Part shown: piece by piece, positions 1 to 64,000 of the stretch | Layout: every line of letters starts with the position of its first letter | Position numbering within the stretch: position 1 is the stretch's first letter | Assembly: GCF_003202235.1 (NCBI RefSeq) | Contig: NZ_MASU01000006.1 | Coordinates: forward strand, 372,001 to 436,000 | Direction: 5' to 3' | DNA from: Prauserella flavalba | GTDB lineage: Bacteria; Actinomycetota; Actinomycetes; Mycobacteriales; Pseudonocardiaceae | Length of the DNA stretch: 64,000 nucleotides | The notes under the pieces: model-generated | The model's input: the letters and a program-made list of their open reading frames with translations, nothing else | Databases searched by the model: none | What the model was told of the DNA's origin: nothing | Translations under genes and position numbers: made by a program

Positions 1-246
<246 letters not shown>

Positions 247-2061
247 TCAGCTCCTTTCGATCACACGCTCGCCCTCGAGTGTCCCCGAGCCGGTTCGCGG
301 GGGCAGCCCGGGTCCGGGCGAACCCAGCCTGCCGGCCTGCGCGCGTCGCCGGTCGGCGAGCCGGTGGGCGACACCCGCGGTCACCGAGGCGGACAGCAGC
401 ACCGCCGCGCACCCGAGGACCAGGCCCGGCCAGTCGCCGAGCCCGGGACGACCGGGCGCCTGCGCGGCCCCGGCGAGCACGACCGCGGTCGCCCCGAGCA
501 GCACCACCAGTGCCGCGACCGCGCGGCCCGGCCGGTAGCCGTAGCCGACGAGCCCGCGTTGCAGCCGGCTCCACAACCGCACGACGAACCCGAACAGCAG
601 CAGGTCGTCCGCCAGCGCGGCGTACCGGTACTGATGCTTGCGGGCCAGCACCGTGCGCGCCCTGGTTTCCTCACCGCTCGTGCGCAGTGCCGCCGCGAGC
701 TGGTCGTAAGGACCCGGCTGGTGGAACGCCATTGCCCGGCGCAGCAGGTCGGCGCCCTCGTCGCCGCGCAGCGTGTCCGGCACGCTGACCATGTCGTACC
801 GGAAGTCGAGCAGGCCGATGCCGGCCGTGGCGTGCCACAGCGTCGGCGCGGCACTCAGCAGCCTGCAGCGCGCGCGGCGAAGGTCGACGGTGCCGGTGCG
901 GATCTCGGCGGGCCACAGGACGAACTCGGCGCTCGTGCCGCCGCCCGCGTCGAAGGCGACCCACGGCGCGGTGCCGACGTCGAGCATCGCGCCGGTGAGA
1001 TCGGTCCGCCTGCTCACGGCCGCGCCGTCGATGGTCACGCCGCTGTCGGCGCTGAACGGCCGGTCGTCCCGGGCCATGAGGAGCAGGTCCCCGCCCACGC
1101 GGGCCGAACGCAGGTCCAGCGACCAGTGCGCGTACGGCGCATCGGTGAGCCGCGAACCGCTCAGGTCCACGTCGCCGCCCGCCGTGAACCCCGGCAGCCG
1201 CACCGTGCCCGCGATCCGCGCGCACGTGAGCCGAAGGTCCCCGGACACACTGCCCCGCGCGGCCGACAGCACGTCGTGCCCGGGGGCGACGAGGATCGCG
1301 CCGGGCAGCCGCACCTCGCCTGCGACGTACACGCCCGTGGCGCGCACCTGACCGAGCACGGCGAGCCGCTGCGCGTCGACGTCACCGCCGACGCGCAGCC
1401 TGCACGCCTCGACGATGGGCTCGCCCGGGCTGCCCTTGCCGAGCCGGGCGCGGCGCAGGAGCAGGTCACCTCCCACGTGCGCACCGGTCAGCGACAGCGT
1501 GCCGCCGATGCGGGCGCCGGAGGCGTCGAGGTCGCCGCCGGTGCGCAGGCCGCCGAGGCCGACCTCGCCGACGACGTCCAGCCGCTGCGCCGAAACCGAA
1601 CCGGTGACGGCGAGCCGGTCGGCACGCAGCGCGTGGCCGTCCGGGTGCTGGAGGCGGCTGCCGGTGAGCACCAGCGAGCCGCCCGCCCACGCGTCCGTGA
1701 GGTCCACGGCCCCGTCGTCGGCGTCGCCCGCGGTGACCTCACAGCCGAGCAGCCGGATGTCGCCGCGCACGCGCGCGTTGCCGGCCCGCAGTCCAGGCAG
1801 CGAACACTCCTCGAAGGCGAGCCCGAGCAGATCCGCGTCACGCAGGTCCGGCGGCTCGTCGAACCGGCAGCGGGTGAACCGCAGCAGCCGGGAAAGACGG
1901 CACGCCCGCAGGTCGAGCGCGCCGGTGACGTGGGCGTCGCGGATCTCCACGACCGGCAGGTCGGCGCCAATGGAGCGCACGCGGCAGCGCACCTCGCCGG
2001 CGGCCAGCTCCGACCGTGCCGCTGGACCGGCCGCGGTCCCCGGCTCGAACGGCATGCGCAC
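247..2061 (-). CDS. Large pentapeptide-like repeat membrane protein, function unknown
   Basis: 604 residues. Most of the protein (about residues 30-430) is a long series of degenerate ~20-residue units of the type 'GG-(D/E)-(L/V)-x-L-x-G-A-x-(L/I)', resembling the pentapeptide/right-handed helix repeats seen in actinobacterial proteins sometimes labelled membrane-associated oxidoreductase; I see no oxidoreductase motif. The C-terminal third has two hydrophobic segments near residues 515-535 and 545-570 followed by a basic tail, so the repeats probably sit on one face of the membrane. The stop lies 6 bp from the start of the aldo/keto reductase. Function is not recognisable. Confidence 0.75.
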   Translation of the reverse strand: MRMPFEPGTAAGPAARSELAAGEVRCRVRSIGADLPVVEIRDAHVTGALDLRACRLSRLLRFTRCRFDEPPDLRDADLLGLAFEECSLPGLRAGNARVRGDIRLLGCEVTAGDADDGAVDLTDAWAGGSLVLTGSRLQHPDGHALRADRLAVTGSVSAQRLDVVGEVGLGGLRTGGDLDASGARIGGTLSLTGAHVGGDLLLRRARLGKGSPGEPIVEACRLRVGGDVDAQRLAVLGQVRATGVYVAGEVRLPGAILVAPGHDVLSAARGSVSGDLRLTCARIAGTVRLPGFTAGGDVDLSGSRLTDAPYAHWSLDLRSARVGGDLLLMARDDRPFSADSGVTIDGAAVSRRTDLTGAMLDVGTAPWVAFDAGGGTSAEFVLWPAEIRTGTVDLRRARCRLLSAAPTLWHATAGIGLLDFRYDMVSVPDTLRGDEGADLLRRAMAFHQPGPYDQLAAALRTSGEETRARTVLARKHQYRYAALADDLLLFGFVVRLWSRLQRGLVGYGYRPGRAVAALVVLLGATAVVLAGAAQAPGRPGLGDWPGLVLGCAAVLLSASVTAGVAHRLADRRRAQAGRLGSPGPGLPPRTGSGTLEGERVIERS

Positions 2062-2170
2062 CCCCTCCGCTCGCGACTCCCTTCCCTCAAGGGGACCTCA
2101 CGGTGCGGCAGGTCGCAAGCGCGCTGAGTAGCCGTGAATGGACGGCGACGGGTGGGGAAACCCCCAGGGC

Positions 2171-3184
2171 ATGAGTGCGAAGCGGAGCAGGACGGGCGGC
2201 GAGTACGGACAGCGGGCGCACCGGCCCGGTGAGATCCCGGCGCGCGGCTGGTGGCAGGTGCTGCGCAGGGGAATCAAGGAAGGCAAGGAGGACAACCTCT
2301 CCATCCTCGCCGCGGGGGTCGCCTTCTTCGGGTTCCTCGCGTTGTTCCCCGCGCTGATCGCCGCGCTCACCCTCTACGGGCTCGTGGCCGATCCGCAGCA
2401 GATCGCGGACCAGACACGGCGGATCACCGACGCAATGCCGGGCTCGGCGGGCCGGCTGATCGGCGAGCAGCTCACCGCGGCGGCGAACGCGGGCGGCGGC
2501 GCACTCACCACCGGGCTGGTGATCGCGCTGCTCGCCGCCCTGTGGAGCGCGTCGAGCGGGGTGAGCAACCTGATGACTGCCGTCAACGTGACCTACGACG
2601 AGGAGGAGACACGCGGCTTCGTCAAGCTGCGCGCGACCGCGCTCGTGCTCACCCTGGGCGTGATGATCTTCGCGCTGCTGACGCTCGCGCTGGTGGCCGT
2701 GGTGCCCGCCGTGTTCAGCGCGCTGGATCTCGGGGTCGCCGGCCGCATCGGTGGCGAGGTGGCGCGCTGGCTGCTGCTGATCGGGCTGTTCACGGTGGCG
2801 CTGGCGGTGCTGTACCGCATCGGGCCCGATCGGGCGGCGCCGCGGTGGAGCTGGGCGAGCACCGGCGCAGGGCTGGCGACCGTCCTGTGGATCGTCGCGA
2901 GCGTCGGCTTCAGCCTCTACATCAGCTTCTTCGGCAACTACAACAAGACCTACGGGGCGCTGGCCGGTGTGGTGGTGCTGATGCTGTGGCTGTACCTCAC
3001 CAGCTACCTCGTGCTGCTCGGTGCCGAGATCAACGCCGAGTCCGAGCGCCAGACCGCCGTCGACACCACCACCGGCGACCCGCTGCCTGCCGGTGACCGG
3101 GACGCCGTCAGCGCCGATACCCAGGCCCGCGAGGCCCGGGGCCGCACGACCCAGTCCGCGGGCGTGCGGCCGCGCCGAGCCTGA
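2171..3184 (+). CDS. YihY/BrkB-family integral membrane protein
   Basis: 337 residues from the ATG at 2171; an in-frame ATG at 2138 would add 11 residues and no strong Shine-Dalgarno decides between them. It shows the YihY/virulence factor BrkB fold: an N-terminal amphipathic stretch ending in KEGKEDNLSILAAGVAFFGF, then about six transmembrane segments, with family signatures in the loop SSGVSNLMTAVN and near the end YGALAGVVVLMLWLYLTSY. The C-terminal 45 residues are polar and probably cytoplasmic. The family was once called RNase BN, which was wrong; its role (possibly transport or envelope) is not settled. It is monocistronic here, followed by a tandem repeat block. Confidence 0.85.
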   Translation: MSAKRSRTGGEYGQRAHRPGEIPARGWWQVLRRGIKEGKEDNLSILAAGVAFFGFLALFPALIAALTLYGLVADPQQIADQTRRITDAMPGSAGRLIGEQLTAAANAGGGALTTGLVIALLAALWSASSGVSNLMTAVNVTYDEEETRGFVKLRATALVLTLGVMIFALLTLALVAVVPAVFSALDLGVAGRIGGEVARWLLLIGLFTVALAVLYRIGPDRAAPRWSWASTGAGLATVLWIVASVGFSLYISFFGNYNKTYGALAGVVVLMLWLYLTSYLVLLGAEINAESERQTAVDTTTGDPLPAGDRDAVSADTQAREARGRTTQSAGVRPRRA

Positions 3185-3190
3185 CGCCGC

Positions 3191-3271
3191 CGCGAGTCGT
3201 GCGTTCCCGCTCGCGAGTCGTGCGTTCGGGACCGCGAGTCGTGCGTTCGGGACCGCGAGTCTTGCGTTCGG
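3191..3271 (+). repeat. Four tandem 21-bp repeats (CGCGAGTCGTGCGTTC core)
   Basis: Four copies of a 16-base core CGCGAGTCGTGCGTTC start at 3191, 3212, 3233 and 3254, exactly 21 bp apart. The last copy has one change (CTTGCGTTC). A partial reverse-complement copy (CGCACGACTTGC) follows at 3281-3292. The block lies between the stop of the YihY-like gene and the promoter of the CYTH-CHAD operon. It could act as a transcription barrier, a protein-binding array or a simple tandem expansion; the sequence alone does not say. Confidence 0.85.
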
Positions 3272-3331
3272 GCGCGGGCGCCGCACGACTTGCCGAACGA
3301 CAGACGAACCCGGGGTTTTGGGCAGGTGAAC

Positions 3332-3337
3332 TATAAT
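3332..3337 (+). promoter_or_regulatory. Consensus -10 box (TATAAT) upstream of CYTH-CHAD operon
   Basis: A perfect TATAAT sits in otherwise GC-rich DNA 41-46 bp before the GTG at 3378. No good -35 hexamer is visible at 16-18 bp, so the promoter may depend on an activator or on an alternative sigma factor. A start site near 3344 would give a leader of roughly 30 nt. Confidence 0.5.
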
Positions 3338-3377
3338 CGGCGGAATTCTGTCCGCTCGAGCCTTGGGATTCGTTGCT

Positions 3378-4940
3378 GTGCCGAAAGAATCGCGCCCGCC
3401 GTCGTTGCACTGGCAAGGAGAGCCGACACGCGGCGAGGTCGCGGCCGTCCTCGCGGCGCTCGAACCCGTGGCCGCGCGCGGATACGAACTGTCGGCCGGC
3501 CCCCGGCGCGTGCGTACGGTGACCTACCTCGACACCGTCGACTGGCGGCTGCGCGGCAAGGGCCTCGTGGCCAGTCACGAACGGGCATCCGGCCCCGGCA
3601 CGTTGACGATCGACGGCGACGGCGTCTCGGGCACCACGCGCCTCGCCGAACCGCCGCAGTGGCCGGCCCGCGCCGAACAACTGCCCGACGGCGAGGCCCG
3701 CGACGGCATGGCCCCGGCCATGTGGGTACGCGCGGTCGGACCCGTGCTGCGCAGCCGCACCGTCACCCGCGAGGTCGCGGTGCTCGACGACGAGGGCAAA
3801 ACCGTCGCGCGCCTCGACTGGGCCGAGGCGACCGGCACCGACCCCGTCACCACTACCCCGCTCGTGCGCGTCTCCCTTCTGCCCCTTCTCGGCTACGGCC
3901 GCGACGCCAAGCGTGTGCGCAAGGCGTTGCGCACCGCCGAAGGGTTCGCGGACGCCGACGGTGACCTCTACGACGGCCTGCTGACCGCTGCGGGCATCAA
4001 GCCCGACGAGGCTGCCGCTCCTGCGATCACGCGCGGCATGCCCGCCGACGTCGCCGTCGCCACGGCGCTGCACGGCTTCGCCAGGGTGATCGCCGTGAAC
4101 GTGAACGGGGTGCTCGACGACATCGACACCGAGTTCCTGCACGACCTGCGCGTCGCCGTCCGCAGGACGCGGTCACTGCTCAAGCTCGCCGGCGACATGC
4201 TGCCGCCCCCGCTCGTCGCCCGCTACGCGCCAGGCTTCAAATGGCTCGGCGACGTCACTACGCCCACCCGCGACCTCGACGTGTACCTGCTGGAATTCGA
4301 CGCGCTCGCGGCCATGCTCGTCGCCGGAGAACCGGACGATCTGGCGCCGTTCGGTGAACTCCTCCAGTCGGAACGGGAGAAGGCCCGGCGCACGCTCGCG
4401 CGAGCCTTGCGCTCACAGCGGTTCACCCGGCTGATCGAAGGCTGGCAGGCGGCGCTCACCGAGATCATCGAGCGGGAACGGTCCGAAGAGGAACTGTCGG
4501 CCGAATCCCTTGCGGGGCAACGGGTTCGGCGCATGGTGAAGAAGGTCGTCCGGCGCGCGCGGTCGATCACGCCGGAGTCACCCGCCGAGGCCGTGCACGA
4601 CCTGCGCAAGCGCTGCAAGGAACTGCGGTACCTCCTCGAAGTGGTCAAGCCCGTGTGCGACCAGGCCGCTCACCGCGCGGTGATCAAGGACCTCAAGAAG
4701 GTGCAGGACATCCTCGGCGCGTTCCAGGACGGCGAGGTGCAGAGCCACTCGCTGCGGGACTACGCCGAGCGGCTGCAAGCCGGAAGCACCCGGCCGCCCG
4801 CGGCGACGCTGCTCGCGATGGGCGAGTTGTCGGCGCGTTTCGTCGAAATGCAACTGCGTGCGCGACACGACCTGACGGAGGCGCTGGACCGCTTCCTCGG
4901 TCCCGCAACCCACGAGCGCATCGAGGCGCTGCTGCCGTGA
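3378..4940 (+). CDS. CYTH and CHAD domain protein (polyphosphate-associated)
   Basis: 520 residues from GTG 3378 (TTG 3363 is an alternative). The N-terminal ~200 residues resemble a CYTH (triphosphate tunnel) domain, but the diagnostic EXEXK start motif is not visible, so catalysis may be lost. Residues ~225-510 form a CHAD domain with its two helical repeats, each with a conserved HDLR motif (EFLHDLRVAVRRTRSLLKL and AVHDLRKRCKELRYLLEV) and many Arg/Lys/His residues. Known biology: CHAD domains bind inorganic polyphosphate and target proteins to polyP granules. The stop overlaps the GTG start of the ParA gene by 4 bp, and a kinase follows, so these three are almost certainly one operon. Confidence 0.85.
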   Translation: MPKESRPPSLHWQGEPTRGEVAAVLAALEPVAARGYELSAGPRRVRTVTYLDTVDWRLRGKGLVASHERASGPGTLTIDGDGVSGTTRLAEPPQWPARAEQLPDGEARDGMAPAMWVRAVGPVLRSRTVTREVAVLDDEGKTVARLDWAEATGTDPVTTTPLVRVSLLPLLGYGRDAKRVRKALRTAEGFADADGDLYDGLLTAAGIKPDEAAAPAITRGMPADVAVATALHGFARVIAVNVNGVLDDIDTEFLHDLRVAVRRTRSLLKLAGDMLPPPLVARYAPGFKWLGDVTTPTRDLDVYLLEFDALAAMLVAGEPDDLAPFGELLQSEREKARRTLARALRSQRFTRLIEGWQAALTEIIERERSEEELSAESLAGQRVRRMVKKVVRRARSITPESPAEAVHDLRKRCKELRYLLEVVKPVCDQAAHRAVIKDLKKVQDILGAFQDGEVQSHSLRDYAERLQAGSTRPPAATLLAMGELSARFVEMQLRARHDLTEALDRFLGPATHERIEALLP

Positions 4941-5695
4941 AGGTCATCGCCTCGTACAACCTGAAAGGCGGGGTGGGCAAGACGACGGCGGCCGTCAACC
5001 TCGCCTACCTCGCGTCGGCACGGGGCAGGCGCACGCTCATCTGGGACCTCGATCCGCAGGGCGCGGCGACGTACCTCTTCCGCGTCAAACCGAAGGTCAA
5101 GGGCGGTAGCACGAAGCTCGTGGGCGGCGCCCGGCCGGTCGGCGCCGCGCTGAAAGGCACCGACTTCGCTGGTCTCGACCTGCTGCCCGCCGACTTCACC
5201 TATCGCAACATGGACCTCGACCTCGCACGGTCGCAGCACAAAACGGGCAAGGCCGCCCGCGCGCTGGCGCGACTGCTGCGCGAGCTGGCGGACGACTATG
5301 ACGTCGTGTTCCTCGACACCCCGCCCAGCCTCTCGCTGGTGTCGGAGAACGTGTTGCACGCGGCCGATCTCGTACTTGTGCCGATCATCCCGACCGTGCT
5401 GGCTCTGCGCACGTTCGACCAGCTCGCGGAGTTCGTCGACACGTTCGACCACGACCGGCCCAGGCTGCACGCGTTCTTCTCCATGACCGACCGCCGCAAG
5501 GCGCTGCACCGCGAGATCATCGCGGAACTGCCCCGGCAGCGTGCGGGCATCAGCCCGACGACGATCCCCGCGCTGGCGGTGATCGAACAGATGGCGGTAC
5601 GGCGCGCGCCGTTACCCTGCTACGCGCCGAAGAGCGCGGCCACGCGGGCCTTCGAGGCGCTGTGGAGCGAGATCGCGGAGTTGTTGCCAGCCTAA
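4937..5695 (+). CDS. ParA/Soj-family ATPase, orphan (no ParB nearby)
   Basis: 252 residues starting at GTG 4937, chosen because it overlaps the upstream stop (GTGA) and gives a ParA protein of normal length. The deviant Walker A motif NLKGGVGKTTAAVNLA is at residues ~8-23 with the signature lysine, Walker A' is DLDPQGAATY and Walker B is VVFLDTPPSLS. ParA ATPases form ATP-dependent dimers on the nucleoid and position plasmids, chromosomes or protein and granule cargoes. No parB or parS-like site is next to it. The neighbours are a polyphosphate-binding CHAD protein and a Ser/Thr kinase, so I infer cargo positioning, possibly of polyP granules, rather than DNA segregation. Confidence 0.88.
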   Translation: MKVIASYNLKGGVGKTTAAVNLAYLASARGRRTLIWDLDPQGAATYLFRVKPKVKGGSTKLVGGARPVGAALKGTDFAGLDLLPADFTYRNMDLDLARSQHKTGKAARALARLLRELADDYDVVFLDTPPSLSLVSENVLHAADLVLVPIIPTVLALRTFDQLAEFVDTFDHDRPRLHAFFSMTDRRKALHREIIAELPRQRAGISPTTIPALAVIEQMAVRRAPLPCYAPKSAATRAFEALWSEIAELLPA

Positions 5696-5704
5696 ACTGG
5701 TGCG

Positions 5705-7030
5705 GTGACCGATGAGGGCGAGTTGATCGCGGGACGGTACCGGCTCCTGTCGCGGATCGGCCGCGGCGGCATGGGAGTGGTCTGGCACGCGCGCGACGAA
5801 CGCCTCGACCGCGAGGTGGCGGTCAAGGAACTACTGCTCGACACCGGTGACGGCACGGAGGCGGCCGAGCAGGCCATGCGCCGCGCCACGCGAGAGGGCC
5901 GGGTCGCGGCACGACTGCGGCATCCTCACGCGATCATGGTTCACGACGTCGTCGAACACGCGGGGAAACCATGTCTGATCATGGAGTTCCTGCCGTCGCA
6001 GAGCCTCGCGGCGGTGCTCGCCGGGCAGGGCCCGCTCCCGGCAGGCGAGGTCGCGCGAATCGGTGAGCAGGCGGCCTCCGCGCTGGCCGCGGCGCACGCG
6101 GAAGGCATCGTGCACCGGGACGTGAAGCCGGGCAACGTCCTGCTGACCGACGACAGCACTGCCAAGATCGCCGACTTCGGCATCTCCCGCGCGGTCGGGG
6201 AAGCCACCGTGACCGGAGCCGGGCTCATCGCGGGTACCCCGGCCTACCTATCTCCCGAGGTGGCCGCAGGCGGTGAAGCCTCCCCCGCTTCGGACGTCTT
6301 CTCCCTCGGGGCCACGCTCTACGCGGCGACGGAAGGTGCGCCACCGTCCGGCGACGACGAGAACCCGATCGCGTTGCTCCGGCGGATCGCGGACGGTGAG
6401 CTCGTTCCGCCCCGGCAGGCGGGGCCGTTGACGGAGGTCCTGCATCGGTTGCTGGCAAGGAATCCCGCTGACCGGCCGACCATGGCGCAGGCGCGGGAGG
6501 TCCTTGCCGCGGTGTCGGAGGACAGGCCCGTCGAGATGCCGCCGCCCCGGAGCCCGACGTTGCTGTTGCCCGCGCGCCGCGTGCGCAGGCGCACCGTCGT
6601 GGCTGGAGCACTGGCGACGGCATTGCTCGCGGCCGGAGTCCTCATCGGTGTACTGATCAGTGGCCCCGGGGAGCCCTCCGCACAAGGCGATCGTCCTGCG
6701 GTCACGACCTCGGCGTCCGCTGATCCTGGTTGTTCCGCACGGTATGTCGTCACCAACTCCTGGCCCGGCGGCTATCAGGCCGAGGTGACCGTGCGCGGTG
6801 CGGGAGCGGAGCAGCTGACCGGCTGGGCCGTGACCTGGGAGCTTCCCGCCGGGCACCGGGTGGAACAGGTGTGGAACGGTGCGCTCTCCCGCGACGGTTC
6901 GACAGTGACGGTGCGCAGTGCCGACTGGAACACCGTTGTGCGGCCAGGAGATTCGGCGAGTTTCGGGTTCATCGGTGCCGCCGAGTCCGATGGTTCAGCC
7001 GAACCCGGGTTGGTGTGCGAGCCGGACTAG
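5705..7030 (+). CDS. Ser/Thr protein kinase with extracellular CBM2 (cellulose-binding type) domain
   Basis: 441 residues from GTG 5705, 9 bp after the ParA gene. Residues ~12-270 are a Hanks-type kinase: glycine loop IGRGGMGVVWHA, catalytic loop HRDVKPGN (Asp139), DFG in KIADFGIS and the activation segment GTPAYLSPE. One transmembrane helix follows at ~295-316. The external region is not PASTA but a CBM2-like module from about residue 343 (starts CSARYVVTNSWPGG; GWAVTWELPAG, then a Trp-Asn pair WNG and an SFGFIG end) closed by Cys residues at both ends. CBM2 modules bind cellulose, chitin or related polysaccharides, so the kinase may sense a wall or environmental glycan. Its substrates are unknown; the operon partners are candidates. 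Confidence 0.9.
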   Translation: MTDEGELIAGRYRLLSRIGRGGMGVVWHARDERLDREVAVKELLLDTGDGTEAAEQAMRRATREGRVAARLRHPHAIMVHDVVEHAGKPCLIMEFLPSQSLAAVLAGQGPLPAGEVARIGEQAASALAAAHAEGIVHRDVKPGNVLLTDDSTAKIADFGISRAVGEATVTGAGLIAGTPAYLSPEVAAGGEASPASDVFSLGATLYAATEGAPPSGDDENPIALLRRIADGELVPPRQAGPLTEVLHRLLARNPADRPTMAQAREVLAAVSEDRPVEMPPPRSPTLLLPARRVRRRTVVAGALATALLAAGVLIGVLISGPGEPSAQGDRPAVTTSASADPGCSARYVVTNSWPGGYQAEVTVRGAGAEQLTGWAVTWELPAGHRVEQVWNGALSRDGSTVTVRSADWNTVVRPGDSASFGFIGAAESDGSAEPGLVCEPD

Positions 7031-7131
7031 GGAACTGCTCCGGGGCGGGAGCGACGTGAAATGTCCATTCGCGACCGATTCACTCATGTGGGTTTGCGTA
7101 GAGGACTACTCCGGACGGTATGGTGTGGCAC

Positions 7132-8253
7132 ATGGGGGAAATCACCGAAATAATCGCGCTCGAACGACAACGCGCGAGAACCGAAGCATTGCAGTACCAG
7201 GCCATAGCCGCGCTCGCCGAGCAACGGGACGACGTTGCCGAGGAGCTGGCGCTGGTCCTGTCCGTCACCGTCCACAAAGCACAGAGGATGGTCGCGCTCG
7301 CGATCATGCTCGCCCATCGGCTACCGGCGACCTTCGCCGCGATGAGGCGTGGAGACATCGACTCGGCCAAGGCCACTGCCATCGCCGAGCCGACCGCGTC
7401 GCTGAGCGACGAGCACGCCCGGCAGGTCGACGCGCTGATGGCTGAACGCTTGGAAGGAAAGAACCCCGGGCAGCTGCGCCGAGCCGTCGCACGGCTGGTG
7501 CACAGGGTCGATCCCGACGGCGCGGCGGCCCGGGCACAGGCCCGGCGCCGCGAGCGAAAGGTCGAGCTGCTGCCCGGCTACGACAGCATGTCCACGCTTG
7601 TCGCGGACCTGCCCGCCGAGGCCGCATCGGCCGCCTACGCCCGGGTGGACCGCCTCGCCCGCCAGCTCCGCGGCCGCGACGAACCCCGCACGCTCGACCA
7701 GCTGCGGGCCGACGTCCTCGCCGATCTCCTCCTCGACTCGCCCGGTGGTGGCGGTGCGAAAGCGGAGATCTTCGTCTACGTCGACGCCAAGACCCTCGCC
7801 GGAGCCGACGATCAGCCCGCCGAGCTCGCCGGGTACGGGCCCATCCCCGGATGGCTCGCGCGGCAGATCGCCCACGACCCCGGCTCCACCTGGCGGCGCA
7901 TCGTCACCGACCCGCTCAATGGCCAGCCCATCGACGTGGGGCGGCAGCGTTACCGGCCTCCCGCTGCCACCGACCGGTTCGTGCGGGTGCGCGACCGCGA
8001 ATGCCGTTTTCCCGGATGCCATCGGCCCGCCCAGCTCGGCGACAACGACCACCACACCCCGTGGGACCACCACGGTCACACCGACACCGACCAGCTCATC
8101 AACTACTGCCGCCGGCACCACCGGCTCAAAGACAAAACCGGCTGGCGCTACGACCTCGACATCGAGACCGGAGTCCTGACCGTCACCACACCCTCAGGGA
8201 TGCGTTACCACAGCACACCGGATGCGTTGGCTGATCATACCTCGATAGGGTGA
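7132..8253 (+). CDS. DUF222 / HNH endonuclease domain protein (13E12-type family)
   Basis: 373 residues from ATG 7132 (an in-frame ATG at 7120 is possible). The N-terminal ~230 residues match the DUF222 region of the large actinobacterial 13E12-like family. The C-terminus has a complete HNH nuclease core: a CRFPGC zinc pair, GDNDHHTPW with the catalytic His, and the LINYCRRHHRLK segment. Family members occur in many copies in actinobacterial genomes, often as mobile or rapidly duplicating genes; their biological role is poorly known. No repeats or target-site features flank this copy. Confidence 0.88.
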   Translation: MGEITEIIALERQRARTEALQYQAIAALAEQRDDVAEELALVLSVTVHKAQRMVALAIMLAHRLPATFAAMRRGDIDSAKATAIAEPTASLSDEHARQVDALMAERLEGKNPGQLRRAVARLVHRVDPDGAAARAQARRRERKVELLPGYDSMSTLVADLPAEAASAAYARVDRLARQLRGRDEPRTLDQLRADVLADLLLDSPGGGGAKAEIFVYVDAKTLAGADDQPAELAGYGPIPGWLARQIAHDPGSTWRRIVTDPLNGQPIDVGRQRYRPPAATDRFVRVRDRECRFPGCHRPAQLGDNDHHTPWDHHGHTDTDQLINYCRRHHRLKDKTGWRYDLDIETGVLTVTTPSGMRYHSTPDALADHTSIG

Positions 8254-8289
8254 TCACCGAGGGGGCGCCGGACGCAACGAGGAGAGCGC

Positions 8290-9138
8290 ATGTCGCAGAA
8301 CGAGCCCGATTTCGCGCCAGAAGGCGTGGATCTCGACCGCCCGAATCCCGCGCGGATCTACGACTGGTACCTCGGGGGCACCACCAACTGGGCCATCGAC
8401 CGCGAGTTCGGGGCGAAGGCCGTCGAGACGTTCCCGATGGTGCGGACGTTGGCGAGGGTGGGCAGGGAATTCCTCGGCCGGGGCGTGCAGTTCATCGCCA
8501 AGCAGGGCGTGACCCAGTTCCTCGACCTCGGCTCCGGGGTTCCGACCGCGGGCAACGTGCACGAGATCGCCGACTCGGTGAACGCGCGCAGCCGGTGCGT
8601 CTACGTCGACAACGAGCCCGTGGCGGTCGCGCACTCTCGCGTCCTGCTGGAGCGGGAGGGTGACCTGACGCGGCACGCGGTGCTACACGGTGATCTGCGC
8701 AAGGTGGAGGACATCTGGGAGCGCGCGATGGACACGGGCGTGCTCAACCCGACGCAGCCGATCGGGCTGATCATGTCGGGGGTCCTGTACTTCTTCGGGC
8801 CCGACGACGATCCGCACGGCATCGTGGCGCGGTACCGCGACCTGCTGCCGTCCGGCTCGTACCTGCTGGCGTCGCACATGACGGTGGACGGCGTGCCGGA
8901 GGAGGGCGAGGTCAAGCGCGAAGAGGTGCGCAAGCAGTACGAGCGATCCAGTTCGCAACTCTTCGTGCGCAGCAGGGAAGAGGTGACCCGCTTCTTCGAC
9001 GGCTTCGAGCTGGTCGACCCGGGCGTGGTGTGGATTCCGCAGTGGAGGCCGGATGAGCGGCCCTCCCCGGCGACGGAGGAGTACCGCGACAACCCGGCAG
9101 CGAGCAGCGCGTTCGCCGCACTGGGCAAGAAGCCCTGA
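8290..9138 (+). CDS. SAM-dependent methyltransferase, DUF574 (Methyltransf_19) family
   Basis: 282 residues, ATG at 8290, preceded by a purine-rich GAGGAGAG ribosome site. The family signature NPARIYDWYLGGTTNWAIDR is at the N-terminus, the SAM-binding FLDLGSGVPTAGNVHEIA follows, and the acidic strand YVDNEPVAVAHS contacts the SAM ribose. This family is expanded in actinomycetes, often in tens of copies, and its substrates are mostly unknown. A strong stem-loop follows, separating it from the convergent SDR gene. Confidence 0.9.
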   Translation: MSQNEPDFAPEGVDLDRPNPARIYDWYLGGTTNWAIDREFGAKAVETFPMVRTLARVGREFLGRGVQFIAKQGVTQFLDLGSGVPTAGNVHEIADSVNARSRCVYVDNEPVAVAHSRVLLEREGDLTRHAVLHGDLRKVEDIWERAMDTGVLNPTQPIGLIMSGVLYFFGPDDDPHGIVARYRDLLPSGSYLLASHMTVDGVPEEGEVKREEVRKQYERSSSQLFVRSREEVTRFFDGFELVDPGVVWIPQWRPDERPSPATEEYRDNPAASSAFAALGKKP

Positions 9139-9163
9139 GGCTCTGCGGCTCACGCCCTCCGTT

Positions 9164-9209
9164 GACGCCGGCGCGGCGCCGTACGAGCCCGTGGGCTCGT
9201 GCCGGCGTC
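9164..9209. terminator. Bidirectional stem-loop between convergent genes
   Basis: An interrupted hairpin: GACGCCGGC at 9164-9172 pairs with GCCGGCGTC at 9201-9209, and ACGAGCC at 9183-9189 pairs with GGCTCGT at 9194-9200. It lies exactly between the stops of the DUF574 methyltransferase and the SDR, as expected for a shared terminator without a T-tract, as is common in actinomycetes. Confidence 0.6.
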
Positions 9210-9220
9210 GCGCGCGTAGT

Positions 9221-9976
9221 TCACTGGGCCGCGTAGCCCCCGTCTACGAGGTGATAGCTGCCGGTGATGAAGGTAGCCGCGTCGCTGGACAGGAAGGCGA
9301 CCAGTCCGGCGACCTCCTCGGGTGTGCCGAGCCTGCCGATCGCGTGCTTCGCGGCGAGCGCCGCCTTGGTCTCCTGATCGAGATTGGCCTCCAGCAGCGG
9401 CGTGGTGATGAAACCGGGGCCGACGGCCGTGACGCGCACACCCTGGTCGGCGTACTCCAGCGCGGCGTTCTTGGTGAGTCCCAGCAGCGCGTGCTTGGTG
9501 GTCACGTAGGCCGACGAGGTGGGGTAGCCGACGCTGCCCAGTACCGAGGCCATGTTCACGATGGCGCCGCCGCCGTTGGCCGCGATCGCGGGCACCTGCT
9601 CGCGCAGCGCATAGAACACGGCGTCGAGGTTCACCGAGAGCACTCGGCGCCAGTCGTCGGGCGAGACCTCCGCGGTCGGCTTCGCCTCTCCGCTGACACC
9701 CGCGTTGTTGACGGCGATGCGCAGCGGAGCCAGCTCCTGGGCGGCGATGATGCTGCGCCGCACGGTGTCGAGGTCACTGACGTCGCCGACGAAGGGCGCG
9801 GCCTTGCCGCCCTTGGCGACGATCTCGTCCGCCACCCCCTTGGCGAGGGCCTCGTTGAGGTCGAACACGAGCACCGCGGCGCCGCTGGCCGCGAGTTCCT
9901 GCGCCACCGCCCTGCCGATACCGGACCCGCCGCCGGTCACGATCGCGGACCGGTCCGCCACGTCGTAGACAGCCAT
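9221..9976 (-). CDS. SDR-family NAD(P)-dependent oxidoreductase
   Basis: 251 residues, classical short-chain dehydrogenase. The cofactor loop is VTGGGSGIGRAV, the Asp after beta-2 (VFDLNE) favours NAD(H), the motif NNAG is present, and the catalytic Ser and Tyr-x3-Lys are in NMASVLGSV and SSAYVTTKHAL. The C-terminus has the GRLGTPEEVAGLVAFLSSDA segment common to 3-oxoacyl reductase and glucose dehydrogenase-like enzymes. The upstream 60 bp is AT-rich for this genome (9990-10040) and contains a short inverted repeat TGGTG-N4-CACCA at 9997-10010, a possible operator. The substrate is not known. Confidence 0.9.
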   Translation of the reverse strand: MAVYDVADRSAIVTGGGSGIGRAVAQELAASGAAVLVFDLNEALAKGVADEIVAKGGKAAPFVGDVSDLDTVRRSIIAAQELAPLRIAVNNAGVSGEAKPTAEVSPDDWRRVLSVNLDAVFYALREQVPAIAANGGGAIVNMASVLGSVGYPTSSAYVTTKHALLGLTKNAALEYADQGVRVTAVGPGFITTPLLEANLDQETKAALAAKHAIGRLGTPEEVAGLVAFLSSDAATFITGSYHLVDGGYAAQ

Positions 9977-10124
9977 TGAACTGCTCCGTTTCTTGCTGGT
10001 GGGTACACCAGTATTTTAGTTCAACTTTATATTTCTTGCCTGCGAGCGACTCGTAGATCACAGTGGTGGACAGGCCTCTGCCAGCTAATCTGGCGTCGTA
10101 CACGTACGCATCCCGGGAGGCTCG

Positions 10125-10598
10125 TTGTCCGGCTTTCGGCTGATGTCCACCTCGCTGACCGGTCCGGTGACCCGGAGTCTCATTCACGAGCTGAACGCCG
10201 AGCTCGCGGCGGCGTATCCCGAGGAGGGCGCGAACCACTTCCGGCTCGATCCCGATGAGGTCGGCCCAGGTAGGGGCGCGTTCATCGTGGCGACCGACGA
10301 TCGGACGGGCATGCCGCTCGGCTGCGGTGCCGTCCGGCTGCTGGAGCCGGAACTAGCGGAGATCAAGCGGATGTACGTGCGGCCCTCGGCGCGGGGGCGA
10401 GGAGTCAGTCGTGGACTGCTGACGGAGCTGGAGAAACGTGCCGTCGCACTCGGAGCCCGGCGGCTCGTGCTCGAGACCGGCACGCGGCAGGCCCCCGCGA
10501 TCGGTCTGTACTTGAGCTCTGGCTTCAGCGACATCGAGCACTACGGCGAGTACGTCGGTTCCCCGCTCAGCCGGTGTATGGCGAAAGCCCTCGTCTGA
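10125..10598 (+). CDS. GNAT-family N-acetyltransferase
   Basis: 157 residues from TTG 10125, chosen because GGGAGG lies 4 nt upstream and the first strand (GFRLMSTSLTG) is then complete; ATG 10143 is an alternative. The acetyl-CoA-binding region is visible as EIKRMYVRPSARGRGVSRGLL (motif A, R/Q-x-x-G-x-G/A type), followed by the RRLVLETG strand and YLSSGFSDIEHYGEY (motif B). Such proteins acetylate small amines, peptides or drugs; the target is unknown. It is a single-gene unit. Confidence 0.88.
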   Translation: MSGFRLMSTSLTGPVTRSLIHELNAELAAAYPEEGANHFRLDPDEVGPGRGAFIVATDDRTGMPLGCGAVRLLEPELAEIKRMYVRPSARGRGVSRGLLTELEKRAVALGARRLVLETGTRQAPAIGLYLSSGFSDIEHYGEYVGSPLSRCMAKALV

Positions 10599-10718
10599 CG
10601 GGCTCCCCCTGGGCGCGAAGGCTCGCCACCGCGTCCCGGCCCGCTTAGACTTCGTCTCCTACGCGTCTCCCCGAGAAAGCGATGGGTCGCGCACGAGTGC
10701 AGCCGGGAGGTGATGCGC

Positions 10719-11171
10719 GTGTCATCCTCACCTGCCGAATCGCCCTCTCCGGAACCCGCACAGGTGCGGCTGCTCCTGGTCGAGGACCACTCCATGGTCG
10801 CGATGGCGCTCGGGTCGGCCTTCGAAGCGGTCGACGATATCGAGCTCATCGGCCACGTGGCGTCCATCAAGCAGGCGGTCGCCGCGATCGAGCGTGAACG
10901 ACCCGACGTGGTGCTGCTGGACCGCAGGCTGCCGGACGGCGACGGGATCGACGCGATCGGCAGCCTGCGCGACCGGTCACCGGAGAGCCGGGTGCTGGTT
11001 TTCACCGGCGTCGCCGACCGGGAGGTCGCCGACCGCGTGGCCGAGGCAGGGGGTGCCGGGCTGTTGCTGAAGGCCGGGCTGCTGGAGGACCTGCTCGACA
11101 CGATTCGTCGGGTGGCCGCCGGGCAGCAGGTCTTCGACGTCGACTCACCGGGGTGGCCGGGAGGCCGATAG
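10719..11171 (+). CDS. Receiver-only response regulator
   Basis: 150 residues from GTG 10719, selected because GGGAGG ends 8 nt upstream. It is a single receiver domain: acidic pair VEDHS, phospho-acceptor Asp in VVLLDRRLPDGDGID, Thr switch in VLVFTGVAD and Lys in GLLLKAG. No helix-turn-helix follows; the protein ends in QVFDVDSPGWPGGR. It sits 28 bp before a giant hybrid histidine kinase and is probably co-transcribed with it, so it may be a phosphorelay intermediate or regulate by protein contact instead of DNA binding. Confidence 0.88.
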   Translation: MSSSPAESPSPEPAQVRLLLVEDHSMVAMALGSAFEAVDDIELIGHVASIKQAVAAIERERPDVVLLDRRLPDGDGIDAIGSLRDRSPESRVLVFTGVADREVADRVAEAGGAGLLLKAGLLEDLLDTIRRVAAGQQVFDVDSPGWPGGR

Positions 11172-11199
11172 CCGCACTGGCGTGAAGGAAGAGGCGCAG

Positions 11200-15960
<4,761 letters not shown>

Positions 15961-15975
15961 GCTCGACCCGGACAA

Positions 15976-16115
15976 CCGCAGTGAAGGCCACCTTGCCTGC
16001 GTTGATCGAACGCAGGGGCGCGCAGCGTCTCCGTGTGGGTGGTGGTGGGAGACAGGTGGGCGCAGTGAAGGCCACCTTGCCTGCGGTCAACGCAGTGAAG
16101 GTGGCCTTCACTGCG
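15976..16115. repeat. Cluster of CAGTGAAGGCCACCTT palindromic repeats; probable terminator
   Basis: Copies of GCAGTGAAGGCCACCTTGCCTGCG lie at about 15979 and 16062, and an inverted copy CGCAGTGAAGG-TGG-CCTTCACTGCG spans 16091-16115. CCTGCGTT (15996-16003) pairs with AACGCAGG (16009-16016). The copy at 16062-16076 can also pair with 16100-16114. They lie between convergent genes and can form terminator hairpins. The TGA stop of the glycosyltransferase (16108-16110) lies inside the last palindrome. A related repeat is at 29226-29278. Confidence 0.8.
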
Positions 16116-17304
16116 TGGTGGTGAGCTGGTTCGCCACGGCGTCCGGTGAGGGCATCGCCGCGATCTCGCGTTGTACCTCGGCGGCGGCGTTCGCGAGCGT
16201 GGGATCTGTGACGAGCGTGGTGAGCAGCGCCGGGGTGACGTCCTTCGCCGCGGCGGCGAGGCCGGCTCCCCGCGCGGCGACGAGCCGTGCGTGCCGTGCC
16301 CGGTCGCCCGCGCCGGGCTCGATGAGCTGCGGCACGCCCGCCGCGAGTGCCGCGAGCAGGGTGCCGGCGCCGCCGTGGTGGACGATCGCGGAGCACGTCG
16401 GCAGGACCTCGGGGATCGGGATCCAGCCGGTGACGCGCACGTTGGGTGGCAGCGGTGTGCGGGCCAGCCGCTCCGGCGGGCGGACCAGGACGAACTCGGC
16501 GTCGACGTGTGCGGCCGCCCTGGCGACGGCCGCCATCGTCCTCGCCCCTCCCGGACCGGCGACCGTGCTGCGGCTGACGAGGACCCTCGGCAGGTCCGGA
16601 CGGCGCCGGAGCTCCTCCGGCACCGGGCCCTCGCCGCTGAAGGGAACCGGGCGCAGCGGCAGCTCCGCGATCGATGTGAGGCCAACGCCACCTTCGGCGC
16701 GGCAACGCCGGCCCTGGGGCCGGTCGGCGGGAGTGTGCTCCGGCTCCACGCAAACGGGAGTAAAGCTCCCTTGCTCCCCGAAGGCGGCCAGGCTGGGTGG
16801 GGCGGTGCGCAGGACGGCGGAGGGCGGGGGCGGCGAGTGGCCCATTCGCGACACCGTCGCCGCCGTCAGCTCGGCACCGTCGTAGAGGGACGTGTCGTGC
16901 ACGATCGAGGGAACCCCCTGCCGGGCGGCCGCGAGCGCAGCGGCGGCGGCGAGCGGTTCGTGCACCACCAGGTCCGGTTTCCAGCCGCGCGCCACCGACA
17001 GCACCTCGCCCAGCATGCGCTCGCCCACGGCGGCGAAGAGGCGCGAGACGAACTCCAGTCCGCCCTCACCCGCGGCCTCGGCTCTCGCCAGCCGCGGACG
17101 CGTGAGGGCGATCCGCAGCGCCGAGCGCCCGAACCGGACGGACGAGCCCACCTCGGCGACGTCCACGCCGGCGTCGCGCACCGCCAGCGCCGGACCGCCG
17201 GTGGCCACCAGCACGTCATGCCCGGCAGCGCGCAGCGCACGCGCCAGCGGCACCAGGGGGAAGGCGTGCCCGAGCAGAGGCGCGGACACCAGCAGCACAC
17301 GCAT
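16108..17304 (-). CDS. Macrolide-type glycosyltransferase (UGT/MGT, GT1), with repeat-like insertion
   Basis: 398 residues. The N-terminal domain starts MRVLLVSAPLLGHAFPLVPLA (acceptor half) and the C-terminal donor-binding half has GWIPIPEVLPTCSAIVHHGG and AGTLLAALAAGVPQL, the NDP-sugar signature of EryCIII/OleD-like enzymes. Residues ~176-213 (GEQGSFTPVCVEPEHTPADR and onward to TSIAE) do not fit the family: relatives run straight from a PPSL-type segment to RPVP(F/Y). That stretch is encoded by palindrome-rich DNA at 16665-16779 and looks like an in-frame insertion in the linker. The acceptor is unknown; no other natural-product genes are adjacent. Confidence 0.85.
   Translation of the reverse strand: MRVLLVSAPLLGHAFPLVPLARALRAAGHDVLVATGGPALAVRDAGVDVAEVGSSVRFGRSALRIALTRPRLARAEAAGEGGLEFVSRLFAAVGERMLGEVLSVARGWKPDLVVHEPLAAAAALAAARQGVPSIVHDTSLYDGAELTAATVSRMGHSPPPPSAVLRTAPPSLAAFGEQGSFTPVCVEPEHTPADRPQGRRCRAEGGVGLTSIAELPLRPVPFSGEGPVPEELRRRPDLPRVLVSRSTVAGPGGARTMAAVARAAAHVDAEFVLVRPPERLARTPLPPNVRVTGWIPIPEVLPTCSAIVHHGGAGTLLAALAAGVPQLIEPGAGDRARHARLVAARGAGLAAAAKDVTPALLTTLVTDPTLANAAAEVQREIAAMPSPDAVANQLTTTQ
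16665..16779. repeat. Palindrome-rich in-frame insertion within glycosyltransferase
   Basis: About 115 bp inside the glycosyltransferase containing the inverted repeat GGGAG-TAAAG-CTCCC (16756-16770), a second hairpin around 16709-16724 (CCGGCCC/GGGCCGG type) and a GAAGGTGGCGTTGGCCT segment resembling the genome's intergenic repeats. It adds ~38 codons (rich in Cys, Pro and Glu) absent from typical family members. The assignment as an inserted element is my inference from protein alignment memory and the palindromes. Confidence 0.5.
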
Positions 17305-17353
17305 GACACCGAGGGTACTACGGATGTAGTAAAAACACTACGGAAGTAGTGGT

Positions 17354-19192
17354 TCAGCGGTCGGGGACCACGATCCCGTACTCGTGGATCTTGCGGTAGA
17401 TCGTGGCGCGCGAGATGCCGAGCAGCTTCGCGGCCCTCGCCTTGTTGCCGTCGGCGTCCTCGAGCCCGCGCACGATCGCGTCCCGCTCCACCGTCTCGAA
17501 CCGGTTCAGCGGCCTGCGCGTGATCGTGTGGTACTCGGCCGGCAGGTCGCTCGGCTGGATCGACCCCGTGCGGCGGCGCTTCGCCACCTGCTTGAGCACG
17601 CGGTACAGCTGCGCGGTGTTGCCCGGCCAGTCCGCGCGCATCAGCAGGTGCATCGCCGCGGGCGAGCACGTCAGGTGCCCGCCGTGGGAGAGCCTGCTCA
17701 GCAACAGCGGCACAAGCTCGCTCAGGTCCTCGACGTGGCGGCGCAGCGGCGGCACGGTGACGGTCCGCGGGAACAGCCGCAGCAACCCCGCCAGCTCCGG
17801 CTTCGACTCCGACTCGGGATCCAGCGTGATCGTCACCCACGGAGCGTTCACGCCGTAGCGCGAACGGACCTCGTCCAGCACGGTCACCAGCGTGTCCAGG
17901 TCGCCCTCGGCGAGCCGGTCGGCGTGCCGGACGACGAGCGTGTCCACCGGGTCGTCGAGCAGCTCCCGGCGCAGGTCCTCCTCCCACCCCGGCCCGGCGT
18001 GCCCGGCGTCGAGCGTGTGCAGCCTGCCCGCGGGGTTGCGCCGCAGGTGCACGCCACGCGCGAGCGTCGCCCTGCCGGTGCCCGGCTCGCCCGCGAGCGC
18101 GAGCCAGTCGCCGCGCCCGTACCCGGCGTCGACGTCGTGGGCGCAGCGCAACCACGGCGGGGCCGAGCCGACCACGCCGGGCAGGAACATCGGCAGCATC
18201 GGCAGGCTTACTCCTGCGCGCTCGTCGTCGGCGTCGAGCAGCTTCACCGACAGCACCCCGCCGGCGGTGTTGCCCTCGCGGTGCCCCGGCACGCGCCTGC
18301 AGTACAGCTTCACCTTGCCGCCGCTGGTCAGCGACACCGTCGCCGTCGCCCTGCGCGCCTGCGCGAGCTCCTGCGCCGCACGCCCCAGCAGCACCGACTG
18401 GTCGGCCGGATCGAGCAGCTGCCGCGCACCGTCGTTCATCATCACCACGTCGTCGTTGAACGCGAGCACGACGCCCGTGGTCCGCCTGCACGCCTGCAGG
18501 TACGCCTGGAACAGCACCAGCTCCCGCAGGTTGCTGTGGGTCAGCAGCGCCTGCCGGATCTGCTCCGCCGTCGTCCGCGCGAGCGCCACCAGCAGCCCGC
18601 CCGCGTCCTTGCGCCAGCACGTGAGGTCCACCGCGCCGATCGTCTTGCCCGAGATCGGATGCTGGATGGGCACGCCCGCGCACGCCAGGTTCTCGAGGTT
18701 CTCCGCGTAGTGCTCGTGGCCGAAGACGTGGGTGGGCCTGCCGTCCTCCAGCGCCGTGCCGATGCCGTTAGTGCCGACGAACCGTTCGCCGTAGCTGAAT
18801 CCGGGGGCCAGCTCCACGCTCTCCAGGTGCCGGTGCAGGTCCGTGTCACCCGTGCGCTGCGAGAGCACCACCCCGGTCTGGTCGGTGAGGATCAGGCTGA
18901 TCGGCTGCCCCTCCAGCTGGTCGCCGAGCCGTTCCAGCACCGGCGCGGCCCCCCGGATCAGCGGCGTGTCGAGGTCCTGGTCGGCCACATAGGGCAGGTC
19001 GATGTGGTCGGCGGGCACCCGGAACTCCTTCGAGCGCCACCACGACGCGAGGATCGCCTCCCGCACCTGGTCGGCCTCGACGGTCTCGGAGGTGAGGAAT
19101 TTGACCCTCGTGCGGGCCAGCCCCTCGTCGTCGGGCAGGACCGGGACACGGGCTGGGGGCGCGATGTTCACCACGGTGACCTCCTCCGCCAC
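17354..19192 (-). CDS. mimR: GAF/AAA/Fis-type transcriptional activator of the propane monooxygenase cluster (AcoR/MimR-like)
   Basis: 612 residues from GTG 19192. It has a GAF sensor region at ~60-215 (SYGERFVGTNGIGTALEDG and GVPIQHPISGKTIGAVDLT), a degenerate AAA+ domain at ~330-520 with Walker A GEPGTGRATLA and a degraded B motif, and a C-terminal Fis helix-turn-helix (NKARAAKLLGISRATIYRKI). The GAFTGA loop that contacts sigma-54 is absent, as in actinobacterial AcoR/MimR-like activators, so it probably works with a sigma-70-type polymerase. It is divergent from the prmABCD genes; two GTCTCAA-N-TTGAGAC sites in the intergenic DNA are the likely binding sites. MimR is the known activator of mimABCD in mycobacteria. 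Confidence 0.82.
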   Translation of the reverse strand: MAEEVTVVNIAPPARVPVLPDDEGLARTRVKFLTSETVEADQVREAILASWWRSKEFRVPADHIDLPYVADQDLDTPLIRGAAPVLERLGDQLEGQPISLILTDQTGVVLSQRTGDTDLHRHLESVELAPGFSYGERFVGTNGIGTALEDGRPTHVFGHEHYAENLENLACAGVPIQHPISGKTIGAVDLTCWRKDAGGLLVALARTTAEQIRQALLTHSNLRELVLFQAYLQACRRTTGVVLAFNDDVVMMNDGARQLLDPADQSVLLGRAAQELAQARRATATVSLTSGGKVKLYCRRVPGHREGNTAGGVLSVKLLDADDERAGVSLPMLPMFLPGVVGSAPPWLRCAHDVDAGYGRGDWLALAGEPGTGRATLARGVHLRRNPAGRLHTLDAGHAGPGWEEDLRRELLDDPVDTLVVRHADRLAEGDLDTLVTVLDEVRSRYGVNAPWVTITLDPESESKPELAGLLRLFPRTVTVPPLRRHVEDLSELVPLLLSRLSHGGHLTCSPAAMHLLMRADWPGNTAQLYRVLKQVAKRRRTGSIQPSDLPAEYHTITRRPLNRFETVERDAIVRGLEDADGNKARAAKLLGISRATIYRKIHEYGIVVPDR

Positions 19193-19238
19193 ACCGTTGT
19201 GCCGCGCGTTCCAGCGTAGGTGAGCGGCCCCTGAACCG

Positions 19239-19257
19239 GTGTCTCAAATTGAGACAC
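19239..19257. promoter_or_regulatory. Inverted repeat operator 1 (GTGTCTCAA-A-TTGAGACAC)
   Basis: A perfect 9+1+9 inverted repeat centred at 19248, between the divergent activator gene and the small ORF at 19319 (62 bp from the repeat to the ATG). A matching site lies at 19594-19608. The paired sites and their position suggest the binding site of the Fis-type activator encoded at 17354-19192. Confidence 0.75.
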
Positions 19258-19318
19258 GCCACCGCGGTCGAACGGGGTTTCCATAGGAGGTCAGGCACCC
19301 GCGCGGAGGTGTTGTGCC

Positions 19319-19576
19319 ATGACGGATCCCGCACCGTCGAGCGAGACCTACAACCCGTGGACCGTGGTGAACGTCGTGTTCCACCACCTCGTCGCCGAGG
19401 GCCTGCACCCGACGCTCGGGGAGAGTGGCCACCCGGGAGAGCCGGCCGCCGAACTGTTGCGCGCCCTGGGCATCCGTCCCGCGGCCGAAGGCAACAACCG
19501 AATCAACGACGACATTCAGCGGCAGTTGGCCGACCTGCGTTCGACGATGCTGGATCAGCCGGACGAACAGCACTGA
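19319..19576 (+). CDS. Small conserved-looking protein of unknown function, propane cluster leader gene
   Basis: 85 residues from ATG 19319, with GGAGG at 19303-19307. The acidic, soluble protein has NPWTVVNVVFHHLVAEGLHP near the N-terminus and a C-terminal helix ending QRQLADLRSTMLDQPDEQH; no known domain is recognised and no signal peptide is present. It lies between the activator and prmA and has its own upstream inverted repeat, with a second repeat between it and prmA. The position suggests a role in monooxygenase expression, assembly or sensing, but this is inference. Confidence 0.75.
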   Translation: MTDPAPSSETYNPWTVVNVVFHHLVAEGLHPTLGESGHPGEPAAELLRALGIRPAAEGNNRINDDIQRQLADLRSTMLDQPDEQH

Positions 19577-19593
19577 AAAAGGATTTCCGTGCT

Positions 19594-19608
19594 GTCTCAT
19601 ATTGAGAC
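19594..19608. promoter_or_regulatory. Inverted repeat operator 2 (GTCTCAT-A-TTGAGAC)
   Basis: A 7+1+7 inverted repeat with one mismatch, centred at 19601, 66 bp before the prmA ATG at 19675. It repeats the core of the site at 19239-19257 with the same centre geometry. The distance from repeat to start codon (66 versus 61 bp) is nearly the same in the two cases, which supports a shared activator acting at two promoters. Confidence 0.7.
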
Positions 19609-19674
19609 CCGCGACGGGCTCGTTCCGGCTTGTAATCGTCGGCGTAGGACGTGTGCCCACGCAAGGAGTGATCA

Positions 19675-21336
19675 ATGAGCCGCCAGAGCGTGGCGAAAGC
19701 CCACCAGAAGATCCAGGAGCTTTCCTGGGAGCCGGCGTATCACGAGCCGGTATCGCAGTACGGAACGGACTACACGTTCCGGAAGGCCAAGAAGAAGGAC
19801 CCACTCAAGCAGGTTCTTCGGTCCTACTTCCCCATGCAGGAGGAAAAAGACCACCGCGTGTACGGCGCGGAGGACGGCGCGATTCGCGGGAACATGTTCC
19901 GTCAGGTCCAGGAGCGGTGGCTGGAATGGCAGAAATTGTTCCTCAGCATCATTCCGCTGCCGGAGATCTCCGCGGCCCGCGCCATGCCGCTGCTGTTCCG
20001 GACGGTGCCGAACCCGGAGCTGCACAACGGCCAGGCCATCCAGATGATCGACGAGGTCAGGCACTCGACGATCCAGCAGAACCTCAAGCGCCTGTACATG
20101 CAGAATTACATCGACCCGGCCGGCTTCAACTCGAGCCTGCGCAACTTCCAGAACGACTACTGCGGCACGATCGGCCGCCAGTTCGCGGAGGGCTTCATCA
20201 CCGGTGACGCCATCACCGCCGCGAGCATCTACCTGACGATCGTGGCCGAGACGGCGTTCACCAACACGTTGTTCGTCGCCATGCCCGCGGAGGCCGCCGC
20301 CAACGGGGACTACCTGCTGCCCACGGTGTTCCACTCCGTGCAGTCCGACGAGTCGCGGCACATCAGCAACGGCTACGCGACCCTGCTGATGGCGCTGTCC
20401 GACGAAGGCAACCACCAGCTCCTCGAACGCGACCTGCGGTACGCGTGGTGGAACAACCACGCCGTCGTCGACGCCGCGATCGGCACGTTCATCGAGTACG
20501 GCACCAAGGACCGCCGCAAGGACCGCGAGAGCTACGCGGAGATGTGGCGCCGGTGGATCTACGACGACTACTACCGCAGCTACCTCGTTCCGCTGGAGAA
20601 GTACGGCCTCGTGATCCCGCACGACCTGATCGAGGAGGCGTGGAACCGGATCTGGAACAAGGGTTACGTGCACGAGGTGGCGCAGTTCTTCGCCACGGGC
20701 TGGCTGGCCAACTACTGGCGGATCGACCCGATGACCGACGAGGACTTCGAGTGGTTCGAGCACAAGTACCCGGGCTGGTACGACAAGTACGGGAAGTGGT
20801 GGGAGAACTACAACCGCCTGTCCGTGCCGAACGGGCACCACCCGATCGTCGCCGAGGACGTCGACTACGTGTACCCGCACCGGTGCTGGACGTGCATGGT
20901 GCCGTGCCTCATCCGCGAGGACATGGTCATGGACAAGGTCGACGGGCAGTGGCGGACCTACTGCTCCGAGCCGTGCCGCTGGACCGACGCCGAGGCGTTC
21001 CGGCCGGTCTACCAGGGCCGCCAGACGCCGAACATGGGCCAGCTCGTCGGCGCCCGCGAGTGGGAAACGCTCTACCACGGCTGGAACTGGGCCGACGTGG
21101 TGTCGGACATGGGCTTCGTCCGCGACGACGGCAAGACGATGGTCGCCCAGCCGCACCTCGACCTCGACCCGAAGAAGATGTGGACGCTCGACCACCTGCG
21201 CCGCATGCCCGAGGTGCAGAGCCCGAACGTGCTGCTCAACCAGATGTCCGACGACGAGAGGGCCGCCTTCCAGGCCGACTACAACCGCCAGGGTCCCGCG
21301 GGGCGTCCAGCACCCGCACAGCCGGCGCAGGGCTGA
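19675..21336 (+). CDS. prmA: Propane/soluble alkane monooxygenase hydroxylase large subunit
   Basis: 553 residues, the usual length for PrmA/MimA. The carboxylate-bridged diiron site is complete: Glu97, Glu127-x-x-His130 (DEVRHS), Glu192 and Glu226-x-x-His229 (DESRHI). The spacing is identical to methane monooxygenase MmoX Glu114/Glu144/His147/Glu209/Glu243/His246 with a constant offset of 17. A CWTCMVPC cysteine cluster near residue 405 is typical of the propane-type group. The enzyme hydroxylates propane (subterminally) and related substrates with O2, together with PrmB, PrmC and PrmD. GGAGTGATCA precedes the ATG. First gene of an operon that runs to about 29203. Confidence 0.95.
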
Positions 21337-21364
21337 CGGCGCGCCGGGTCGTGGTGAGGCAGCC

Positions 21365-22414
21365 ATGGGAGACAAGCATCTGGTGCGCTTCGAGCCGGTG
21401 GGCATCGAGATCGAGGCCGACGAGGAGCAGACGATCCTCCGCGCGGCGGCCGAGCAGGGCGTCATGCTCATGCACGGCTGCAAGGAGGGTCAGTGCGCCT
21501 CATGCAAGTCCTTCATCCTCGACGGCGACGACGTCGAGCACGATCGCTACTCCACGTTCGCGTTGCCCGACTTCGAGAAGGAGGAGGGTTTCACGCTGCT
21601 GTGCAGGGCACACGCGTACGAGGACCTGACGATCGAGCTGCTGAACTACGACGAGGAGATGATCCACTCCGGACTGCCGATCCAGCAGGCGGTGGTCGAG
21701 GTGGTGGCGAACGAGCGGGTCACGCACGACCTGCGGCACCTCGTCGTGCGCCTGGTCGAGCCGGAGACGCTGAAGTTCTTTCCCGGCCAGTACGTGGACT
21801 TCGGCATCCCCGGCACCGACGAGACCCGCTCGTTCTCCATGGCCAACACCTCCTGCCGGGACGGTGGGCTACTGGAGTTCGTCATCAAGATCTACCCCGG
21901 CGGCCTGTTCTCCGGCTTCCTGGACACCGAGGTCGCGGTCGGTGACCGGCTGGACATCAGCGGGCCGTTCGGGGTGTTCACGCTGCGCGACGCACCGGAC
22001 GCGCCACTGGTCTTCGTCGGTGGCGGTGCCGGGATGGCGCCGATATTGGCGCTGCTGCGCTCGATGGCCGAGCGCGGCATCGACCGCAAGGCCACCTTCT
22101 ACTACGGCGCCAGGGCGAAGCGGGACCTCTGCTTCGAGGAGGAGCTGCGCGCGCTGGAGGAGAAGCTGCCCGGATTCCGTTACGTGCCCGCGCTCTCCGA
22201 GGCCGCCGCCGACGACGGGTGGACCGGGGAGACCGGGCTGATCACCGACGTCGTGCGGCGGCTGGAGCAGAACCTCAGGGGCGCCGACGCCTACGTGTGC
22301 GGGCCCCCGCCCATGGTCGAGGCGGCACTGGAGCTGCTGCCAGAGCTGGGCGTGGCGGAGCGGCGCGTCTTCTACGACAAGTTCACGACAACCGGGGAAG
22401 GGACGACCCCATGA
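21365..22414 (+). CDS. prmB: Propane monooxygenase reductase (2Fe-2S / FAD / NADH)
   Basis: 349 residues. The N-terminal plant-type ferredoxin domain has Cys39, Cys44, Cys47 and Cys80 (HGCKEGQCASCKS and LLCRAH). The FAD-binding segment is ETRSFSMANTS (RxYSxx(S/T) variant) and the NAD-binding region has FVGGGAGMAPILALLRSM and the C-terminal YVCGPPPMVEAAL. It passes electrons from NADH to the PrmA diiron centre. The stop overlaps the prmC start (ATGA). Confidence 0.95.
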   Translation: MGDKHLVRFEPVGIEIEADEEQTILRAAAEQGVMLMHGCKEGQCASCKSFILDGDDVEHDRYSTFALPDFEKEEGFTLLCRAHAYEDLTIELLNYDEEMIHSGLPIQQAVVEVVANERVTHDLRHLVVRLVEPETLKFFPGQYVDFGIPGTDETRSFSMANTSCRDGGLLEFVIKIYPGGLFSGFLDTEVAVGDRLDISGPFGVFTLRDAPDAPLVFVGGGAGMAPILALLRSMAERGIDRKATFYYGARAKRDLCFEEELRALEEKLPGFRYVPALSEAAADDGWTGETGLITDVVRRLEQNLRGADAYVCGPPPMVEAALELLPELGVAERRVFYDKFTTTGEGTTP

Positions 22415-23580
22415 CAACCACGCAACCACGCAGCGTGCCGAAGCCCGTCTTCACCGACGCGGAGGCGGGCGCGAAGGTGTTCCCCGACTCGGGGCTGCGC
22501 CGGTTCAACTACTTCACACCGCAGAAGCGGAAGCAGAGCCACTACGAGGACGTCACCGTCGAGGTACAGCCCGACCCGAGGCACTACCTGACGCAGGGCT
22601 GGCTCTACGCCTTCGCCGACGGCAGAGGCGGCTATCCGCTGGAGTGGACGAAGCTCAAGGCATGGGGGCAGGACCGGCCGGAGCCGGTGCGCGGGCCCGG
22701 CTCGGGCGGCAAGGGCTACGACTGGCCGGCCCACGGCTGGCACGAGTTCCGTGACCCCAACGAGGAATGGGAACTGACCCTCTACCGCTACAACGCGAAC
22801 GTGGTGCGCCAGCTCAACCAGAACGTCGAGGCCGCGCGGCAGGCGAAGGCGTTCGAGCAGTGGAACCGCAACTGGGTGCACTTCGTCGCGCAGCACGTCG
22901 GCGCGTGGATGCACGTGGACCACGGCCTCGGCCTGTACCTGTTCGCCAACGCCAACCGCAGGGCGCCGACGAACATGCACAACAACGCGATCTCGGTCAA
23001 CAGCATGCACCGGATCAGGGCGGCGCAGGACCTCGCGCTCTACAACCTCACCCTCTCCGAGGAGATCGAGGACTTCGACGGCACGGCGCACCTGTCGACG
23101 TGGAACGAGGACCCGGCCTGGCAGGGCGTCCGCGAGGTCTCCGAGCGGCTGACCGGCATCGACGACTGGTGCGAGGCGGTCTTCGCCGCGAACGTCGTGT
23201 TCGAACCGCTCGTCGGCGAGCTGTTCCGCAGCAACCTGGTGCAGCAGGCCGCTCCGGCCAACGGCGACTTCGTGACGCCGACGCTCATCGGCGCCGAGGA
23301 GTTCGACTACTCGGAACGCGACCTCCGGTACACGCGCGTGATGTTCGACCTGCTCGTGAACGACCGCGAGTTCGCCGACCACAACCGCGGCATCCTCCAG
23401 GAATGGCTGTCGGACTGGGTACCGCGCTGCATCACCGCCGCGCGCACGCTGCAGCCGCTGTGGTCGCAGCCCGACGCCAAGCCGCCGCGGTTCGAGGACG
23501 GTCTCGACCGTGCCAAGAGCCGCTTCGGCGGCATCCTGTCCGACCTGGGACTGCAAGCACCGAAGGAGCTGGGCCAGTGA
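22411..23580 (+). CDS. prmC: Propane monooxygenase hydroxylase small (beta) subunit
   Basis: 389 residues from ATG 22411, fixed by the ATGA overlap with prmB. It belongs to the ferritin-like beta subunit family of bacterial multicomponent monooxygenases: helical throughout, with NWVHFVAQHVGAWMHVDHGL and TPTLIGAEEFDYSERDLRYT, but without a full set of diiron ligands, as expected for the structural subunit. It forms the hydroxylase dimer with PrmA. The stop overlaps the prmD start (GTGA). Confidence 0.93.
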   Translation: MTTTQPRSVPKPVFTDAEAGAKVFPDSGLRRFNYFTPQKRKQSHYEDVTVEVQPDPRHYLTQGWLYAFADGRGGYPLEWTKLKAWGQDRPEPVRGPGSGGKGYDWPAHGWHEFRDPNEEWELTLYRYNANVVRQLNQNVEAARQAKAFEQWNRNWVHFVAQHVGAWMHVDHGLGLYLFANANRRAPTNMHNNAISVNSMHRIRAAQDLALYNLTLSEEIEDFDGTAHLSTWNEDPAWQGVREVSERLTGIDDWCEAVFAANVVFEPLVGELFRSNLVQQAAPANGDFVTPTLIGAEEFDYSERDLRYTRVMFDLLVNDREFADHNRGILQEWLSDWVPRCITAARTLQPLWSQPDAKPPRFEDGLDRAKSRFGGILSDLGLQAPKELGQ

Positions 23581-23948
23581 CCACGTTCAAGACCGCGGAA
23601 AGCCCGTTCAAGTCCGACAACACCGCGTCGAACAAATGCGGCTTCACGTTGATGAACAACCAGGTCGGCGTGATCGTGGCCGAGGTGATGGGCCAGAAGG
23701 ACAACGTCGTCATCACCCACCTGCCCTCGATGATCCGGGTCGACGCGACCGGCCGGATGGACGTCGTCTACAGCGAGATCGACGAGGCCGCGGGCGAGGA
23801 GGAGGGCTGGTTCAACTCGGCCGAGTTCGAGGAGAGCATGTCCACCCACTACGGCCGCATGGTGCACCTCGACGACCGCACGATCATGTTCGCCAATCCC
23901 GAGGACGCCGCCGAGTACCTCGACTTCGACCTCAAACCGCTCAGCTAG
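23577..23948 (+). CDS. prmD: Propane monooxygenase coupling/effector protein
   Basis: 123 residues from GTG 23577 in the GTGA overlap with prmC. MmoB/DmpM-type effector: NKCGFTLMNNQVGVIVAEVM at residues ~18-38 and the VVITHLPSMIRVDATG strand are characteristic. It carries no cofactor; it binds the hydroxylase and tunes electron transfer and substrate access. The spacing to the next gene is 9 bp. Confidence 0.93.
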   Translation: MTTFKTAESPFKSDNTASNKCGFTLMNNQVGVIVAEVMGQKDNVVITHLPSMIRVDATGRMDVVYSEIDEAAGEEEGWFNSAEFEESMSTHYGRMVHLDDRTIMFANPEDAAEYLDFDLKPLS

Positions 23949-23957
23949 GAGTGAGGC

Positions 23958-24995
23958 ATGTACACAAAGGATGGTGAGAAGTACTTCGTCGTCGACGGGC
24001 ACACGCACTTCTGGGACGCGAGCCCCGAGAACTGGGTGCCCGGCCAGGAGGAGTACGCGAAGGGCTGGATCGAGTGCTTCCACGCCTACCAGGGACTCGG
24101 ACCCGCCGACACGCACTGGCCGCTCGACCGGTTCCAGAAGTACTCCGAGGAGCTGATGATGCACGACCTCTTCGAGGTCGGGCACGTCGACGTCGCGATC
24201 TTCCAGCCGACGAACCTGCGGCAGTGGTACACCAACGGCTTCAACACCACCGAGGCCAACGCGGCGTTGTCCGAGAAGCATCCCGGCAAGTTCCGCGTGA
24301 ACACCTACTTCGACCCGCGCGAGGGAGACGCGGGGATGAGGGCGTTCGAGGAACGGGTCAAGCGCTACGGCTGCAAGGGCGTCAAGCTCTACACCGCCGA
24401 GTGGCGCGGTGACTCGCGGGGCTGGAGCCTCAAGGACCCGGAGGCCGCGAAGTACCTCGAAAAGTGCGAAGAGCTGGGCGTGAAGAACATCCACGTCCAC
24501 AAGGGACCGACGATCTGGCCGCTGGACAAGGACGCCTTCGACGTCTCCGACATCGACTACGTGGCGACCAACTTCCAGGGGCTCAACTTCATCGTGGAGC
24601 ACGTCGGCCTGCCCAGGATCGAGGACTTCTGCTTCATGGCGACGCAGGAGCGCAACGTCTACGCCGGCCTCGCGGTCGTCGTCGGCGGGCTCATGCACGC
24701 CCGGCCGAAGTTCTTCGCGAAGGTCATGGGCGAGCTGATGTTCTGGCTCGGCGAGGACAAGCTGATCTTCGGAGCCGACTACGCCATCTGGGAGCCCCGG
24801 TGGCAGGTCGAGGGCTTCGTCGACTGGCAGATGCCGAAGGACGAGGAGCTGTCGGACTTCGCGCCGCTCACCGTGACGCAGAAGAAGAAGATCCTCGGCC
24901 TGAACGCGGCGCGGCTCTACGACATCGAGGTGCCCGCCGACCTGCGGCTCGACGAGGCGCCGGTGGTGGAACCGGTCGGCGTGCCGGGACCATGA
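23958..24995 (+). CDS. Amidohydrolase-family protein of the propane monooxygenase cluster
   Basis: 345 residues, GAGTGAGGC before ATG 23958. Metal-dependent hydrolase (amidohydrolase 2, ACMSD-like): metal ligands in VVDGHTHFWD near the start, NIHVHKGP, the IVEHVG strand and the IFGADYAIWE Asp near the end. Genes of this type directly follow prmABCD/mimABCD in Gordonia and mycobacteria and stay linked, though their chemistry is not established. It overlaps the next start by 4 bp (ATGA). Confidence 0.88.
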   Translation: MYTKDGEKYFVVDGHTHFWDASPENWVPGQEEYAKGWIECFHAYQGLGPADTHWPLDRFQKYSEELMMHDLFEVGHVDVAIFQPTNLRQWYTNGFNTTEANAALSEKHPGKFRVNTYFDPREGDAGMRAFEERVKRYGCKGVKLYTAEWRGDSRGWSLKDPEAAKYLEKCEELGVKNIHVHKGPTIWPLDKDAFDVSDIDYVATNFQGLNFIVEHVGLPRIEDFCFMATQERNVYAGLAVVVGGLMHARPKFFAKVMGELMFWLGEDKLIFGADYAIWEPRWQVEGFVDWQMPKDEELSDFAPLTVTQKKKILGLNAARLYDIEVPADLRLDEAPVVEPVGVPGP

Positions 24996-25728
24996 CCACG
25001 GTCGAGTACCAGGGGGCCGGTGCCGGCCGGACCGCCGCCGTCACCTCGGCGGTCTGGTCGGCACTGGGCACCGTGCGCGACCCCGAACTGGACGAACCGC
25101 TCACCGATCTGGGGTTCGTCTCCCGCGCCGAGGTGAACCCGGCGGGCAGAGCCGTGGTGCGGCTGCGGCTGCCCACGTACTTCTGCGCGCCCAACTTCGC
25201 CTTCCTCATGGTGGCCGACGCCTACGACGCCGTGTCGGCCGTCGCGGGGGTCACCGAGACCGACGTCGCGCTCGACGACCACTTCGCCGCGGCCGCCATC
25301 AACCGCGGCGTCGCCGCGCGAGCGGGGTTCGTCGCCTCGTTCGAGGGCGAGGCGGTGGACGAGCTCGACGCACTGCGCGCCGACTTCGTCCGCAAGGCCG
25401 TGCTCGCCGGCACCGACCGGGTGTGCCGGGCACTGCTCGCGAACGGTGTCGAACGGGAGCGGCTGCCGGGGCTCACCCTCGGGGACGCACCCGAGGGCGC
25501 CGACCGCGAGCGCCTGCGGGCGCGCAGACGGGAGCTGAGCCTGCCCGCCGACGACGGCGACCCGCTGCTCGTCGACCCGGTCACGGGCGCGGCGGTGCGG
25601 CCGGAGCAACTCGCCCGGCACCTCGGGCTCGCGCGGCTCACCCGCACCAGCCAGGAGGCCAACTCCGGCGTCTGCCGGGGCATGTTGCACGCGCGCTATC
25701 CGCACATCGACACACGGGAGGGCGAGGG

Positions 25729-25732
<4 letters not shown>
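24992..25732 (+). CDS. DUF59/MIP18-type protein of the propane monooxygenase cluster
   Basis: 246 residues from ATG 24992 (ATGA overlap). Residues ~20-115 match the DUF59/MIP18 fold (AVWSALGTVRDPELDEPLTD, then LPTYFCAPNFAF with a single Cys in the usual TxxxC position), linked in known members (SufT, PaaD, human CIA2) to iron-sulfur or metal-centre assembly. The C-terminal half is cluster-specific. It may help assemble the diiron site or the reductase cluster; this is inferred. It overlaps the next gene by 4 bp. Confidence 0.8.
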
Positions 25733-28469
<2,737 letters not shown>

Positions 28470-28504
28470 GTCCCCCCTGCTTTCGGGAACAGAGGTTGAT
28501 CGCA

Positions 28505-29203
28505 ATGACACACATGGGGCACGAGAACATCACGGTGCCCGAGTCGCCCGAGGCGCTCGGACGTCCCGGCCTGCCGCCCGCGATGGCCGAGGAGCCGAAG
28601 CCCACCGGTGTGGTCGTCGGCGCGGGCGGTGACCCGCTCATCGTCGGCCTGCCGATCTTCGCGGTCGGCTCGCTCGTACTGGGCATCGTGCTCATCGGCG
28701 CGGTGCTGCCCGTGACCGCGCTCGGCGCGGCGGTGCCCGTCGTACTGGCGGCGACGGGGCTCTTCCTGGTGGTGGTCACCGTCTGGGCGGCGGCGCTCGG
28801 GCAGACGATGGTGGCGGGGATCTGCGGGACCTTCGCCGGGTTCTGGCTCAGCCTCGGCGCCCTGCTGCTGGGGTTGCAGCACGACTGGTACGGCATCCCC
28901 GCGGACCAGGTCGCGGGCACCCAGGAGGTGTTCTTCATCGCCTGGGGCGCGTTGTTCCTGTTCCTGCTCGTGCCCACGTTGCGGCTGCCCGCGGTCTACC
29001 CGGCGATCGTGGCCCTCGTGGTGGCGGCGCTCGGGCTCGCCGCGGCGTCGGCGCACACCGGCAACACCACCGTGCTCAACGTCGCCGGCTACTTCGTGCT
29101 CGGTTTCGCGTTCCTCGGCTTCTGCGCGTTCGTCAACGTCGCGCTCACGGCCCTTGGCGCGAAGCGCCCGGTCCCACCACTGGGCAAACCGCTCCTCTCC
29201 TGA
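28505..29203 (+). CDS. GPR1/FUN34/YaaH-family transporter, last gene of propane cluster
   Basis: 232 residues from ATG 28505 (ATG 28514 possible), 35 bp after the chaperonin. About six transmembrane segments follow a polar N-terminus; the family's first motif is present as a variant (GDPLIVGLPIFAVGSLVLGI). The family includes acetate/succinate channels (SatP) and yeast Ady2. As acetate is an expected product of propane oxidation through acetone, exchange of short organic acids is a reasonable role, but the substrate is inferred. A perfect 26-bp hairpin follows. Confidence 0.75.
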   Translation: MTHMGHENITVPESPEALGRPGLPPAMAEEPKPTGVVVGAGGDPLIVGLPIFAVGSLVLGIVLIGAVLPVTALGAAVPVVLAATGLFLVVVTVWAAALGQTMVAGICGTFAGFWLSLGALLLGLQHDWYGIPADQVAGTQEVFFIAWGALFLFLLVPTLRLPAVYPAIVALVVAALGLAAASAHTGNTTVLNVAGYFVLGFAFLGFCAFVNVALTALGAKRPVPPLGKPLLS

Positions 29204-29225
29204 CCCCTTCAAGGGAGACTCAGCT

Positions 29226-29278
29226 GCCCCCAAGGCCACCTTTGTTGCGTTGAACGCAACAAAGGTGGCCTTGGGGGC
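29226..29278. terminator. Perfect 26-bp inverted repeat terminator (GAAGGCCACC-type repeat)
   Basis: GCCCCCAAGGCCACCTTTGT and its next six bases (29226-29251) pair perfectly with 29253-29278 around a single central G. In practice a small loop around TTGAA would form. It closes the propane operon and shares the AAGGCCACCTT core with the repeats at 15976-16115. Confidence 0.8.
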
Positions 29279-29306
29279 CGATCGGAGGGGGCGCTAGCGT
29301 GGCGGC

Positions 29307-30125
29307 GTGAGAACGTGCGTGAGCCGCGCTGTCGCCGCCGTGGTGCTGGTGGGCATCGTGGCGGCGTGCGCGTCCCCGGCCGGGGCACCGGGCCGCGAGC
29401 CCTTTCCGGCCGGGGCCCGGTTCGACTACCAGGTCGGCGCGGCCTACCCGCCCCCGGGTGGCGTGACGCTCGTCGTGCGCGACAGCACCGCCCCGCCGGC
29501 GCCCGGTGTCTACAACGTCTGCTACGTCAACGGTTTCCAGACCCAGCCGCAGGAGCGGGAGCGCTGGCTCGCCGAGCGGCGCGATCTCGTATTGTCCGGA
29601 AAGGACGGCCAGCCGGTGACCGATCCCGGCTGGCCGGACGAGCTCCTCCTCGACACCTCGACGGAGGCCAAGCGTGAACGCATCGCCGCGATCGTCGGCG
29701 ACGTCATCGCGGGCTGTGCGCGGGCGGGCTTCGCCGCTGTCGAGATCGACAACCTCGACTCCTACACACGCTCGCACGGCGCACTCGACGTCGAGGACAA
29801 CCTCGCGCTCGCCGCCGAACTGGCGCGGCGCGCGCACGGGCACGGCGTGCTCATCGGCCAGAAGAACGCGGCCGAGCTCGGCGAGCGTGGCCGGACCGAG
29901 GCCGGGTTCGACTTCGCCGTTGCCGAGGAATGCGTGCGCTGGGCCGAATGCGCGAGCTACACCGATGTCTACGGCGACGCCGTGCTCGACATCGAGTACA
30001 CCGACGACCTCGCGGGCCCGTTCGCCGCCTCGTGCGACCGGCGGGACACCCCGGTGTCGACGATCCTGCGCGACCGCGACCTCGCCGGCCCGGGCGAGGA
30101 CGGCTACGCCTACGAGGCGTGCTGA
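29307..30125 (+). CDS. Lipoprotein with GH114-like (endo-alpha-1,4-polygalactosaminidase-type) TIM barrel
   Basis: 272 residues from GTG 29307. A lipoprotein signal peptide ends in GIVAAC, so Cys21 would be lipidated. The mature part starts with a FDYQVG strand and has [23 protein letters not shown], an [11 protein letters not shown] strand holding candidate catalytic acidic residues, and a [11 protein letters not shown] segment, all typical of the GH114 family (TM1410-like). Known members hydrolyse galactosaminogalactan. It ends with a 16-bp overlap of the convergent hutI gene, so the two genes share their ends. Confidence 0.8.
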
Positions 30126-31282
30126 GTACCCGTCACGACCTCGCGGACCAGTGGCACGCCGGGGCGGTAGGCGAGGTGCAGGTACGAGGGCGCGTCGAGT
30201 ACCGCGAAGTCGGCCCTGTGCCCCGGCGTGAGGCGCCCGACGTCGGTGCGCCGCAGCGCGGCCGCCCCGCCCGCCGTCGCCGACCACAGCGCCTCCGCGG
30301 GCGTGAATCCCATGTCCCGCACGGCGAGCGCGATACAGAAGGCCATGCTGGAGGTGTAGGAGGTACCGGGGTTGCAGTCCGTCGCCAGCGCGACGGTGAC
30401 CCCCGCGTCGAGCAGGCGCCGCGCGTCCGGCCACGGTGAGCGGGTGGAGAACTCGACGCCCGGCAGCAGCGTCGCGACCGTGGTCCCCGCCGCGAGCGCC
30501 TCGACGTCGGCGTCGGTGGTGTACGTGCAGTGGTCCACCGACGCCGCACCCAGCTCCACCGCGAGCCGGATACCGGGCCCCGGCCCGAGCTGTCCCGCGT
30601 GCAGGCGGGGCACCAGCCCGGCCGCCATCCCTGCCGCCAGCACGGTCCTCGCCTCGTCGACATCGAACGCGCCCCGGTCGCAGAACACGTCCACCCACCG
30701 CGCGAGCGGCGCGCACGCTGCCAGCATCGGGCCCGCGACCAGCTCGACGTACTCCTCGCGGCGGCCCCGGTACTCGGGCGGCACCACGTGCGCGCCGAGG
30801 AACGTCGTCTCCGGCGTCAGCTTCGCGGCCACGGCGAGCGAGCGCGCCTCGTGCTCCACCGAGAGCCCGTAGCCGCTCTTGCACTCGAACGTGGTGATGC
30901 CGCCGCGCCGCATCTCCCGGGCGAGCCGCGCGAGCCCGTGCGCGAGCGTCGCGTCGCCGGCCTGCCGCGTGGCCGCCACCGTGGTCGCGATCCCGCCCGC
31001 GGCGTAGGGTTGCCCGCTCATCCGCGCGGCGAACTCCTCCGCGCGGTCACCGGCGAACACGAGGTGCGCGTGGCTGTCGACGAATCCGGGCACCACGGCG
31101 GAGCCTCCCAGGTCCCGGCGCTCGTCGGCGGCGGGAGCGGCACGCCGCTCGCCGACCCACACGACGCTGCCGTCCTCGACCACGAGCGCCGCGTCGGTGA
31201 GGACACCAAGCCTGCTGCCGTCGCCCTGCGCGGGGTCGTTCGTCACCAGCTCCCCGATGCCGGTGTGGAGCACGGTCGTCAT
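30110..31282 (-). CDS. hutI: Imidazolonepropionase
   Basis: 390 residues from ATG 31282. Amidohydrolase superfamily: metal ligands in [16 protein letters not shown] (HxH), the HAGQ His, the DHCTYT His/Asp region and the ALATDCNPG Asp. ECKSGYGL and the GTSYTSSM segment are family signatures. It hydrolyses 4-imidazolone-5-propanoate to N-formimino-L-glutamate. The start overlaps the stop of hutF (ATGA), so the order is hutU, M20 hydrolase, hutF, hutI. Confidence 0.93.
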
Positions 31283-32628
31283 CGCAGCACCTCCCGGATC
31301 ACGGCGTCCAGCTCGGCGGCGGTGTCCCCGAACGTCACGTGCCTGCGTCCTTCCACCACGACCCGCCCGTCCACGACCACGTCGGTGACGTCGCACGCCG
31401 ACGCGGCGAAGACCGCGTTCTCGGCCGTGGCCCCGCCGCCCGCCGTCCGCACCGAGCCGAGGTCCACGGCGACGAAGTCGGCGCGCTGCCCGGCCCGCAG
31501 CTGTCCCGCGTCGGTCCAGCCCAGACAACGATGACCGTCCACTGTGGCCGAACGAAGCAGCCGGGCGGCGGTGATGCTGCCGCGCCGGTGACCGGCGAGG
31601 CGCTCGTTCAGCTCCACGGCCCTGGCCTCCTCGAACAGGTCGATCACCGCGTGACTGTCGGAGCCGAGCGAGAACGGCCCGTTCCCGGCCAGCAACGCGG
31701 GCGCAGGGCCGATGCCGTCACCGAGATCGCGTTCCGTGGTGGGGCAGAAGCACACCCCCGTCGCCGTGCCGGTCAGGTCGCGCACGTCGGCGCCGGTGAG
31801 GTGCGTGACGTGCACCGCGGTGGTCCCGGGCCCCAGCACCCCGGCGTCGCGCAGCAGCGCGGTCGGGGTCCGGTCGTGCACGGCGAGGCATTGCTCCACC
31901 TCGGTGACCTGCTCGGAACAGTGGACGTGCAACGGCGCGTGCCGCGCCCCGGCCCATTCGGCGACCGTGCCCAGGTGCTCGAACGGCACCGCACGCACCG
32001 AATGCACCGCGGCCCCGATCCGCACCCCGGCGCGGCCCTTGGCCTGGCGGTGCAAGTCCTCCGCGCGTTCGGCCCACCGCTGCCCGTCGCCGTCGCCGAA
32101 CCGCTGCTGCGTCCCCTCGGCCAGCGGTGTCCCGTCGACCGACGCGCTGAGGTAGCACGTGTCGAGCAGCGTCAGCCGCACCCCGGCCTCGGCGGCGGCC
32201 TCCACGAGGGCCAGCCCCATCGCGTTCGGCTCCGCGTACGGCCGCCCACCGCGATCGTGGTGCAGGTAGTGGAACTCGCCGACGACCGTGACCCCGGCCA
32301 GTGCCATCTCGGCGTAGACGGCCCGCGCGAGCCGGTGGTACAGCCCGGGGTCGAGCCGTTCGGCGGCCCGGTACATCAGCTCCCGCCACGTCCAGAACGA
32401 ACCGCTCCCGCGCTGCGTGCGGGACCGCAGCGCGCGGTGGAAGGCGTGCGAGTGCGCGTTCGCCAGTCCCGGCAGAACGAGCCCGTGCAGCCGCCGCGCG
32501 GACGGCGGTGGCGGCACTCCGATGTGGACGCTGCCGATCCGCCCGTTCGTCACGGAGCAGTGCACCCCCGACTCGACGCGGTCCCCGCCGAGCCAGGCGT
32601 GTTCACACCAGAAGTCGCCGCCGCTCAT
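31279..32628 (-). CDS. hutF: Formimidoylglutamate deiminase
   Basis: 449 residues. Amidohydrolase fold with [16 protein letters not shown] (zinc HxH with the HutF-type Phe-His), [17 protein letters not shown] and [15 protein letters not shown], the latter characteristic of HutF. It deiminates N-formimino-L-glutamate to N-formyl-L-glutamate and ammonia, which places this operon in the five-enzyme variant of histidine degradation. It overlaps both neighbours by 4 bp. Confidence 0.92.
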
Positions 32629-33842
32629 GCCGTGACCCAGTCGGCGAGCACGTCGGCGAGGGCCCGCGCGCCGTGCTCGCAGTCGGCCTCCTCGGCGTGC
32701 TCGGCGGGGGAGTGCGACACCCCGGTGGGGTTGCGCACGAACAGCATCGCCGTGGGCACGAGCGCCGAGAGCACGCCCGCGTCGTGCCCGGCGGCGGTCG
32801 GCAGCTCCGGCACGTCGCCGAGCACCCGGCGCAGGCGCTGTCGGGGCTCCGCGGGGAACTCGACGACGGGGCTGCGAGATTCGGCCGCGATGTCCACAAA
32901 GGTGCCGTCGGATCCGGCGTGTGCCTTGGCCTCGGTCGTGATGTCCTCGAGGAGCGAGGCCAGCACCTCCTCGCTCGGAGCCCGCGCGTCGAGCCAGGCG
33001 TACACGTCGGAGGCGATCGCGTTGGTGCCGTTGGGTTCCACCCGCACCCGGCCGAACGTCGCGACCGCGCGATGCCGCTCGGCGCTCTGGCGAGCGGCGA
33101 AGACCGCCAACGCGTAGGTGAGCATCGGGTCCCTCCGGTCGGCCATGCGGGTGGTGCCCGCGTGGTTGGCCTCACCGGTGAAGGAGAACCGCCAGCGTCC
33201 GTGCGGCCAGATCGCCGAGCCGATCGCGAGTGGCTGTCCCACCGGCCCGAGTGCGCGGCCCTGCTCCACGTGCAGCTCCACGAACACGCCGACGCGCTCG
33301 CGCAGTGCCGGGTCGGGACCGAGCGCGGCGGGGTCCCTGCCGGCACGGGTCAGCGCCTCGGCGAGGGTGTGGCCGTCGTGGTCGCGCAGCGCGAGCGCCC
33401 GTTCGGGCGCCAGTGTCCCGGCCGAGAGCCGGGAGCCCGCGCACGCGACACCGAAGCGGGCGCCTTCCTCGTCGGAGAACGCCACGACGCCGACGGGCAC
33501 CGACGGCACGACGCCGCGTTCTCGCGCGAGGTCCACGGCCGCGAAGCCCGACACGACGCCGAGCGGGCCGTCGAACGCGCCGCCGTCCGGCACCGAGTCC
33601 AGGTGCGACCCGGTGACGAACGCGCCGCGCGGGTCGCCCGTCCAGCCCGGCGGCAGCCACCACGCCCACAGGTTGCCGTTGCGGTCCTCCTCGGTGTCCA
33701 TCCCGCGCCGCCGCGCGCAGTCGGTGAACCATTCGCGCAGGGTCAGGTCCACGTCGGTCCACGCGTAGCGGCGGTAGCCCCCGGTCCTCGGATGCCTGCC
33801 GACGTCGAGCAGCGTGGGCCACAGCGCGGCGAAGGGACTCAC
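32625..33842 (-). CDS. M20-family amidohydrolase (allantoate amidohydrolase-like) in hut operon
   Basis: 405 residues from GTG 33842, set by the GTGA overlap with hutU. Zinc-dependent M20/ArgE-type: [19 protein letters not shown] (metal His/Asp), [18 protein letters not shown] (catalytic Glu), [23 protein letters not shown] and the C-terminal AGHDAG. Relatives are allantoate amidohydrolase, ureidoglycolate hydrolase and N-carbamoyl amino acid hydrolases. Between hutU and hutF it probably takes the place of HutG, releasing formate from N-formylglutamate; this is inferred from context. Confidence 0.85.
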
Positions 33843-35506
33843 CCGTCCTCCCGCATGGGAACGCGCACGCCGCGCTCGGCGGCGACGGCGGTGGCGTGCT
33901 CGTACCCGGCGTCGGCGTGCCGCAGCACCCCCATGCCGGGGTCGTTGGTCAGCACGCGTTCCAGCTTGCGGGCGGCCTCGGGAGTCCCGTCGGCGACGCA
34001 CACCTGGCCCGCGTGGATCGAACGGCCCATGCCGACACCGCCGCCGTGGTGGATCGACACCCACGACGCCCCCGACGCCGTGTTCACGAGCGCGTTGAGC
34101 AGCGGCCAGTCGGCGACCGCGTCGGAGCCGTCGAGCATCGCCTCGGTCTCCCGGTAGGGCGAGGCGACCGAGCCGGAGTCGAGGTGGTCGCGGCCGATCA
34201 CGATCGGCGCCGACAGCTCGCCGGAGGCGACCAGCTCGTTGAACCGCAGCCCGGCGAGGTGCCGTTCGCCGTAGCCGAGCCAGCAGATGCGGGCGGGCAG
34301 GCCCTGGAAGGCGACCTTCTCCCCGGCCATCGTGAGCCAGCGCCGCAGGTGCGCGTTGTCAGGGAACAGCTCCAGCACCGCACGGTCGGTGACGGCGATG
34401 TCGGCGGGATCGCCGGAGAGCGCCACCCAGCGGAACGGGCCGAGGCCCTCCTCGAACTGCGGCCGGATGTAGGCGGGCACGAAGCCGGGGAAGTCGAACG
34501 CCCGCGCGCAGCCGCCCTTGCGGGCCTCGTCGCGGATCGAGTTGCCATAGTCGAAGACCTCGGCGCCGCGGTCGAGGAAGCCCACCATCGCCTCGACGTG
34601 CGCGGCCATCGACGCCCGCGCCTCCTCCGTGAACTGGGCGGGATCCTTCTCCGACGCGCGGCGCAGCTCCTCGAACGCCATGCCCCGCGGCAGATACGTG
34701 AGCGGGTCGTGCGCGGAGGTCTGGTCGGTCACCACGTCGATCGGCGCGTCACGGGCGAGCAGCTCGGGGAAGACGTCGGCGGCGTTGCCGAGCACACCGA
34801 TCGACAGCGGGCACCGCGCGTCACGGGCCTCGACGGCCAGCCGCAGCGCCTCGTCGACGTCGCCCGCGCGCGTGTCCAGGTAGCGGTGGGCGAGGCGCCG
34901 CTCGATCCGGCTCGGGTCGCAGTCGACGCAGATCGCGACGCCCTCGTTCATCGTGATCGCCAGCGGCTGCGCGCCGCCCATGCCGCCCAGTCCCGCGGTG
35001 AGCGTGATCGTGCCGGCCAGCGTGCCGCCGAACCGTTTGCGGGCCACGGCGCCGAACGTCTCGAACGTGCCCTGCAGGATGCCCTGCGTTCCGATGTAGA
35101 TCCAGGAGCCCGCCGTCATCTGGCCGTACATCATCAATCCGGCCGCGTCGAGCCTGCGGAACTCCTCCCACGTGGCCCAGTCGCCGACGAGGTTGGAGTT
35201 CGCCAGCAGCACGCGAGGCGCCCACTCGTGGGTGCGCAGCACGCCGACGGGCTTGCCGCTCTGGATCAGCAGCGTCTCGTCGGCCTCGAGCGTGCGCAGG
35301 GTGCGCACGATCGCGTCGAACGCGGCCCAGTTCCGGGCGGCGCGCCCGGTGCCGCCGTAGACGACGAGGTCGTCGGGATGCTCGGCGACCTCGGGATCGA
35401 GGTTGTTCATCAGCATCCGCAGCGCCGCCTCCTGCGGCCAGCCCTTGCAGGAGAGGGCGCTGCCGCGAGCCGCGCGCACCGGCCGTGGACCAGGGTTGGA
35501 AGCCAT
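33839..35506 (-). CDS. hutU: Urocanate hydratase
   Basis: 555 residues, full length. Family hallmarks: [35 protein letters not shown] (dinucleotide contact), [15 protein letters not shown], the Cys of [13 protein letters not shown], and [20 protein letters not shown]. It adds water to urocanate to give imidazolonepropionate with tightly bound NAD+. First gene of the hut operon; hutH (histidine ammonia-lyase) is not in the window. A 16-bp palindrome lies 56 bp upstream of the ATG. Confidence 0.95.
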
Positions 35507-35561
35507 GTGACCCAGTAGGCCGCAGGGCGCGGAACGGCTCCAGCACCCGATCCCGGATTGA

Positions 35562-35577
35562 GTCTCGGATCCGAGAC
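35562..35577. promoter_or_regulatory. Perfect palindrome GTCTCGGATCCGAGAC upstream of hutU
   Basis: A 16-bp perfect palindrome located 56-71 bp before the hutU start and 8 bp beyond the end of the sensor-kinase gene. It is a good candidate operator for the hut operon regulator. Its GTCTC/GAGAC arms resemble, but do not match, the propane-cluster sites at 19239 and 19594. Confidence 0.6.
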
Positions 35578-35584
35578 GGTGGGG

Positions 35585-36871
35585 TCAGTCCACGTCGCCC
35601 GGGGGAATCGCGGGCACGGTCGCCGAGATGGCCGTGCCCCCACCGGGTTCCGACTCGATCACCAGCCTGCCCGCGAGGCGCCGCACCCGTTGGCGCATGC
35701 CGGCGAGCCCGAAACCCCCGTCCGCGGAACCGTTGGCGCGCCTGACGTCCGGGTCGAAGCCCACCCCGTCGTCCCGGACGTCGAGGGTCACCACGTCCGC
35801 CATGTACGACAGCGTCAGCCCCACGCGGTTCGCCCCCGCGTGCTTGGCCACGTTGGTGAGCGCCTCCTGCGCGGTCCGCAGCAACGCCACCTCGACGTCG
35901 GCGTGCAGCGGTCGCGCGTCGCCCGTGGTGGTGAGCGCCGCGTCGACGTGGTTGACCTCCGCCCAGCGCCTCGCCACGTCGCCGATCGCGTCCGGGAGCC
36001 TCGCCTCGGCCAGCACCGCGGGTTCCACCGCGTGCACCGTCCGCCTTGCCTCGGTGAGGCTCTCGCGGGCCAGGTCCATCGCGTTGGTGACGTGCCTGCG
36101 GGGTCCTGGCGCCTCGCCAAGGCCCTGCTCGGCGGCCTGGAGCTGGGCCAGGATCCCGGCGAGCCCCTGGGCGAGCGTGTCGTGGATCTCGCGGGCCATC
36201 CGCTGCCGCTCGTCGAGCACCCCGGCCTCGCGGGCCTGGGCCAGCAGCTGCGCGTGCAGGCCGGCGTTCTCCTCCAGCGCCGCCTCCAGCCTGACGTTGG
36301 CCTCGTGCAGTTCGGCGAGCGCGCGCTTCTGCCGGTGGTTGCGCTGGTCGGTCAGTTCGGCGAAGTGGAACAACGTGCCGGCGATCAGGACGCTGATCAG
36401 GCTGATCGCGAGCCACTCCAGCGTCGCGTCGAGCGTGACCGTGTCCATGCCGCCCATGTACGCCACCGCCGAGATCAGGGCCGTCGCGGCGACGCCGGCG
36501 TAACGCCAGTGCCCCTTCAGGTAGACGAACGCCTGGGGGTAGCCGGCGAACGCGAAGAAGCCGAACCACGGCGTGATCCACACGAGTACGGCGGTCAGTG
36601 CCGTCAGCACCGCGTAGTACAGGGCCATCAACGGGGTGTTGCCGTGCCAGTCCGGGTGGAGCGTGTGGAACCAGAGCAGCCAGAGCGTGGTCGCGACCGT
36701 GAGGGCGACGACCGTCGGGACGTGCACCGGCACGCCCCACGCCGGCTGCGACAGCGTGACGAGGGTACTGATCGCGAGGAGGAAGTACGGCAGCAGCTGG
36801 AAGACGGCGGCCTCGCCGCGCTCCCAGCGGTCGAACTCCTCCCGCAGCTCGGCCTCGATGCTGTGCTTCAT
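35585..36871 (-). CDS. NarL-type membrane sensor histidine kinase (orphan)
   Basis: 428 residues from ATG 36871. Five to six transmembrane helices at ~28-180, then a coiled coil (ELHEANVRLEAALEENAGL), a HisKA_3 dimerisation box with the phospho-acceptor His in ERQRMAREIHDTLAQGLAGI, and a HATPase_c domain (QEALTNVAKHAGA, DVRDDGVGFDP, GFGLAGMRQRV). These kinases normally pair with an adjacent NarL/LuxR-type response regulator, but none is present on either side: downstream is hutU, upstream a broken TetR gene. The partner is elsewhere or lost. Confidence 0.88.
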   Translation of the reverse strand: MKHSIEAELREEFDRWERGEAAVFQLLPYFLLAISTLVTLSQPAWGVPVHVPTVVALTVATTLWLLWFHTLHPDWHGNTPLMALYYAVLTALTAVLVWITPWFGFFAFAGYPQAFVYLKGHWRYAGVAATALISAVAYMGGMDTVTLDATLEWLAISLISVLIAGTLFHFAELTDQRNHRQKRALAELHEANVRLEAALEENAGLHAQLLAQAREAGVLDERQRMAREIHDTLAQGLAGILAQLQAAEQGLGEAPGPRRHVTNAMDLARESLTEARRTVHAVEPAVLAEARLPDAIGDVARRWAEVNHVDAALTTTGDARPLHADVEVALLRTAQEALTNVAKHAGANRVGLTLSYMADVVTLDVRDDGVGFDPDVRRANGSADGGFGLAGMRQRVRRLAGRLVIESEPGGGTAISATVPAIPPGDVD

Positions 36872-36952
36872 ACCAGCAGCGTGCCATCCGCGCCGGTCGC
36901 GCGAATCGACCGCGCGGCGAGGACCGGTGCGGCAACGCGGTGGGTCCGCCGG

Positions 36953-36968
36953 TCCACCGATCGGTGGA
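36953..36968. promoter_or_regulatory. Perfect palindrome TCCACCGATCGGTGGA
   Basis: A 16-bp perfect palindrome between the stop of the broken TetR gene (36972) and the start of the sensor kinase (36871), both on the minus strand. It may be an operator for the kinase promoter or part of a terminator; no loop bases separate the arms, which favours a protein-binding site. Confidence 0.5.
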
Positions 36969-36971
36969 TGG

Positions 36972-37440
36972 TCAGTGGCGCGGCCGGAAACCGGTGCACA
37001 GGACGTCGGCGAGGTGGCGGCGGGTCCCGGCGTCGGCGCCCAGCCAGTCTCCGGCCGTGAGCACGCCCAGAAGCAGTGCCTTGATCTGCGTGACGGTGAT
37101 GTCCTCGCGCACGGTGCCCGCCCGCTGGGCGCGCTCGAGCAGCTCTCCGAACGCGTCCAGCAGCTCGCGGAAGAACAGCTCGAGGGCCTCGCCGGGGTCG
37201 TCCCGCGCCGCGAGCGCTCGCGCCCGCTCCGTCCGCTCGCGGAGGTAGTCCGACACGATCGCGGCGCAGACGCCTCCTTGGTGGGGAAGTGCCGGTGCGC
37301 GGTCCCGGCGCCGACGCCGGCGCGGCGGGCGATCTCGTCGAGCGGCACGGTGAGCCTTCGCTGGCGAACGCCTCCCGTGCCGCCGCCAGCACTCGCTCCC
37401 GGTTGCGCCGGGCGTCGGCTCGCCGCGGTCGTGCGCTCAT
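36972..37440 (-). pseudogene. TetR-family regulator broken by two frameshifts
   Basis: The N-terminus reads MSARPRRADARRNRERVLAA from ATG 37440. The helix-turn-helix LDEIARRAGVGAGTAHRHFP and KEA continue in a second frame, and the C-terminal domain (VSDYLRERTERARALAARDD to the end) in a third. One base appears missing near 37353-37356 (EG|LTVPL junction) and one near 37266-37272 (KEA|CAAIV junction). Restoring both gives an ordinary ~155-residue or longer TetR protein. This is either true decay or two sequencing errors; the adjacent damaged genes favour decay. Confidence 0.75.
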
Positions 37441-37484
37441 CTCGGGCGGCTCCAAAGCGGTAGCTAAGCGGGGAGGAGTTCTCG

Positions 37485-38090
37485 ATGAGTGCCAATCTAG
37501 CGGTCCGGCAGGCCCGCGAACGCCTCGGGCGAGTCGGTGCCGGGCTCGCGTTCCCGCCGCTACCAGCGGAAACCTGGCGAGACGTGGCCCGGAGGATCGA
37601 GCGGCGCGGATACCGCTCGGTCTGGACGAACGAGGGCATCGGCGGCAAGGAGAGCCTGGTCCAGCTCGGCATCGGCCTGGCCGCCACGGAGACGCTGGTG
37701 TTCGCCTCCGGCGTCGCCAACATCTGGGCCCGGCACGCCGCGACCATGCCGGCGGCGGCCACGCTGGCGGAGGCGTACCCGGGACGGTTCGTGCTCGGCG
37801 GCGGCGTCAGCGACCGGCCGATGGTCGAGGCCAGCGGTCAGGTTTTCGGCAGGCCGCTCGCGGCCCAGCGGGACTACCTGGAGCGGATGCGGGAGTCCTC
37901 GGCACTCACCCTCCAGCCCGCGACGCCGTTTCCCACGCTCGTCGGCGCGCTCGGGCCGAAGATGCTCGATCTCGCCCGCGACCACGCGGACGGCGCGATG
38001 CCCGCGAATCTGCCCGTCGCGCACACGGCGCACGCCCGCGAGCGGCTGGGTCCCGGCAAGCTGCTCGTGGTCGGCGTTTCCGCGGCTCGC
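37485..38090 (+). pseudogene. LLM-class (F420-dependent type) oxidoreductase, C-terminus lost
   Basis: The reading frame from ATG 37485 encodes ~200 residues of a luciferase-like monooxygenase family protein (RVGAGLAFPPLPAETWRDVA, RGYRSVWTNEG, LVFASGVANIWARH, LGGGVSDRP, FPTLVGALGPKMLDLARDHA, GPGKLLVVGVS). After about residue 199 the similarity stops and the frame continues to 38357 in Arg/Pro-rich noncoding-type sequence. Intact relatives have another ~80 residues, so the 3' part has been deleted or replaced. It is divergent from the broken TetR gene, the usual partner arrangement. Confidence 0.75.
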
Positions 38091-38149
38091 ACCCGCCGTC
38101 GTCGGCGAACCGGCGCACCTGGGTTGACCGGGTCCGGTGTGGACTCGTG

Positions 38150-38203
38150 GGTGCGTCACCGGCCTCCGCGGTCGCGGGGGAACCGTGCGACCGGTGACGC
38201 ACC
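38150..38203. repeat. 13-bp inverted repeat with 28-nt spacer
   Basis: GGTGCGTCACCGG at 38150-38162 is perfectly complementary to CCGGTGACGCACC at 38191-38203. It lies in the noncoding debris after the truncated LLM gene and may be a terminator or remnant of an inserted repeat. Confidence 0.5.
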
Positions 38204-38400
38204 GGCTCGTCGCGGTGCAGGGAGCGGGTACGCGCCGCGACTTCCGGACCGCCCGCTGGAGATCCCACCTCAACGGCCCGCCGAGGCCCGGTGTCAGACC
38301 TCGTGCCAGGAAGTCGCAGCCGCGCCCTCGGCGTTACACCCGTTCACGATCGAGTGACGCCCTGGCGGACGTGTACCCGGGCCGCGAGGCGCCGTACGAG

Positions 38401-38732
38401 CCGCGGGCTGTGGATCGCTGCCGGACTGCTGGGCGCGGTAGCCCTGACCGGCGGTATCACCAAGACGTTCGTGCCCAAGGAAAAACTGTCCTCAAGACCC
38501 TCGGTGTGCTCGAACTGCTGGCCGCGGCAGGCCTGATCCTGCCCGCGGTGGTGGGCATCGCGCCGGTTCTGGTGCGGTGACCGCCGTCTGCTGGGTCGCG
38601 CTGATGGTGGGTGCGATGATCACCCACCGCCGGCTCGGCGAGTCCGAACTCGTGCTGCTGAACCTGGGTTGTCTCGCGCTCGCGGCCTTCATCGCGTGGG
38701 GCCGCTTCGGTCCGGAGTCCTTCACCGGCTGA
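38401..38732 (+). pseudogene. DoxX-family membrane protein remnant (internal deletion, frameshifts)
   Basis: Three consecutive fragments in different frames match the DoxX-like family: LWIAAGLLGAVALTGGITKT and FVPKEKL; then KTLGVLELLAAAGLILPAVV and GIAPVLV; then VALMVGAMITHRRLGESELV to AFIAWGRFGPESFTG, ending with TGA at 38730-38732. About 15-20 residues expected between the first two pieces are missing and the reading frame shifts at each junction (near 38485 and 38577). Confidence 0.75.
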
Positions 38733-38776
38733 ACCGGCAGGACGGCGACCACCGCTGCGCGCCTTTGACGCGACGA

Positions 38777-38816
38777 CGCCGGCACCCGCGCCCGGTAGGG
38801 GCGACGGGTGCCGGCG
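38777..38816. terminator. Stem-loop terminator, 12-bp stem
   Basis: CGCCGGCACCCG (38777-38788) pairs perfectly with CGGGTGCCGGCG (38805-38816) around a 16-nt loop. It lies between the DoxX remnant and the convergent MMPL gene stop at 38829, so it probably ends transcription from both sides. Confidence 0.65.
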
Positions 38817-38828
38817 CTTCGCTGTGGC

Positions 38829-41006
38829 CTAGCGGTTACCGGCGAGGGCCTTCTCGTCACGCTCGTCGCCGGCCTTCTCGGCGGTGAGGGCGGAGCCCTC
38901 CACGTCGAGGACCGGGAGCCAGCGCAGCCAGCCCGGCAGCCACCACGCGCGGTCGCCGAGCAGGGCGAGCGCCGCGGGGACGATCACCATCCTGACCACG
39001 AACGCGTCCACCAGGATCCCCATCGCCAGCGCGAAGGCGATCGACTTGATCGTCGCGTCGCCCGCGGGGACGAAGCCGGCGAACACCGAGAACATGATCA
39101 GCGCCGCGGCCACGACCACCGGGGCGGCCTGCCGGAAGCCGGTGGCGATGGCCTCCCTCGGCGACCGGCCGTGGTGGTAGGCCTCGTGCATCCGGGACAC
39201 CAGGAACACCTGGTAGTCCATCGCGAGGCCGAACAGGATGCCGATCACGACGATCGGGGTCAGGCTGATCAGCGGACCGGTCGAGTCGAGGTTCACCGCG
39301 TCGGCCAGCCAGCCCCACTGGAAGACCGCGACGGTGGCGCCGAGCGAGGCGCCGATCGTGAGCAGGAAGCCCAGCACGCCGATCAGCGGCACGAGTAGCG
39401 ACCGGAACACCAGCACCAGCAGCACGAGCGCCAGGCCCACGACCACCACCAGGTACACCGGCAGCGCCTCGTCGACGGTGCGGGACACGTCCACGCTCAC
39501 GGCGGTGGAGCCGGTGACGTAGGTCGTGACTCCATCCACATCGGACAGTTGTGCGCGCAGGTCGGTGACGAGCTGCTGGGTCTCCTGGGTCGTCGGCCCC
39601 GACTTCGGGATCACGTTGAGCAGGGCCGCGGTGTTGTCGGCGTTCGGTGTCGCGGGAGCGACGAGCGCGACGTCGTCCAGCGCGGCGATCGCGCCGGAGA
39701 CCTGCGTGGCGGCCTGCGAGGCGTTGTCACCCTCGAACAGTACGATGAGCGGCCCGTTGAAGCCCTCGCCGAAACCGTCGGCGAGCAGCTGCTCCGCGCG
39801 GGCCTGAGTGGTGCCCTCCGCGGGCGTCGGCACGAGCGTGGTCTGCATCGAGGCCACCGGGATCGCGACGGCGCCCAGCGCGAGCACCGACACCAGCAGC
39901 GACACCACACGGCCCCGGGTGACGCCGCCGACCCAGCCGCGGTAGAAGCCGCGCTCGGAGGGCTCCGCCTGCTTGGCCGCGGCCTCGCGCTGCCTGCGGG
40001 GCAGGACGCGGTGGCCGAGGTAGCTGAGCACCGCGGGCACGAGCGTGATCGCGATGAGCACGGCGACCACGATGGTCGCGGCGGCGGCGATACCCATCTG
40101 CGTCAGGAACGGGATGCCCGCGACGGCGAGGCCGGCGAGCGCGATGACCACCGTGATGCCCGCGGTGACGACGGCCGAGCCCGCGGTGCCCACCGCGGTG
40201 CCGATGGCGGTGCCGACGTCGGAGCCCCGGCGCAGCTCCTGGCGGTAGCGGTTGATGATGAACAGGGCGTAGTCGATGCCGACCGCGAGCCCCAGCATGG
40301 TCGCGAGGATCGGGGTCGTCGAGTTCAGCTCCACGAAGCCGGTGACGATCGTGATGCCCAGTACGCCGATGCCGACACCGATGGCCGCGGTCAGCAGGTT
40401 CATCCCGGCCGTGATGAGCGTGCCGTAGGTCAGCGCCAGCACCAGCAGCGCGACGACGACGCCGATGATCTCCGAGGTGCCCCCGATCTCAGGGGCCTGC
40501 TGGGAGATGTCACCGCCGACCTCCACCGTCAGGCCGCCGGTCCTGGCGTCGGCCACCGCCGCGGTCAGCGCGTCGCGCTGCTCGTCGGTGAGCTCTCCCG
40601 GGCTCACGTCGTAGGTGACGGTGCTGTAGGCGGTGTCCTGTCCTGGGTTGACGGCCGGGGCGTTCGGGTCGAGCGGGTTGGTCGCCGACGCCACGCCCGG
40701 CAGGGAGTTGAGCTGGGTCACCAGGTCGCCGATCCGCGCCGCGTTGGGCGGTGCGGTCAGCGTCTGACCCTCGGGCGCGTGCACGACCACGCGAGCCGTG
40801 GCGCCGCCGCCGGAGCCGAACTCCTGCTCGATCTTCTCCAGCGCGGTGGTCGATTCCTGGCCGGGGATGGAGAACTGGTTGGACGTCTCCCCGGCGAGCG
40901 TCGCCGCGCCGAGCGCCGAGCCGGCCAGCACGATGAGCCAGACGAGGACGACGACCAGCCTGCGCCGGTGGGCGCCCATGCCGAGCCGGTACAACAGTCT
41001 TGCCAT
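38829..41006 (-). CDS. MMPL-family (RND superfamily) transporter
   Basis: 725 residues from ATG 41006, with GGAGG 10 nt upstream. About 12 transmembrane helices in the RND arrangement: helix 1 at ~15-37, a large external loop to ~185, five helices, a second external loop (~430-550) and a second set. Both proton-path motifs are present: GIDYALFIINRYR and AMDYQVFLVSRMHE. Actinobacterial MMPL proteins export lipids, antibiotics or siderophores. It is 5 bp downstream of a TetR regulator and surely co-transcribed; that regulator probably responds to the exported compound. Confidence 0.92.
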   Translation of the reverse strand: MARLLYRLGMGAHRRRLVVVLVWLIVLAGSALGAATLAGETSNQFSIPGQESTTALEKIEQEFGSGGGATARVVVHAPEGQTLTAPPNAARIGDLVTQLNSLPGVASATNPLDPNAPAVNPGQDTAYSTVTYDVSPGELTDEQRDALTAAVADARTGGLTVEVGGDISQQAPEIGGTSEIIGVVVALLVLALTYGTLITAGMNLLTAAIGVGIGVLGITIVTGFVELNSTTPILATMLGLAVGIDYALFIINRYRQELRRGSDVGTAIGTAVGTAGSAVVTAGITVVIALAGLAVAGIPFLTQMGIAAAATIVVAVLIAITLVPAVLSYLGHRVLPRRQREAAAKQAEPSERGFYRGWVGGVTRGRVVSLLVSVLALGAVAIPVASMQTTLVPTPAEGTTQARAEQLLADGFGEGFNGPLIVLFEGDNASQAATQVSGAIAALDDVALVAPATPNADNTAALLNVIPKSGPTTQETQQLVTDLRAQLSDVDGVTTYVTGSTAVSVDVSRTVDEALPVYLVVVVGLALVLLVLVFRSLLVPLIGVLGFLLTIGASLGATVAVFQWGWLADAVNLDSTGPLISLTPIVVIGILFGLAMDYQVFLVSRMHEAYHHGRSPREAIATGFRQAAPVVVAAALIMFSVFAGFVPAGDATIKSIAFALAMGILVDAFVVRMVIVPAALALLGDRAWWLPGWLRWLPVLDVEGSALTAEKAGDERDEKALAGNR

Positions 41007-41011
41007 GCGAA

Positions 41012-41608
41012 TCAGGCCTCCACCTGAACGTGGTCGGTTGACGGGAGGCCCGGACGACGGTGGCCGAGCGTGTCGAGACAGGTCGCGATGATGTGCCGCC
41101 GCCACGTGGTCTTGTCCCCCAGATGGTGGGCGGCGAGGATGAGCACGGCCAGGGCACCGAGCATGCCGAGCACCCTGGTGACCCGTTCGGGGTCGTCCGT
41201 TTCGGGGTTGATGCCGAAGACGCCGAAGGCGAACTCCCCGGCCCCTTCCGCGGGGTCGGGCTCTTCGCTGCCGAGCGTGGTGATCGACCGCGACGCCAGC
41301 GCCACCAGTCCCGGGCGCTCGAGCGCGAAGTCGACCAGCAGCTCCACGGCCTGCCGATCGCGCTCCGGTCCCAGGGGCAGCTCGGTCACCGGGTCGAACA
41401 GCGCCCGGCCCCGCACCTGCCACATGTTCATCGCGGCCTGGTAGAGAGCGTCCTTGCTCGGAAAGTGGTGCAGGAGCCCGGGCTTGGACAGCCCGACGGC
41501 GTCCGCGAGGGACTGCAGGGACGTGTGCGCGAAGCCCCGCTGCGCGAACAACGCCGCCGCGCGATCGAGGATCCGCTCGTCCACGTCCTCCCGGAACGTT
41601 CGTGCCAT
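41012..41608 (-). CDS. TetR-family repressor of the MMPL transporter
   Basis: 198 residues. The N-terminal helix-turn-helix is ILDRAAALFAQRGFAHTSLQ followed by LADAVGLSKPGLLHHFPSKD, with the standard TetR recognition helix; a helical ligand domain follows (ELLVDFALERPGLVALASRS). It lies directly before the MMPL gene. A pair of palindromes 20-60 bp upstream of its ATG indicates autorepression. Confidence 0.92.
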   Translation of the reverse strand: MARTFREDVDERILDRAAALFAQRGFAHTSLQSLADAVGLSKPGLLHHFPSKDALYQAAMNMWQVRGRALFDPVTELPLGPERDRQAVELLVDFALERPGLVALASRSITTLGSEEPDPAEGAGEFAFGVFGINPETDDPERVTRVLGMLGALAVLILAAHHLGDKTTWRRHIIATCLDTLGHRRPGLPSTDHVQVEA

Positions 41609-41628
41609 GTTCTCGACGGTACCGACGC

Positions 41629-41669
41629 TACCGACCAGTTTGGTAGGTATTCCGACCGAACTGGTCGGT
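41629..41669. promoter_or_regulatory. Double TetR-type operator
   Basis: Two adjacent imperfect palindromes: TACCGACCA-GTT-TGGTAGGTA (41629-41649, one arm mismatch) and CCGACC-GAACT-GGTCGG (41652-41668). The outer arms ACCGACCAGTT (41630-41640) and AACTGGTCGGT (41659-41669) are also exact inverted repeats. The array begins 21 bp upstream of the tetR start and would cover its promoter. Confidence 0.75.
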
Positions 41670-41796
41670 GGCGTTCGTCACGTTAAGTACTCGCCTTCGT
41701 CTGTCGTCACTCCTCCATCGGGTGATGACAGGTGTCAATGTCGATCGGTGACTGCTCGCACTGGGCGTGCCGCGCCATGATCGAGACACTGGGCTC

Positions 41797-42984
41797 ATGG
41801 TTCTCCTGGGCTCGGCGACGCGACCGGCGTGGCGGTCGGCTGTCGCGATCGGACTGTCCATAGTGGTCACAACAGCACCAGTACCGGTCGTCGCCGCGGT
41901 AGCGCAGACGCCGGTGGAAACCGCACTGCGGTCCGTTGTTCACGCCGGAGCGCCGGGATCCTACGCCGTGGCGGTGTCCGAAGGGGACATCGAACGGTCG
42001 GTCGCCGGGGTCGCCGATCCGGGCTCCACCCGCGCGCCGGACCCGGAGGGACGGTTCCGCGCCGCGAGCGTCACCAAGACGTTCGTCGCCACCGTGGTGC
42101 TCCAGCTCGTCGCGGAAGGCGAGGTGGGACTGGACGACCCGGTGGCAGTGCACCTGCCGGGGCTGCTGCCGTACCCGGAACCGATCACCGTTCGCCAGCT
42201 GCTGGGCCACACCAGCGGGCTGCCGAGCGACATCGCCCACTGGAACACGGCCGAGGACGTCGACACGCGCCGCTGGCAGCGGTTCACCCCGGAGCAGCTC
42301 GTCCGGCAGGCGACCGACGGCGTACCCCTGCGGTTCGCGCCCGGCACGTCGTTCGGCTACTCCAACACCGGCTACACCGTGCTCGGCCTGCTCGTCGAGC
42401 GGGTCACGGGCCGGCCGCTGGACACCGAGCTCACCCGGCGCATCATCGCCCCACTCCGCCTGCGCGACACCGCGTTCCCCAGCGGACAGCCGTCATTGCT
42501 GCGGCCCGCCGCGCGCGGCCACGAGTACCTGCACGGCGACGCCGCCCCGCCGACCGACGTCACTACCTACGTCATGTCCCGCGTCTGGGCGTCGGGCAAC
42601 CTCGTCAGCTCGGCGGACGACCTCAACCGGTTCTTCGCTGCGCTGCTCGGCGGTGACCTGCTGCCCGAAGCGCAGCTGAGCGAGATGAAGAAGGTCCGCC
42701 ACGGCGCGCTCGGGAGCTTCGACTACGGGCTGGGGCTCATGTCGGCGGCCAGCCCCTGCGGCGGCCCCCGCTGGTGGGGCCACGGCGGCGACTGGCCCGG
42801 CTACAACACCTGGAGCCTGCACACCGAGGATACGAGCAGGCAGCTCACCGCGGGCATGAACCGCGACCTCACCGCGCCCGTCGAGGCGCACTCGGCGATG
42901 CTCACCGAGGTGCTCCCGGCCGGGTTGTGCGACGGCCCGGCCCCCCGCGCCACGCCGGCGCTCGAGAAGCCGGACCTGCGCTGA
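41797..42984 (+). CDS. Serine hydrolase, beta-lactamase / D-Ala-D-Ala carboxypeptidase family
   Basis: 395 residues from ATG 41797; GTG 41767 in frame is an alternative. N-terminal signal peptide with hydrophobic core VAIGLSIVVTTAPVPVVAAV and a likely cleavage near AVA-Q. Penicillin-binding fold motifs: SxxK in ASVTKTFVATVV, YSN in FGYSNTGYTVLG and HGG in WWGHGGDWPG (the third, KTG-equivalent motif). Exported; probably a D,D-peptidase or esterase-like hydrolase. It is monocistronic and ends near a short GTCCAC-T-GTGGAC hairpin (43006-43018) shared with the convergent gene. Confidence 0.9.
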   Translation: MVLLGSATRPAWRSAVAIGLSIVVTTAPVPVVAAVAQTPVETALRSVVHAGAPGSYAVAVSEGDIERSVAGVADPGSTRAPDPEGRFRAASVTKTFVATVVLQLVAEGEVGLDDPVAVHLPGLLPYPEPITVRQLLGHTSGLPSDIAHWNTAEDVDTRRWQRFTPEQLVRQATDGVPLRFAPGTSFGYSNTGYTVLGLLVERVTGRPLDTELTRRIIAPLRLRDTAFPSGQPSLLRPAARGHEYLHGDAAPPTDVTTYVMSRVWASGNLVSSADDLNRFFAALLGGDLLPEAQLSEMKKVRHGALGSFDYGLGLMSAASPCGGPRWWGHGGDWPGYNTWSLHTEDTSRQLTAGMNRDLTAPVEAHSAMLTEVLPAGLCDGPAPRATPALEKPDLR

Positions 42985-43021
42985 GCGAGGCGGCCGCTTT
43001 CCCGAGTCCACTGTGGACCGG

Positions 43022-43639
43022 CTACGGCGTTCCTGGTGCGCCGGGGGATTCGGCGTGGACCGCGGCGGCGAGTCCGCCGAAGTCGCATTCGCGCGGGGCA
43101 TGCCGGAGCAGGCTCGTCAGCCTGATCGACTTCTGTTCTCCGACCGCGTCGTTCAGCCGGTCCGTGGACATGACGTAGAAGTCCCACTGGTCCAGGTCGA
43201 GCGGGTCGGCGACGGCCCGGTCAGTGGCGGTGAAGACCGAGAAGACGTACACGTCGGCCTGCCGCTTGCGTTCAGTGGCGAAGGTGTTCGTCGTCGCGTC
43301 CCAGCCGGTGGTGGGCCTGATGTCGAACACGAGCGTCGACGGGCGCCGCTGCTGCCAGCTCTGCAGGTAGGCCGACGACTTCACCTCCACCCGGATCCCG
43401 TCCCGCGTGCGCAGGTCGGCGGCATCCCATTCCTGACGGGGCCCGCCGTGGAGGCAGCCCAGCGCCAGCCCGACGACGTACTCGGCGAGCACGCCGCGCA
43501 TCGCGTTGCCGATCAGGTCGGAACTGGCCCAGCTCCAGAACTCCCGAAGGTCCGGACCAAGTCGCCGGCCCCCGTGGAGGAACGGCTCGTCGCCGGTCTT
43601 CGCCCTCGGACTCCGTGGTTCGCCGTCGCTGAAGGGCAC
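43022..43639 (-). CDS. Hypothetical protein with PD-(D/E)XK-nuclease-like signature
   Basis: 205 residues from GTG 43639, 8 bp after the HxlR regulator stop and therefore probably co-transcribed. An early helix is FWSWASSDLIGNAMRGVLAE, then a possible nuclease core WDAADLRTRDGIRVEVKSSA, which has Asp, a gap and E-V-K as in the PD-(D/E)XK fold, followed by YLQSW. The C-terminal half has DVYVFSVFTA and WDFYVMSTDRL strands. I do not recognise a named family; a nucleic-acid-cleaving or degenerate nuclease role is suggested but unproven. Confidence 0.7.
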   Translation of the reverse strand: MPFSDGEPRSPRAKTGDEPFLHGGRRLGPDLREFWSWASSDLIGNAMRGVLAEYVVGLALGCLHGGPRQEWDAADLRTRDGIRVEVKSSAYLQSWQQRRPSTLVFDIRPTTGWDATTNTFATERKRQADVYVFSVFTATDRAVADPLDLDQWDFYVMSTDRLNDAVGEQKSIRLTSLLRHAPRECDFGGLAAAVHAESPGAPGTP

Positions 43640-43647
43640 GGCGTTCC

Positions 43648-44019
43648 TTACCGGGTCGCCGTGGCGGAGTGGTCCACCACGGCGAGGCCGTCGCGGCTGA
43701 TCCGATTCGTTCCCCATTCGCCCAGCGGGGCGAGCGCGGCGTTGAGGGACCGGCCGTGGTCGGTCAGCGAGTACTCCACTCGCGGCGGCACCTCGGCGAA
43801 GACCTCGCGGCGCACCAGCCCGTCCTGCTCCATCTCCCGAAGATGCTGCGTCAGCATCTTCTCGCTCACTCCCGGCAGCCCTCGGCGCAGCTGAGCGAAC
43901 CTCCGCGTGCCGTGCGCCTCCAGCTCCCAGAGGATCAGCGCCTTCCATTTGCCGCCCAGCACGTCCAGGGCGGCGTCGATGCCACAGAAGTACGGGCCGG
44001 ACCTCGGCGCGCCGCTCAT
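43648..44019 (-). CDS. HxlR-family transcriptional regulator
   Basis: 123 residues. Winged helix of the HxlR/MarR-like type: GPYFCGIDAALDVLGGKWKA (with the conserved Cys near residue 12), LILWEL, RFAQLRRGLPGVSEKMLTQH and LREMEQDGLV, then a basic wing PPRVEYSLTDHG. Cys in this position senses electrophiles or oxidants in relatives such as HypR and YodB. It is divergent from the imine-reductase-like gene, with direct repeats between them. Confidence 0.9.
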   Translation of the reverse strand: MSGAPRSGPYFCGIDAALDVLGGKWKALILWELEAHGTRRFAQLRRGLPGVSEKMLTQHLREMEQDGLVRREVFAEVPPRVEYSLTDHGRSLNAALAPLGEWGTNRISRDGLAVVDHSATATR

Positions 44020-44039
44020 GGTGCCCCCCTTACCGATTG

Positions 44040-44066
44040 GTGCGTACCCCAGATTTTAGTGCGTAC
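44040..44066. promoter_or_regulatory. Direct repeats GTGCGTAC between divergent hxlR and oxidoreductase
   Basis: GTGCGTAC occurs at 44040-44047 and 44059-44066, 19 bp apart (about two helical turns), in the 101-bp divergent region. Short GTAC-containing repeats are typical of HxlR-family targets, so this is a likely operator for both genes. Confidence 0.55.
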
Positions 44067-44120
44067 TTCCGCGTTCCCCGCGGCTGAGCCGAGGATGGCG
44101 GTACGACGAAAGGAACCACC

Positions 44121-44987
44121 ATGCCCCAAGAGAGAGTGACGGTCCTCGGGCTCGGCGCGATGGGCGGCGTGCTCGCGGGCTCGCTGCTCGACGCCGGACA
44201 CGCGGTGACGGTCTGGAACCGTACCGCCCGGCGTGCCGAGCCGCTCGTGCACCGCGGAGCCAGCGGCGCGGCGACGGTCCGGGACGCCGTCACCGCGAGC
44301 CCGGTCGTGGTCGCGTGCCTCTTCGACCACGCCTCGGTGCACGACACGCTCGAGCCCGTGGTGGACGGGCTGGCCGGGCGCACGCTGATCAACCTCACCA
44401 CCACGACCCCGAGCGAGGCCAGGGAGCTGGCCGGCTGGGCCAAGCGGCACGGCATCGACTACCTCGACGGCGCGATCATGGCCACGCCGCCGATGATCGG
44501 CGCCCGCGAGGCGTCGATCCTCTACAGCGGGTCGCGGGACGTCTTCGACCGGAACCAGCCGATCCTCGACGGCTGGGCGACCAGCACCTACGACGGTGAC
44601 GACCCCGGGATCGCGTCGCTGTACGACCTGGCCCTCCTCTCCGGGATGTACCAGATGTTCACCGGTTTCCTGCACGGTGCCGCGATGGTCCGGTCGGCGG
44701 GGGTGAGCTCCGCCGAGTTCGCCCGCCGCGCCACGCCGTTCCTCGGCGCCATGACGGCGGCGTTCGCGGCGCAGGCCGAGGTGCTCGACGCCGGTGACTA
44801 CTCGGATCCGCCGCAGAGCCTGACCTGGACGGCGACCGCCCTGGACACCATCGCGCGGGCCAGCCGCGAGAGCGGGGCCGATCCGGCACCGATCACGGTG
44901 ATCCGGAAGCTCGTCACCGACCAGATCGAGGCGGGACACGGCGACGAGGATCTCGACCGGATCTTCGAGGGCCTCCGCACAGGCTGA
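44121..44987 (+). CDS. NAD(P)-dependent imine reductase-like oxidoreductase
   Basis: 288 residues, ATG 44121 after GGAACCACC. Rossmann start VTVLGLGAMGGVLAGSLLDA and VWNRTARRAEPL (Asn-Arg-Thr indicates NADPH preference), then YLDGAIMATPPMIG, REASILYSG and SLYDLALLSGMYQMFTGFLH, the signature pattern of imine reductases (IRED) more than of hydroxyisobutyrate dehydrogenases. Imine reductases reduce cyclic imines or catalyse reductive amination. The divergent HxlR regulator probably controls it, as such pairs respond to reactive carbonyls or amines. Confidence 0.8.
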   Translation: MPQERVTVLGLGAMGGVLAGSLLDAGHAVTVWNRTARRAEPLVHRGASGAATVRDAVTASPVVVACLFDHASVHDTLEPVVDGLAGRTLINLTTTTPSEARELAGWAKRHGIDYLDGAIMATPPMIGAREASILYSGSRDVFDRNQPILDGWATSTYDGDDPGIASLYDLALLSGMYQMFTGFLHGAAMVRSAGVSSAEFARRATPFLGAMTAAFAAQAEVLDAGDYSDPPQSLTWTATALDTIARASRESGADPAPITVIRKLVTDQIEAGHGDEDLDRIFEGLRTG

Positions 44988-45189
44988 GTGAGGGGAGCCG
45001 CCACGGTCGGCGGCTCCCGCTCACAGCCAGTCGCGTTTGCGGGCGTAGCGCGCCGCCCCGTGGCGGGTCGCGGAGACGTCCGGGTCGATCCATCGCCTGC
45101 CCTGTGCAGTGTGGCGATCATCGTGGCGATGTGGGCCGGTTCCGCCGACTTGCCTGGTCCGGCGGCGTGCGGCGGATCCGCGCGACGGC

Positions 45190-45640
45190 GCGCGACCGGG
45201 AGTTGAGCGAGACTCCGCTGCCCGACGCGGTGCGCGACCATCGTGCCGCGGTCTGGTACTCGTTCGTGCTGTCCGCCATCTACTACCTGGTGGGCTACTT
45301 CCCGACGTTCCTTCAGCTCACCGCGGGCCTGAGCCGGGTCGACGCGCTCACCGCCAACGGTCTCGCGCTCGTCGTGTTCATCGTCGCGATCTGCGCCGCG
45401 GGAACCGCGGGAGACCGCATCGGACGGCGCACGATGATCAGGATCGGCGCCTGCCTCCTGGTGCTGGCGGCGGTGCCCGCCTTCCTGCTCGCCTCGTCCG
45501 GGTCGATCGGCGGTGCCATCGCCGGGCAGGCCCTCGTCGCGCTGTCGCTCGGCGTGTTCGGCGGGGGCAGCTACCCGGCGCTGCTCGAGGTGCTACCGAC
45601 CCGCACCCGGCTCTCCGGTGCCTCGCTCGGCTACAACCGG
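45190..45640 (+). pseudogene. MFS (metabolite:H+ symporter type) transporter fragment
   Basis: A reading frame through this interval encodes about five transmembrane helices matching the second half of an MHS-type MFS carrier (AVWYSFVLSAIYYLVGYFPT, GTAGDRIGRRTMIRIGACLL, GVFGGGSYPALLEVLPT and SGASLGYN). The first half is absent and the end is cut inside the family's SLGYN motif, exactly where the convergent hydrolase gene ends. It is a remnant. The DNA before it (45025-45130) can be read on the minus strand as a C-terminal tail ending ARKRDWL and stop, perhaps another remnant. Confidence 0.7.
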
Positions 45641-46461
45641 CTCGCCAGCTGCCGGGCGAACCACCGCGTGAGCACCTCGTCCACCGCCTTGGCGACAGGC
45701 AGCTGGGGAGCCGGTTCCAGGCCCGGCTCCCCGGCCAGCGGGTGCGCCAGGTCCGGCACGGAGACCAGCTCGACCTCCTCGGGCCGCGCGTACCGGGCGC
45801 GCAGGGCGCCGACCAGGTCGGCGGCGTCCGCGCGCAGCGCGGGATGGTCCTGCTCCCCGGAGACGAGCAGCAGGGGCGGTTGCCCCGTGAGATCTCCGGC
45901 GCGGGCCACGAAGTCCAGTTCCTCGGCGGTCCGGTGGGCTTCCTCGGTCCACCGGTACGGGTGCCCGGCGATGCCCTCGACGAGCCCGACGGCGGAGCGC
46001 ACCCGCACCGCGGGGTTGACGAGCGCGGCCGCCCTGACCGGGATCCGCTGCGTGGTCAGCACCCGCAGCGCGACGGCATCGCCGAGCGAGGCGCCGAGCA
46101 CGCCGACCGGTCCGTCGTCCACCGGAAGCTGTTCACGCAGCGCGGCCAGTGCCGCCGGGAACTCCTCGGCGGCCTGCCGGGTGAACGGAGCCAGGAAGGA
46201 CAGCAACGCGTCCTCGCGGGCCAGCTCGAGCACGGCGTCGACGCGGCCGTCGACCATCCGTGCGCCGCACATCGGCATGCCGAGGTGGACCCGCCAGGCG
46301 GGTACGCCGGACATCGGCAGCGCGGCCGCGAACGCCGCGTCCGTGCGCGGCGCGTCCAGCATGTGCCACGTCACGAGCAACGGTGCGCGACCGTCGTCCG
46401 CCCCCTCCGGTGGGAGCGCCGTGAACGGCACCCCGGCCGCCGTGCCAGTGATCGTCTTCAT
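45631..46461 (-). CDS. Alpha/beta hydrolase-fold protein
   Basis: 276 residues from ATG 46461. Nucleophile elbow GVLGASLGDAV (G-x-S-x-G), a PPLLLVSGEQDHPAL strand carrying the acid, and a VPDLAHPL His near the C-terminus complete the triad. The N-terminal part has LLVTWHMLDAP, an unusual oxyanion strand for the esterase-like group. Its last codons overlap the MFS remnant. It follows the SDR/MFS/HisD-like genes at an 80-bp gap and may be the last gene of that LacI-controlled operon. Substrate unknown; an ester or lactone of the pathway substrate is possible. Confidence 0.82.
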   Translation of the reverse strand: MKTITGTAAGVPFTALPPEGADDGRAPLLVTWHMLDAPRTDAAFAAALPMSGVPAWRVHLGMPMCGARMVDGRVDAVLELAREDALLSFLAPFTRQAAEEFPAALAALREQLPVDDGPVGVLGASLGDAVALRVLTTQRIPVRAAALVNPAVRVRSAVGLVEGIAGHPYRWTEEAHRTAEELDFVARAGDLTGQPPLLLVSGEQDHPALRADAADLVGALRARYARPEEVELVSVPDLAHPLAGEPGLEPAPQLPVAKAVDEVLTRWFARQLASRL

Positions 46462-46541
46462 GCCGCCTCCTCGGTTCCGGACCAGAACCGTAAGCGGCAC
46501 AACGGTTGCCGCGACAGCGCTTTCGCCACCGGCGAAAGGGC

Positions 46542-47285
46542 TCAGCGAATGGTGTAGCCGCCGTCGACGGCGAGGGTGTGCCCGGTGACGAGCGCGGCCT
46601 CGTCGCTCAGCAGGTACGCCACCGCGTCCGCGATCTCCCTCGGTTCGCCGAAGCGGCCGACGGGGATGCGCGAGAGCAGCTCGGCCGCCCACTCCGGGCG
46701 GCTGAGCGTGGACTCGGTCAGCTCGGTGCGCACGAACGTGGGCGCCACGGCGTTGACGCGGATGCCCGCCCGCGCCCATTCGAGCGCGAGCAGCTTCGTC
46801 ACGTGGATCAGGCCCGCCTTGCTCGCGCCGTAGGCGGCCCGCTCCTCGATCGCGACCAGGCCCGCCTGCGAGGCGACGTTCACGATCGCGGCGGGCGTTC
46901 CGGTGCGCAGCCAGTGCTTCGCGAACGCGGTCGAGAGGAAGAACGCACCCGTGAGGTTGGCCCCGAGCACCGTGTTCCAGTCCGAGGGGGTGACCTCGAC
47001 GGCGGGTTTGGGGATGTTCACGCCCGCGTTGTTGACCAGCAGGTGGATGCCGCCACTGGCGGCCGTGACGTCCTCGGCGAACGACGCGAAGCTCTCCACG
47101 TCGTTCAGCTCCAGCCGCAGCGGCGCGGTGCCGTAGCGGCGGCCGATCTCCTCGGCGCCCCCGGCGTCGCGGCTCGTGCCGTACACCGTGGCGCCGAGCT
47201 CCGCGAGACGGTCGGCGATGGCCCTGCCGAGCCCGCGCGTGGCCCCGGTGACGAGGGCGTTCTTTCCGGTCAGGTCGAAGCTCAT
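46542..47285 (-). CDS. SDR-family dehydrogenase, candidate dihydroxypropanesulfonate 2-dehydrogenase
   Basis: 247 residues, classical SDR: VTGATRGLGRAIADRL, NNAGVN, VNVASQAGLVA and the AAYGASKAGL Tyr/Lys pair, ending GHTLAVDGGYTIR. The start overlaps the stop of the MFS gene by 4 bp, so it belongs to the operon HisD-like, MFS, SDR. In proteobacterial dihydroxypropanesulfonate clusters, dehydrogenases HpsO/HpsP accompany HpsN to interconvert the substrate enantiomers; this SDR could serve there. The function is inferred from context only. Confidence 0.88.
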   Translation of the reverse strand: MSFDLTGKNALVTGATRGLGRAIADRLAELGATVYGTSRDAGGAEEIGRRYGTAPLRLELNDVESFASFAEDVTAASGGIHLLVNNAGVNIPKPAVEVTPSDWNTVLGANLTGAFFLSTAFAKHWLRTGTPAAIVNVASQAGLVAIEERAAYGASKAGLIHVTKLLALEWARAGIRVNAVAPTFVRTELTESTLSRPEWAAELLSRIPVGRFGEPREIADAVAYLLSDEAALVTGHTLAVDGGYTIR

Positions 47286-48631
47286 CGGCTCTCCGCAACG
47301 GTTTCGGGCGCGGCGTCACCGATCTCGTCGAGTTCGAGGTGGCGACGGTCGGGGGCGAACGCGATCGCCACCATCGCGATCAGCGTGGTCCCGATGGCGA
47401 ACGCGATCACCATCCAGAGGCTACCTCCCGCCCACAGCACCATCGCGCTCGCCAGCGCGGGGGTGAAGCTCGCGAGGATGATCGACGCCATCTGGTAGCC
47501 GATCGAGATGCCCGAGTACCGCACCGAAGTCGGGAACATCTCGCAGTACAGCGCGGGCAGGGGAGCGTAGACGAGCGCGTGGCCCAGTGCCAGGAACAGC
47601 ACCACGCCGAGCACGATGCCCCACAGCTCGCCGGTTTCGATCAACGCGAACACCGGCCACGTGGTGACGACGATGAGCGCGCCGCCGAGCAGGAACGTCC
47701 GCACGCGACCGATCCGGTCGGACAGCGCGCCGAACACCGGGATCATGACGATGTTCACCGCCGCGCCGATCATCGACGCCGTCAGGCCGTGGGACTCGGG
47801 GACGCCGAGCGTGCCGGTGACGTAGGACAGCACGAACGTGGTGAACAGGTAGTAGTTCCCGGCCTCGGCGAACCGGCCGAAGATCGTGATCAGCAGCGGC
47901 CTGCGGTGGTGGCGGAACAGGATGGCGGCCGGTGCCTTGCGGCGCTCCAGCTCGGCGTCCATCTTCTCCTTCTCGGCGAGGAATGCCGGGCTTTCGGTGG
48001 CCCGCAGCCGGATGAAGAACCCGACGGACGCGAGCAGGATGCTGAGCAGGAACGGCACCCGCCAGCCCCACTGGTCGAACGCGTCACCGGAGATCCACGA
48101 CGAGAACGACACGGCGGCCGTCCCCAGCAGCAGCCCGGCGGAAACCCCGATCTGGGGCCAGGAACCGAAGTAGCCGCGCCGTGCCCGGGGAGCGTTCTCC
48201 ACGGCGACGATCGCCGCCCCGCCCCACTCGCCGCCGACGGCGAAGCCTTGCGCCAGCCGCAGCACGCACAACAGCAGTGGCGCGGCGACCCCGATCTGGT
48301 CGTAGGTCGGCATGAGTCCGATCGCCGCGGTCGCCACGGTCATGATCGAGAACGTGAGGATCAGCGTGGACTTGCGGCCGATCCGGTCACCAAGGTGCCC
48401 GGCGACGAACGCGCCGAGTGGCCGGGCGAGGAAGCCCACGCCGAACGACGCGAGCGAGACGATCTGACCGATGCCGGGGGAGAGGTTCGGGAAGAACAGG
48501 TGCCCGAACACGAGGGCGGCGGCGACCCCGTAGATCGTGTACTCGTACCACTCGACGATCGCGCCGATGGTGCCGGACTGCAGCGAACGACGGCGGACCT
48601 GCTCCGGGGTCAGGGTGGCGGCGGTGGACAT
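47282..48631 (-). CDS. MFS transporter, metabolite:H+ symporter family
   Basis: 449 residues, 12 transmembrane helices. It has the MHS start GTIGAIVEWYEYTIYGVAAA, loop 2-3 motif GHLGDRIGRKSTLI and the GEWGGAAIVAVENAPRARRG segment shared with KgtP/ShiA/ProP. Members import organic acids and osmolytes with protons. It lies between the HisD-like dehydrogenase and the SDR, consistent with uptake of the substrate that these enzymes oxidise; HpsU of Cupriavidus has an equivalent position as an MFS uptake system. Confidence 0.9.
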   Translation of the reverse strand: MSTAATLTPEQVRRRSLQSGTIGAIVEWYEYTIYGVAAALVFGHLFFPNLSPGIGQIVSLASFGVGFLARPLGAFVAGHLGDRIGRKSTLILTFSIMTVATAAIGLMPTYDQIGVAAPLLLCVLRLAQGFAVGGEWGGAAIVAVENAPRARRGYFGSWPQIGVSAGLLLGTAAVSFSSWISGDAFDQWGWRVPFLLSILLASVGFFIRLRATESPAFLAEKEKMDAELERRKAPAAILFRHHRRPLLITIFGRFAEAGNYYLFTTFVLSYVTGTLGVPESHGLTASMIGAAVNIVMIPVFGALSDRIGRVRTFLLGGALIVVTTWPVFALIETGELWGIVLGVVLFLALGHALVYAPLPALYCEMFPTSVRYSGISIGYQMASIILASFTPALASAMVLWAGGSLWMVIAFAIGTTLIAMVAIAFAPDRRHLELDEIGDAAPETVAESR

Positions 48632-48677
48632 GGCGGGATCTCCGTTGATCGGACTCGGGGACGGGACGGCGGGATCG

Positions 48678-49997
48678 TCAGGCCGAGACGGTCCGGTAGT
48701 GGTCGGTCCAGGGCAGTTCGGCGCCGGCGTACTTGGCCGCCCTGACGTCGCCGGAGCGGGCGTGCCCCTCGAACAGCTCGACCCTGGCCGCGCGGCCGCA
48801 CAGCACGCCGAGGTCGGCCGACGCCTGCCGGTCGCGCACCTCCTGGTAGGTGACCGTGCGCAGGTACATGCCCACCCACAGGCCGCCGGTGTAGCGGGCG
48901 GCGCCGCGGGTCGGCAGCACGTGGTTGGTGCCGATCACCTTGTCCCCATAGGACACACACGTGCCCTCGCCGAGGAACAGCGCGCCGTAGGCCCGCATCT
49001 TGTCCAGCGCCTCCCCGGGGTTCCCGGTGAGGATCTGCACGTGCTCGTAGGCGAACTCGTCGGCGACGCGGTAGGCCTCGTCGAGGTCGTCCACCAGGAT
49101 GACCTGGCCGTGGTCGCGCCAGGCCGGGCCCGCGATGTCCGCAGTGGACATTCCGGGCAGGATCTCCTCGATGTGCCGCTGCACCTCGGTGGCGAGCTGC
49201 TCGCTGGTGGTGACGAGCACGGCGGGGGAGTCGGGCCCGTGCTCGGCCTGCGAGAGCAGGTCCACGGCGACGACGAACGGGTCGGCCCGCTCGTCGGCGA
49301 CGATCAGGATCTCGGTGGGCCCGGCGAACAGGTCGATGCCGACCTCGCCGAAGAGCTGGCGCTTGGCCTCGGCCACGTAGGCGTTGCCGGGACCGGCCAG
49401 CATGTCGACCTTGTCGATGGTCTCGGTGCCGACGCTCATCGCGGCGATCGCCTGCACGCCGCCGAGGAGGTAGATCTCGTCGGCTCCGGCGAGCCGCATC
49501 GCGGCGACGGTCGCGGCGGGGATCTCGCCGCGGATCGGCGGCGTGCACGCGACCACGCGCGGCACGCCCGCGGCCTTGGCGGTCACGATCGTCATGTGCG
49601 CCGAGGCCGTGAGGGGGTAGCGGCCGCCGGGGATGTACGCGCCGACGGACTGGATGGGCACGTGCCGGTGGCCGAGGAACACACCGGGCGCGGTCTCCAC
49701 CTCGATCTCGGACATCGACGCCAGCTGCGCCTCGGCGAAGCGGCGGACGTTGGCCTGCACGGTCTCGATGTCGGCGATCACCTGCGGGTCGAGCGTGCCG
49801 ACGATCTCGTCGAGCTGCTCTTCGCTCAGGCGGAACGACTCGGGCTCCCAGCGGTCGAAGCGCGCCGACAGCTCGCGCACCGCCTCGTCGCCGCGCGTGC
49901 GGATGTCCGCGATGAGGTCACGGACGGTCTGGGCGACGGCGTCGTTCCCGGACGGTGCGGAGGACGCGGTGGTGGCGGCTTTGATCGTGCGGGGCAC
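48678..49997 (-). CDS. Histidinol dehydrogenase-family enzyme, candidate sulfopropanediol 3-dehydrogenase (HpsN-like)
   Basis: 439 residues from GTG 49997. Full HisD fold with retained active-site features: SVGAYIPGGRYPL, MLAGPGNAYVAEAKRQLFG, GIDLFAGPTEILI, LLSQAEHGPDSPA, YEHVQI (Glu-His), GTNHVLPTRGAARYTG and EGHARSGDVR. No other his genes are near; instead it is the first gene of a LacI-controlled catabolic operon. HpsN is a HisD homologue that oxidises (R)-dihydroxypropanesulfonate to (R)-sulfolactate in two NAD+-dependent steps, analogous to histidinol to histidine. The HpsN assignment rests on context with SuyAB-, SlcC- and ComC-like genes. Confidence 0.8.
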   Translation of the reverse strand: MPRTIKAATTASSAPSGNDAVAQTVRDLIADIRTRGDEAVRELSARFDRWEPESFRLSEEQLDEIVGTLDPQVIADIETVQANVRRFAEAQLASMSEIEVETAPGVFLGHRHVPIQSVGAYIPGGRYPLTASAHMTIVTAKAAGVPRVVACTPPIRGEIPAATVAAMRLAGADEIYLLGGVQAIAAMSVGTETIDKVDMLAGPGNAYVAEAKRQLFGEVGIDLFAGPTEILIVADERADPFVVAVDLLSQAEHGPDSPAVLVTTSEQLATEVQRHIEEILPGMSTADIAGPAWRDHGQVILVDDLDEAYRVADEFAYEHVQILTGNPGEALDKMRAYGALFLGEGTCVSYGDKVIGTNHVLPTRGAARYTGGLWVGMYLRTVTYQEVRDRQASADLGVLCGRAARVELFEGHARSGDVRAAKYAGAELPWTDHYRTVSA

Positions 49998-50023
49998 GCT
50001 CGGCTCCTTTGCTCGGCACTGCT

Positions 50024-50054
50024 GTGGATACGTATCCAATGGATACGTATCCAC
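50024..50054. promoter_or_regulatory. Double LacI-type operator: two copies of TGGATACGTATCCA
   Basis: TGGATACGTATCCA, itself a perfect 14-bp palindrome with a central CG, occurs at 50025-50038 and 50040-50053, separated by one A. The full 31-bp stretch 50024-50054 is one perfect palindrome around position 50039. It lies 27 bp before the HisD-like start and 48 bp after the lacI stop. The CG-centred form fits LacI/GalR-family operators and the adjacent LacI protein. Confidence 0.88.
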
Positions 50055-50101
50055 ACGATGGGCCACCGGTATGGCCGTGGTCAAGGAGTGTGATCGGTGC
50101 C

Positions 50102-51097
50102 TCAGGCGGGAGCGGTGGTCGAGCGCTCGACGAACTCGACGGGAAGCACCTCGTGCCGGTACGGCGCGTCCGGTTCGGCGAGCCTGCCGAGCAGCAGCTC
50201 CACCCCCACCTCCGCGATGCGCTCCAGCGGCTGGCGAACCGTGGTGAGGTCGATGCGCTCCCACGCCGACAGCGGCACGTCGTCGCAGCCCAGCACGCTC
50301 AGCTCGCGGGGCACCGCCACGCCGCACGCCGCCGCGGCGTTGAGCGCCGCGTAGGCCATGACGTCGTTCTGGCAGAACAGCGCCGTGGGTGGCGAGTGCT
50401 CCGACAGCAGTGCGCGGACCGCCGTGTAGGTGGCCGCGTAGTCGTAGGAACCGTCGACCTCGGTGAGCACCGCGTCCCCGGCCTCCGCGGCCCGCTCGCG
50501 GAAGCCACGGCCCCGCTGCGCGGCCGTGCTCGCCCCGGCCAGTCCGCGCACCATCGCGATGCGGCGGTGGCCGAGCGACAGCACGTGCTCGGCCGCCAGC
50601 CGCCCCGCGGTGACGTTGTCGGCCTCCACCTGGTCGGCGGGGAACCCCGCCAGCGTGCGATGGCAGAGCACCAGCGGGATGCCGTGGCCGGCGATGCGGT
50701 GCGCCAGCGGGTCGTCGGCCACGGCCGAGGTGAACACGACGCCGTCCACGCCCTCCCGCCGCAGCAGGGCCAGCCCCTCGTCCGCGGTCAGCACGTCGGT
50801 GACGAGCGTGAGGCGCAGGCCCTGCGCGTGCAGCACGCGCTCCATCGCCTTGATCATCACGGGGTAGAAGGGGTTGGTCAGGTCGCGGATCACCACGCCG
50901 ATGAGCCCCGAGCGGGCACCCACGAGGCTGCGCGCCGCCTGGCTCGGCTGGAAGTCGTACTTCGCCAGCACCTCCAGCACCCGGCGCCGCGTGCCGGGCG
51001 CGACGCTCCCGCCGTTGAGCACCCGGGACACCGTCGACTGGGCAACACCCGCCTCACGAGCGATCTGGACGCTCGTGACCGCCGGGCGCCGTGCCAT
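50102..51097 (-). CDS. LacI-family transcriptional regulator
   Basis: 331 residues from ATG 51097, with GGAGGTGAGGG upstream. The helix-turn-helix is VTSVQIAREAGVAQSTVSRV and LNGGSV, the hinge LVGARSGLIGVVIRDL, and a periplasmic-binding-protein-like effector domain follows (NPFYPVMIKAMERVL, GVDGVVFTS, ALFCQNDVMAYAALN, LSVLGCDDVPLS). It sits between the ComC-like gene and the HisD-like operon on the same strand. The double palindrome just downstream is its probable operator, so it should repress the HisD-like/MFS/SDR genes until a pathway metabolite binds. Confidence 0.93.
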   Translation of the reverse strand: MARRPAVTSVQIAREAGVAQSTVSRVLNGGSVAPGTRRRVLEVLAKYDFQPSQAARSLVGARSGLIGVVIRDLTNPFYPVMIKAMERVLHAQGLRLTLVTDVLTADEGLALLRREGVDGVVFTSAVADDPLAHRIAGHGIPLVLCHRTLAGFPADQVEADNVTAGRLAAEHVLSLGHRRIAMVRGLAGASTAAQRGRGFRERAAEAGDAVLTEVDGSYDYAATYTAVRALLSEHSPPTALFCQNDVMAYAALNAAAACGVAVPRELSVLGCDDVPLSAWERIDLTTVRQPLERIAEVGVELLLGRLAEPDAPYRHEVLPVEFVERSTTAPA

Positions 51098-51154
51098 GTC
51101 CCTCACCTCCGGTTGTGCCGGAGGTCAGGATATGGCGTGCCCGGCGGCCCCCGG

Positions 51155-52177
51155 TCACTCCGGCGGCACGCCGAGCCGCTCCGCCCACTGCCGCAGTTCC
51201 CGCACGGTCCCGTCGTCGACCTTCAGCGGGGTGTGCGGGTCGACGTTCTCGGGCAGCACCCGGTCGCGGCCGGGCAGCCTGCCGCCCGCGTCCTCGACCG
51301 ACGCAGCCAGCCGGTCGAGCCGCTTCGCCGCCGCCTCGCCGCCGCCGGCGAAGCGGGCCGGGTCGAGTGTGATCAGGACGTGGCCGATGCGCTGCGGATT
51401 CGGGGCGTCGGACTCGGTGAACATGTCCGGCACGTCCGCGGACAGGTTGGGGCCGGCCAGCCCGCCAGCCAGCGACTCCACCAGGAGCGCCAGCGCGAAG
51501 CCCTTCGCCCCGCCCAGCGGCGAGAGCATGCCGTAGAGCGCCTCCTGCGGGTCGGTCGTCGGGGTGCCGTCCGCCGCGAGCGCCCACCCTTCGGGCAACT
51601 GCGTGCCGCGGCGTGCGTGCGCCGCGATCTTGCCTCGGGCCACCGCACTGGTGGCCATGTCGATGATCGCGGGCCGGGGCCGGGCAGGGATCCCGGCGGC
51701 CAGCGGCGACGTAGACAGCAGCGGCTTGGCTCCGCCCCACGGCGGCATCACGGCGGGCCCGTTGGAGAACGCGAGGGTCAGCAGGCCCTCGCGGAGCCCG
51801 GGAACCGTGTAGAGCCCCAGTGCGCCGCAATGCCCGGAGTCGGCGACGGCGACCGCGCCGATGCCGTACCGGCGGCACCGGGACACGGCGAGCCCCGCCG
51901 CCTCCCAGAGCTGCCAGTGCCCGAGCCCGCCGCCCCCGGTGGCCGACACGACCGGCCCGGTGTCGTCCACCACCCGCAGCTCGGCGTCCGGGGGATACCC
52001 GCCCGCCGCCATGCGCTGCAGGTAGTACGGCAGCCGCATCAGGCCGTGCGAGCCGATGCCCCACACGTCGGCCATCACGATGCAGCGCGCGGACGTGCGC
52101 GCGTTCCCGGGGTCCATGCCCGCCGCCGTGAGCAGGCCGCTCGCCAGTGCCTCGGCGGAGGCCACCGTCTCCGTCAC
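51155..52177 (-). CDS. comC: Malate/L-lactate dehydrogenase (Ldh_2) family enzyme, candidate (R)-sulfolactate dehydrogenase
   Basis: 340 residues from GTG 52177, in GTGA overlap with the hydroxyacid dehydrogenase. Ldh_2 family: DVWGIGSHGLMRLPYYLQRM with the catalytic His, AVADSGHCGALGLYT, LSTSPLAAGIP, IIDMATSAVARGKI and PLGGAKGFALALLVESLAG. This is not the classical Rossmann lactate dehydrogenase. ComC, (R)-sulfolactate dehydrogenase, belongs to this family and reduces sulfopyruvate to (R)-sulfolactate. Its tight pairing with a D-hydroxyacid dehydrogenase mirrors the slcC-comC pair that inverts sulfolactate stereochemistry in Chromohalobacter. Other 2-hydroxyacids remain possible. Confidence 0.78.
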   Translation of the reverse strand: MTETVASAEALASGLLTAAGMDPGNARTSARCIVMADVWGIGSHGLMRLPYYLQRMAAGGYPPDAELRVVDDTGPVVSATGGGGLGHWQLWEAAGLAVSRCRRYGIGAVAVADSGHCGALGLYTVPGLREGLLTLAFSNGPAVMPPWGGAKPLLSTSPLAAGIPARPRPAIIDMATSAVARGKIAAHARRGTQLPEGWALAADGTPTTDPQEALYGMLSPLGGAKGFALALLVESLAGGLAGPNLSADVPDMFTESDAPNPQRIGHVLITLDPARFAGGGEAAAKRLDRLAASVEDAGGRLPGRDRVLPENVDPHTPLKVDDGTVRELRQWAERLGVPPE

Positions 52178-53145
52178 GACCGGGCCTCCTTCGCCGTGCC
52201 CACCGCGGAGCTGGCGCGCCCACCGCCGAGCACCGCGTCGATGTCCTCGGCGAGCGTGCGCGCGATGCGCGCCTGGCTCTGGGCCGTGATGCCCGCGACG
52301 TGCGGCGTGAGCACCACGTTGTCCAGCTTCTCCAACCGCCCGGTTTCCGGCGGCTCGCTCGCCCGCACGTCGAGTGCCGCCCCGCCGAGCGCGCCCGACT
52401 CCAGCGCGTCGGCGAGCGCGTCCTCGTCCACCACCTCGCCGCGCCCGACGTTGACGAACAGGGCCGAGGGCCGCATCCGGCCCAGCAGCGCGGCGTTCAC
52501 CAGGCCGGTGGTGTCCGGGGTGGCGGGCAGATGGCAGGAGAGCACGTCGGCCCCGGCCACGACCTCCTCCAGCGGTGCCAGCTCGATCCCGGCGCGCGCC
52601 AGCTCCGGGTGGGCCGGGTCGAGGTACGGGTCGTGGGCCAGCACTCGCATGCCCAGCGACCCGGCCAGCTCCCCGCACGCCCTGGCGGTGGCCCCGCAAC
52701 CGAGCAGGCCCCAGGTGCCCCCGCGCAGCTCCCGTCCGGGTGCGCGGTTCCAGCCGCCCTTGCGGCAGTCGGCGTCGAGCCGCACGATGCCCCGCGCCAG
52801 GGTCAGCGCCAGCCCGATCGTGTGCTCGGCGACGCTCACCGCGTTGGCGCCGAGGGGCGCCGTCACCACCACGCCCGCCTCGTCGGCGGCGGGCAGGTCG
52901 ATGTTGTCCAGGCCCACGCCTGCGCGCGCCACGACGGTCAGCCGCTCGCCCGCGGTGAGCAGCGCCCGGTCCACCTGGGTCCGGTTGCGGACCACGAGCG
53001 CCCTGCTGCGCCGCACCGCCTCGGTCAGCAGCTCCGGCTCCTTCCAGTACCCGGCCTCGCGCACCACCCGGTAGCGCGTGGCCAGCTCCTCGAAGGCGGT
53101 TCCCCACACGTCCTCGCTGACCAGGACGTCGATCGGCTCACTCAT
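52174..53145 (-). CDS. slcC: D-2-hydroxyacid dehydrogenase (SerA-like), candidate (S)-sulfolactate dehydrogenase
   Basis: 323 residues. The substrate-binding lobe (LVVRNRTQVDRALL, VVARAGVGLDNIDL) is followed by ANAVSVAEHTIGLALTLARG, a Rossmann core WGLLGCGATARACGELAGSL, the catalytic Arg in NVGRGEVVDEDALA, Glu in DVRASEPPE and His in LTPHVAGIT. SlcC, which oxidises (S)-sulfolactate to sulfopyruvate with NAD+, is in this family. It overlaps the ComC-like gene by 4 bp and the next upstream gene by 8 bp. The family is broad, so the substrate is inferred from neighbours. Confidence 0.8.
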   Translation of the reverse strand: MSEPIDVLVSEDVWGTAFEELATRYRVVREAGYWKEPELLTEAVRRSRALVVRNRTQVDRALLTAGERLTVVARAGVGLDNIDLPAADEAGVVVTAPLGANAVSVAEHTIGLALTLARGIVRLDADCRKGGWNRAPGRELRGGTWGLLGCGATARACGELAGSLGMRVLAHDPYLDPAHPELARAGIELAPLEEVVAGADVLSCHLPATPDTTGLVNAALLGRMRPSALFVNVGRGEVVDEDALADALESGALGGAALDVRASEPPETGRLEKLDNVVLTPHVAGITAQSQARIARTLAEDIDAVLGGGRASSAVGTAKEARS

Positions 53146-54043
53146 CGGCGGTCTCGTTCCCGGCGGAGCCCAGCAGGCGGCCCTGCGGGTCGAGCACCTT
53201 CGCCACGGCCACCGCGTCCTCCCCGCCGTGCCCGTGGGCGATGGCCGAGAGGAGCTGCGCGAGCCCCTGGGCCGCCACCGGGGAGGCGATGCCCTGCCGC
53301 GCGCCGGCGTCGAGGGCGAGCCGCACGTCCTTCGCGGCGAGCTCGACCCCGAACCGCGCCTCGAAGTCGCCGGCGACCAGCCACGGCAGCCGCACCTGGG
53401 ACTGGAACGAGCTGGCGCCGGTGTCGGCGAGCGCGGCGCTGAACTGCTCTGGCGTGATGCCCGCGGCCCTGGCGAGCACGTAGCCCTCGGCGAGCACGGC
53501 GACGTTGGTCATGCCGATGAGGTTCGAGATGAGCTTGAACATCGCGGCGGCGCCCGCGCTCTCGAACTCGTGGGTCGTCTCGCCGATGCGCTCGAACAGG
53601 GGGCGCAGCGCGGACACGGCCTCGCCCGGCCCGCCGACGAACAGCGGGATCGCGCCGTCCTCCGCCGCGGCCGGTGTCTTGCCGAGCGCGCACGTGACGA
53701 ACGGGTGGCCGTACTCGCCCACGGCCGCGGCCGCCTGCTCGACGGTCCCCGGGTCGATGGTGGAGACGTCCACGGCGCTCGCCCCCTCGGCGAGCTCGGG
53801 GGCGAGCCGGGTCCACGTGGTGAGCACGTGCTCGGGCATCGGCAGGCTGGTGAACACCACCTCGGCGTCCTTCACGGCCGCCGAGGCGGATCCGGCGGCG
53901 ACCGCCCCGGCGTCCACGCAGCGCTGCACGGCGGCGGGGTCGAGGTCGTGGACGTGCACCTCGAAGCCGCCCGTGGCGAGCCTGCGGGCGACGGCCCCTC
54001 CCATCTTGCCCGCGCCGATGAAACCGAGCTTTCCGAACATCAC
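53138..54043 (-). CDS. 3-hydroxyisobutyrate dehydrogenase-family reductase, candidate sulfolactaldehyde reductase
   Basis: 301 residues from GTG 54043, with ATG 54040 next; both overlap the MFS stop. Beta-hydroxyacid dehydrogenase signatures: LGFIGAGKMGGAVARRLATG, the substrate-binding VDVSTIDPGTVEQAA, the catalytic-Lys helix MFKLISNLIGMTNVAVLAEG, and DVRLALDAGARQGI. YihU/SlaB-type sulfolactaldehyde reductases of sulfoglycolysis belong to this family, as do tartronate semialdehyde reductases. In this cluster it could link dihydroxypropanesulfonate and sulfolactaldehyde; alternatively it acts on another small hydroxy acid. Confidence 0.85.
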   Translation of the reverse strand: MMFGKLGFIGAGKMGGAVARRLATGGFEVHVHDLDPAAVQRCVDAGAVAAGSASAAVKDAEVVFTSLPMPEHVLTTWTRLAPELAEGASAVDVSTIDPGTVEQAAAAVGEYGHPFVTCALGKTPAAAEDGAIPLFVGGPGEAVSALRPLFERIGETTHEFESAGAAAMFKLISNLIGMTNVAVLAEGYVLARAAGITPEQFSAALADTGASSFQSQVRLPWLVAGDFEARFGVELAAKDVRLALDAGARQGIASPVAAQGLAQLLSAIAHGHGGEDAVAVAKVLDPQGRLLGSAGNETADE

Positions 54044-55503
54044 TTCTCCTTGCCGATCAGGTGGTTGGGTGCGGGAGCGGGTTCACCGGCGTCCTCGGCG
54101 TCGACGTCGACACCGACGGGCTCCCACCGGATGAGCGCCAGCACGATGAGTCCCAGCACGGGCGCCGCGGCGACGGCGAAGTAGACGCCGGTGCCCAGTG
54201 AGGCGCTGAGCGTCGGGAACCACAGCAGCGAGAGCATCGAGCCGACCCGCAGGACGGCCTGGCCGAAGCCGCCGCCCACCCCGCGCAACGAGGTCGGGTA
54301 GCTCAGGGTCGCCATCGTCATGCCCTGTGCGCCCGGCCCGTAGGAGTGGAAGAACACGAACACACCGAGCAGCAGACCGGACAGCGCGAGCGGCCACGTG
54401 CCCTCGGGCGTGCCGAGCAGGCCGAGGCAGACGAGTGCCACGAGGCAGATCGCGAAACCGCTGGCCGAGAGCTTCCAGGAGCCGAGCCGGTTCGCCAGCC
54501 GCACGCCCAGGAGCCCGCCGAGCACACCGAACACGAGGTTGAACACGAGCGGACCGAGGATCGAGGTCAGCCGGTCCTGGTGCAGGAACCCGGAGATGAT
54601 CACGGGCAGCGCGAAGCCGACCGCGTAGTACTGGATCGACTGGCAGAAGCTGACCGTGGCGGCCAGTATCGTGCGCGCCCGGTAGCGGGGGCTGAACAGC
54701 CTGCCGAACTCGGCCAGCACGTCACCCAGCCCGCGCCGGTCCTGCTTGGCCTGCTGCTGTGGTTGCTCGACCCGGACGTCGATCCCGTAGGAGCGGCGCA
54801 GGATCCCAGCGGCGCGGTGCAGGTCGCCCTGGCTGGCTGCCCAGCTCGGGGACTCGTCCATGTACTTGTGCCGCACGAGCATCACGGCCAGCGCGGGCAC
54901 CGCGCCGAACCCGACGGCCCACCGCCACAGCTGGTCGTGGGCGTCTTCGGGAATGAGGAAGTACAGCGGCAGCAGCACGAGGAAGGCCGACCCGGTGGCG
55001 AGGTACCACATCGGCTGCCACAGCGACACCTTGCTGCCCTTGCCGCGAAAGGCGTTGAACTCGGCGATGAACGCCAGCGCGACCGGGAAGTCGATGCCGA
55101 TGCCGATGCCCATCAGCAGTCTGGCGCCGGTGAGCGTCTCGAAGTTCGGCGCGACCGCGCACGCGATCGCGGCGACCACGAAGAACAGCATGTCGGCCAT
55201 GAACAGCTTGTAGCGGCCGAGCCGGTCGACGAGGTACCCGCCGACCAGCGCTCCCAGCAGCGCGCCGATCATGATGGAGGCGGCGACCGCGCCCTCCTCG
55301 AACGCGGTGAGCTGGAAGCTTTCGGTGATGTCCTTGAGTCCGAACGCGATGGAGGAGAAGTCGTAGGCGTCGATGAAGATGCCGCCGAGCGCGATGAACG
55401 TGATCGCGCCGGACTTCCCTCCCTTCGCGCGTCCTGAGTTGATCAGATCGTTGACGTCTTGCTGTGAGCGGATGACGGGCGTGGTGCCCGGCGGCTCTGC
55501 CAT
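54040..55503 (-). CDS. MFS transporter (sugar/aromatic acid porter-like)
   Basis: 487 residues, 12 transmembrane helices. The start of helix 1 is FIALGGIFIDAYDFSSIAFG, the loop 2-3 motif is GGYLVDRLGRYKLF, and GARLLMGIGIGIDFPVALAF resembles the sugar porter/AAHS group. A long cytoplasmic loop (~225-265) is Gln-rich (EQPQQQAKQDRR). It is the second gene after the aldehyde dehydrogenase in the slcC/comC operon, and likely imports or exports a pathway acid. Confidence 0.9.
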   Translation of the reverse strand: MAEPPGTTPVIRSQQDVNDLINSGRAKGGKSGAITFIALGGIFIDAYDFSSIAFGLKDITESFQLTAFEEGAVAASIMIGALLGALVGGYLVDRLGRYKLFMADMLFFVVAAIACAVAPNFETLTGARLLMGIGIGIDFPVALAFIAEFNAFRGKGSKVSLWQPMWYLATGSAFLVLLPLYFLIPEDAHDQLWRWAVGFGAVPALAVMLVRHKYMDESPSWAASQGDLHRAAGILRRSYGIDVRVEQPQQQAKQDRRGLGDVLAEFGRLFSPRYRARTILAATVSFCQSIQYYAVGFALPVIISGFLHQDRLTSILGPLVFNLVFGVLGGLLGVRLANRLGSWKLSASGFAICLVALVCLGLLGTPEGTWPLALSGLLLGVFVFFHSYGPGAQGMTMATLSYPTSLRGVGGGFGQAVLRVGSMLSLLWFPTLSASLGTGVYFAVAAAPVLGLIVLALIRWEPVGVDVDAEDAGEPAPAPNHLIGKEK

Positions 55504-55548
55504 GGCGGCGGGGTCCTCTCGTGCGGTGGCGGCGTCGGCACCGGTGGG

Positions 55549-56973
55549 TCAGATGCCCAGTGACAGGTACCTGGTCTCTTCGAATTCCTCCAGTCCCAGC
55601 TCGGCTCCCTCCCGGCCGAGCCCGGACTGCTTGCTGCCGCCCATCGGGGCGAACGCGACACTGGGCAGCGCGTTGTTGATGCCGACGATCCCGGCGTCGA
55701 GCTGCTCGGCCATCCGCCACGTCCGGGAGTTGTCGCGGGTGTAGAAGTAGGCGGCCAGGCCCATCTCGGTGGCGTTGGCCTCGGCCACCACCTCGTCCTC
55801 GTCGCGGAAGGAGAAGATCCCCGCCGCGGGGCCGAAGACCTCCTCGCGCGCGAGCGCGGTGTCGCGCGGCACGTCCACGAGCAGGGCGGGCGCGGCGAAG
55901 GACCCCGAGGGCAGCTGCCGCTCCTTGGTCACCAGCTTGGCGCCGGCGGCGAGCGCCTCGTCGACCATGCCGGTCACGGCGGCCACGCGCGCGTCGTCGA
56001 TGCACGGGCCGAGGTCCGGCACGGGGCTGGCGAGGCCGTCGCCGATCGACATCGCGTCCACGGCCTCGGCGAAGCGGGTGGTGAACTCCTGGTGCACCTC
56101 CGTGTGCACGTAGAAGCGGTTGGCCCCGATGCAGGACTGGCCGGTGTTGCGGAACTTGGCGAGCAGCGCACCCTCCACGGCGGCGTCGAGGTCGGCGTCG
56201 GGGAAGACGATGAACGGCGCGTTGCCGCCCAGCTCCAGCAGGGGACGCACGACGCGCTCGGCCGCCTTCGCCATGATCGACCGGCCCACGCCGGTGGAAC
56301 CGGTGAACGACACGACCCGCACCTCGGGGTGGCCGAGGTAGGCGTCGGTGATCGCGGCCGAGGGCCCGTGCACGAGGTTGACCACCCCGTCGGGAAGGCC
56401 CGCGTCGGTCAGGCAGCGAACCATCTCCGTGGCCGCGAGCGGCGCCTTCTCCGAGACCCTGGCCACCACGGTGCACCCGGCGGCCAGCGCGGGTGCCAGC
56501 TTGCGCGCCTGGATCGAGCACGGGAAGTTCCACGGCGTCAGGCTCGCGACCACGCCCGCGGGCCTGCGGATGGTCAGGTGCCTGCGGCCGGGGGCCTCGT
56601 GCGGGCGCACCTCACCGCTGGGGCGGCGGCACTGCTCGGCGAACCAGCGGAAGTACTCGGCGGAGAAGCGCAGCTCCCCGATCGCCTCCGGGGCTCTCTT
56701 GCCCGCCTCCGCGGCGAGCAGGGTGCCGATCTCCTCGGCGCGCTGGGCGATCAGCTCGGCGGCGCGCAGCAGCAGGTCGGCGCGGGCGCGGGCGGGGGTG
56801 TGCGACCACGCGCCGAACGCCGTGGCCGCCGCGTCCGCCGCGGCGCGCGCCTGCTCGGGGCCGCTGTAGTCGACCGTGCCGACCACGGAGCCGTCCACGG
56901 GATTGCGGATCTCCCGTGGTGTGCCCGCCGAGTGCCATTCGCCGGCGATGAGTGTCGAGGCCACCTGTGGCAT
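55549..56973 (-). CDS. Aldehyde dehydrogenase, GabD type; candidate sulfolactaldehyde dehydrogenase
   Basis: 474 residues from ATG 56973. NAD(P)+-dependent ALDH: TPWNFPCSIQARKLAPALAA, VVSFTGSTGVGRSI, general base Glu in LELGGNAPFIVF, nucleophile Cys in NTGQSCIGANRF, EEVFGPAAGIF and PMGGSKQSGLGREG. Sulfolactaldehyde dehydrogenases of the sulfo-Entner-Doudoroff pathway are GabD-like, so this enzyme can supply sulfolactate. Succinate semialdehyde or glycolaldehyde remain alternatives. Separated from suyB by a stem-loop, and 45 bp before the MFS start. Confidence 0.85.
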   Translation of the reverse strand: MPQVASTLIAGEWHSAGTPREIRNPVDGSVVGTVDYSGPEQARAAADAAATAFGAWSHTPARARADLLLRAAELIAQRAEEIGTLLAAEAGKRAPEAIGELRFSAEYFRWFAEQCRRPSGEVRPHEAPGRRHLTIRRPAGVVASLTPWNFPCSIQARKLAPALAAGCTVVARVSEKAPLAATEMVRCLTDAGLPDGVVNLVHGPSAAITDAYLGHPEVRVVSFTGSTGVGRSIMAKAAERVVRPLLELGGNAPFIVFPDADLDAAVEGALLAKFRNTGQSCIGANRFYVHTEVHQEFTTRFAEAVDAMSIGDGLASPVPDLGPCIDDARVAAVTGMVDEALAAGAKLVTKERQLPSGSFAAPALLVDVPRDTALAREEVFGPAAGIFSFRDEDEVVAEANATEMGLAAYFYTRDNSRTWRMAEQLDAGIVGINNALPSVAFAPMGGSKQSGLGREGAELGLEEFEETRYLSLGI

Positions 56974-57005
56974 CGTCTGTCCTCTCGAGACGGTTTGGGG
57001 AACCG

Positions 57006-57034
57006 GGTCGCCGGGCCGGGCTGGCCCGGCGACC
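57006..57034. terminator. Stem-loop between suyB and aldehyde dehydrogenase
   Basis: GGTCGCCGGGCC (57006-57017) and GGCCCGGCGACC (57023-57034) form a perfect 12-bp stem with loop GGGCT. It follows the suyB stop by 14 bp (minus strand) and may end or attenuate the suyAB transcript, so the downstream genes could have their own promoter or be expressed at lower level. Confidence 0.65.
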
Positions 57035-57047
57035 GCGGTGGTTTCGC

Positions 57048-58211
57048 TCAGGCGCTGGGGTAGAGCCTGGTGAGCACGAACTCGCGGTGGCCGAGCGACT
57101 CGGCGCACGTGAGCCTGCCGTTGATCGTGCGGTCGATGACCTCCATCAGCTGGTCACCCGCCGTGGTCAGGTTGTACTCCTGGCGCAGCAGCCCCGAGCA
57201 GTCCAGATCGATGTGCTCCGACATCGTCTCGGTGGTGAGCGGGTTGGCGCTGAGCTTGACCACCGGCTCGATGGGGTTGCCGATCACGTTGCCCTGTCCG
57301 GTCGGGAACAGGTGGATCACCGCGCCCGCGGCGGCCATCAGCGTCACGCATTCGGCGGCGGCCGACGAGGTGTCCATGAAGTACAGACCGGGGCCGGAGG
57401 CGGGAGCCTCGGCCGAGTCGAGCGCGCCGACCACCGGCTTGCTGCCGGTCTTGGCGATGTTGCCCATCGCCTTCTCCTCGATGGTCGACAGGCCACCGCG
57501 GATGTTGCCCTGCGTGGGCTGCGAGCCGAGCAGGTTCGCCCCGGTGCGCTCGATCATCTCGATGTAGTTGTCGTAGATCTCCTGGAACCGGGCGCGCACC
57601 GAGTCGTTGACGCAGCGCTGGGCGATCAGGTGCTCGCCGCCCGTGAGCTCGCTGGTCTCGCCGAACAGCACCGTGCCGCCCGCGTCGACCCAGCGGTCCA
57701 CGGCCTCGGAGGTGGTCGGGCACGAGCCGAGTCCGCTGGTGGTGTCGGACTCGCCGCACTTGATCGACAGCATCACCTCGTGCCGCTGCACGGCCTCCCG
57801 CTGCTTTTCGGAATCGTCGCGGAGGAACTCCGCCGCGGCGCGCGCCGCGGCCTCGATCGTGCGGAGGTCGCCGTGGCGTTCGATGGAGAACGCGCGCACC
57901 TTCTTGCCGGTCTTGGCGATGCCGTGGGCGACCTTGTCCGTCCAGTTCGGCTCGATCCCGATCACCACGACCGACGCGACGTTGGGGTTGCACCCGGTGC
58001 CGATGAGCGTGCGGAAGGTCAGGTCGAGATCGGGTCCGAACTGCAGCCTGCCGTACGCGTGCGGCAGCGCGAGCGTGCCCGGTACGACGGCGGCGACCGC
58101 CTCGGCGGCGGCGTTCGACAGGTCGTCGACGGGCAGGATGATGGTGTGGTTCCGGATGCCGACCGCGCCGTTCTCCCGGCGGAACCCGGTCAGGCCACGC
58201 TGTTCTGCCAC
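57048..58211 (-). CDS. suyB: UxaA-family large subunit, candidate (R)-sulfolactate sulfo-lyase subunit beta
   Basis: 387 residues from GTG 58211. UxaA/GarD C-terminal family: VGIRNHTIILPVDDLSNAAA, LIGTGCNPNVASVVVIGIEP, MLSIKCGESDTTSGLGSCPT, VLFGETSELTGGEHLIAQRC and VIHLFPTGQGNVIGNPIEPV. The conserved Cys residues hold the Fe site in relatives. The split small/large organisation and the ESDTTSGL/ELTGGE variant fit SuyB better than altronate or galactarate dehydratase, by memory of the family. SuyAB cleaves (R)-sulfolactate to pyruvate and sulfite. It overlaps suyA by 22 bp. Confidence 0.75.
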   Translation of the reverse strand: MAEQRGLTGFRRENGAVGIRNHTIILPVDDLSNAAAEAVAAVVPGTLALPHAYGRLQFGPDLDLTFRTLIGTGCNPNVASVVVIGIEPNWTDKVAHGIAKTGKKVRAFSIERHGDLRTIEAAARAAAEFLRDDSEKQREAVQRHEVMLSIKCGESDTTSGLGSCPTTSEAVDRWVDAGGTVLFGETSELTGGEHLIAQRCVNDSVRARFQEIYDNYIEMIERTGANLLGSQPTQGNIRGGLSTIEEKAMGNIAKTGSKPVVGALDSAEAPASGPGLYFMDTSSAAAECVTLMAAAGAVIHLFPTGQGNVIGNPIEPVVKLSANPLTTETMSEHIDLDCSGLLRQEYNLTTAGDQLMEVIDRTINGRLTCAESLGHREFVLTRLYPSA

Positions 58212-58498
58212 CGCGCGCTCCTCACGTTGTGTACATGGACGTACCCGCCCTTGGGGATGTCGGCGGTCGCGATGCCGACCCGGTGTCCGTACTCGATGAC
58301 GTCCTGGCCCTCGGCGATGTCGGTGAGCGCCAGTTTGTGCCCCAGTGGCACCGGTTCGAGCAGTTCGATCGTCACGTTCTCCGGACCGCGAAGGTATCCG
58401 CCCTCGACCGGACCCGGCTCCAGGTCGCGTACCGCGACCGCCACCAGGTCTCCGTCGTGGTGGGCGAGATAGCCCGGCAAGCCGGTTGCCTGCGCCAT
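58190..58498 (-). CDS. suyA: SAF-domain small subunit, candidate (R)-sulfolactate sulfo-lyase subunit alpha
   Basis: 102 residues from ATG 58498, the usual length for SuyA (about 90-100). SAF/UxaA N-terminal fold: DLVAVAVRDLEPGPVEGGYL, the PVPLGHKLALTDIAEGQDVI strand-helix, and IEYGHRVGIATADIPKGGYV then HVHNV, which matches the small subunit of altronate-dehydratase-like lyases. It forms the active site with the SuyB-like subunit encoded directly downstream. First gene of the minus-strand run; a FadR-type half-palindrome lies 18-28 bp upstream of its start, so the GntR regulator encoded divergently should control it. Confidence 0.75.
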   Translation of the reverse strand: MAQATGLPGYLAHHDGDLVAVAVRDLEPGPVEGGYLRGPENVTIELLEPVPLGHKLALTDIAEGQDVIEYGHRVGIATADIPKGGYVHVHNVRSARWQNSVA

Positions 58499-58515
58499 GT
58501 CTCTCCCTTGGCTAG

Positions 58516-58526
58516 AGGTCTTACCA
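58516..58526. promoter_or_regulatory. GntR/FadR-type operator site A (GGTCTTACCA) upstream of suyA
   Basis: AGGTCTTACCA matches the FadR-subfamily pattern (T)-N-G-T-N3-A-C-N-A and is almost identical to the site at 58604-58614. It begins 18 bp upstream of the suyA ATG. A GGTAA half-site in inverted orientation follows at 58540-58544. Confidence 0.65.
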
Positions 58527-58603
58527 TTTTCCCGGACGAAGGTAACTCGCCGGAGCGCGCCGGACAAGGGGGTCTTCGCGCCTGGATCGCAACAGAGGTA
58601 AAG

Positions 58604-58614
58604 TGGTCTTACCA
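58604..58614. promoter_or_regulatory. GntR/FadR-type operator site B (TGGTCTTACCA) upstream of gntR
   Basis: TGGTCTTACCA fits T-N-G-T-N3-A-C-N-A perfectly and is embedded in a wider GGTAA-N7-TTACC inverted repeat (58597-58613). It is 27 bp before the GTG of the GntR gene, so autoregulation is likely. Confidence 0.7.
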
Positions 58615-58640
58615 AAGAGGTTACTTGTGGGGAGCAGCTT

Positions 58641-59393
58641 GTGGGCACTGACGCGAAGATGTGGACGCCGTTGGACCGGGGCATGGTGTCGGACCGGATC
58701 TCCGGGCAGATTCTCGAGGTCATCGCCGATGAGCGCCTGCGGCCCGGCGACCGCCTGCCGCCGGAGCGGGAGCTGGCCGCGCTGCTCGGCGTCAGCAGGC
58801 CGTCGCTGCGCGAGGCCCTGCGCTCGCTCAAGGCGCAGGGGCACGTCGAGGTCCGGCACGGCGCCGGCGTCTTCGTGGCCGACCCCGCGACCACGCGGAC
58901 GCTGCGCCAGGCGATGCTCACCGAGGAGATGAGCCTCGCCGAGCTGTTCGACATGCGTGAGGTGCTGGAGCTGCCCGCGGCTGCCTGGGCGGCGAGCAAC
59001 GGCGACGCCGCGAAGCTCGCCGCGGTGAGGGAGACCTACGAGCGGCTCGACGCCGCGACCCGCGAGGACCCGGTCGACTGGGGCAAGCTGCAGGAGCTCG
59101 ACGCCGCGTTCCACATGCGCATCGTCGAGGCGGCGGGCAACCGGTTCATGATGCGGACGCTCACGGTGCTGCAGGAGATCCTGGCGCGCGGCATGGAGAC
59201 CACGCTGCGGGTGCCGGGCAGGCTGGAGAAGTCCAGGGTCGACCACCGCCGCATCCTCGACGCACTGCTGGCAGGCGACCCCGTGGCGGCGCGGCGCGCC
59301 GTCAAGGCGCACATCAACGGCGCCCGCAAGGCCGCCATGTCCAGGCTGCACGACGAGCAGCCCGATCCACAGAGGACTGAGCGAACGAAATAG
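58641..59393 (+). CDS. GntR-family (FadR/FCD) transcriptional regulator
   Basis: 250 residues from GTG 58641, GGGGAG 7 nt upstream. Winged helix: ISGQILEVIADERLRPGDRL, PPERELAALLGVSRPSLREA and LRSLKAQGHVEVRHGAGVFV. The FCD effector domain (~95-235) has the metal-binding pattern with LDAAFHMRIVEAAGN and KSRVDHRRILDALL (Asp/His ligands). FadR-type regulators usually sense organic acids such as lactate, glycolate or gluconate. It is divergent from suyA and precedes the transporter pair. Three FadR-type sites at 58516, 58604 and about 59486 indicate that it controls suyAB, itself and the transporters. Confidence 0.92.
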   Translation: MGTDAKMWTPLDRGMVSDRISGQILEVIADERLRPGDRLPPERELAALLGVSRPSLREALRSLKAQGHVEVRHGAGVFVADPATTRTLRQAMLTEEMSLAELFDMREVLELPAAAWAASNGDAAKLAAVRETYERLDAATREDPVDWGKLQELDAAFHMRIVEAAGNRFMMRTLTVLQEILARGMETTLRVPGRLEKSRVDHRRILDALLAGDPVAARRAVKAHINGARKAAMSRLHDEQPDPQRTERTK

Positions 59394-59485
59394 TTCTTCG
59401 TTTCCGCACCTCAGCCCGCGCGCGGGCGCCGGAGAACGCTGAGCGAGGCTTGTCACCGCCGAGCCCGGCAGGGTAGAACCCTCAG

Positions 59486-59503
59486 TGGTACGACCTCTTA
59501 CCA
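59486..59503. promoter_or_regulatory. GntR/FadR-type operator site C upstream of the DctA-like gene
   Basis: TGGTACGACCTCTTACCA: TGGTA and TACCA arms form an inverted repeat with an 8-nt centre, and TGGTACGACCT matches the FadR pattern at ten of eleven positions with TCTTACCA overlapping it. It ends 14 bp before the ATG at 59518. Confidence 0.6.
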
Positions 59504-59517
59504 CGAGGGAGGCTCGG

Positions 59518-60825
59518 ATGACCGCGGTACAACGAGGTTCCGCAGGCCCACGGATTCGCTCGCGCTGGCGAGCCCTGTCCCGTCAGCTGTACTTCTGGGT
59601 TCTCGTCGCCGTGCTCGCCGGCGCGCTGCTCGGGCTCCTGGCGCCGGGCGTCGGCGAGGCGCTCAAGCCGGCGGGCGACATCTTCATCAGCCTGATCAAG
59701 ATGATCATCACGCCCATCGTGTTCGTCACGGTGGTGCTGGGTATCTCCTCGGCGACCAGCCTGCGCAAGGTGGGCAGGGTCGGGGTCAAGGCGCTCGTCT
59801 ACTTCCAATGCATGACGCTGCTCGCGCTGACGCTCGGGCTGGTGGTCGCCGACGTGTTCCAGCCAGGCGCGGGCCTGAACATCGACCCGGCGACCCTGAG
59901 CGGGCAGGACCTTCCGCCCGCCGACGAGACACCGAGCGGTGTGGGCGGCCTGCTGGAGAGCATCGTCCCGGACAGCGTCGTCGGCGCCTTCGCCGACGGG
60001 AACATCCTGCAGGTGCTGGTGTTCGCGATCCTGTTCGGCGTGGCGCTGACCCTGCTCGGCGAGCGGGGCGCGACGCTGCGCACCGGGCTGGAGTCCGTGC
60101 AGCACGTCTTCTTCACGATCCTGCGCGTGGTCATGTACTTCGCGCCCGTCGGCGCGTTCGGCGCGGTCGCGTTCACCACCGGCAAGTACGGAGCCGAGAC
60201 ACTGGGCAGGCTCGGCGCGCTCATGGCGTGCTTCTACCTCACCTGTGTGCTGTTCGTGTTCGGCGGGCTGGCACTCGTGCTGCGGCTCTGCGGGATCTCG
60301 CTGTGGCGGCTGCTGCGGTACTTCCGCCAGGAGCTGCTCGTGGTGCTCGCCACGACGTCCACGGAAACCGTGCTGCCACAGTCGATGGACAAGCTGCAAC
60401 GGATCGGGTGTGGACGGTCGGTGGTCAACCTGACCATCCCGTCCGGATACTCGTTCAACCTCGACGGCGCCGCGATCTACCTGACCATGACCTCGCTGTT
60501 CATCGCGCAGGCGCTCGACATCCCGCTCACGCTCGGCGACCAGCTGCTGCTGCTCGGCGTGCTGGTCATCTCGGCGAAGGGCGGCGCGGGAGTGGCGGGC
60601 GCCGCGCTCGCGGTGCTCGCGGCCACGCTGTCGGCAGTGCCCACCATCCCGGTGGCCGGGATCGCGCTGATCATCGGCATCGACCGGTTCATGAACGAGG
60701 CGCGCGCACTGACCAACCTGATCGGAAACCTCGTCGCCACCATCGTGGTCTCCCGGTGGGAGCGCGACTTCGACGTCCAGCGGGCCAGGGCCGTGCTGTC
60801 GGGCGCCCGGCCGGGAGAGGTGTGA
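59518..60825 (+). CDS. Dicarboxylate/amino acid:cation symporter (DctA/GltP family)
   Basis: 435 residues from ATG 59518, GAGGGAGG upstream. DAACS family: LIKMIITPIVFVTVVLGISS, a serine-rich reentrant loop variant VVLATTSTETVLPQSMDKLQ, NLTIPSGYSFNLDGAAIYLT and the TM8 motif GIALIIGIDRFMNEARALTN. Such carriers take up C4-dicarboxylates, glutamate or similar acids with Na+ or H+. Adjacent to a GntR regulator and a second permease, it probably imports an acid substrate or intermediate of the adjacent pathway. Confidence 0.92.
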   Translation: MTAVQRGSAGPRIRSRWRALSRQLYFWVLVAVLAGALLGLLAPGVGEALKPAGDIFISLIKMIITPIVFVTVVLGISSATSLRKVGRVGVKALVYFQCMTLLALTLGLVVADVFQPGAGLNIDPATLSGQDLPPADETPSGVGGLLESIVPDSVVGAFADGNILQVLVFAILFGVALTLLGERGATLRTGLESVQHVFFTILRVVMYFAPVGAFGAVAFTTGKYGAETLGRLGALMACFYLTCVLFVFGGLALVLRLCGISLWRLLRYFRQELLVVLATTSTETVLPQSMDKLQRIGCGRSVVNLTIPSGYSFNLDGAAIYLTMTSLFIAQALDIPLTLGDQLLLLGVLVISAKGGAGVAGAALAVLAATLSAVPTIPVAGIALIIGIDRFMNEARALTNLIGNLVATIVVSRWERDFDVQRARAVLSGARPGEV

Positions 60826-60828
60826 GCG

Positions 60829-62124
60829 ATGCCCATCGAACTCGTCGCGCTGATCGGTCTGCTGGTGGTCTTCGCGATCACCACCGTGCTCGACGTCAAC
60901 ATGGGCGCGGTGGCGTTCGTCGCCGCGTTCGCCGTCGGCACCCTCGTCGCCGGTGTCCCGGTGGACGAGGTGATCACCGAGGGCTTCCCCGCCGAGCTGT
61001 TCCTCACCCTGGTCGGCGTCACGTACCTGTTCGCCATCGCCCGCGACAACGGCACGATCACGTGGCTCACCTCGGCGGGGGTGCGGATGGTGCGGGGACG
61101 GCTCGTGCTCGTGCCGTGGGTGATGTTCGTGGTCACCGGGCTGCTGGCGATGGCGGGCGCTCCGCTGGTCGCCGTGATCGCCGTGCTGGCTCCCGTGGCG
61201 CTGGAGTTCGCGCGCCGCTACGACATCAAACCCCTGCTCATGGGGTTGATGGTGGTCAACGGCGGCGCGGCGGGCGGGCTCGCGCCCAGCAGCGTGCTCG
61301 GCAGCCTCAGCAACGCCGTCGTCGAGAGCAACGGCCTCGCCATCGACCCGGTGCTGCTGTTCGCGGGCTCGCTGGCCTTCAACCTCGCACTCGGGGTGAC
61401 CGGTTTCGTCCTCTTCGGCGGGCTGCGGCTCATCGGCGTGCGGACGGCGGTGCCCGCACGCGTCGGCGTCACCGGGCGTGGTGGTGTGGCGGTGGCCGAG
61501 CCCCCGGACGAACCCGAAGCCGACGCCGGGCTGGACCGGCACCGCGTGGCCACCCTCACCGGCCTGGTCGTGCTCGCCGTCGGCGCGCTCGCGTTCGAGG
61601 TGAACATCGGCGTGCTGGCGATGACGGTGGCGGTGGCGCTGTCGGTCGCGAGGCCGTCGGTGGGCAGGCAGGCCGTGCACCAGGTCGCGTGGCCGACCGT
61701 GCTGCTCGTCTGCGGCACGCTGACCTACGTCAACCTGCTGCAGACGCTCGGCACGCTCGACTACCTCGGGCGCGGGGTCGCCGCCGTCGGCGTGCCGATA
61801 CTCGGCGCGCTGATCATCTGCGGCATCGGCGCGCTCGGCTCGGCCTTCGCCTCGACCATCGGCATGCTGGGCGCCCTCATCCCGCTGGCGGTGCCGCTGC
61901 TCGGTGACAGCACGCTCAGCGCGACGGCGCTGATCACCGCGCTGGCGATCTCGTCGCTGGTGGTGGACGCGAGCCCGCTGTCGTCCACGGGCGCGCTCGT
62001 CGTGGCCAACACGCCGGCGCCGCAGCGCGACCGCGTCTTCCGGCAGCTGCTGGTGTGGGGCTTCTCGCTCATCGTGATCGCCCCAGTCGTGACCTGCCTC
62101 GCGTTCGTGCTGCCGACGTCGTGA
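60829..62124 (+). CDS. SLC13/MatC-like permease (dicarboxylate carrier or anion exporter)
   Basis: 431 residues, only 3 bp after the DctA-like gene. About 12 helices with the MatC N-terminal start VALIGLLVVFAITTVLDVNM; two internally similar halves each contain a helical hairpin loop (GGAAGGLAPSSVLGSLSN and ASPLSSTGALVVANTPAPQR), as in ion-transporter superfamily carriers. Relatives transport malonate or other dicarboxylates; a sulfolactate, sulfite/sulfate or organic acid flux is conceivable here. It is the end of the transporter operon. Confidence 0.82.
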   Translation: MPIELVALIGLLVVFAITTVLDVNMGAVAFVAAFAVGTLVAGVPVDEVITEGFPAELFLTLVGVTYLFAIARDNGTITWLTSAGVRMVRGRLVLVPWVMFVVTGLLAMAGAPLVAVIAVLAPVALEFARRYDIKPLLMGLMVVNGGAAGGLAPSSVLGSLSNAVVESNGLAIDPVLLFAGSLAFNLALGVTGFVLFGGLRLIGVRTAVPARVGVTGRGGVAVAEPPDEPEADAGLDRHRVATLTGLVVLAVGALAFEVNIGVLAMTVAVALSVARPSVGRQAVHQVAWPTVLLVCGTLTYVNLLQTLGTLDYLGRGVAAVGVPILGALIICGIGALGSAFASTIGMLGALIPLAVPLLGDSTLSATALITALAISSLVVDASPLSSTGALVVANTPAPQRDRVFRQLLVWGFSLIVIAPVVTCLAFVLPTS

Positions 62125-62314
62125 GACGGGTGAGGCGCGGTGGCACCTTGTTTGCAGTCGCTTGCCGGGGTCACCTCCGACCGGCGACCGTGGATGCCGT
62201 CACCGAGGGGCGCTGAGGCACGGCCGCACGGTGGGCCTGTTCGGCACGCACCGCCGCCGCGGGTTCGTCGCGACAGCTCGCGATGGTCGCGTTCGCTGTC
62301 GAGAGGAGACACCG

Positions 62315-62512
62315 ATGTGGCACACCCCGGAACCGCGAGGTGGCACCCGCATGAGGGCGCCTCATGTCCGGACCGGACTGCGCACGGCCCTGCTGGTACT
62401 GGAGGCCGCCGTGACAGCCCTGAAGGACGACGAGCCCCTTGCCGTGGTGGCAAGGGCGCTCGTCGTGGCGGGTGACATGATCGCCGGCGCCGGAGAGCAC
62501 AAGCGATCATGA
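62315..62512 (+). CDS. Small hypothetical protein
   Basis: 65 residues from ATG 62315 with GAGAGGAG 10 nt upstream. The C-terminal part is a single amphipathic to hydrophobic helix pair (RTALLVLEAAVTALKDDEPL, AVVARALVVAGDMIAGAG). No known domain recognised. The 190 bp before it (62125-62314) contains no gene that I can support. Confidence 0.5.
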   Translation: MWHTPEPRGGTRMRAPHVRTGLRTALLVLEAAVTALKDDEPLAVVARALVVAGDMIAGAGEHKRS

Positions 62513-62664
62513 CACCGGGTCCGGCCGTCCGCGGGCGGCCGGACCTCACCCTTCAGGGAACAGCACGAACCGGATCCAGCCAAGAGCGGCCCGCGTGCCG
62601 CTATCGTTCGAGCGACACGAACCCGTTTCGTTCGCCGTTCTGCTTCGGGAGGGTGACCGTCTCC

Positions 62665-63018
62665 GTGACCGGCCGAACCGACACCTGCCCGGTCTGCCAC
62701 GGTCCCCTGCCGGGGAACGCCGAGGTGGGCAGGCGGCGGAAGTACTGCTCGGACAGGTGCCGGTCGCGCGCACACCGCCTTCCACCCGAAGGAGCTCATG
62801 GCCCGGCTGCGCGGGGTGATCCATCGCCGTGGTCCCGGCGGCGAGCCGGAACGCTACGACGACGGCGTGTTGCGGCTGGACCTCCTGGCGCGGGAGGCTC
62901 AGGTCGCCGGTGTGCCGGTGAGGCTGACGGCCCCGGAGTTCCGGCTGCTCGCACTGCTCACCCGCTCGGCGGGCACGGCCCAGCCGGTCACGAGGATCGC
63001 CGTCCACGTGTGGGGTGA
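62665..63018 (+). CDS. Zinc-finger ORF whose 3' part runs out of frame through a response-regulator remnant
   Basis: From GTG 62665 (GGGAGGG upstream; GTG 62653 also possible) the first ~40 residues encode a compact actinobacterial zinc-finger: CPVCHGPLPGNAEVGRRRKY followed by CSDRCRSRAHR, with CxxC and CxxxC pairs. After RAHR (about 62780) the frame continues to 63018 in Arg/Gly/Pro-rich sequence that is the wrong frame of the adjacent winged-helix gene. So a short zinc-finger gene appears joined to other coding DNA at about 62770-62780. Confidence 0.5.
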   Translation: MTGRTDTCPVCHGPLPGNAEVGRRRKYCSDRCRSRAHRLPPEGAHGPAARGDPSPWSRRRAGTLRRRRVAAGPPGAGGSGRRCAGEADGPGVPAARTAHPLGGHGPAGHEDRRPRVG

Positions 63019-63235
63019 GGCGGATCGGGACGACTCCCTGGTCCGGGTCCGGATCCTCGTCACGAGGCTGCGGCGGAAGCTGGACCTGACCGGCCTCGGC
63101 GGTGAGGTGATCGTCTCCGCGCGAGGCCAGGGCTACTTCTACGCCCCACCGGACCGCGCCGCCCCACCGCGCGCGACGCGAGCGGAGCCGTCACCGGGCG
63201 GCTACGGTCACGCGAGCCGGCTGCTCGGCACGTGA
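62798..63235 (+). CDS. OmpR-type winged-helix protein lacking its receiver domain (truncated response regulator)
   Basis: 145 residues from ATG 62798. The DNA just before the ATG reads, in the same frame, HTAFHPKEL, the end of an OmpR-family receiver (usual form KPFHPKELLARxRAxLRR). Residues 1-15 (MARLRGVIHRRGPGG) are the receiver-effector linker, and ~25-120 are a Trans_reg_C winged helix (LTAPEFRLLALLTRSAG, RILVTRLRRKLD, ARGQGYFY). The receiver with its phospho-acceptor Asp is absent, replaced by the zinc-finger ORF. It is either a constitutively active fragment or a pseudogene. Confidence 0.65.
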   Translation: MARLRGVIHRRGPGGEPERYDDGVLRLDLLAREAQVAGVPVRLTAPEFRLLALLTRSAGTAQPVTRIAVHVWGEADRDDSLVRVRILVTRLRRKLDLTGLGGEVIVSARGQGYFYAPPDRAAPPRATRAEPSPGGYGHASRLLGT

Positions 63236-63316
63236 GCGCCCGCCGGCCGCAGGGGTGTCCCTTGTGGACGGCGAGGGTGTTCCCGGGCAGGCGACGCGGG
63301 CCGGCGGGCTGAGGCG

Positions 63317-63922
63317 TCACCCCTGGAGCAGGGCCGTCAGCTCGGTGACCTCGGCACGCTGCCGGTCGGCGATGTTCTGGGCGAAGAGCTTCGCCAGCGA
63401 GTCGCTGCCATCCCTGAGCTGGGCCTCGGCCAGCTCGACGGCGTTCTCGTGGTGCTCGGCCATCGACCGCAGCCACAGCTCGTCGAACTCCGCGCCCGTC
63501 GCCTGCCGCAGCTGCTGGAACGTTTCCTCGCTCATCAGGTTCGAATGGTCGTGCCCGCCGTCGCCGCCGGTCACCTCCACGTCCTCACCCCACATCCGCA
63601 GCAGGTCCATGATCTGCCTCTTCTCCGGACCCTGCGTGGCCTTGATCCGTTCCGCGAGACCCCGGACCCCGGGATCGGAGGCACGCTCCAGCGCGAGCTC
63701 GGCGACCACCTCGGCCTGCGCGTGATGCGCGACCATCTCCCTGGCGAACTCGAGGTCGCTCTCGTTGTGGTCCGGTGTGGTCTCGGTCGCACCGGTGCTC
63801 GGCTGCGTCGCCGCCGGCCTGCCCTGGCTCTCCGCGGGTGCGGCGTCCTGGCCGGTGCCGTCGCAGGCGGCGGTGAGCAGCAGCCCGGCAGCGGCACAGA
63901 TCCCCAGGAGTCGCTCGCGCAT
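63317..63922 (-). CDS. DUF305 lipoprotein
   Basis: 201 residues from ATG 63922, preceded by AGGAGG. Lipoprotein signal peptide with lipobox LLTAAC (Cys ~ residue 19). The mature protein has a disordered Thr/Pro/Ala-rich stretch and a ferritin-like four-helix DUF305 domain: LEFAREMVAHHAQAEVVAEL, then DLLRMWGED, LRSMAEHHENAVELAEAQL and AKLFAQNIADRQRAEVTEL. The conserved His/Met/Glu residues suggest metal (often copper) binding outside the membrane. It is a single-gene unit, convergent to the winged-helix gene. Confidence 0.9.
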   Translation of the reverse strand: MRERLLGICAAAGLLLTAACDGTGQDAAPAESQGRPAATQPSTGATETTPDHNESDLEFAREMVAHHAQAEVVAELALERASDPGVRGLAERIKATQGPEKRQIMDLLRMWGEDVEVTGGDGGHDHSNLMSEETFQQLRQATGAEFDELWLRSMAEHHENAVELAEAQLRDGSDSLAKLFAQNIADRQRAEVTELTALLQG

Positions 63923-64000
63923 CGGTTTCGTTCCTCCTGGTCGCGTCTCGATGGCCGGGCGCCTGAGCACCACCGGCACGGGCGCCCGGAACTGTACACA

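Follow-up and report, generated by a model that had tools for sequence, protein, structure and literature searches.

Does the run of genes at positions 45631–62124 of the window, the 64-kb stretch of DNA analysed here, form one island for the catabolism of C3 sulfonates such as dihydroxypropanesulfonate (DHPS) and sulfolactate, under joint control of LacI and GntR, as an earlier note proposed? The genes named there are all present as long open frames, each with a family match, and profile matches uphold the GabD-like aldehyde dehydrogenase (ALDH), the SDR, the transporters, and the LacI and GntR regulators. A filter on GC by codon position passes 11 of the 15 frames, those of the hydrolase, HisD, ComC, and SuyB not being among them; the gene scores were trained on the genes of this same 15-frame region and are not independent proof of coding. 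An alpha/beta hydrolase frame (45631–46461), unnamed in the note, also lies in the span. The single merged island was not borne out, and the span falls into two units. It appears, with a probability of about three in four, that the genes at 51155–62124 are a GntR-linked set for breaking down C3 sulfonates and that 45631–51106 is a second, separately regulated unit oxidising some alcohol. By its predicted functions, the first unit is well supported as a sulfolactate/DHPS gene set:

51155–52177, minus strand: ComC-like (R)-sulfolactate dehydrogenase candidate (L-sulfolactate dehydrogenase model; adjoins SlcC)
52174–53145, minus strand: SlcC-like (S)-sulfolactate dehydrogenase candidate (2-hydroxyacid dehydrogenase, PGDH-like)
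53138–54043, minus strand: 3-hydroxyisobutyrate-dehydrogenase-family (HIBADH) enzyme, candidate DhpA-like DHPS dehydrogenase (family match, Desulfovibrio-type homologues)
54040–55503, minus strand: MFS transporter, candidate for DHPS/sulfolactate uptake (PF00083/PF07690)
55549–56973, minus strand: GabD/SlaB-like ALDH, candidate sulfolactaldehyde dehydrogenase (SSADH family)
57048–58211, minus strand: SuyB-like large subunit, (R)-sulfolactate sulfo-lyase (GD_AH_second and GD_AH_C, clade, residues)
58190–58498, minus strand: SuyA-like small subunit, (R)-sulfolactate sulfo-lyase (SAF domain PF08666)
58499–58640: divergent control region of 142 bp, with two GGTCTTACC boxes at 58517 and 58605
58641–59393, plus strand: GntR/FadR-type regulator, transcribed away from the suy operon
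59485–60825, plus strand: DctA-type carrier, candidate for sulfolactate uptake (family match)
60829–62124, plus strand: MatC/SLC13-type permease (MatC_N/CitMHS)

Genes of this unit overlap by 22 bp (SuyA/SuyB), 4 bp (MFS/HIBADH), 8 bp (HIBADH/SlcC), and 4 bp (SlcC/ComC). A separate gene for a small SAF subunit lies directly upstream of the SuyB-like gene, as in SuyAB. The small subunit shares 69–72% identity with homologues of Rhodococcus koreensis and RHA1 and 36% with SuyA of Cupriavidus pinatubonensis, while the large subunit shares 63.3% with C. pinatubonensis SuyB (from an hpsN-hpsO-suyAB cluster), 84.5% with that of Rhodococcus, and 58–65% with members from the C. pinatubonensis, Paracoccus, and Desulfovibrio groups. 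Among the best 60 of 316 plasmid records matching SuyB, the top 13 lie at 58–84.5% identity and the next at 39.8%. In a quick tree, with long outgroup branches and SH-aLRT support in place of bootstrap, the window row groups with C. pinatubonensis, Paracoccus, and Desulfovibrio in a clade of 47 rows (SH-aLRT 100); eight rows fall outside it, including E. coli UxaA, GarD, and an altronate dehydratase. The window matches all 23 SuyB-typical columns, defined by conservation in 95% or more of 111 rows and by a different residue in each of the 7 outgroup rows. At three columns where the outgroup typically has cysteine, it has L31, a gap, and C152, and the loss of two of the three agrees with the rule, given in the available text of PMC6336799, that four cysteines are missing only from SuyAB within the family. 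Since the SuyAB identity holds by tree and residues, the comparison with SuyAB, altronate, and galactarate dehydratases gave no grouping with sugar-acid dehydratases, the outcome that the earlier note had set against its own reading. The pair resembles SuyAB of C. pinatubonensis, Paracoccus, and Desulfovibrio in two-subunit form, clade, and residues, but it represents an actinobacterial branch and a candidate enzyme.

Next to SuyAB in the window lie the 2-hydroxyacid-dehydrogenase and ComC-family genes, and the overlapping SlcC-like/ComC-like pair, as claimed previously, is conserved beside SuyB. The best NCBIfam model for ComC is L-sulfolactate dehydrogenase (NF040650), whose score of 195 bits is below the cut-off of 500; therefore, the enzyme is called ComC-like and not filed as a ComC member. 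The pair is comparable to the inverting SlcC/ComC pair of Chromohalobacter, as cited in the available text of PMC12421959, in families, adjacency, and SuyAB neighbour.

The ALDH is 59–76% identical to ALDHs in seven suyB loci. Its substrate rests on context, because E. coli SSADH is its best solved-structure match (425 bits) and no entry among the best 60 of 269 structure matches carries the name sulfolactaldehyde dehydrogenase. Arg171, Arg289, and Trp-Asn-Phe of RlGabD, the proposed sulfonate-binding residues, are found by eye in the window ALDH and also in E. coli SSADH. The HIBADH-family enzyme shares 42–44% identity with homologues in suyB loci of Desulfovibrio/Desulfobulbaceae and 27% with YihU, and its structure matches reach 206 bits for 9k2j as against 95 for YihU (6sm7). 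Being nearer to the Desulfovibrio-type homologues, it fits a DhpA-like DHPS dehydrogenase better than the YihU-family reductase of the earlier note. 9k2j was considered as a named DHPS dehydrogenase and rejected, since its title gives only 3-hydroxyisobutyrate dehydrogenase; a structure model of the window protein (mean pLDDT 75.6) added little beyond this match. According to the available text of PMC6278857, DhpA of Desulfovibrio sp. DF1 is a HIBADH-family dehydrogenase whose partners are SlaB and SuyAB. The best candidate for DHPS entry is the HIBADH-family protein, which would act oxidatively like Desulfovibrio DhpA. HIBADH-family dehydrogenase, GabD-like ALDH, and SuyAB are common to both pathways, DF1 being likened by protein family from that description, but the window has them in a single gene run with SlcC/ComC. 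Unlike DF1, the host is presumably aerobic because of its sulfite-oxidase and oxygenase genes.

Of the 80 genome loci kept, 31 have SuyB, SlcC, and ComC together, as do 14 of the 22 with actinobacterial titles; therefore, the arrangement of unit 1 is not due to chance. The order GntR/SuyA-SuyB-ALDH-MFS-HIBADH-SlcC-ComC is also present in R. koreensis, Pseudonocardia kunmingensis (L016), and two stretches from the same genus (L143 and L144). The MFS transporter has an equivalent position in six loci, these last three among them, and the MatC/SLC13 permease has 64–96% homologues in the same three. A DctA homologue adjoins suyAB in Methylobacterium, and DctA has no match in L143. The Rhodococcus GntR homologue is 70% identical and also divergent. 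Both copies of the GGTCTTACC box in the whole 64 kb are in the suyA-gntR gap, and relatives carry GGTnnnACC boxes. Gene content, SuyB clade membership, synteny, and box conservation are demonstrated by these comparisons. A sulfite-oxidase homologue is encoded elsewhere in the genome, and no sulfite exporter was singled out since the TauE-family matches are too many (12).

The second unit looks like a separate operon consisting of LacI, HisD-like, MHS porter, SDR, and hydrolase genes, of which the SDR and MHS genes overlap by 4 bp:

45631–46461, minus strand: alpha/beta hydrolase, last gene of the unit (PF00326, weak)
46542–47285, minus strand: SDR (family match)
47282–48631, minus strand: MHS-family metabolite/H+ symporter (TIGR00883, 411 bits, cut-off 443)
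48678–49997, minus strand: HisD-family enzyme, G-R-Y-P-L class, distinguished from HpsN by its motif (TIGR00069, 459 bits)
50025–50053: tandem palindromes TGGATACGTATCCA, candidate LacI operator, between lacI and hisD
50102–51106, minus strand: LacI-family regulator (family match)

The published diagnostic motif of HpsN, the (R)-DHPS 3-dehydrogenase, is G-R-Y-A/S-H with His126, whereas the window protein reads G-R-Y-P-L, with Leu in place of His126. Without the diagnostic His, the identification of the HisD homologue as HpsN fails, and it was rejected on motif and neighbourhoods. The protein belongs to the same family, with 45% identity to HpsN of C. pinatubonensis HN-2, and retains the catalytic residues Glu, His, and Asp as well as Lys350 and the motif's Arg-Tyr, but it lies in a separate unit. 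As for the rest of an HpsNOP cluster, the SDR is 36% identical to HN-2 HpsO, and no hpsP-type zinc alcohol dehydrogenase is among the family matches of the genes at 45.6–62.1 kb.

The G-R-Y-P-L class is present in 47 of 200 genomes of the host's family, and G-R-Y-P-L/M members occur in Actinomycetota, Bacillota, Bacteroidota, Deinococcota, and Pseudomonadota, in modules that usually include LacI and often SDR, hydrolase, or HpcH/HpaI aldolase partners. A LacI homologue shares the stretch with HisD in 9 of 10 fetched loci of the host's family, and the MHS gene comes after HisD in four loci; the hydrolase has a 93% homologue in L144. The TGGATACGTATCCA palindromes have no further copy in the window, and TACGTA-centred palindromes precede 15 of 27 related HisD genes, in actinobacterial loci and one Geobacillus locus. 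The odds appear even that this is a third HisD-family class, neither histidinol dehydrogenase nor HpsN, which serves primary-alcohol oxidation in a usually LacI-containing module and which in this genus was set beside a sulfolactate operon. A literature search for a function of the class found none. A non-phosphorylative sugar-acid pathway was also considered for the unit; 'histidinol' and 'HisD' appear nowhere in the available text of PMC6336799, and a literature search likewise gave nothing relevant.

For the first unit, other substrates may be considered. The sole NCBIfam match of the SuyAB-like pair is galactarate dehydratase (142 bits, cut-off 731), and a Variovorax locus (L140) shows a similar cluster of GntR, hydroxyacid dehydrogenase, UxaA pair, and Ldh, as if the pair were a sugar-acid or other beta-eliminating dehydratase in an operon degrading a non-sulfonated hydroxy acid. 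However, clade and residue tests contradict this highly improbable reading, and a UxaA-type dehydratase was rejected on them; since the Variovorax lyase is outside the SuyB clade, such a layout proves nothing alone. It is somewhat less improbable, though still doubtful, that sulfolactate is the sole growth substrate and that ALDH and HIBADH handle another aldehyde or work reductively like YihU. SuyB with SlcC and ComC is commoner than SuyB with ALDH and HIBADH (a combination seen in 2 of the 80 suyB loci scanned and in 4 of 10 from the family, many flanks being cut), and the ALDH is indistinguishable from SSADH; against this, the HIBADH protein is closer to the DhpA-like group than to YihU, and its gene overlaps slcC.

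A merged island, with HisD as a working HpsN that supplies a branch for R-DHPS and with LacI and GntR in joint control, is unlikely, even though the two units are adjacent on one strand, occur together also in another genome (G084), and resemble HN-2, in which LacI-hpsN-hpsO(SDR)-MFS lies beside suyAB (the window MHS protein is 39% identical to that MFS) and whose HpsN shares the catalytic residues noted above. Seven genomes of the host's family, the window's own included, have both SuyB and the HisD class, with about three expected (hypergeometric 0.014, ignoring kinship), a mild sign of some link between the genes. On the other side, His is found at position 126 in the HisD-like genes of four suyB loci, and nearer relatives of the window HisD (55–76%) are without suyAB in the 6 plasmid and 10 family loci examined. 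A HisD-type unit adjoins suyB in one of 10 other suyB loci fetched from the family, and suyB is present in none of the 10 HisD loci. A same-genus genome (G053) carries unit 1 and no HisD of the G-R-Y-P-L class, and its DNA similarity to the window ends within ComC, 12 bp from the 3' end of that gene. The predicted operators also differ between the units.

For the preferred two-unit reading we infer a scheme in which each substrate, reaction direction, and binding event is predicted from sequence. DHPS or sulfolactate would be taken up by the MFS, DctA, or SLC13 carrier. Oxidation of DHPS (probably S) by the DhpA-like enzyme would give sulfolactaldehyde, which the SlaB-like ALDH would oxidise to (S)-sulfolactate. 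The SlcC-like and ComC-like enzymes would invert this via sulfopyruvate to (R)-sulfolactate, which SuyAB would cleave to sulfite and pyruvate. Sulfite would probably either be exported or be oxidised by the sulfite-oxidase homologue encoded elsewhere. The two predicted boxes between suyA and gntR are probably the binding sites of the FadR-type regulator, while the LacI-HisD-MHS-SDR-hydrolase block may oxidise some alcohol under separate control.

The earlier statement that such pathways are mainly proteobacterial stands for HpsN-type clusters (PMC11382572) and fits a SuyB survey at >70% identity, which in the available text of PMC6278857 names no Actinobacteria, but it does not stand for DHPS-degradation clusters with SLADH, which the available text of PMC10599462 (2023) places mainly in Actinobacteria. 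Therefore, unit 1 is of an already known type. Judged by description, layout aside, it has a PF03446 dehydrogenase and an SLADH-type ALDH in common with the actinobacterial clusters of that network. A literature search with actinomycete names found nothing on sulfolactate catabolism.

A HisD homologue beside suyAB is insufficient for calling HpsN, and the His126 motif tells the two apart. Unit 1 may offer a compact model from a Gram-positive host, with a single gene run that would serve the oxidation of DHPS, the inversion of sulfolactate, and the cleavage of the C-S bond.

All the genes that the earlier note had assigned to a C3-sulfonate catabolic island are present within 45631-62124 as open frames with family matches, arranged as follows:

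Minus strand, from high to low coordinates: suyA, suyB, an aldehyde dehydrogenase gene (ALDH, 55549-56973), MFS, a 3-hydroxyisobutyrate-dehydrogenase-family gene (HIBADH, 53138-54043), slcC-like, comC-like, lacI, hisD-like, MHS, SDR, alpha/beta hydrolase
Plus strand: gntR, dctA, matC/SLC13

From suyA to comC, successive spacings are -22, 74, 45, -4, -8, and -4 bp (negative values are overlaps), followed by 48 bp (comC-lacI), 104 bp (lacI-hisD), 46 bp (hisD-MHS), -4 bp (MHS-SDR), and 80 bp (SDR-hydrolase). The frame adjoining the hydrolase (45104-45640) matches the profile of an MHS-type permease over its C-terminal half only (positions 210-361 of 400) and looks like a gene remnant. Elsewhere in the window, 19675-24995 carries a binuclear-iron monooxygenase set (Phenol_Hydrox, reductase, amidohydrolase; more genes lie behind), presumably resembling propane monooxygenase clusters, and 11182-15960 encodes a hybrid histidine kinase of 1592 residues with eight HAMP stretches, a GAF, and a receiver domain.

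The proposed identity of SuyB is supported: in a quick tree of 55 rows, the window protein falls inside a 47-row clade with support of 100. The rows outside it are those of UxaA and GarD from E. coli, an altronate dehydratase from Azospirillum, two haloarchaeal proteins, and the Priestia, E. albertii, and Variovorax proteins. Several rows near the window's are labelled Pseudonocardiaceae, which is probably the family of its genome. By tblastn, window SuyB matched 316 records of the plasmid collection; among the 60 listed, 13 matches at 58-84.5% identity are followed by one at 39.8%. One match, from Cupriavidus pinatubonensis HN-2, sits in a LacI-hpsN-hpsO-MFS-dehydrogenase-UxaA-UxaA cluster and is probably the protein studied in that species, since its accession number is near that of HpsN in PMC11382572 (consulted in excerpt). 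In the residue comparison (111 in-set and seven outgroup rows), two in-set rows, probably UxaA/GarD-type pieces from loci L139 and L142, keep the outgroup's cysteines at both columns where the window lacks them, and the C152 column holds Asp in 12 of the 111; all these rows were retained. The Variovorax sp. PBL-E5 plasmid 3 carries a suy look-alike cluster (L140, 714-6268) in which GntR and hydroxyacid dehydrogenase genes accompany two genes of the UxaA type and one of the Ldh family; its lyase falls outside the SuyB clade.

A genome scan for suyB gave at least 597 stretches, 588 of them confirmed, and 80 loci were kept. Because many flanks are cut, gene counts are lower bounds: by our thresholds, SuyA occurs in at least 67 of the 80, SlcC in 34, ComC in 39, both of the latter in 31, GntR in 23, ALDH in 10, HIBADH in six, ALDH with HIBADH in two, and HisD in two (L076 and L082). 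On Rhodococcus jostii RHA1 pRHL1 the suy locus is rearranged, with only short matches to the MFS gene and a partial ALDH match on the opposite strand about 8 kb off. The available portion of one survey gives SuyB above 70% identity in Proteobacteria and Firmicutes only (PMC6278857), while a study of the gene neighbourhoods of sulfolactaldehyde dehydrogenases places the DHPS-degradation clusters among them mainly in Actinobacteria (PMC10599462, in part). No publication on the exact window operon was found in the literature searched, which leaves out most subscription journals.

The genes from lacI to the hydrolase (45631-51106) are read as an operon separate from the suy unit (51155-62124). SuyB occurs in 13 of 200 family genomes (E 1e-120) and the window's HisD class in 47 (E 1e-140), the two coinciding in seven of the 13, own genome included in both (hypergeometric 0.014). 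Among these genomes, which include draft assemblies, both lie on one contig only in the own genome and G084. SuyB stretches from 10 of the remaining 12 genomes with SuyB include one that has HisD (G084), and HisD stretches from 10 of the remaining 46 genomes with HisD include none that has SuyB. In a same-genus genome (G053), the suy stretch has 88% DNA identity, similarity stops 12 bp inside the comC 3' end, and the HisD class was not found at E 1e-140.

Predicted control sites also differ. GGTCTTACC has two copies in the 64-kb window, both between suyA and gntR, and TGGATACGTATCCA has two, both between lacI and hisD, a candidate site; neither is present in its exact form at the promoter of the other unit. 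At least one GGTnnnACC is found in 11 of the 12 distinct loci where gntR and suyA diverge, and seven of these loci contain two; Sinorhizobium L008 has none. A TACGTA-centred palindrome lies upstream of 15 of 27 distinct related HisD genes, window counted.

According to excerpts of PMC11382572, HpsN is listed only from proteobacterial classes and Desulfobacteria, its motif is G-R-Y-A/S-H (G-S-A-P-L in HisD), and the sulfonate is bound by the motif His. Among 47 rows, made up of the window's and 46 extracted ones (several loci entering twice), GGRYPL occurs in 33, GGRYPM in four, GGKYPL in one, RFPL types in four, GRYA/SH in four, and a canonical-like motif in one; the His-bearing rows (L005, L007, L076, and L082) are all from suyB loci. 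The own genome has two further HisD-family genes, a GRFPL type (G000:C5:1385385-1386632) and a canonical-like one (G000:C13:634654-635820). HisD-like genes of the window's class belong to a recurring set in L157, L013, and, judged by eye, L158 and L159; its other members are LacI, SDR, cupin, alpha/beta hydrolase, and SnoaL-like proteins, an HpcH/HpaI aldolase, and sugar ABC transporters.

For sulfite handling, the own genome has 12 TauE-family matches and one Mo-co dimer match, on another contig than the window's; among solved structures, this last protein is most similar to sulfite:cytochrome c oxidoreductase and to sulfite oxidases.

DHPS may enter through HIBADH. In Desulfovibrio sp. DF1, DHPS is oxidised by DhpA, a protein of the same family with 27% identity to YihU, and SlaB and SuyAB act after it (PMC6278857, in part); the window protein is likened to DF1 DhpA through the family and Desulfovibrio-type homologues. 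The window protein shares 42-44% identity with four homologues from suyB loci of Desulfovibrio and Desulfobulbaceae, and its best solved relative is 9k2j (206 bits; YihU, 95 bits). PDB 9k2j is titled 3-hydroxyisobutyrate dehydrogenase, yet it is very near the DhpA-like protein of a Desulfovibrio cuneatus suyB locus (426 bits) and, by this similarity, is possibly a DHPS dehydrogenase. In the route described in part of PMC12421959, S-sulfolactaldehyde is converted through S-sulfolactate, sulfopyruvate, and R-sulfolactate to pyruvate and sulfite; the window's gene set would fit this route without any HpsN.
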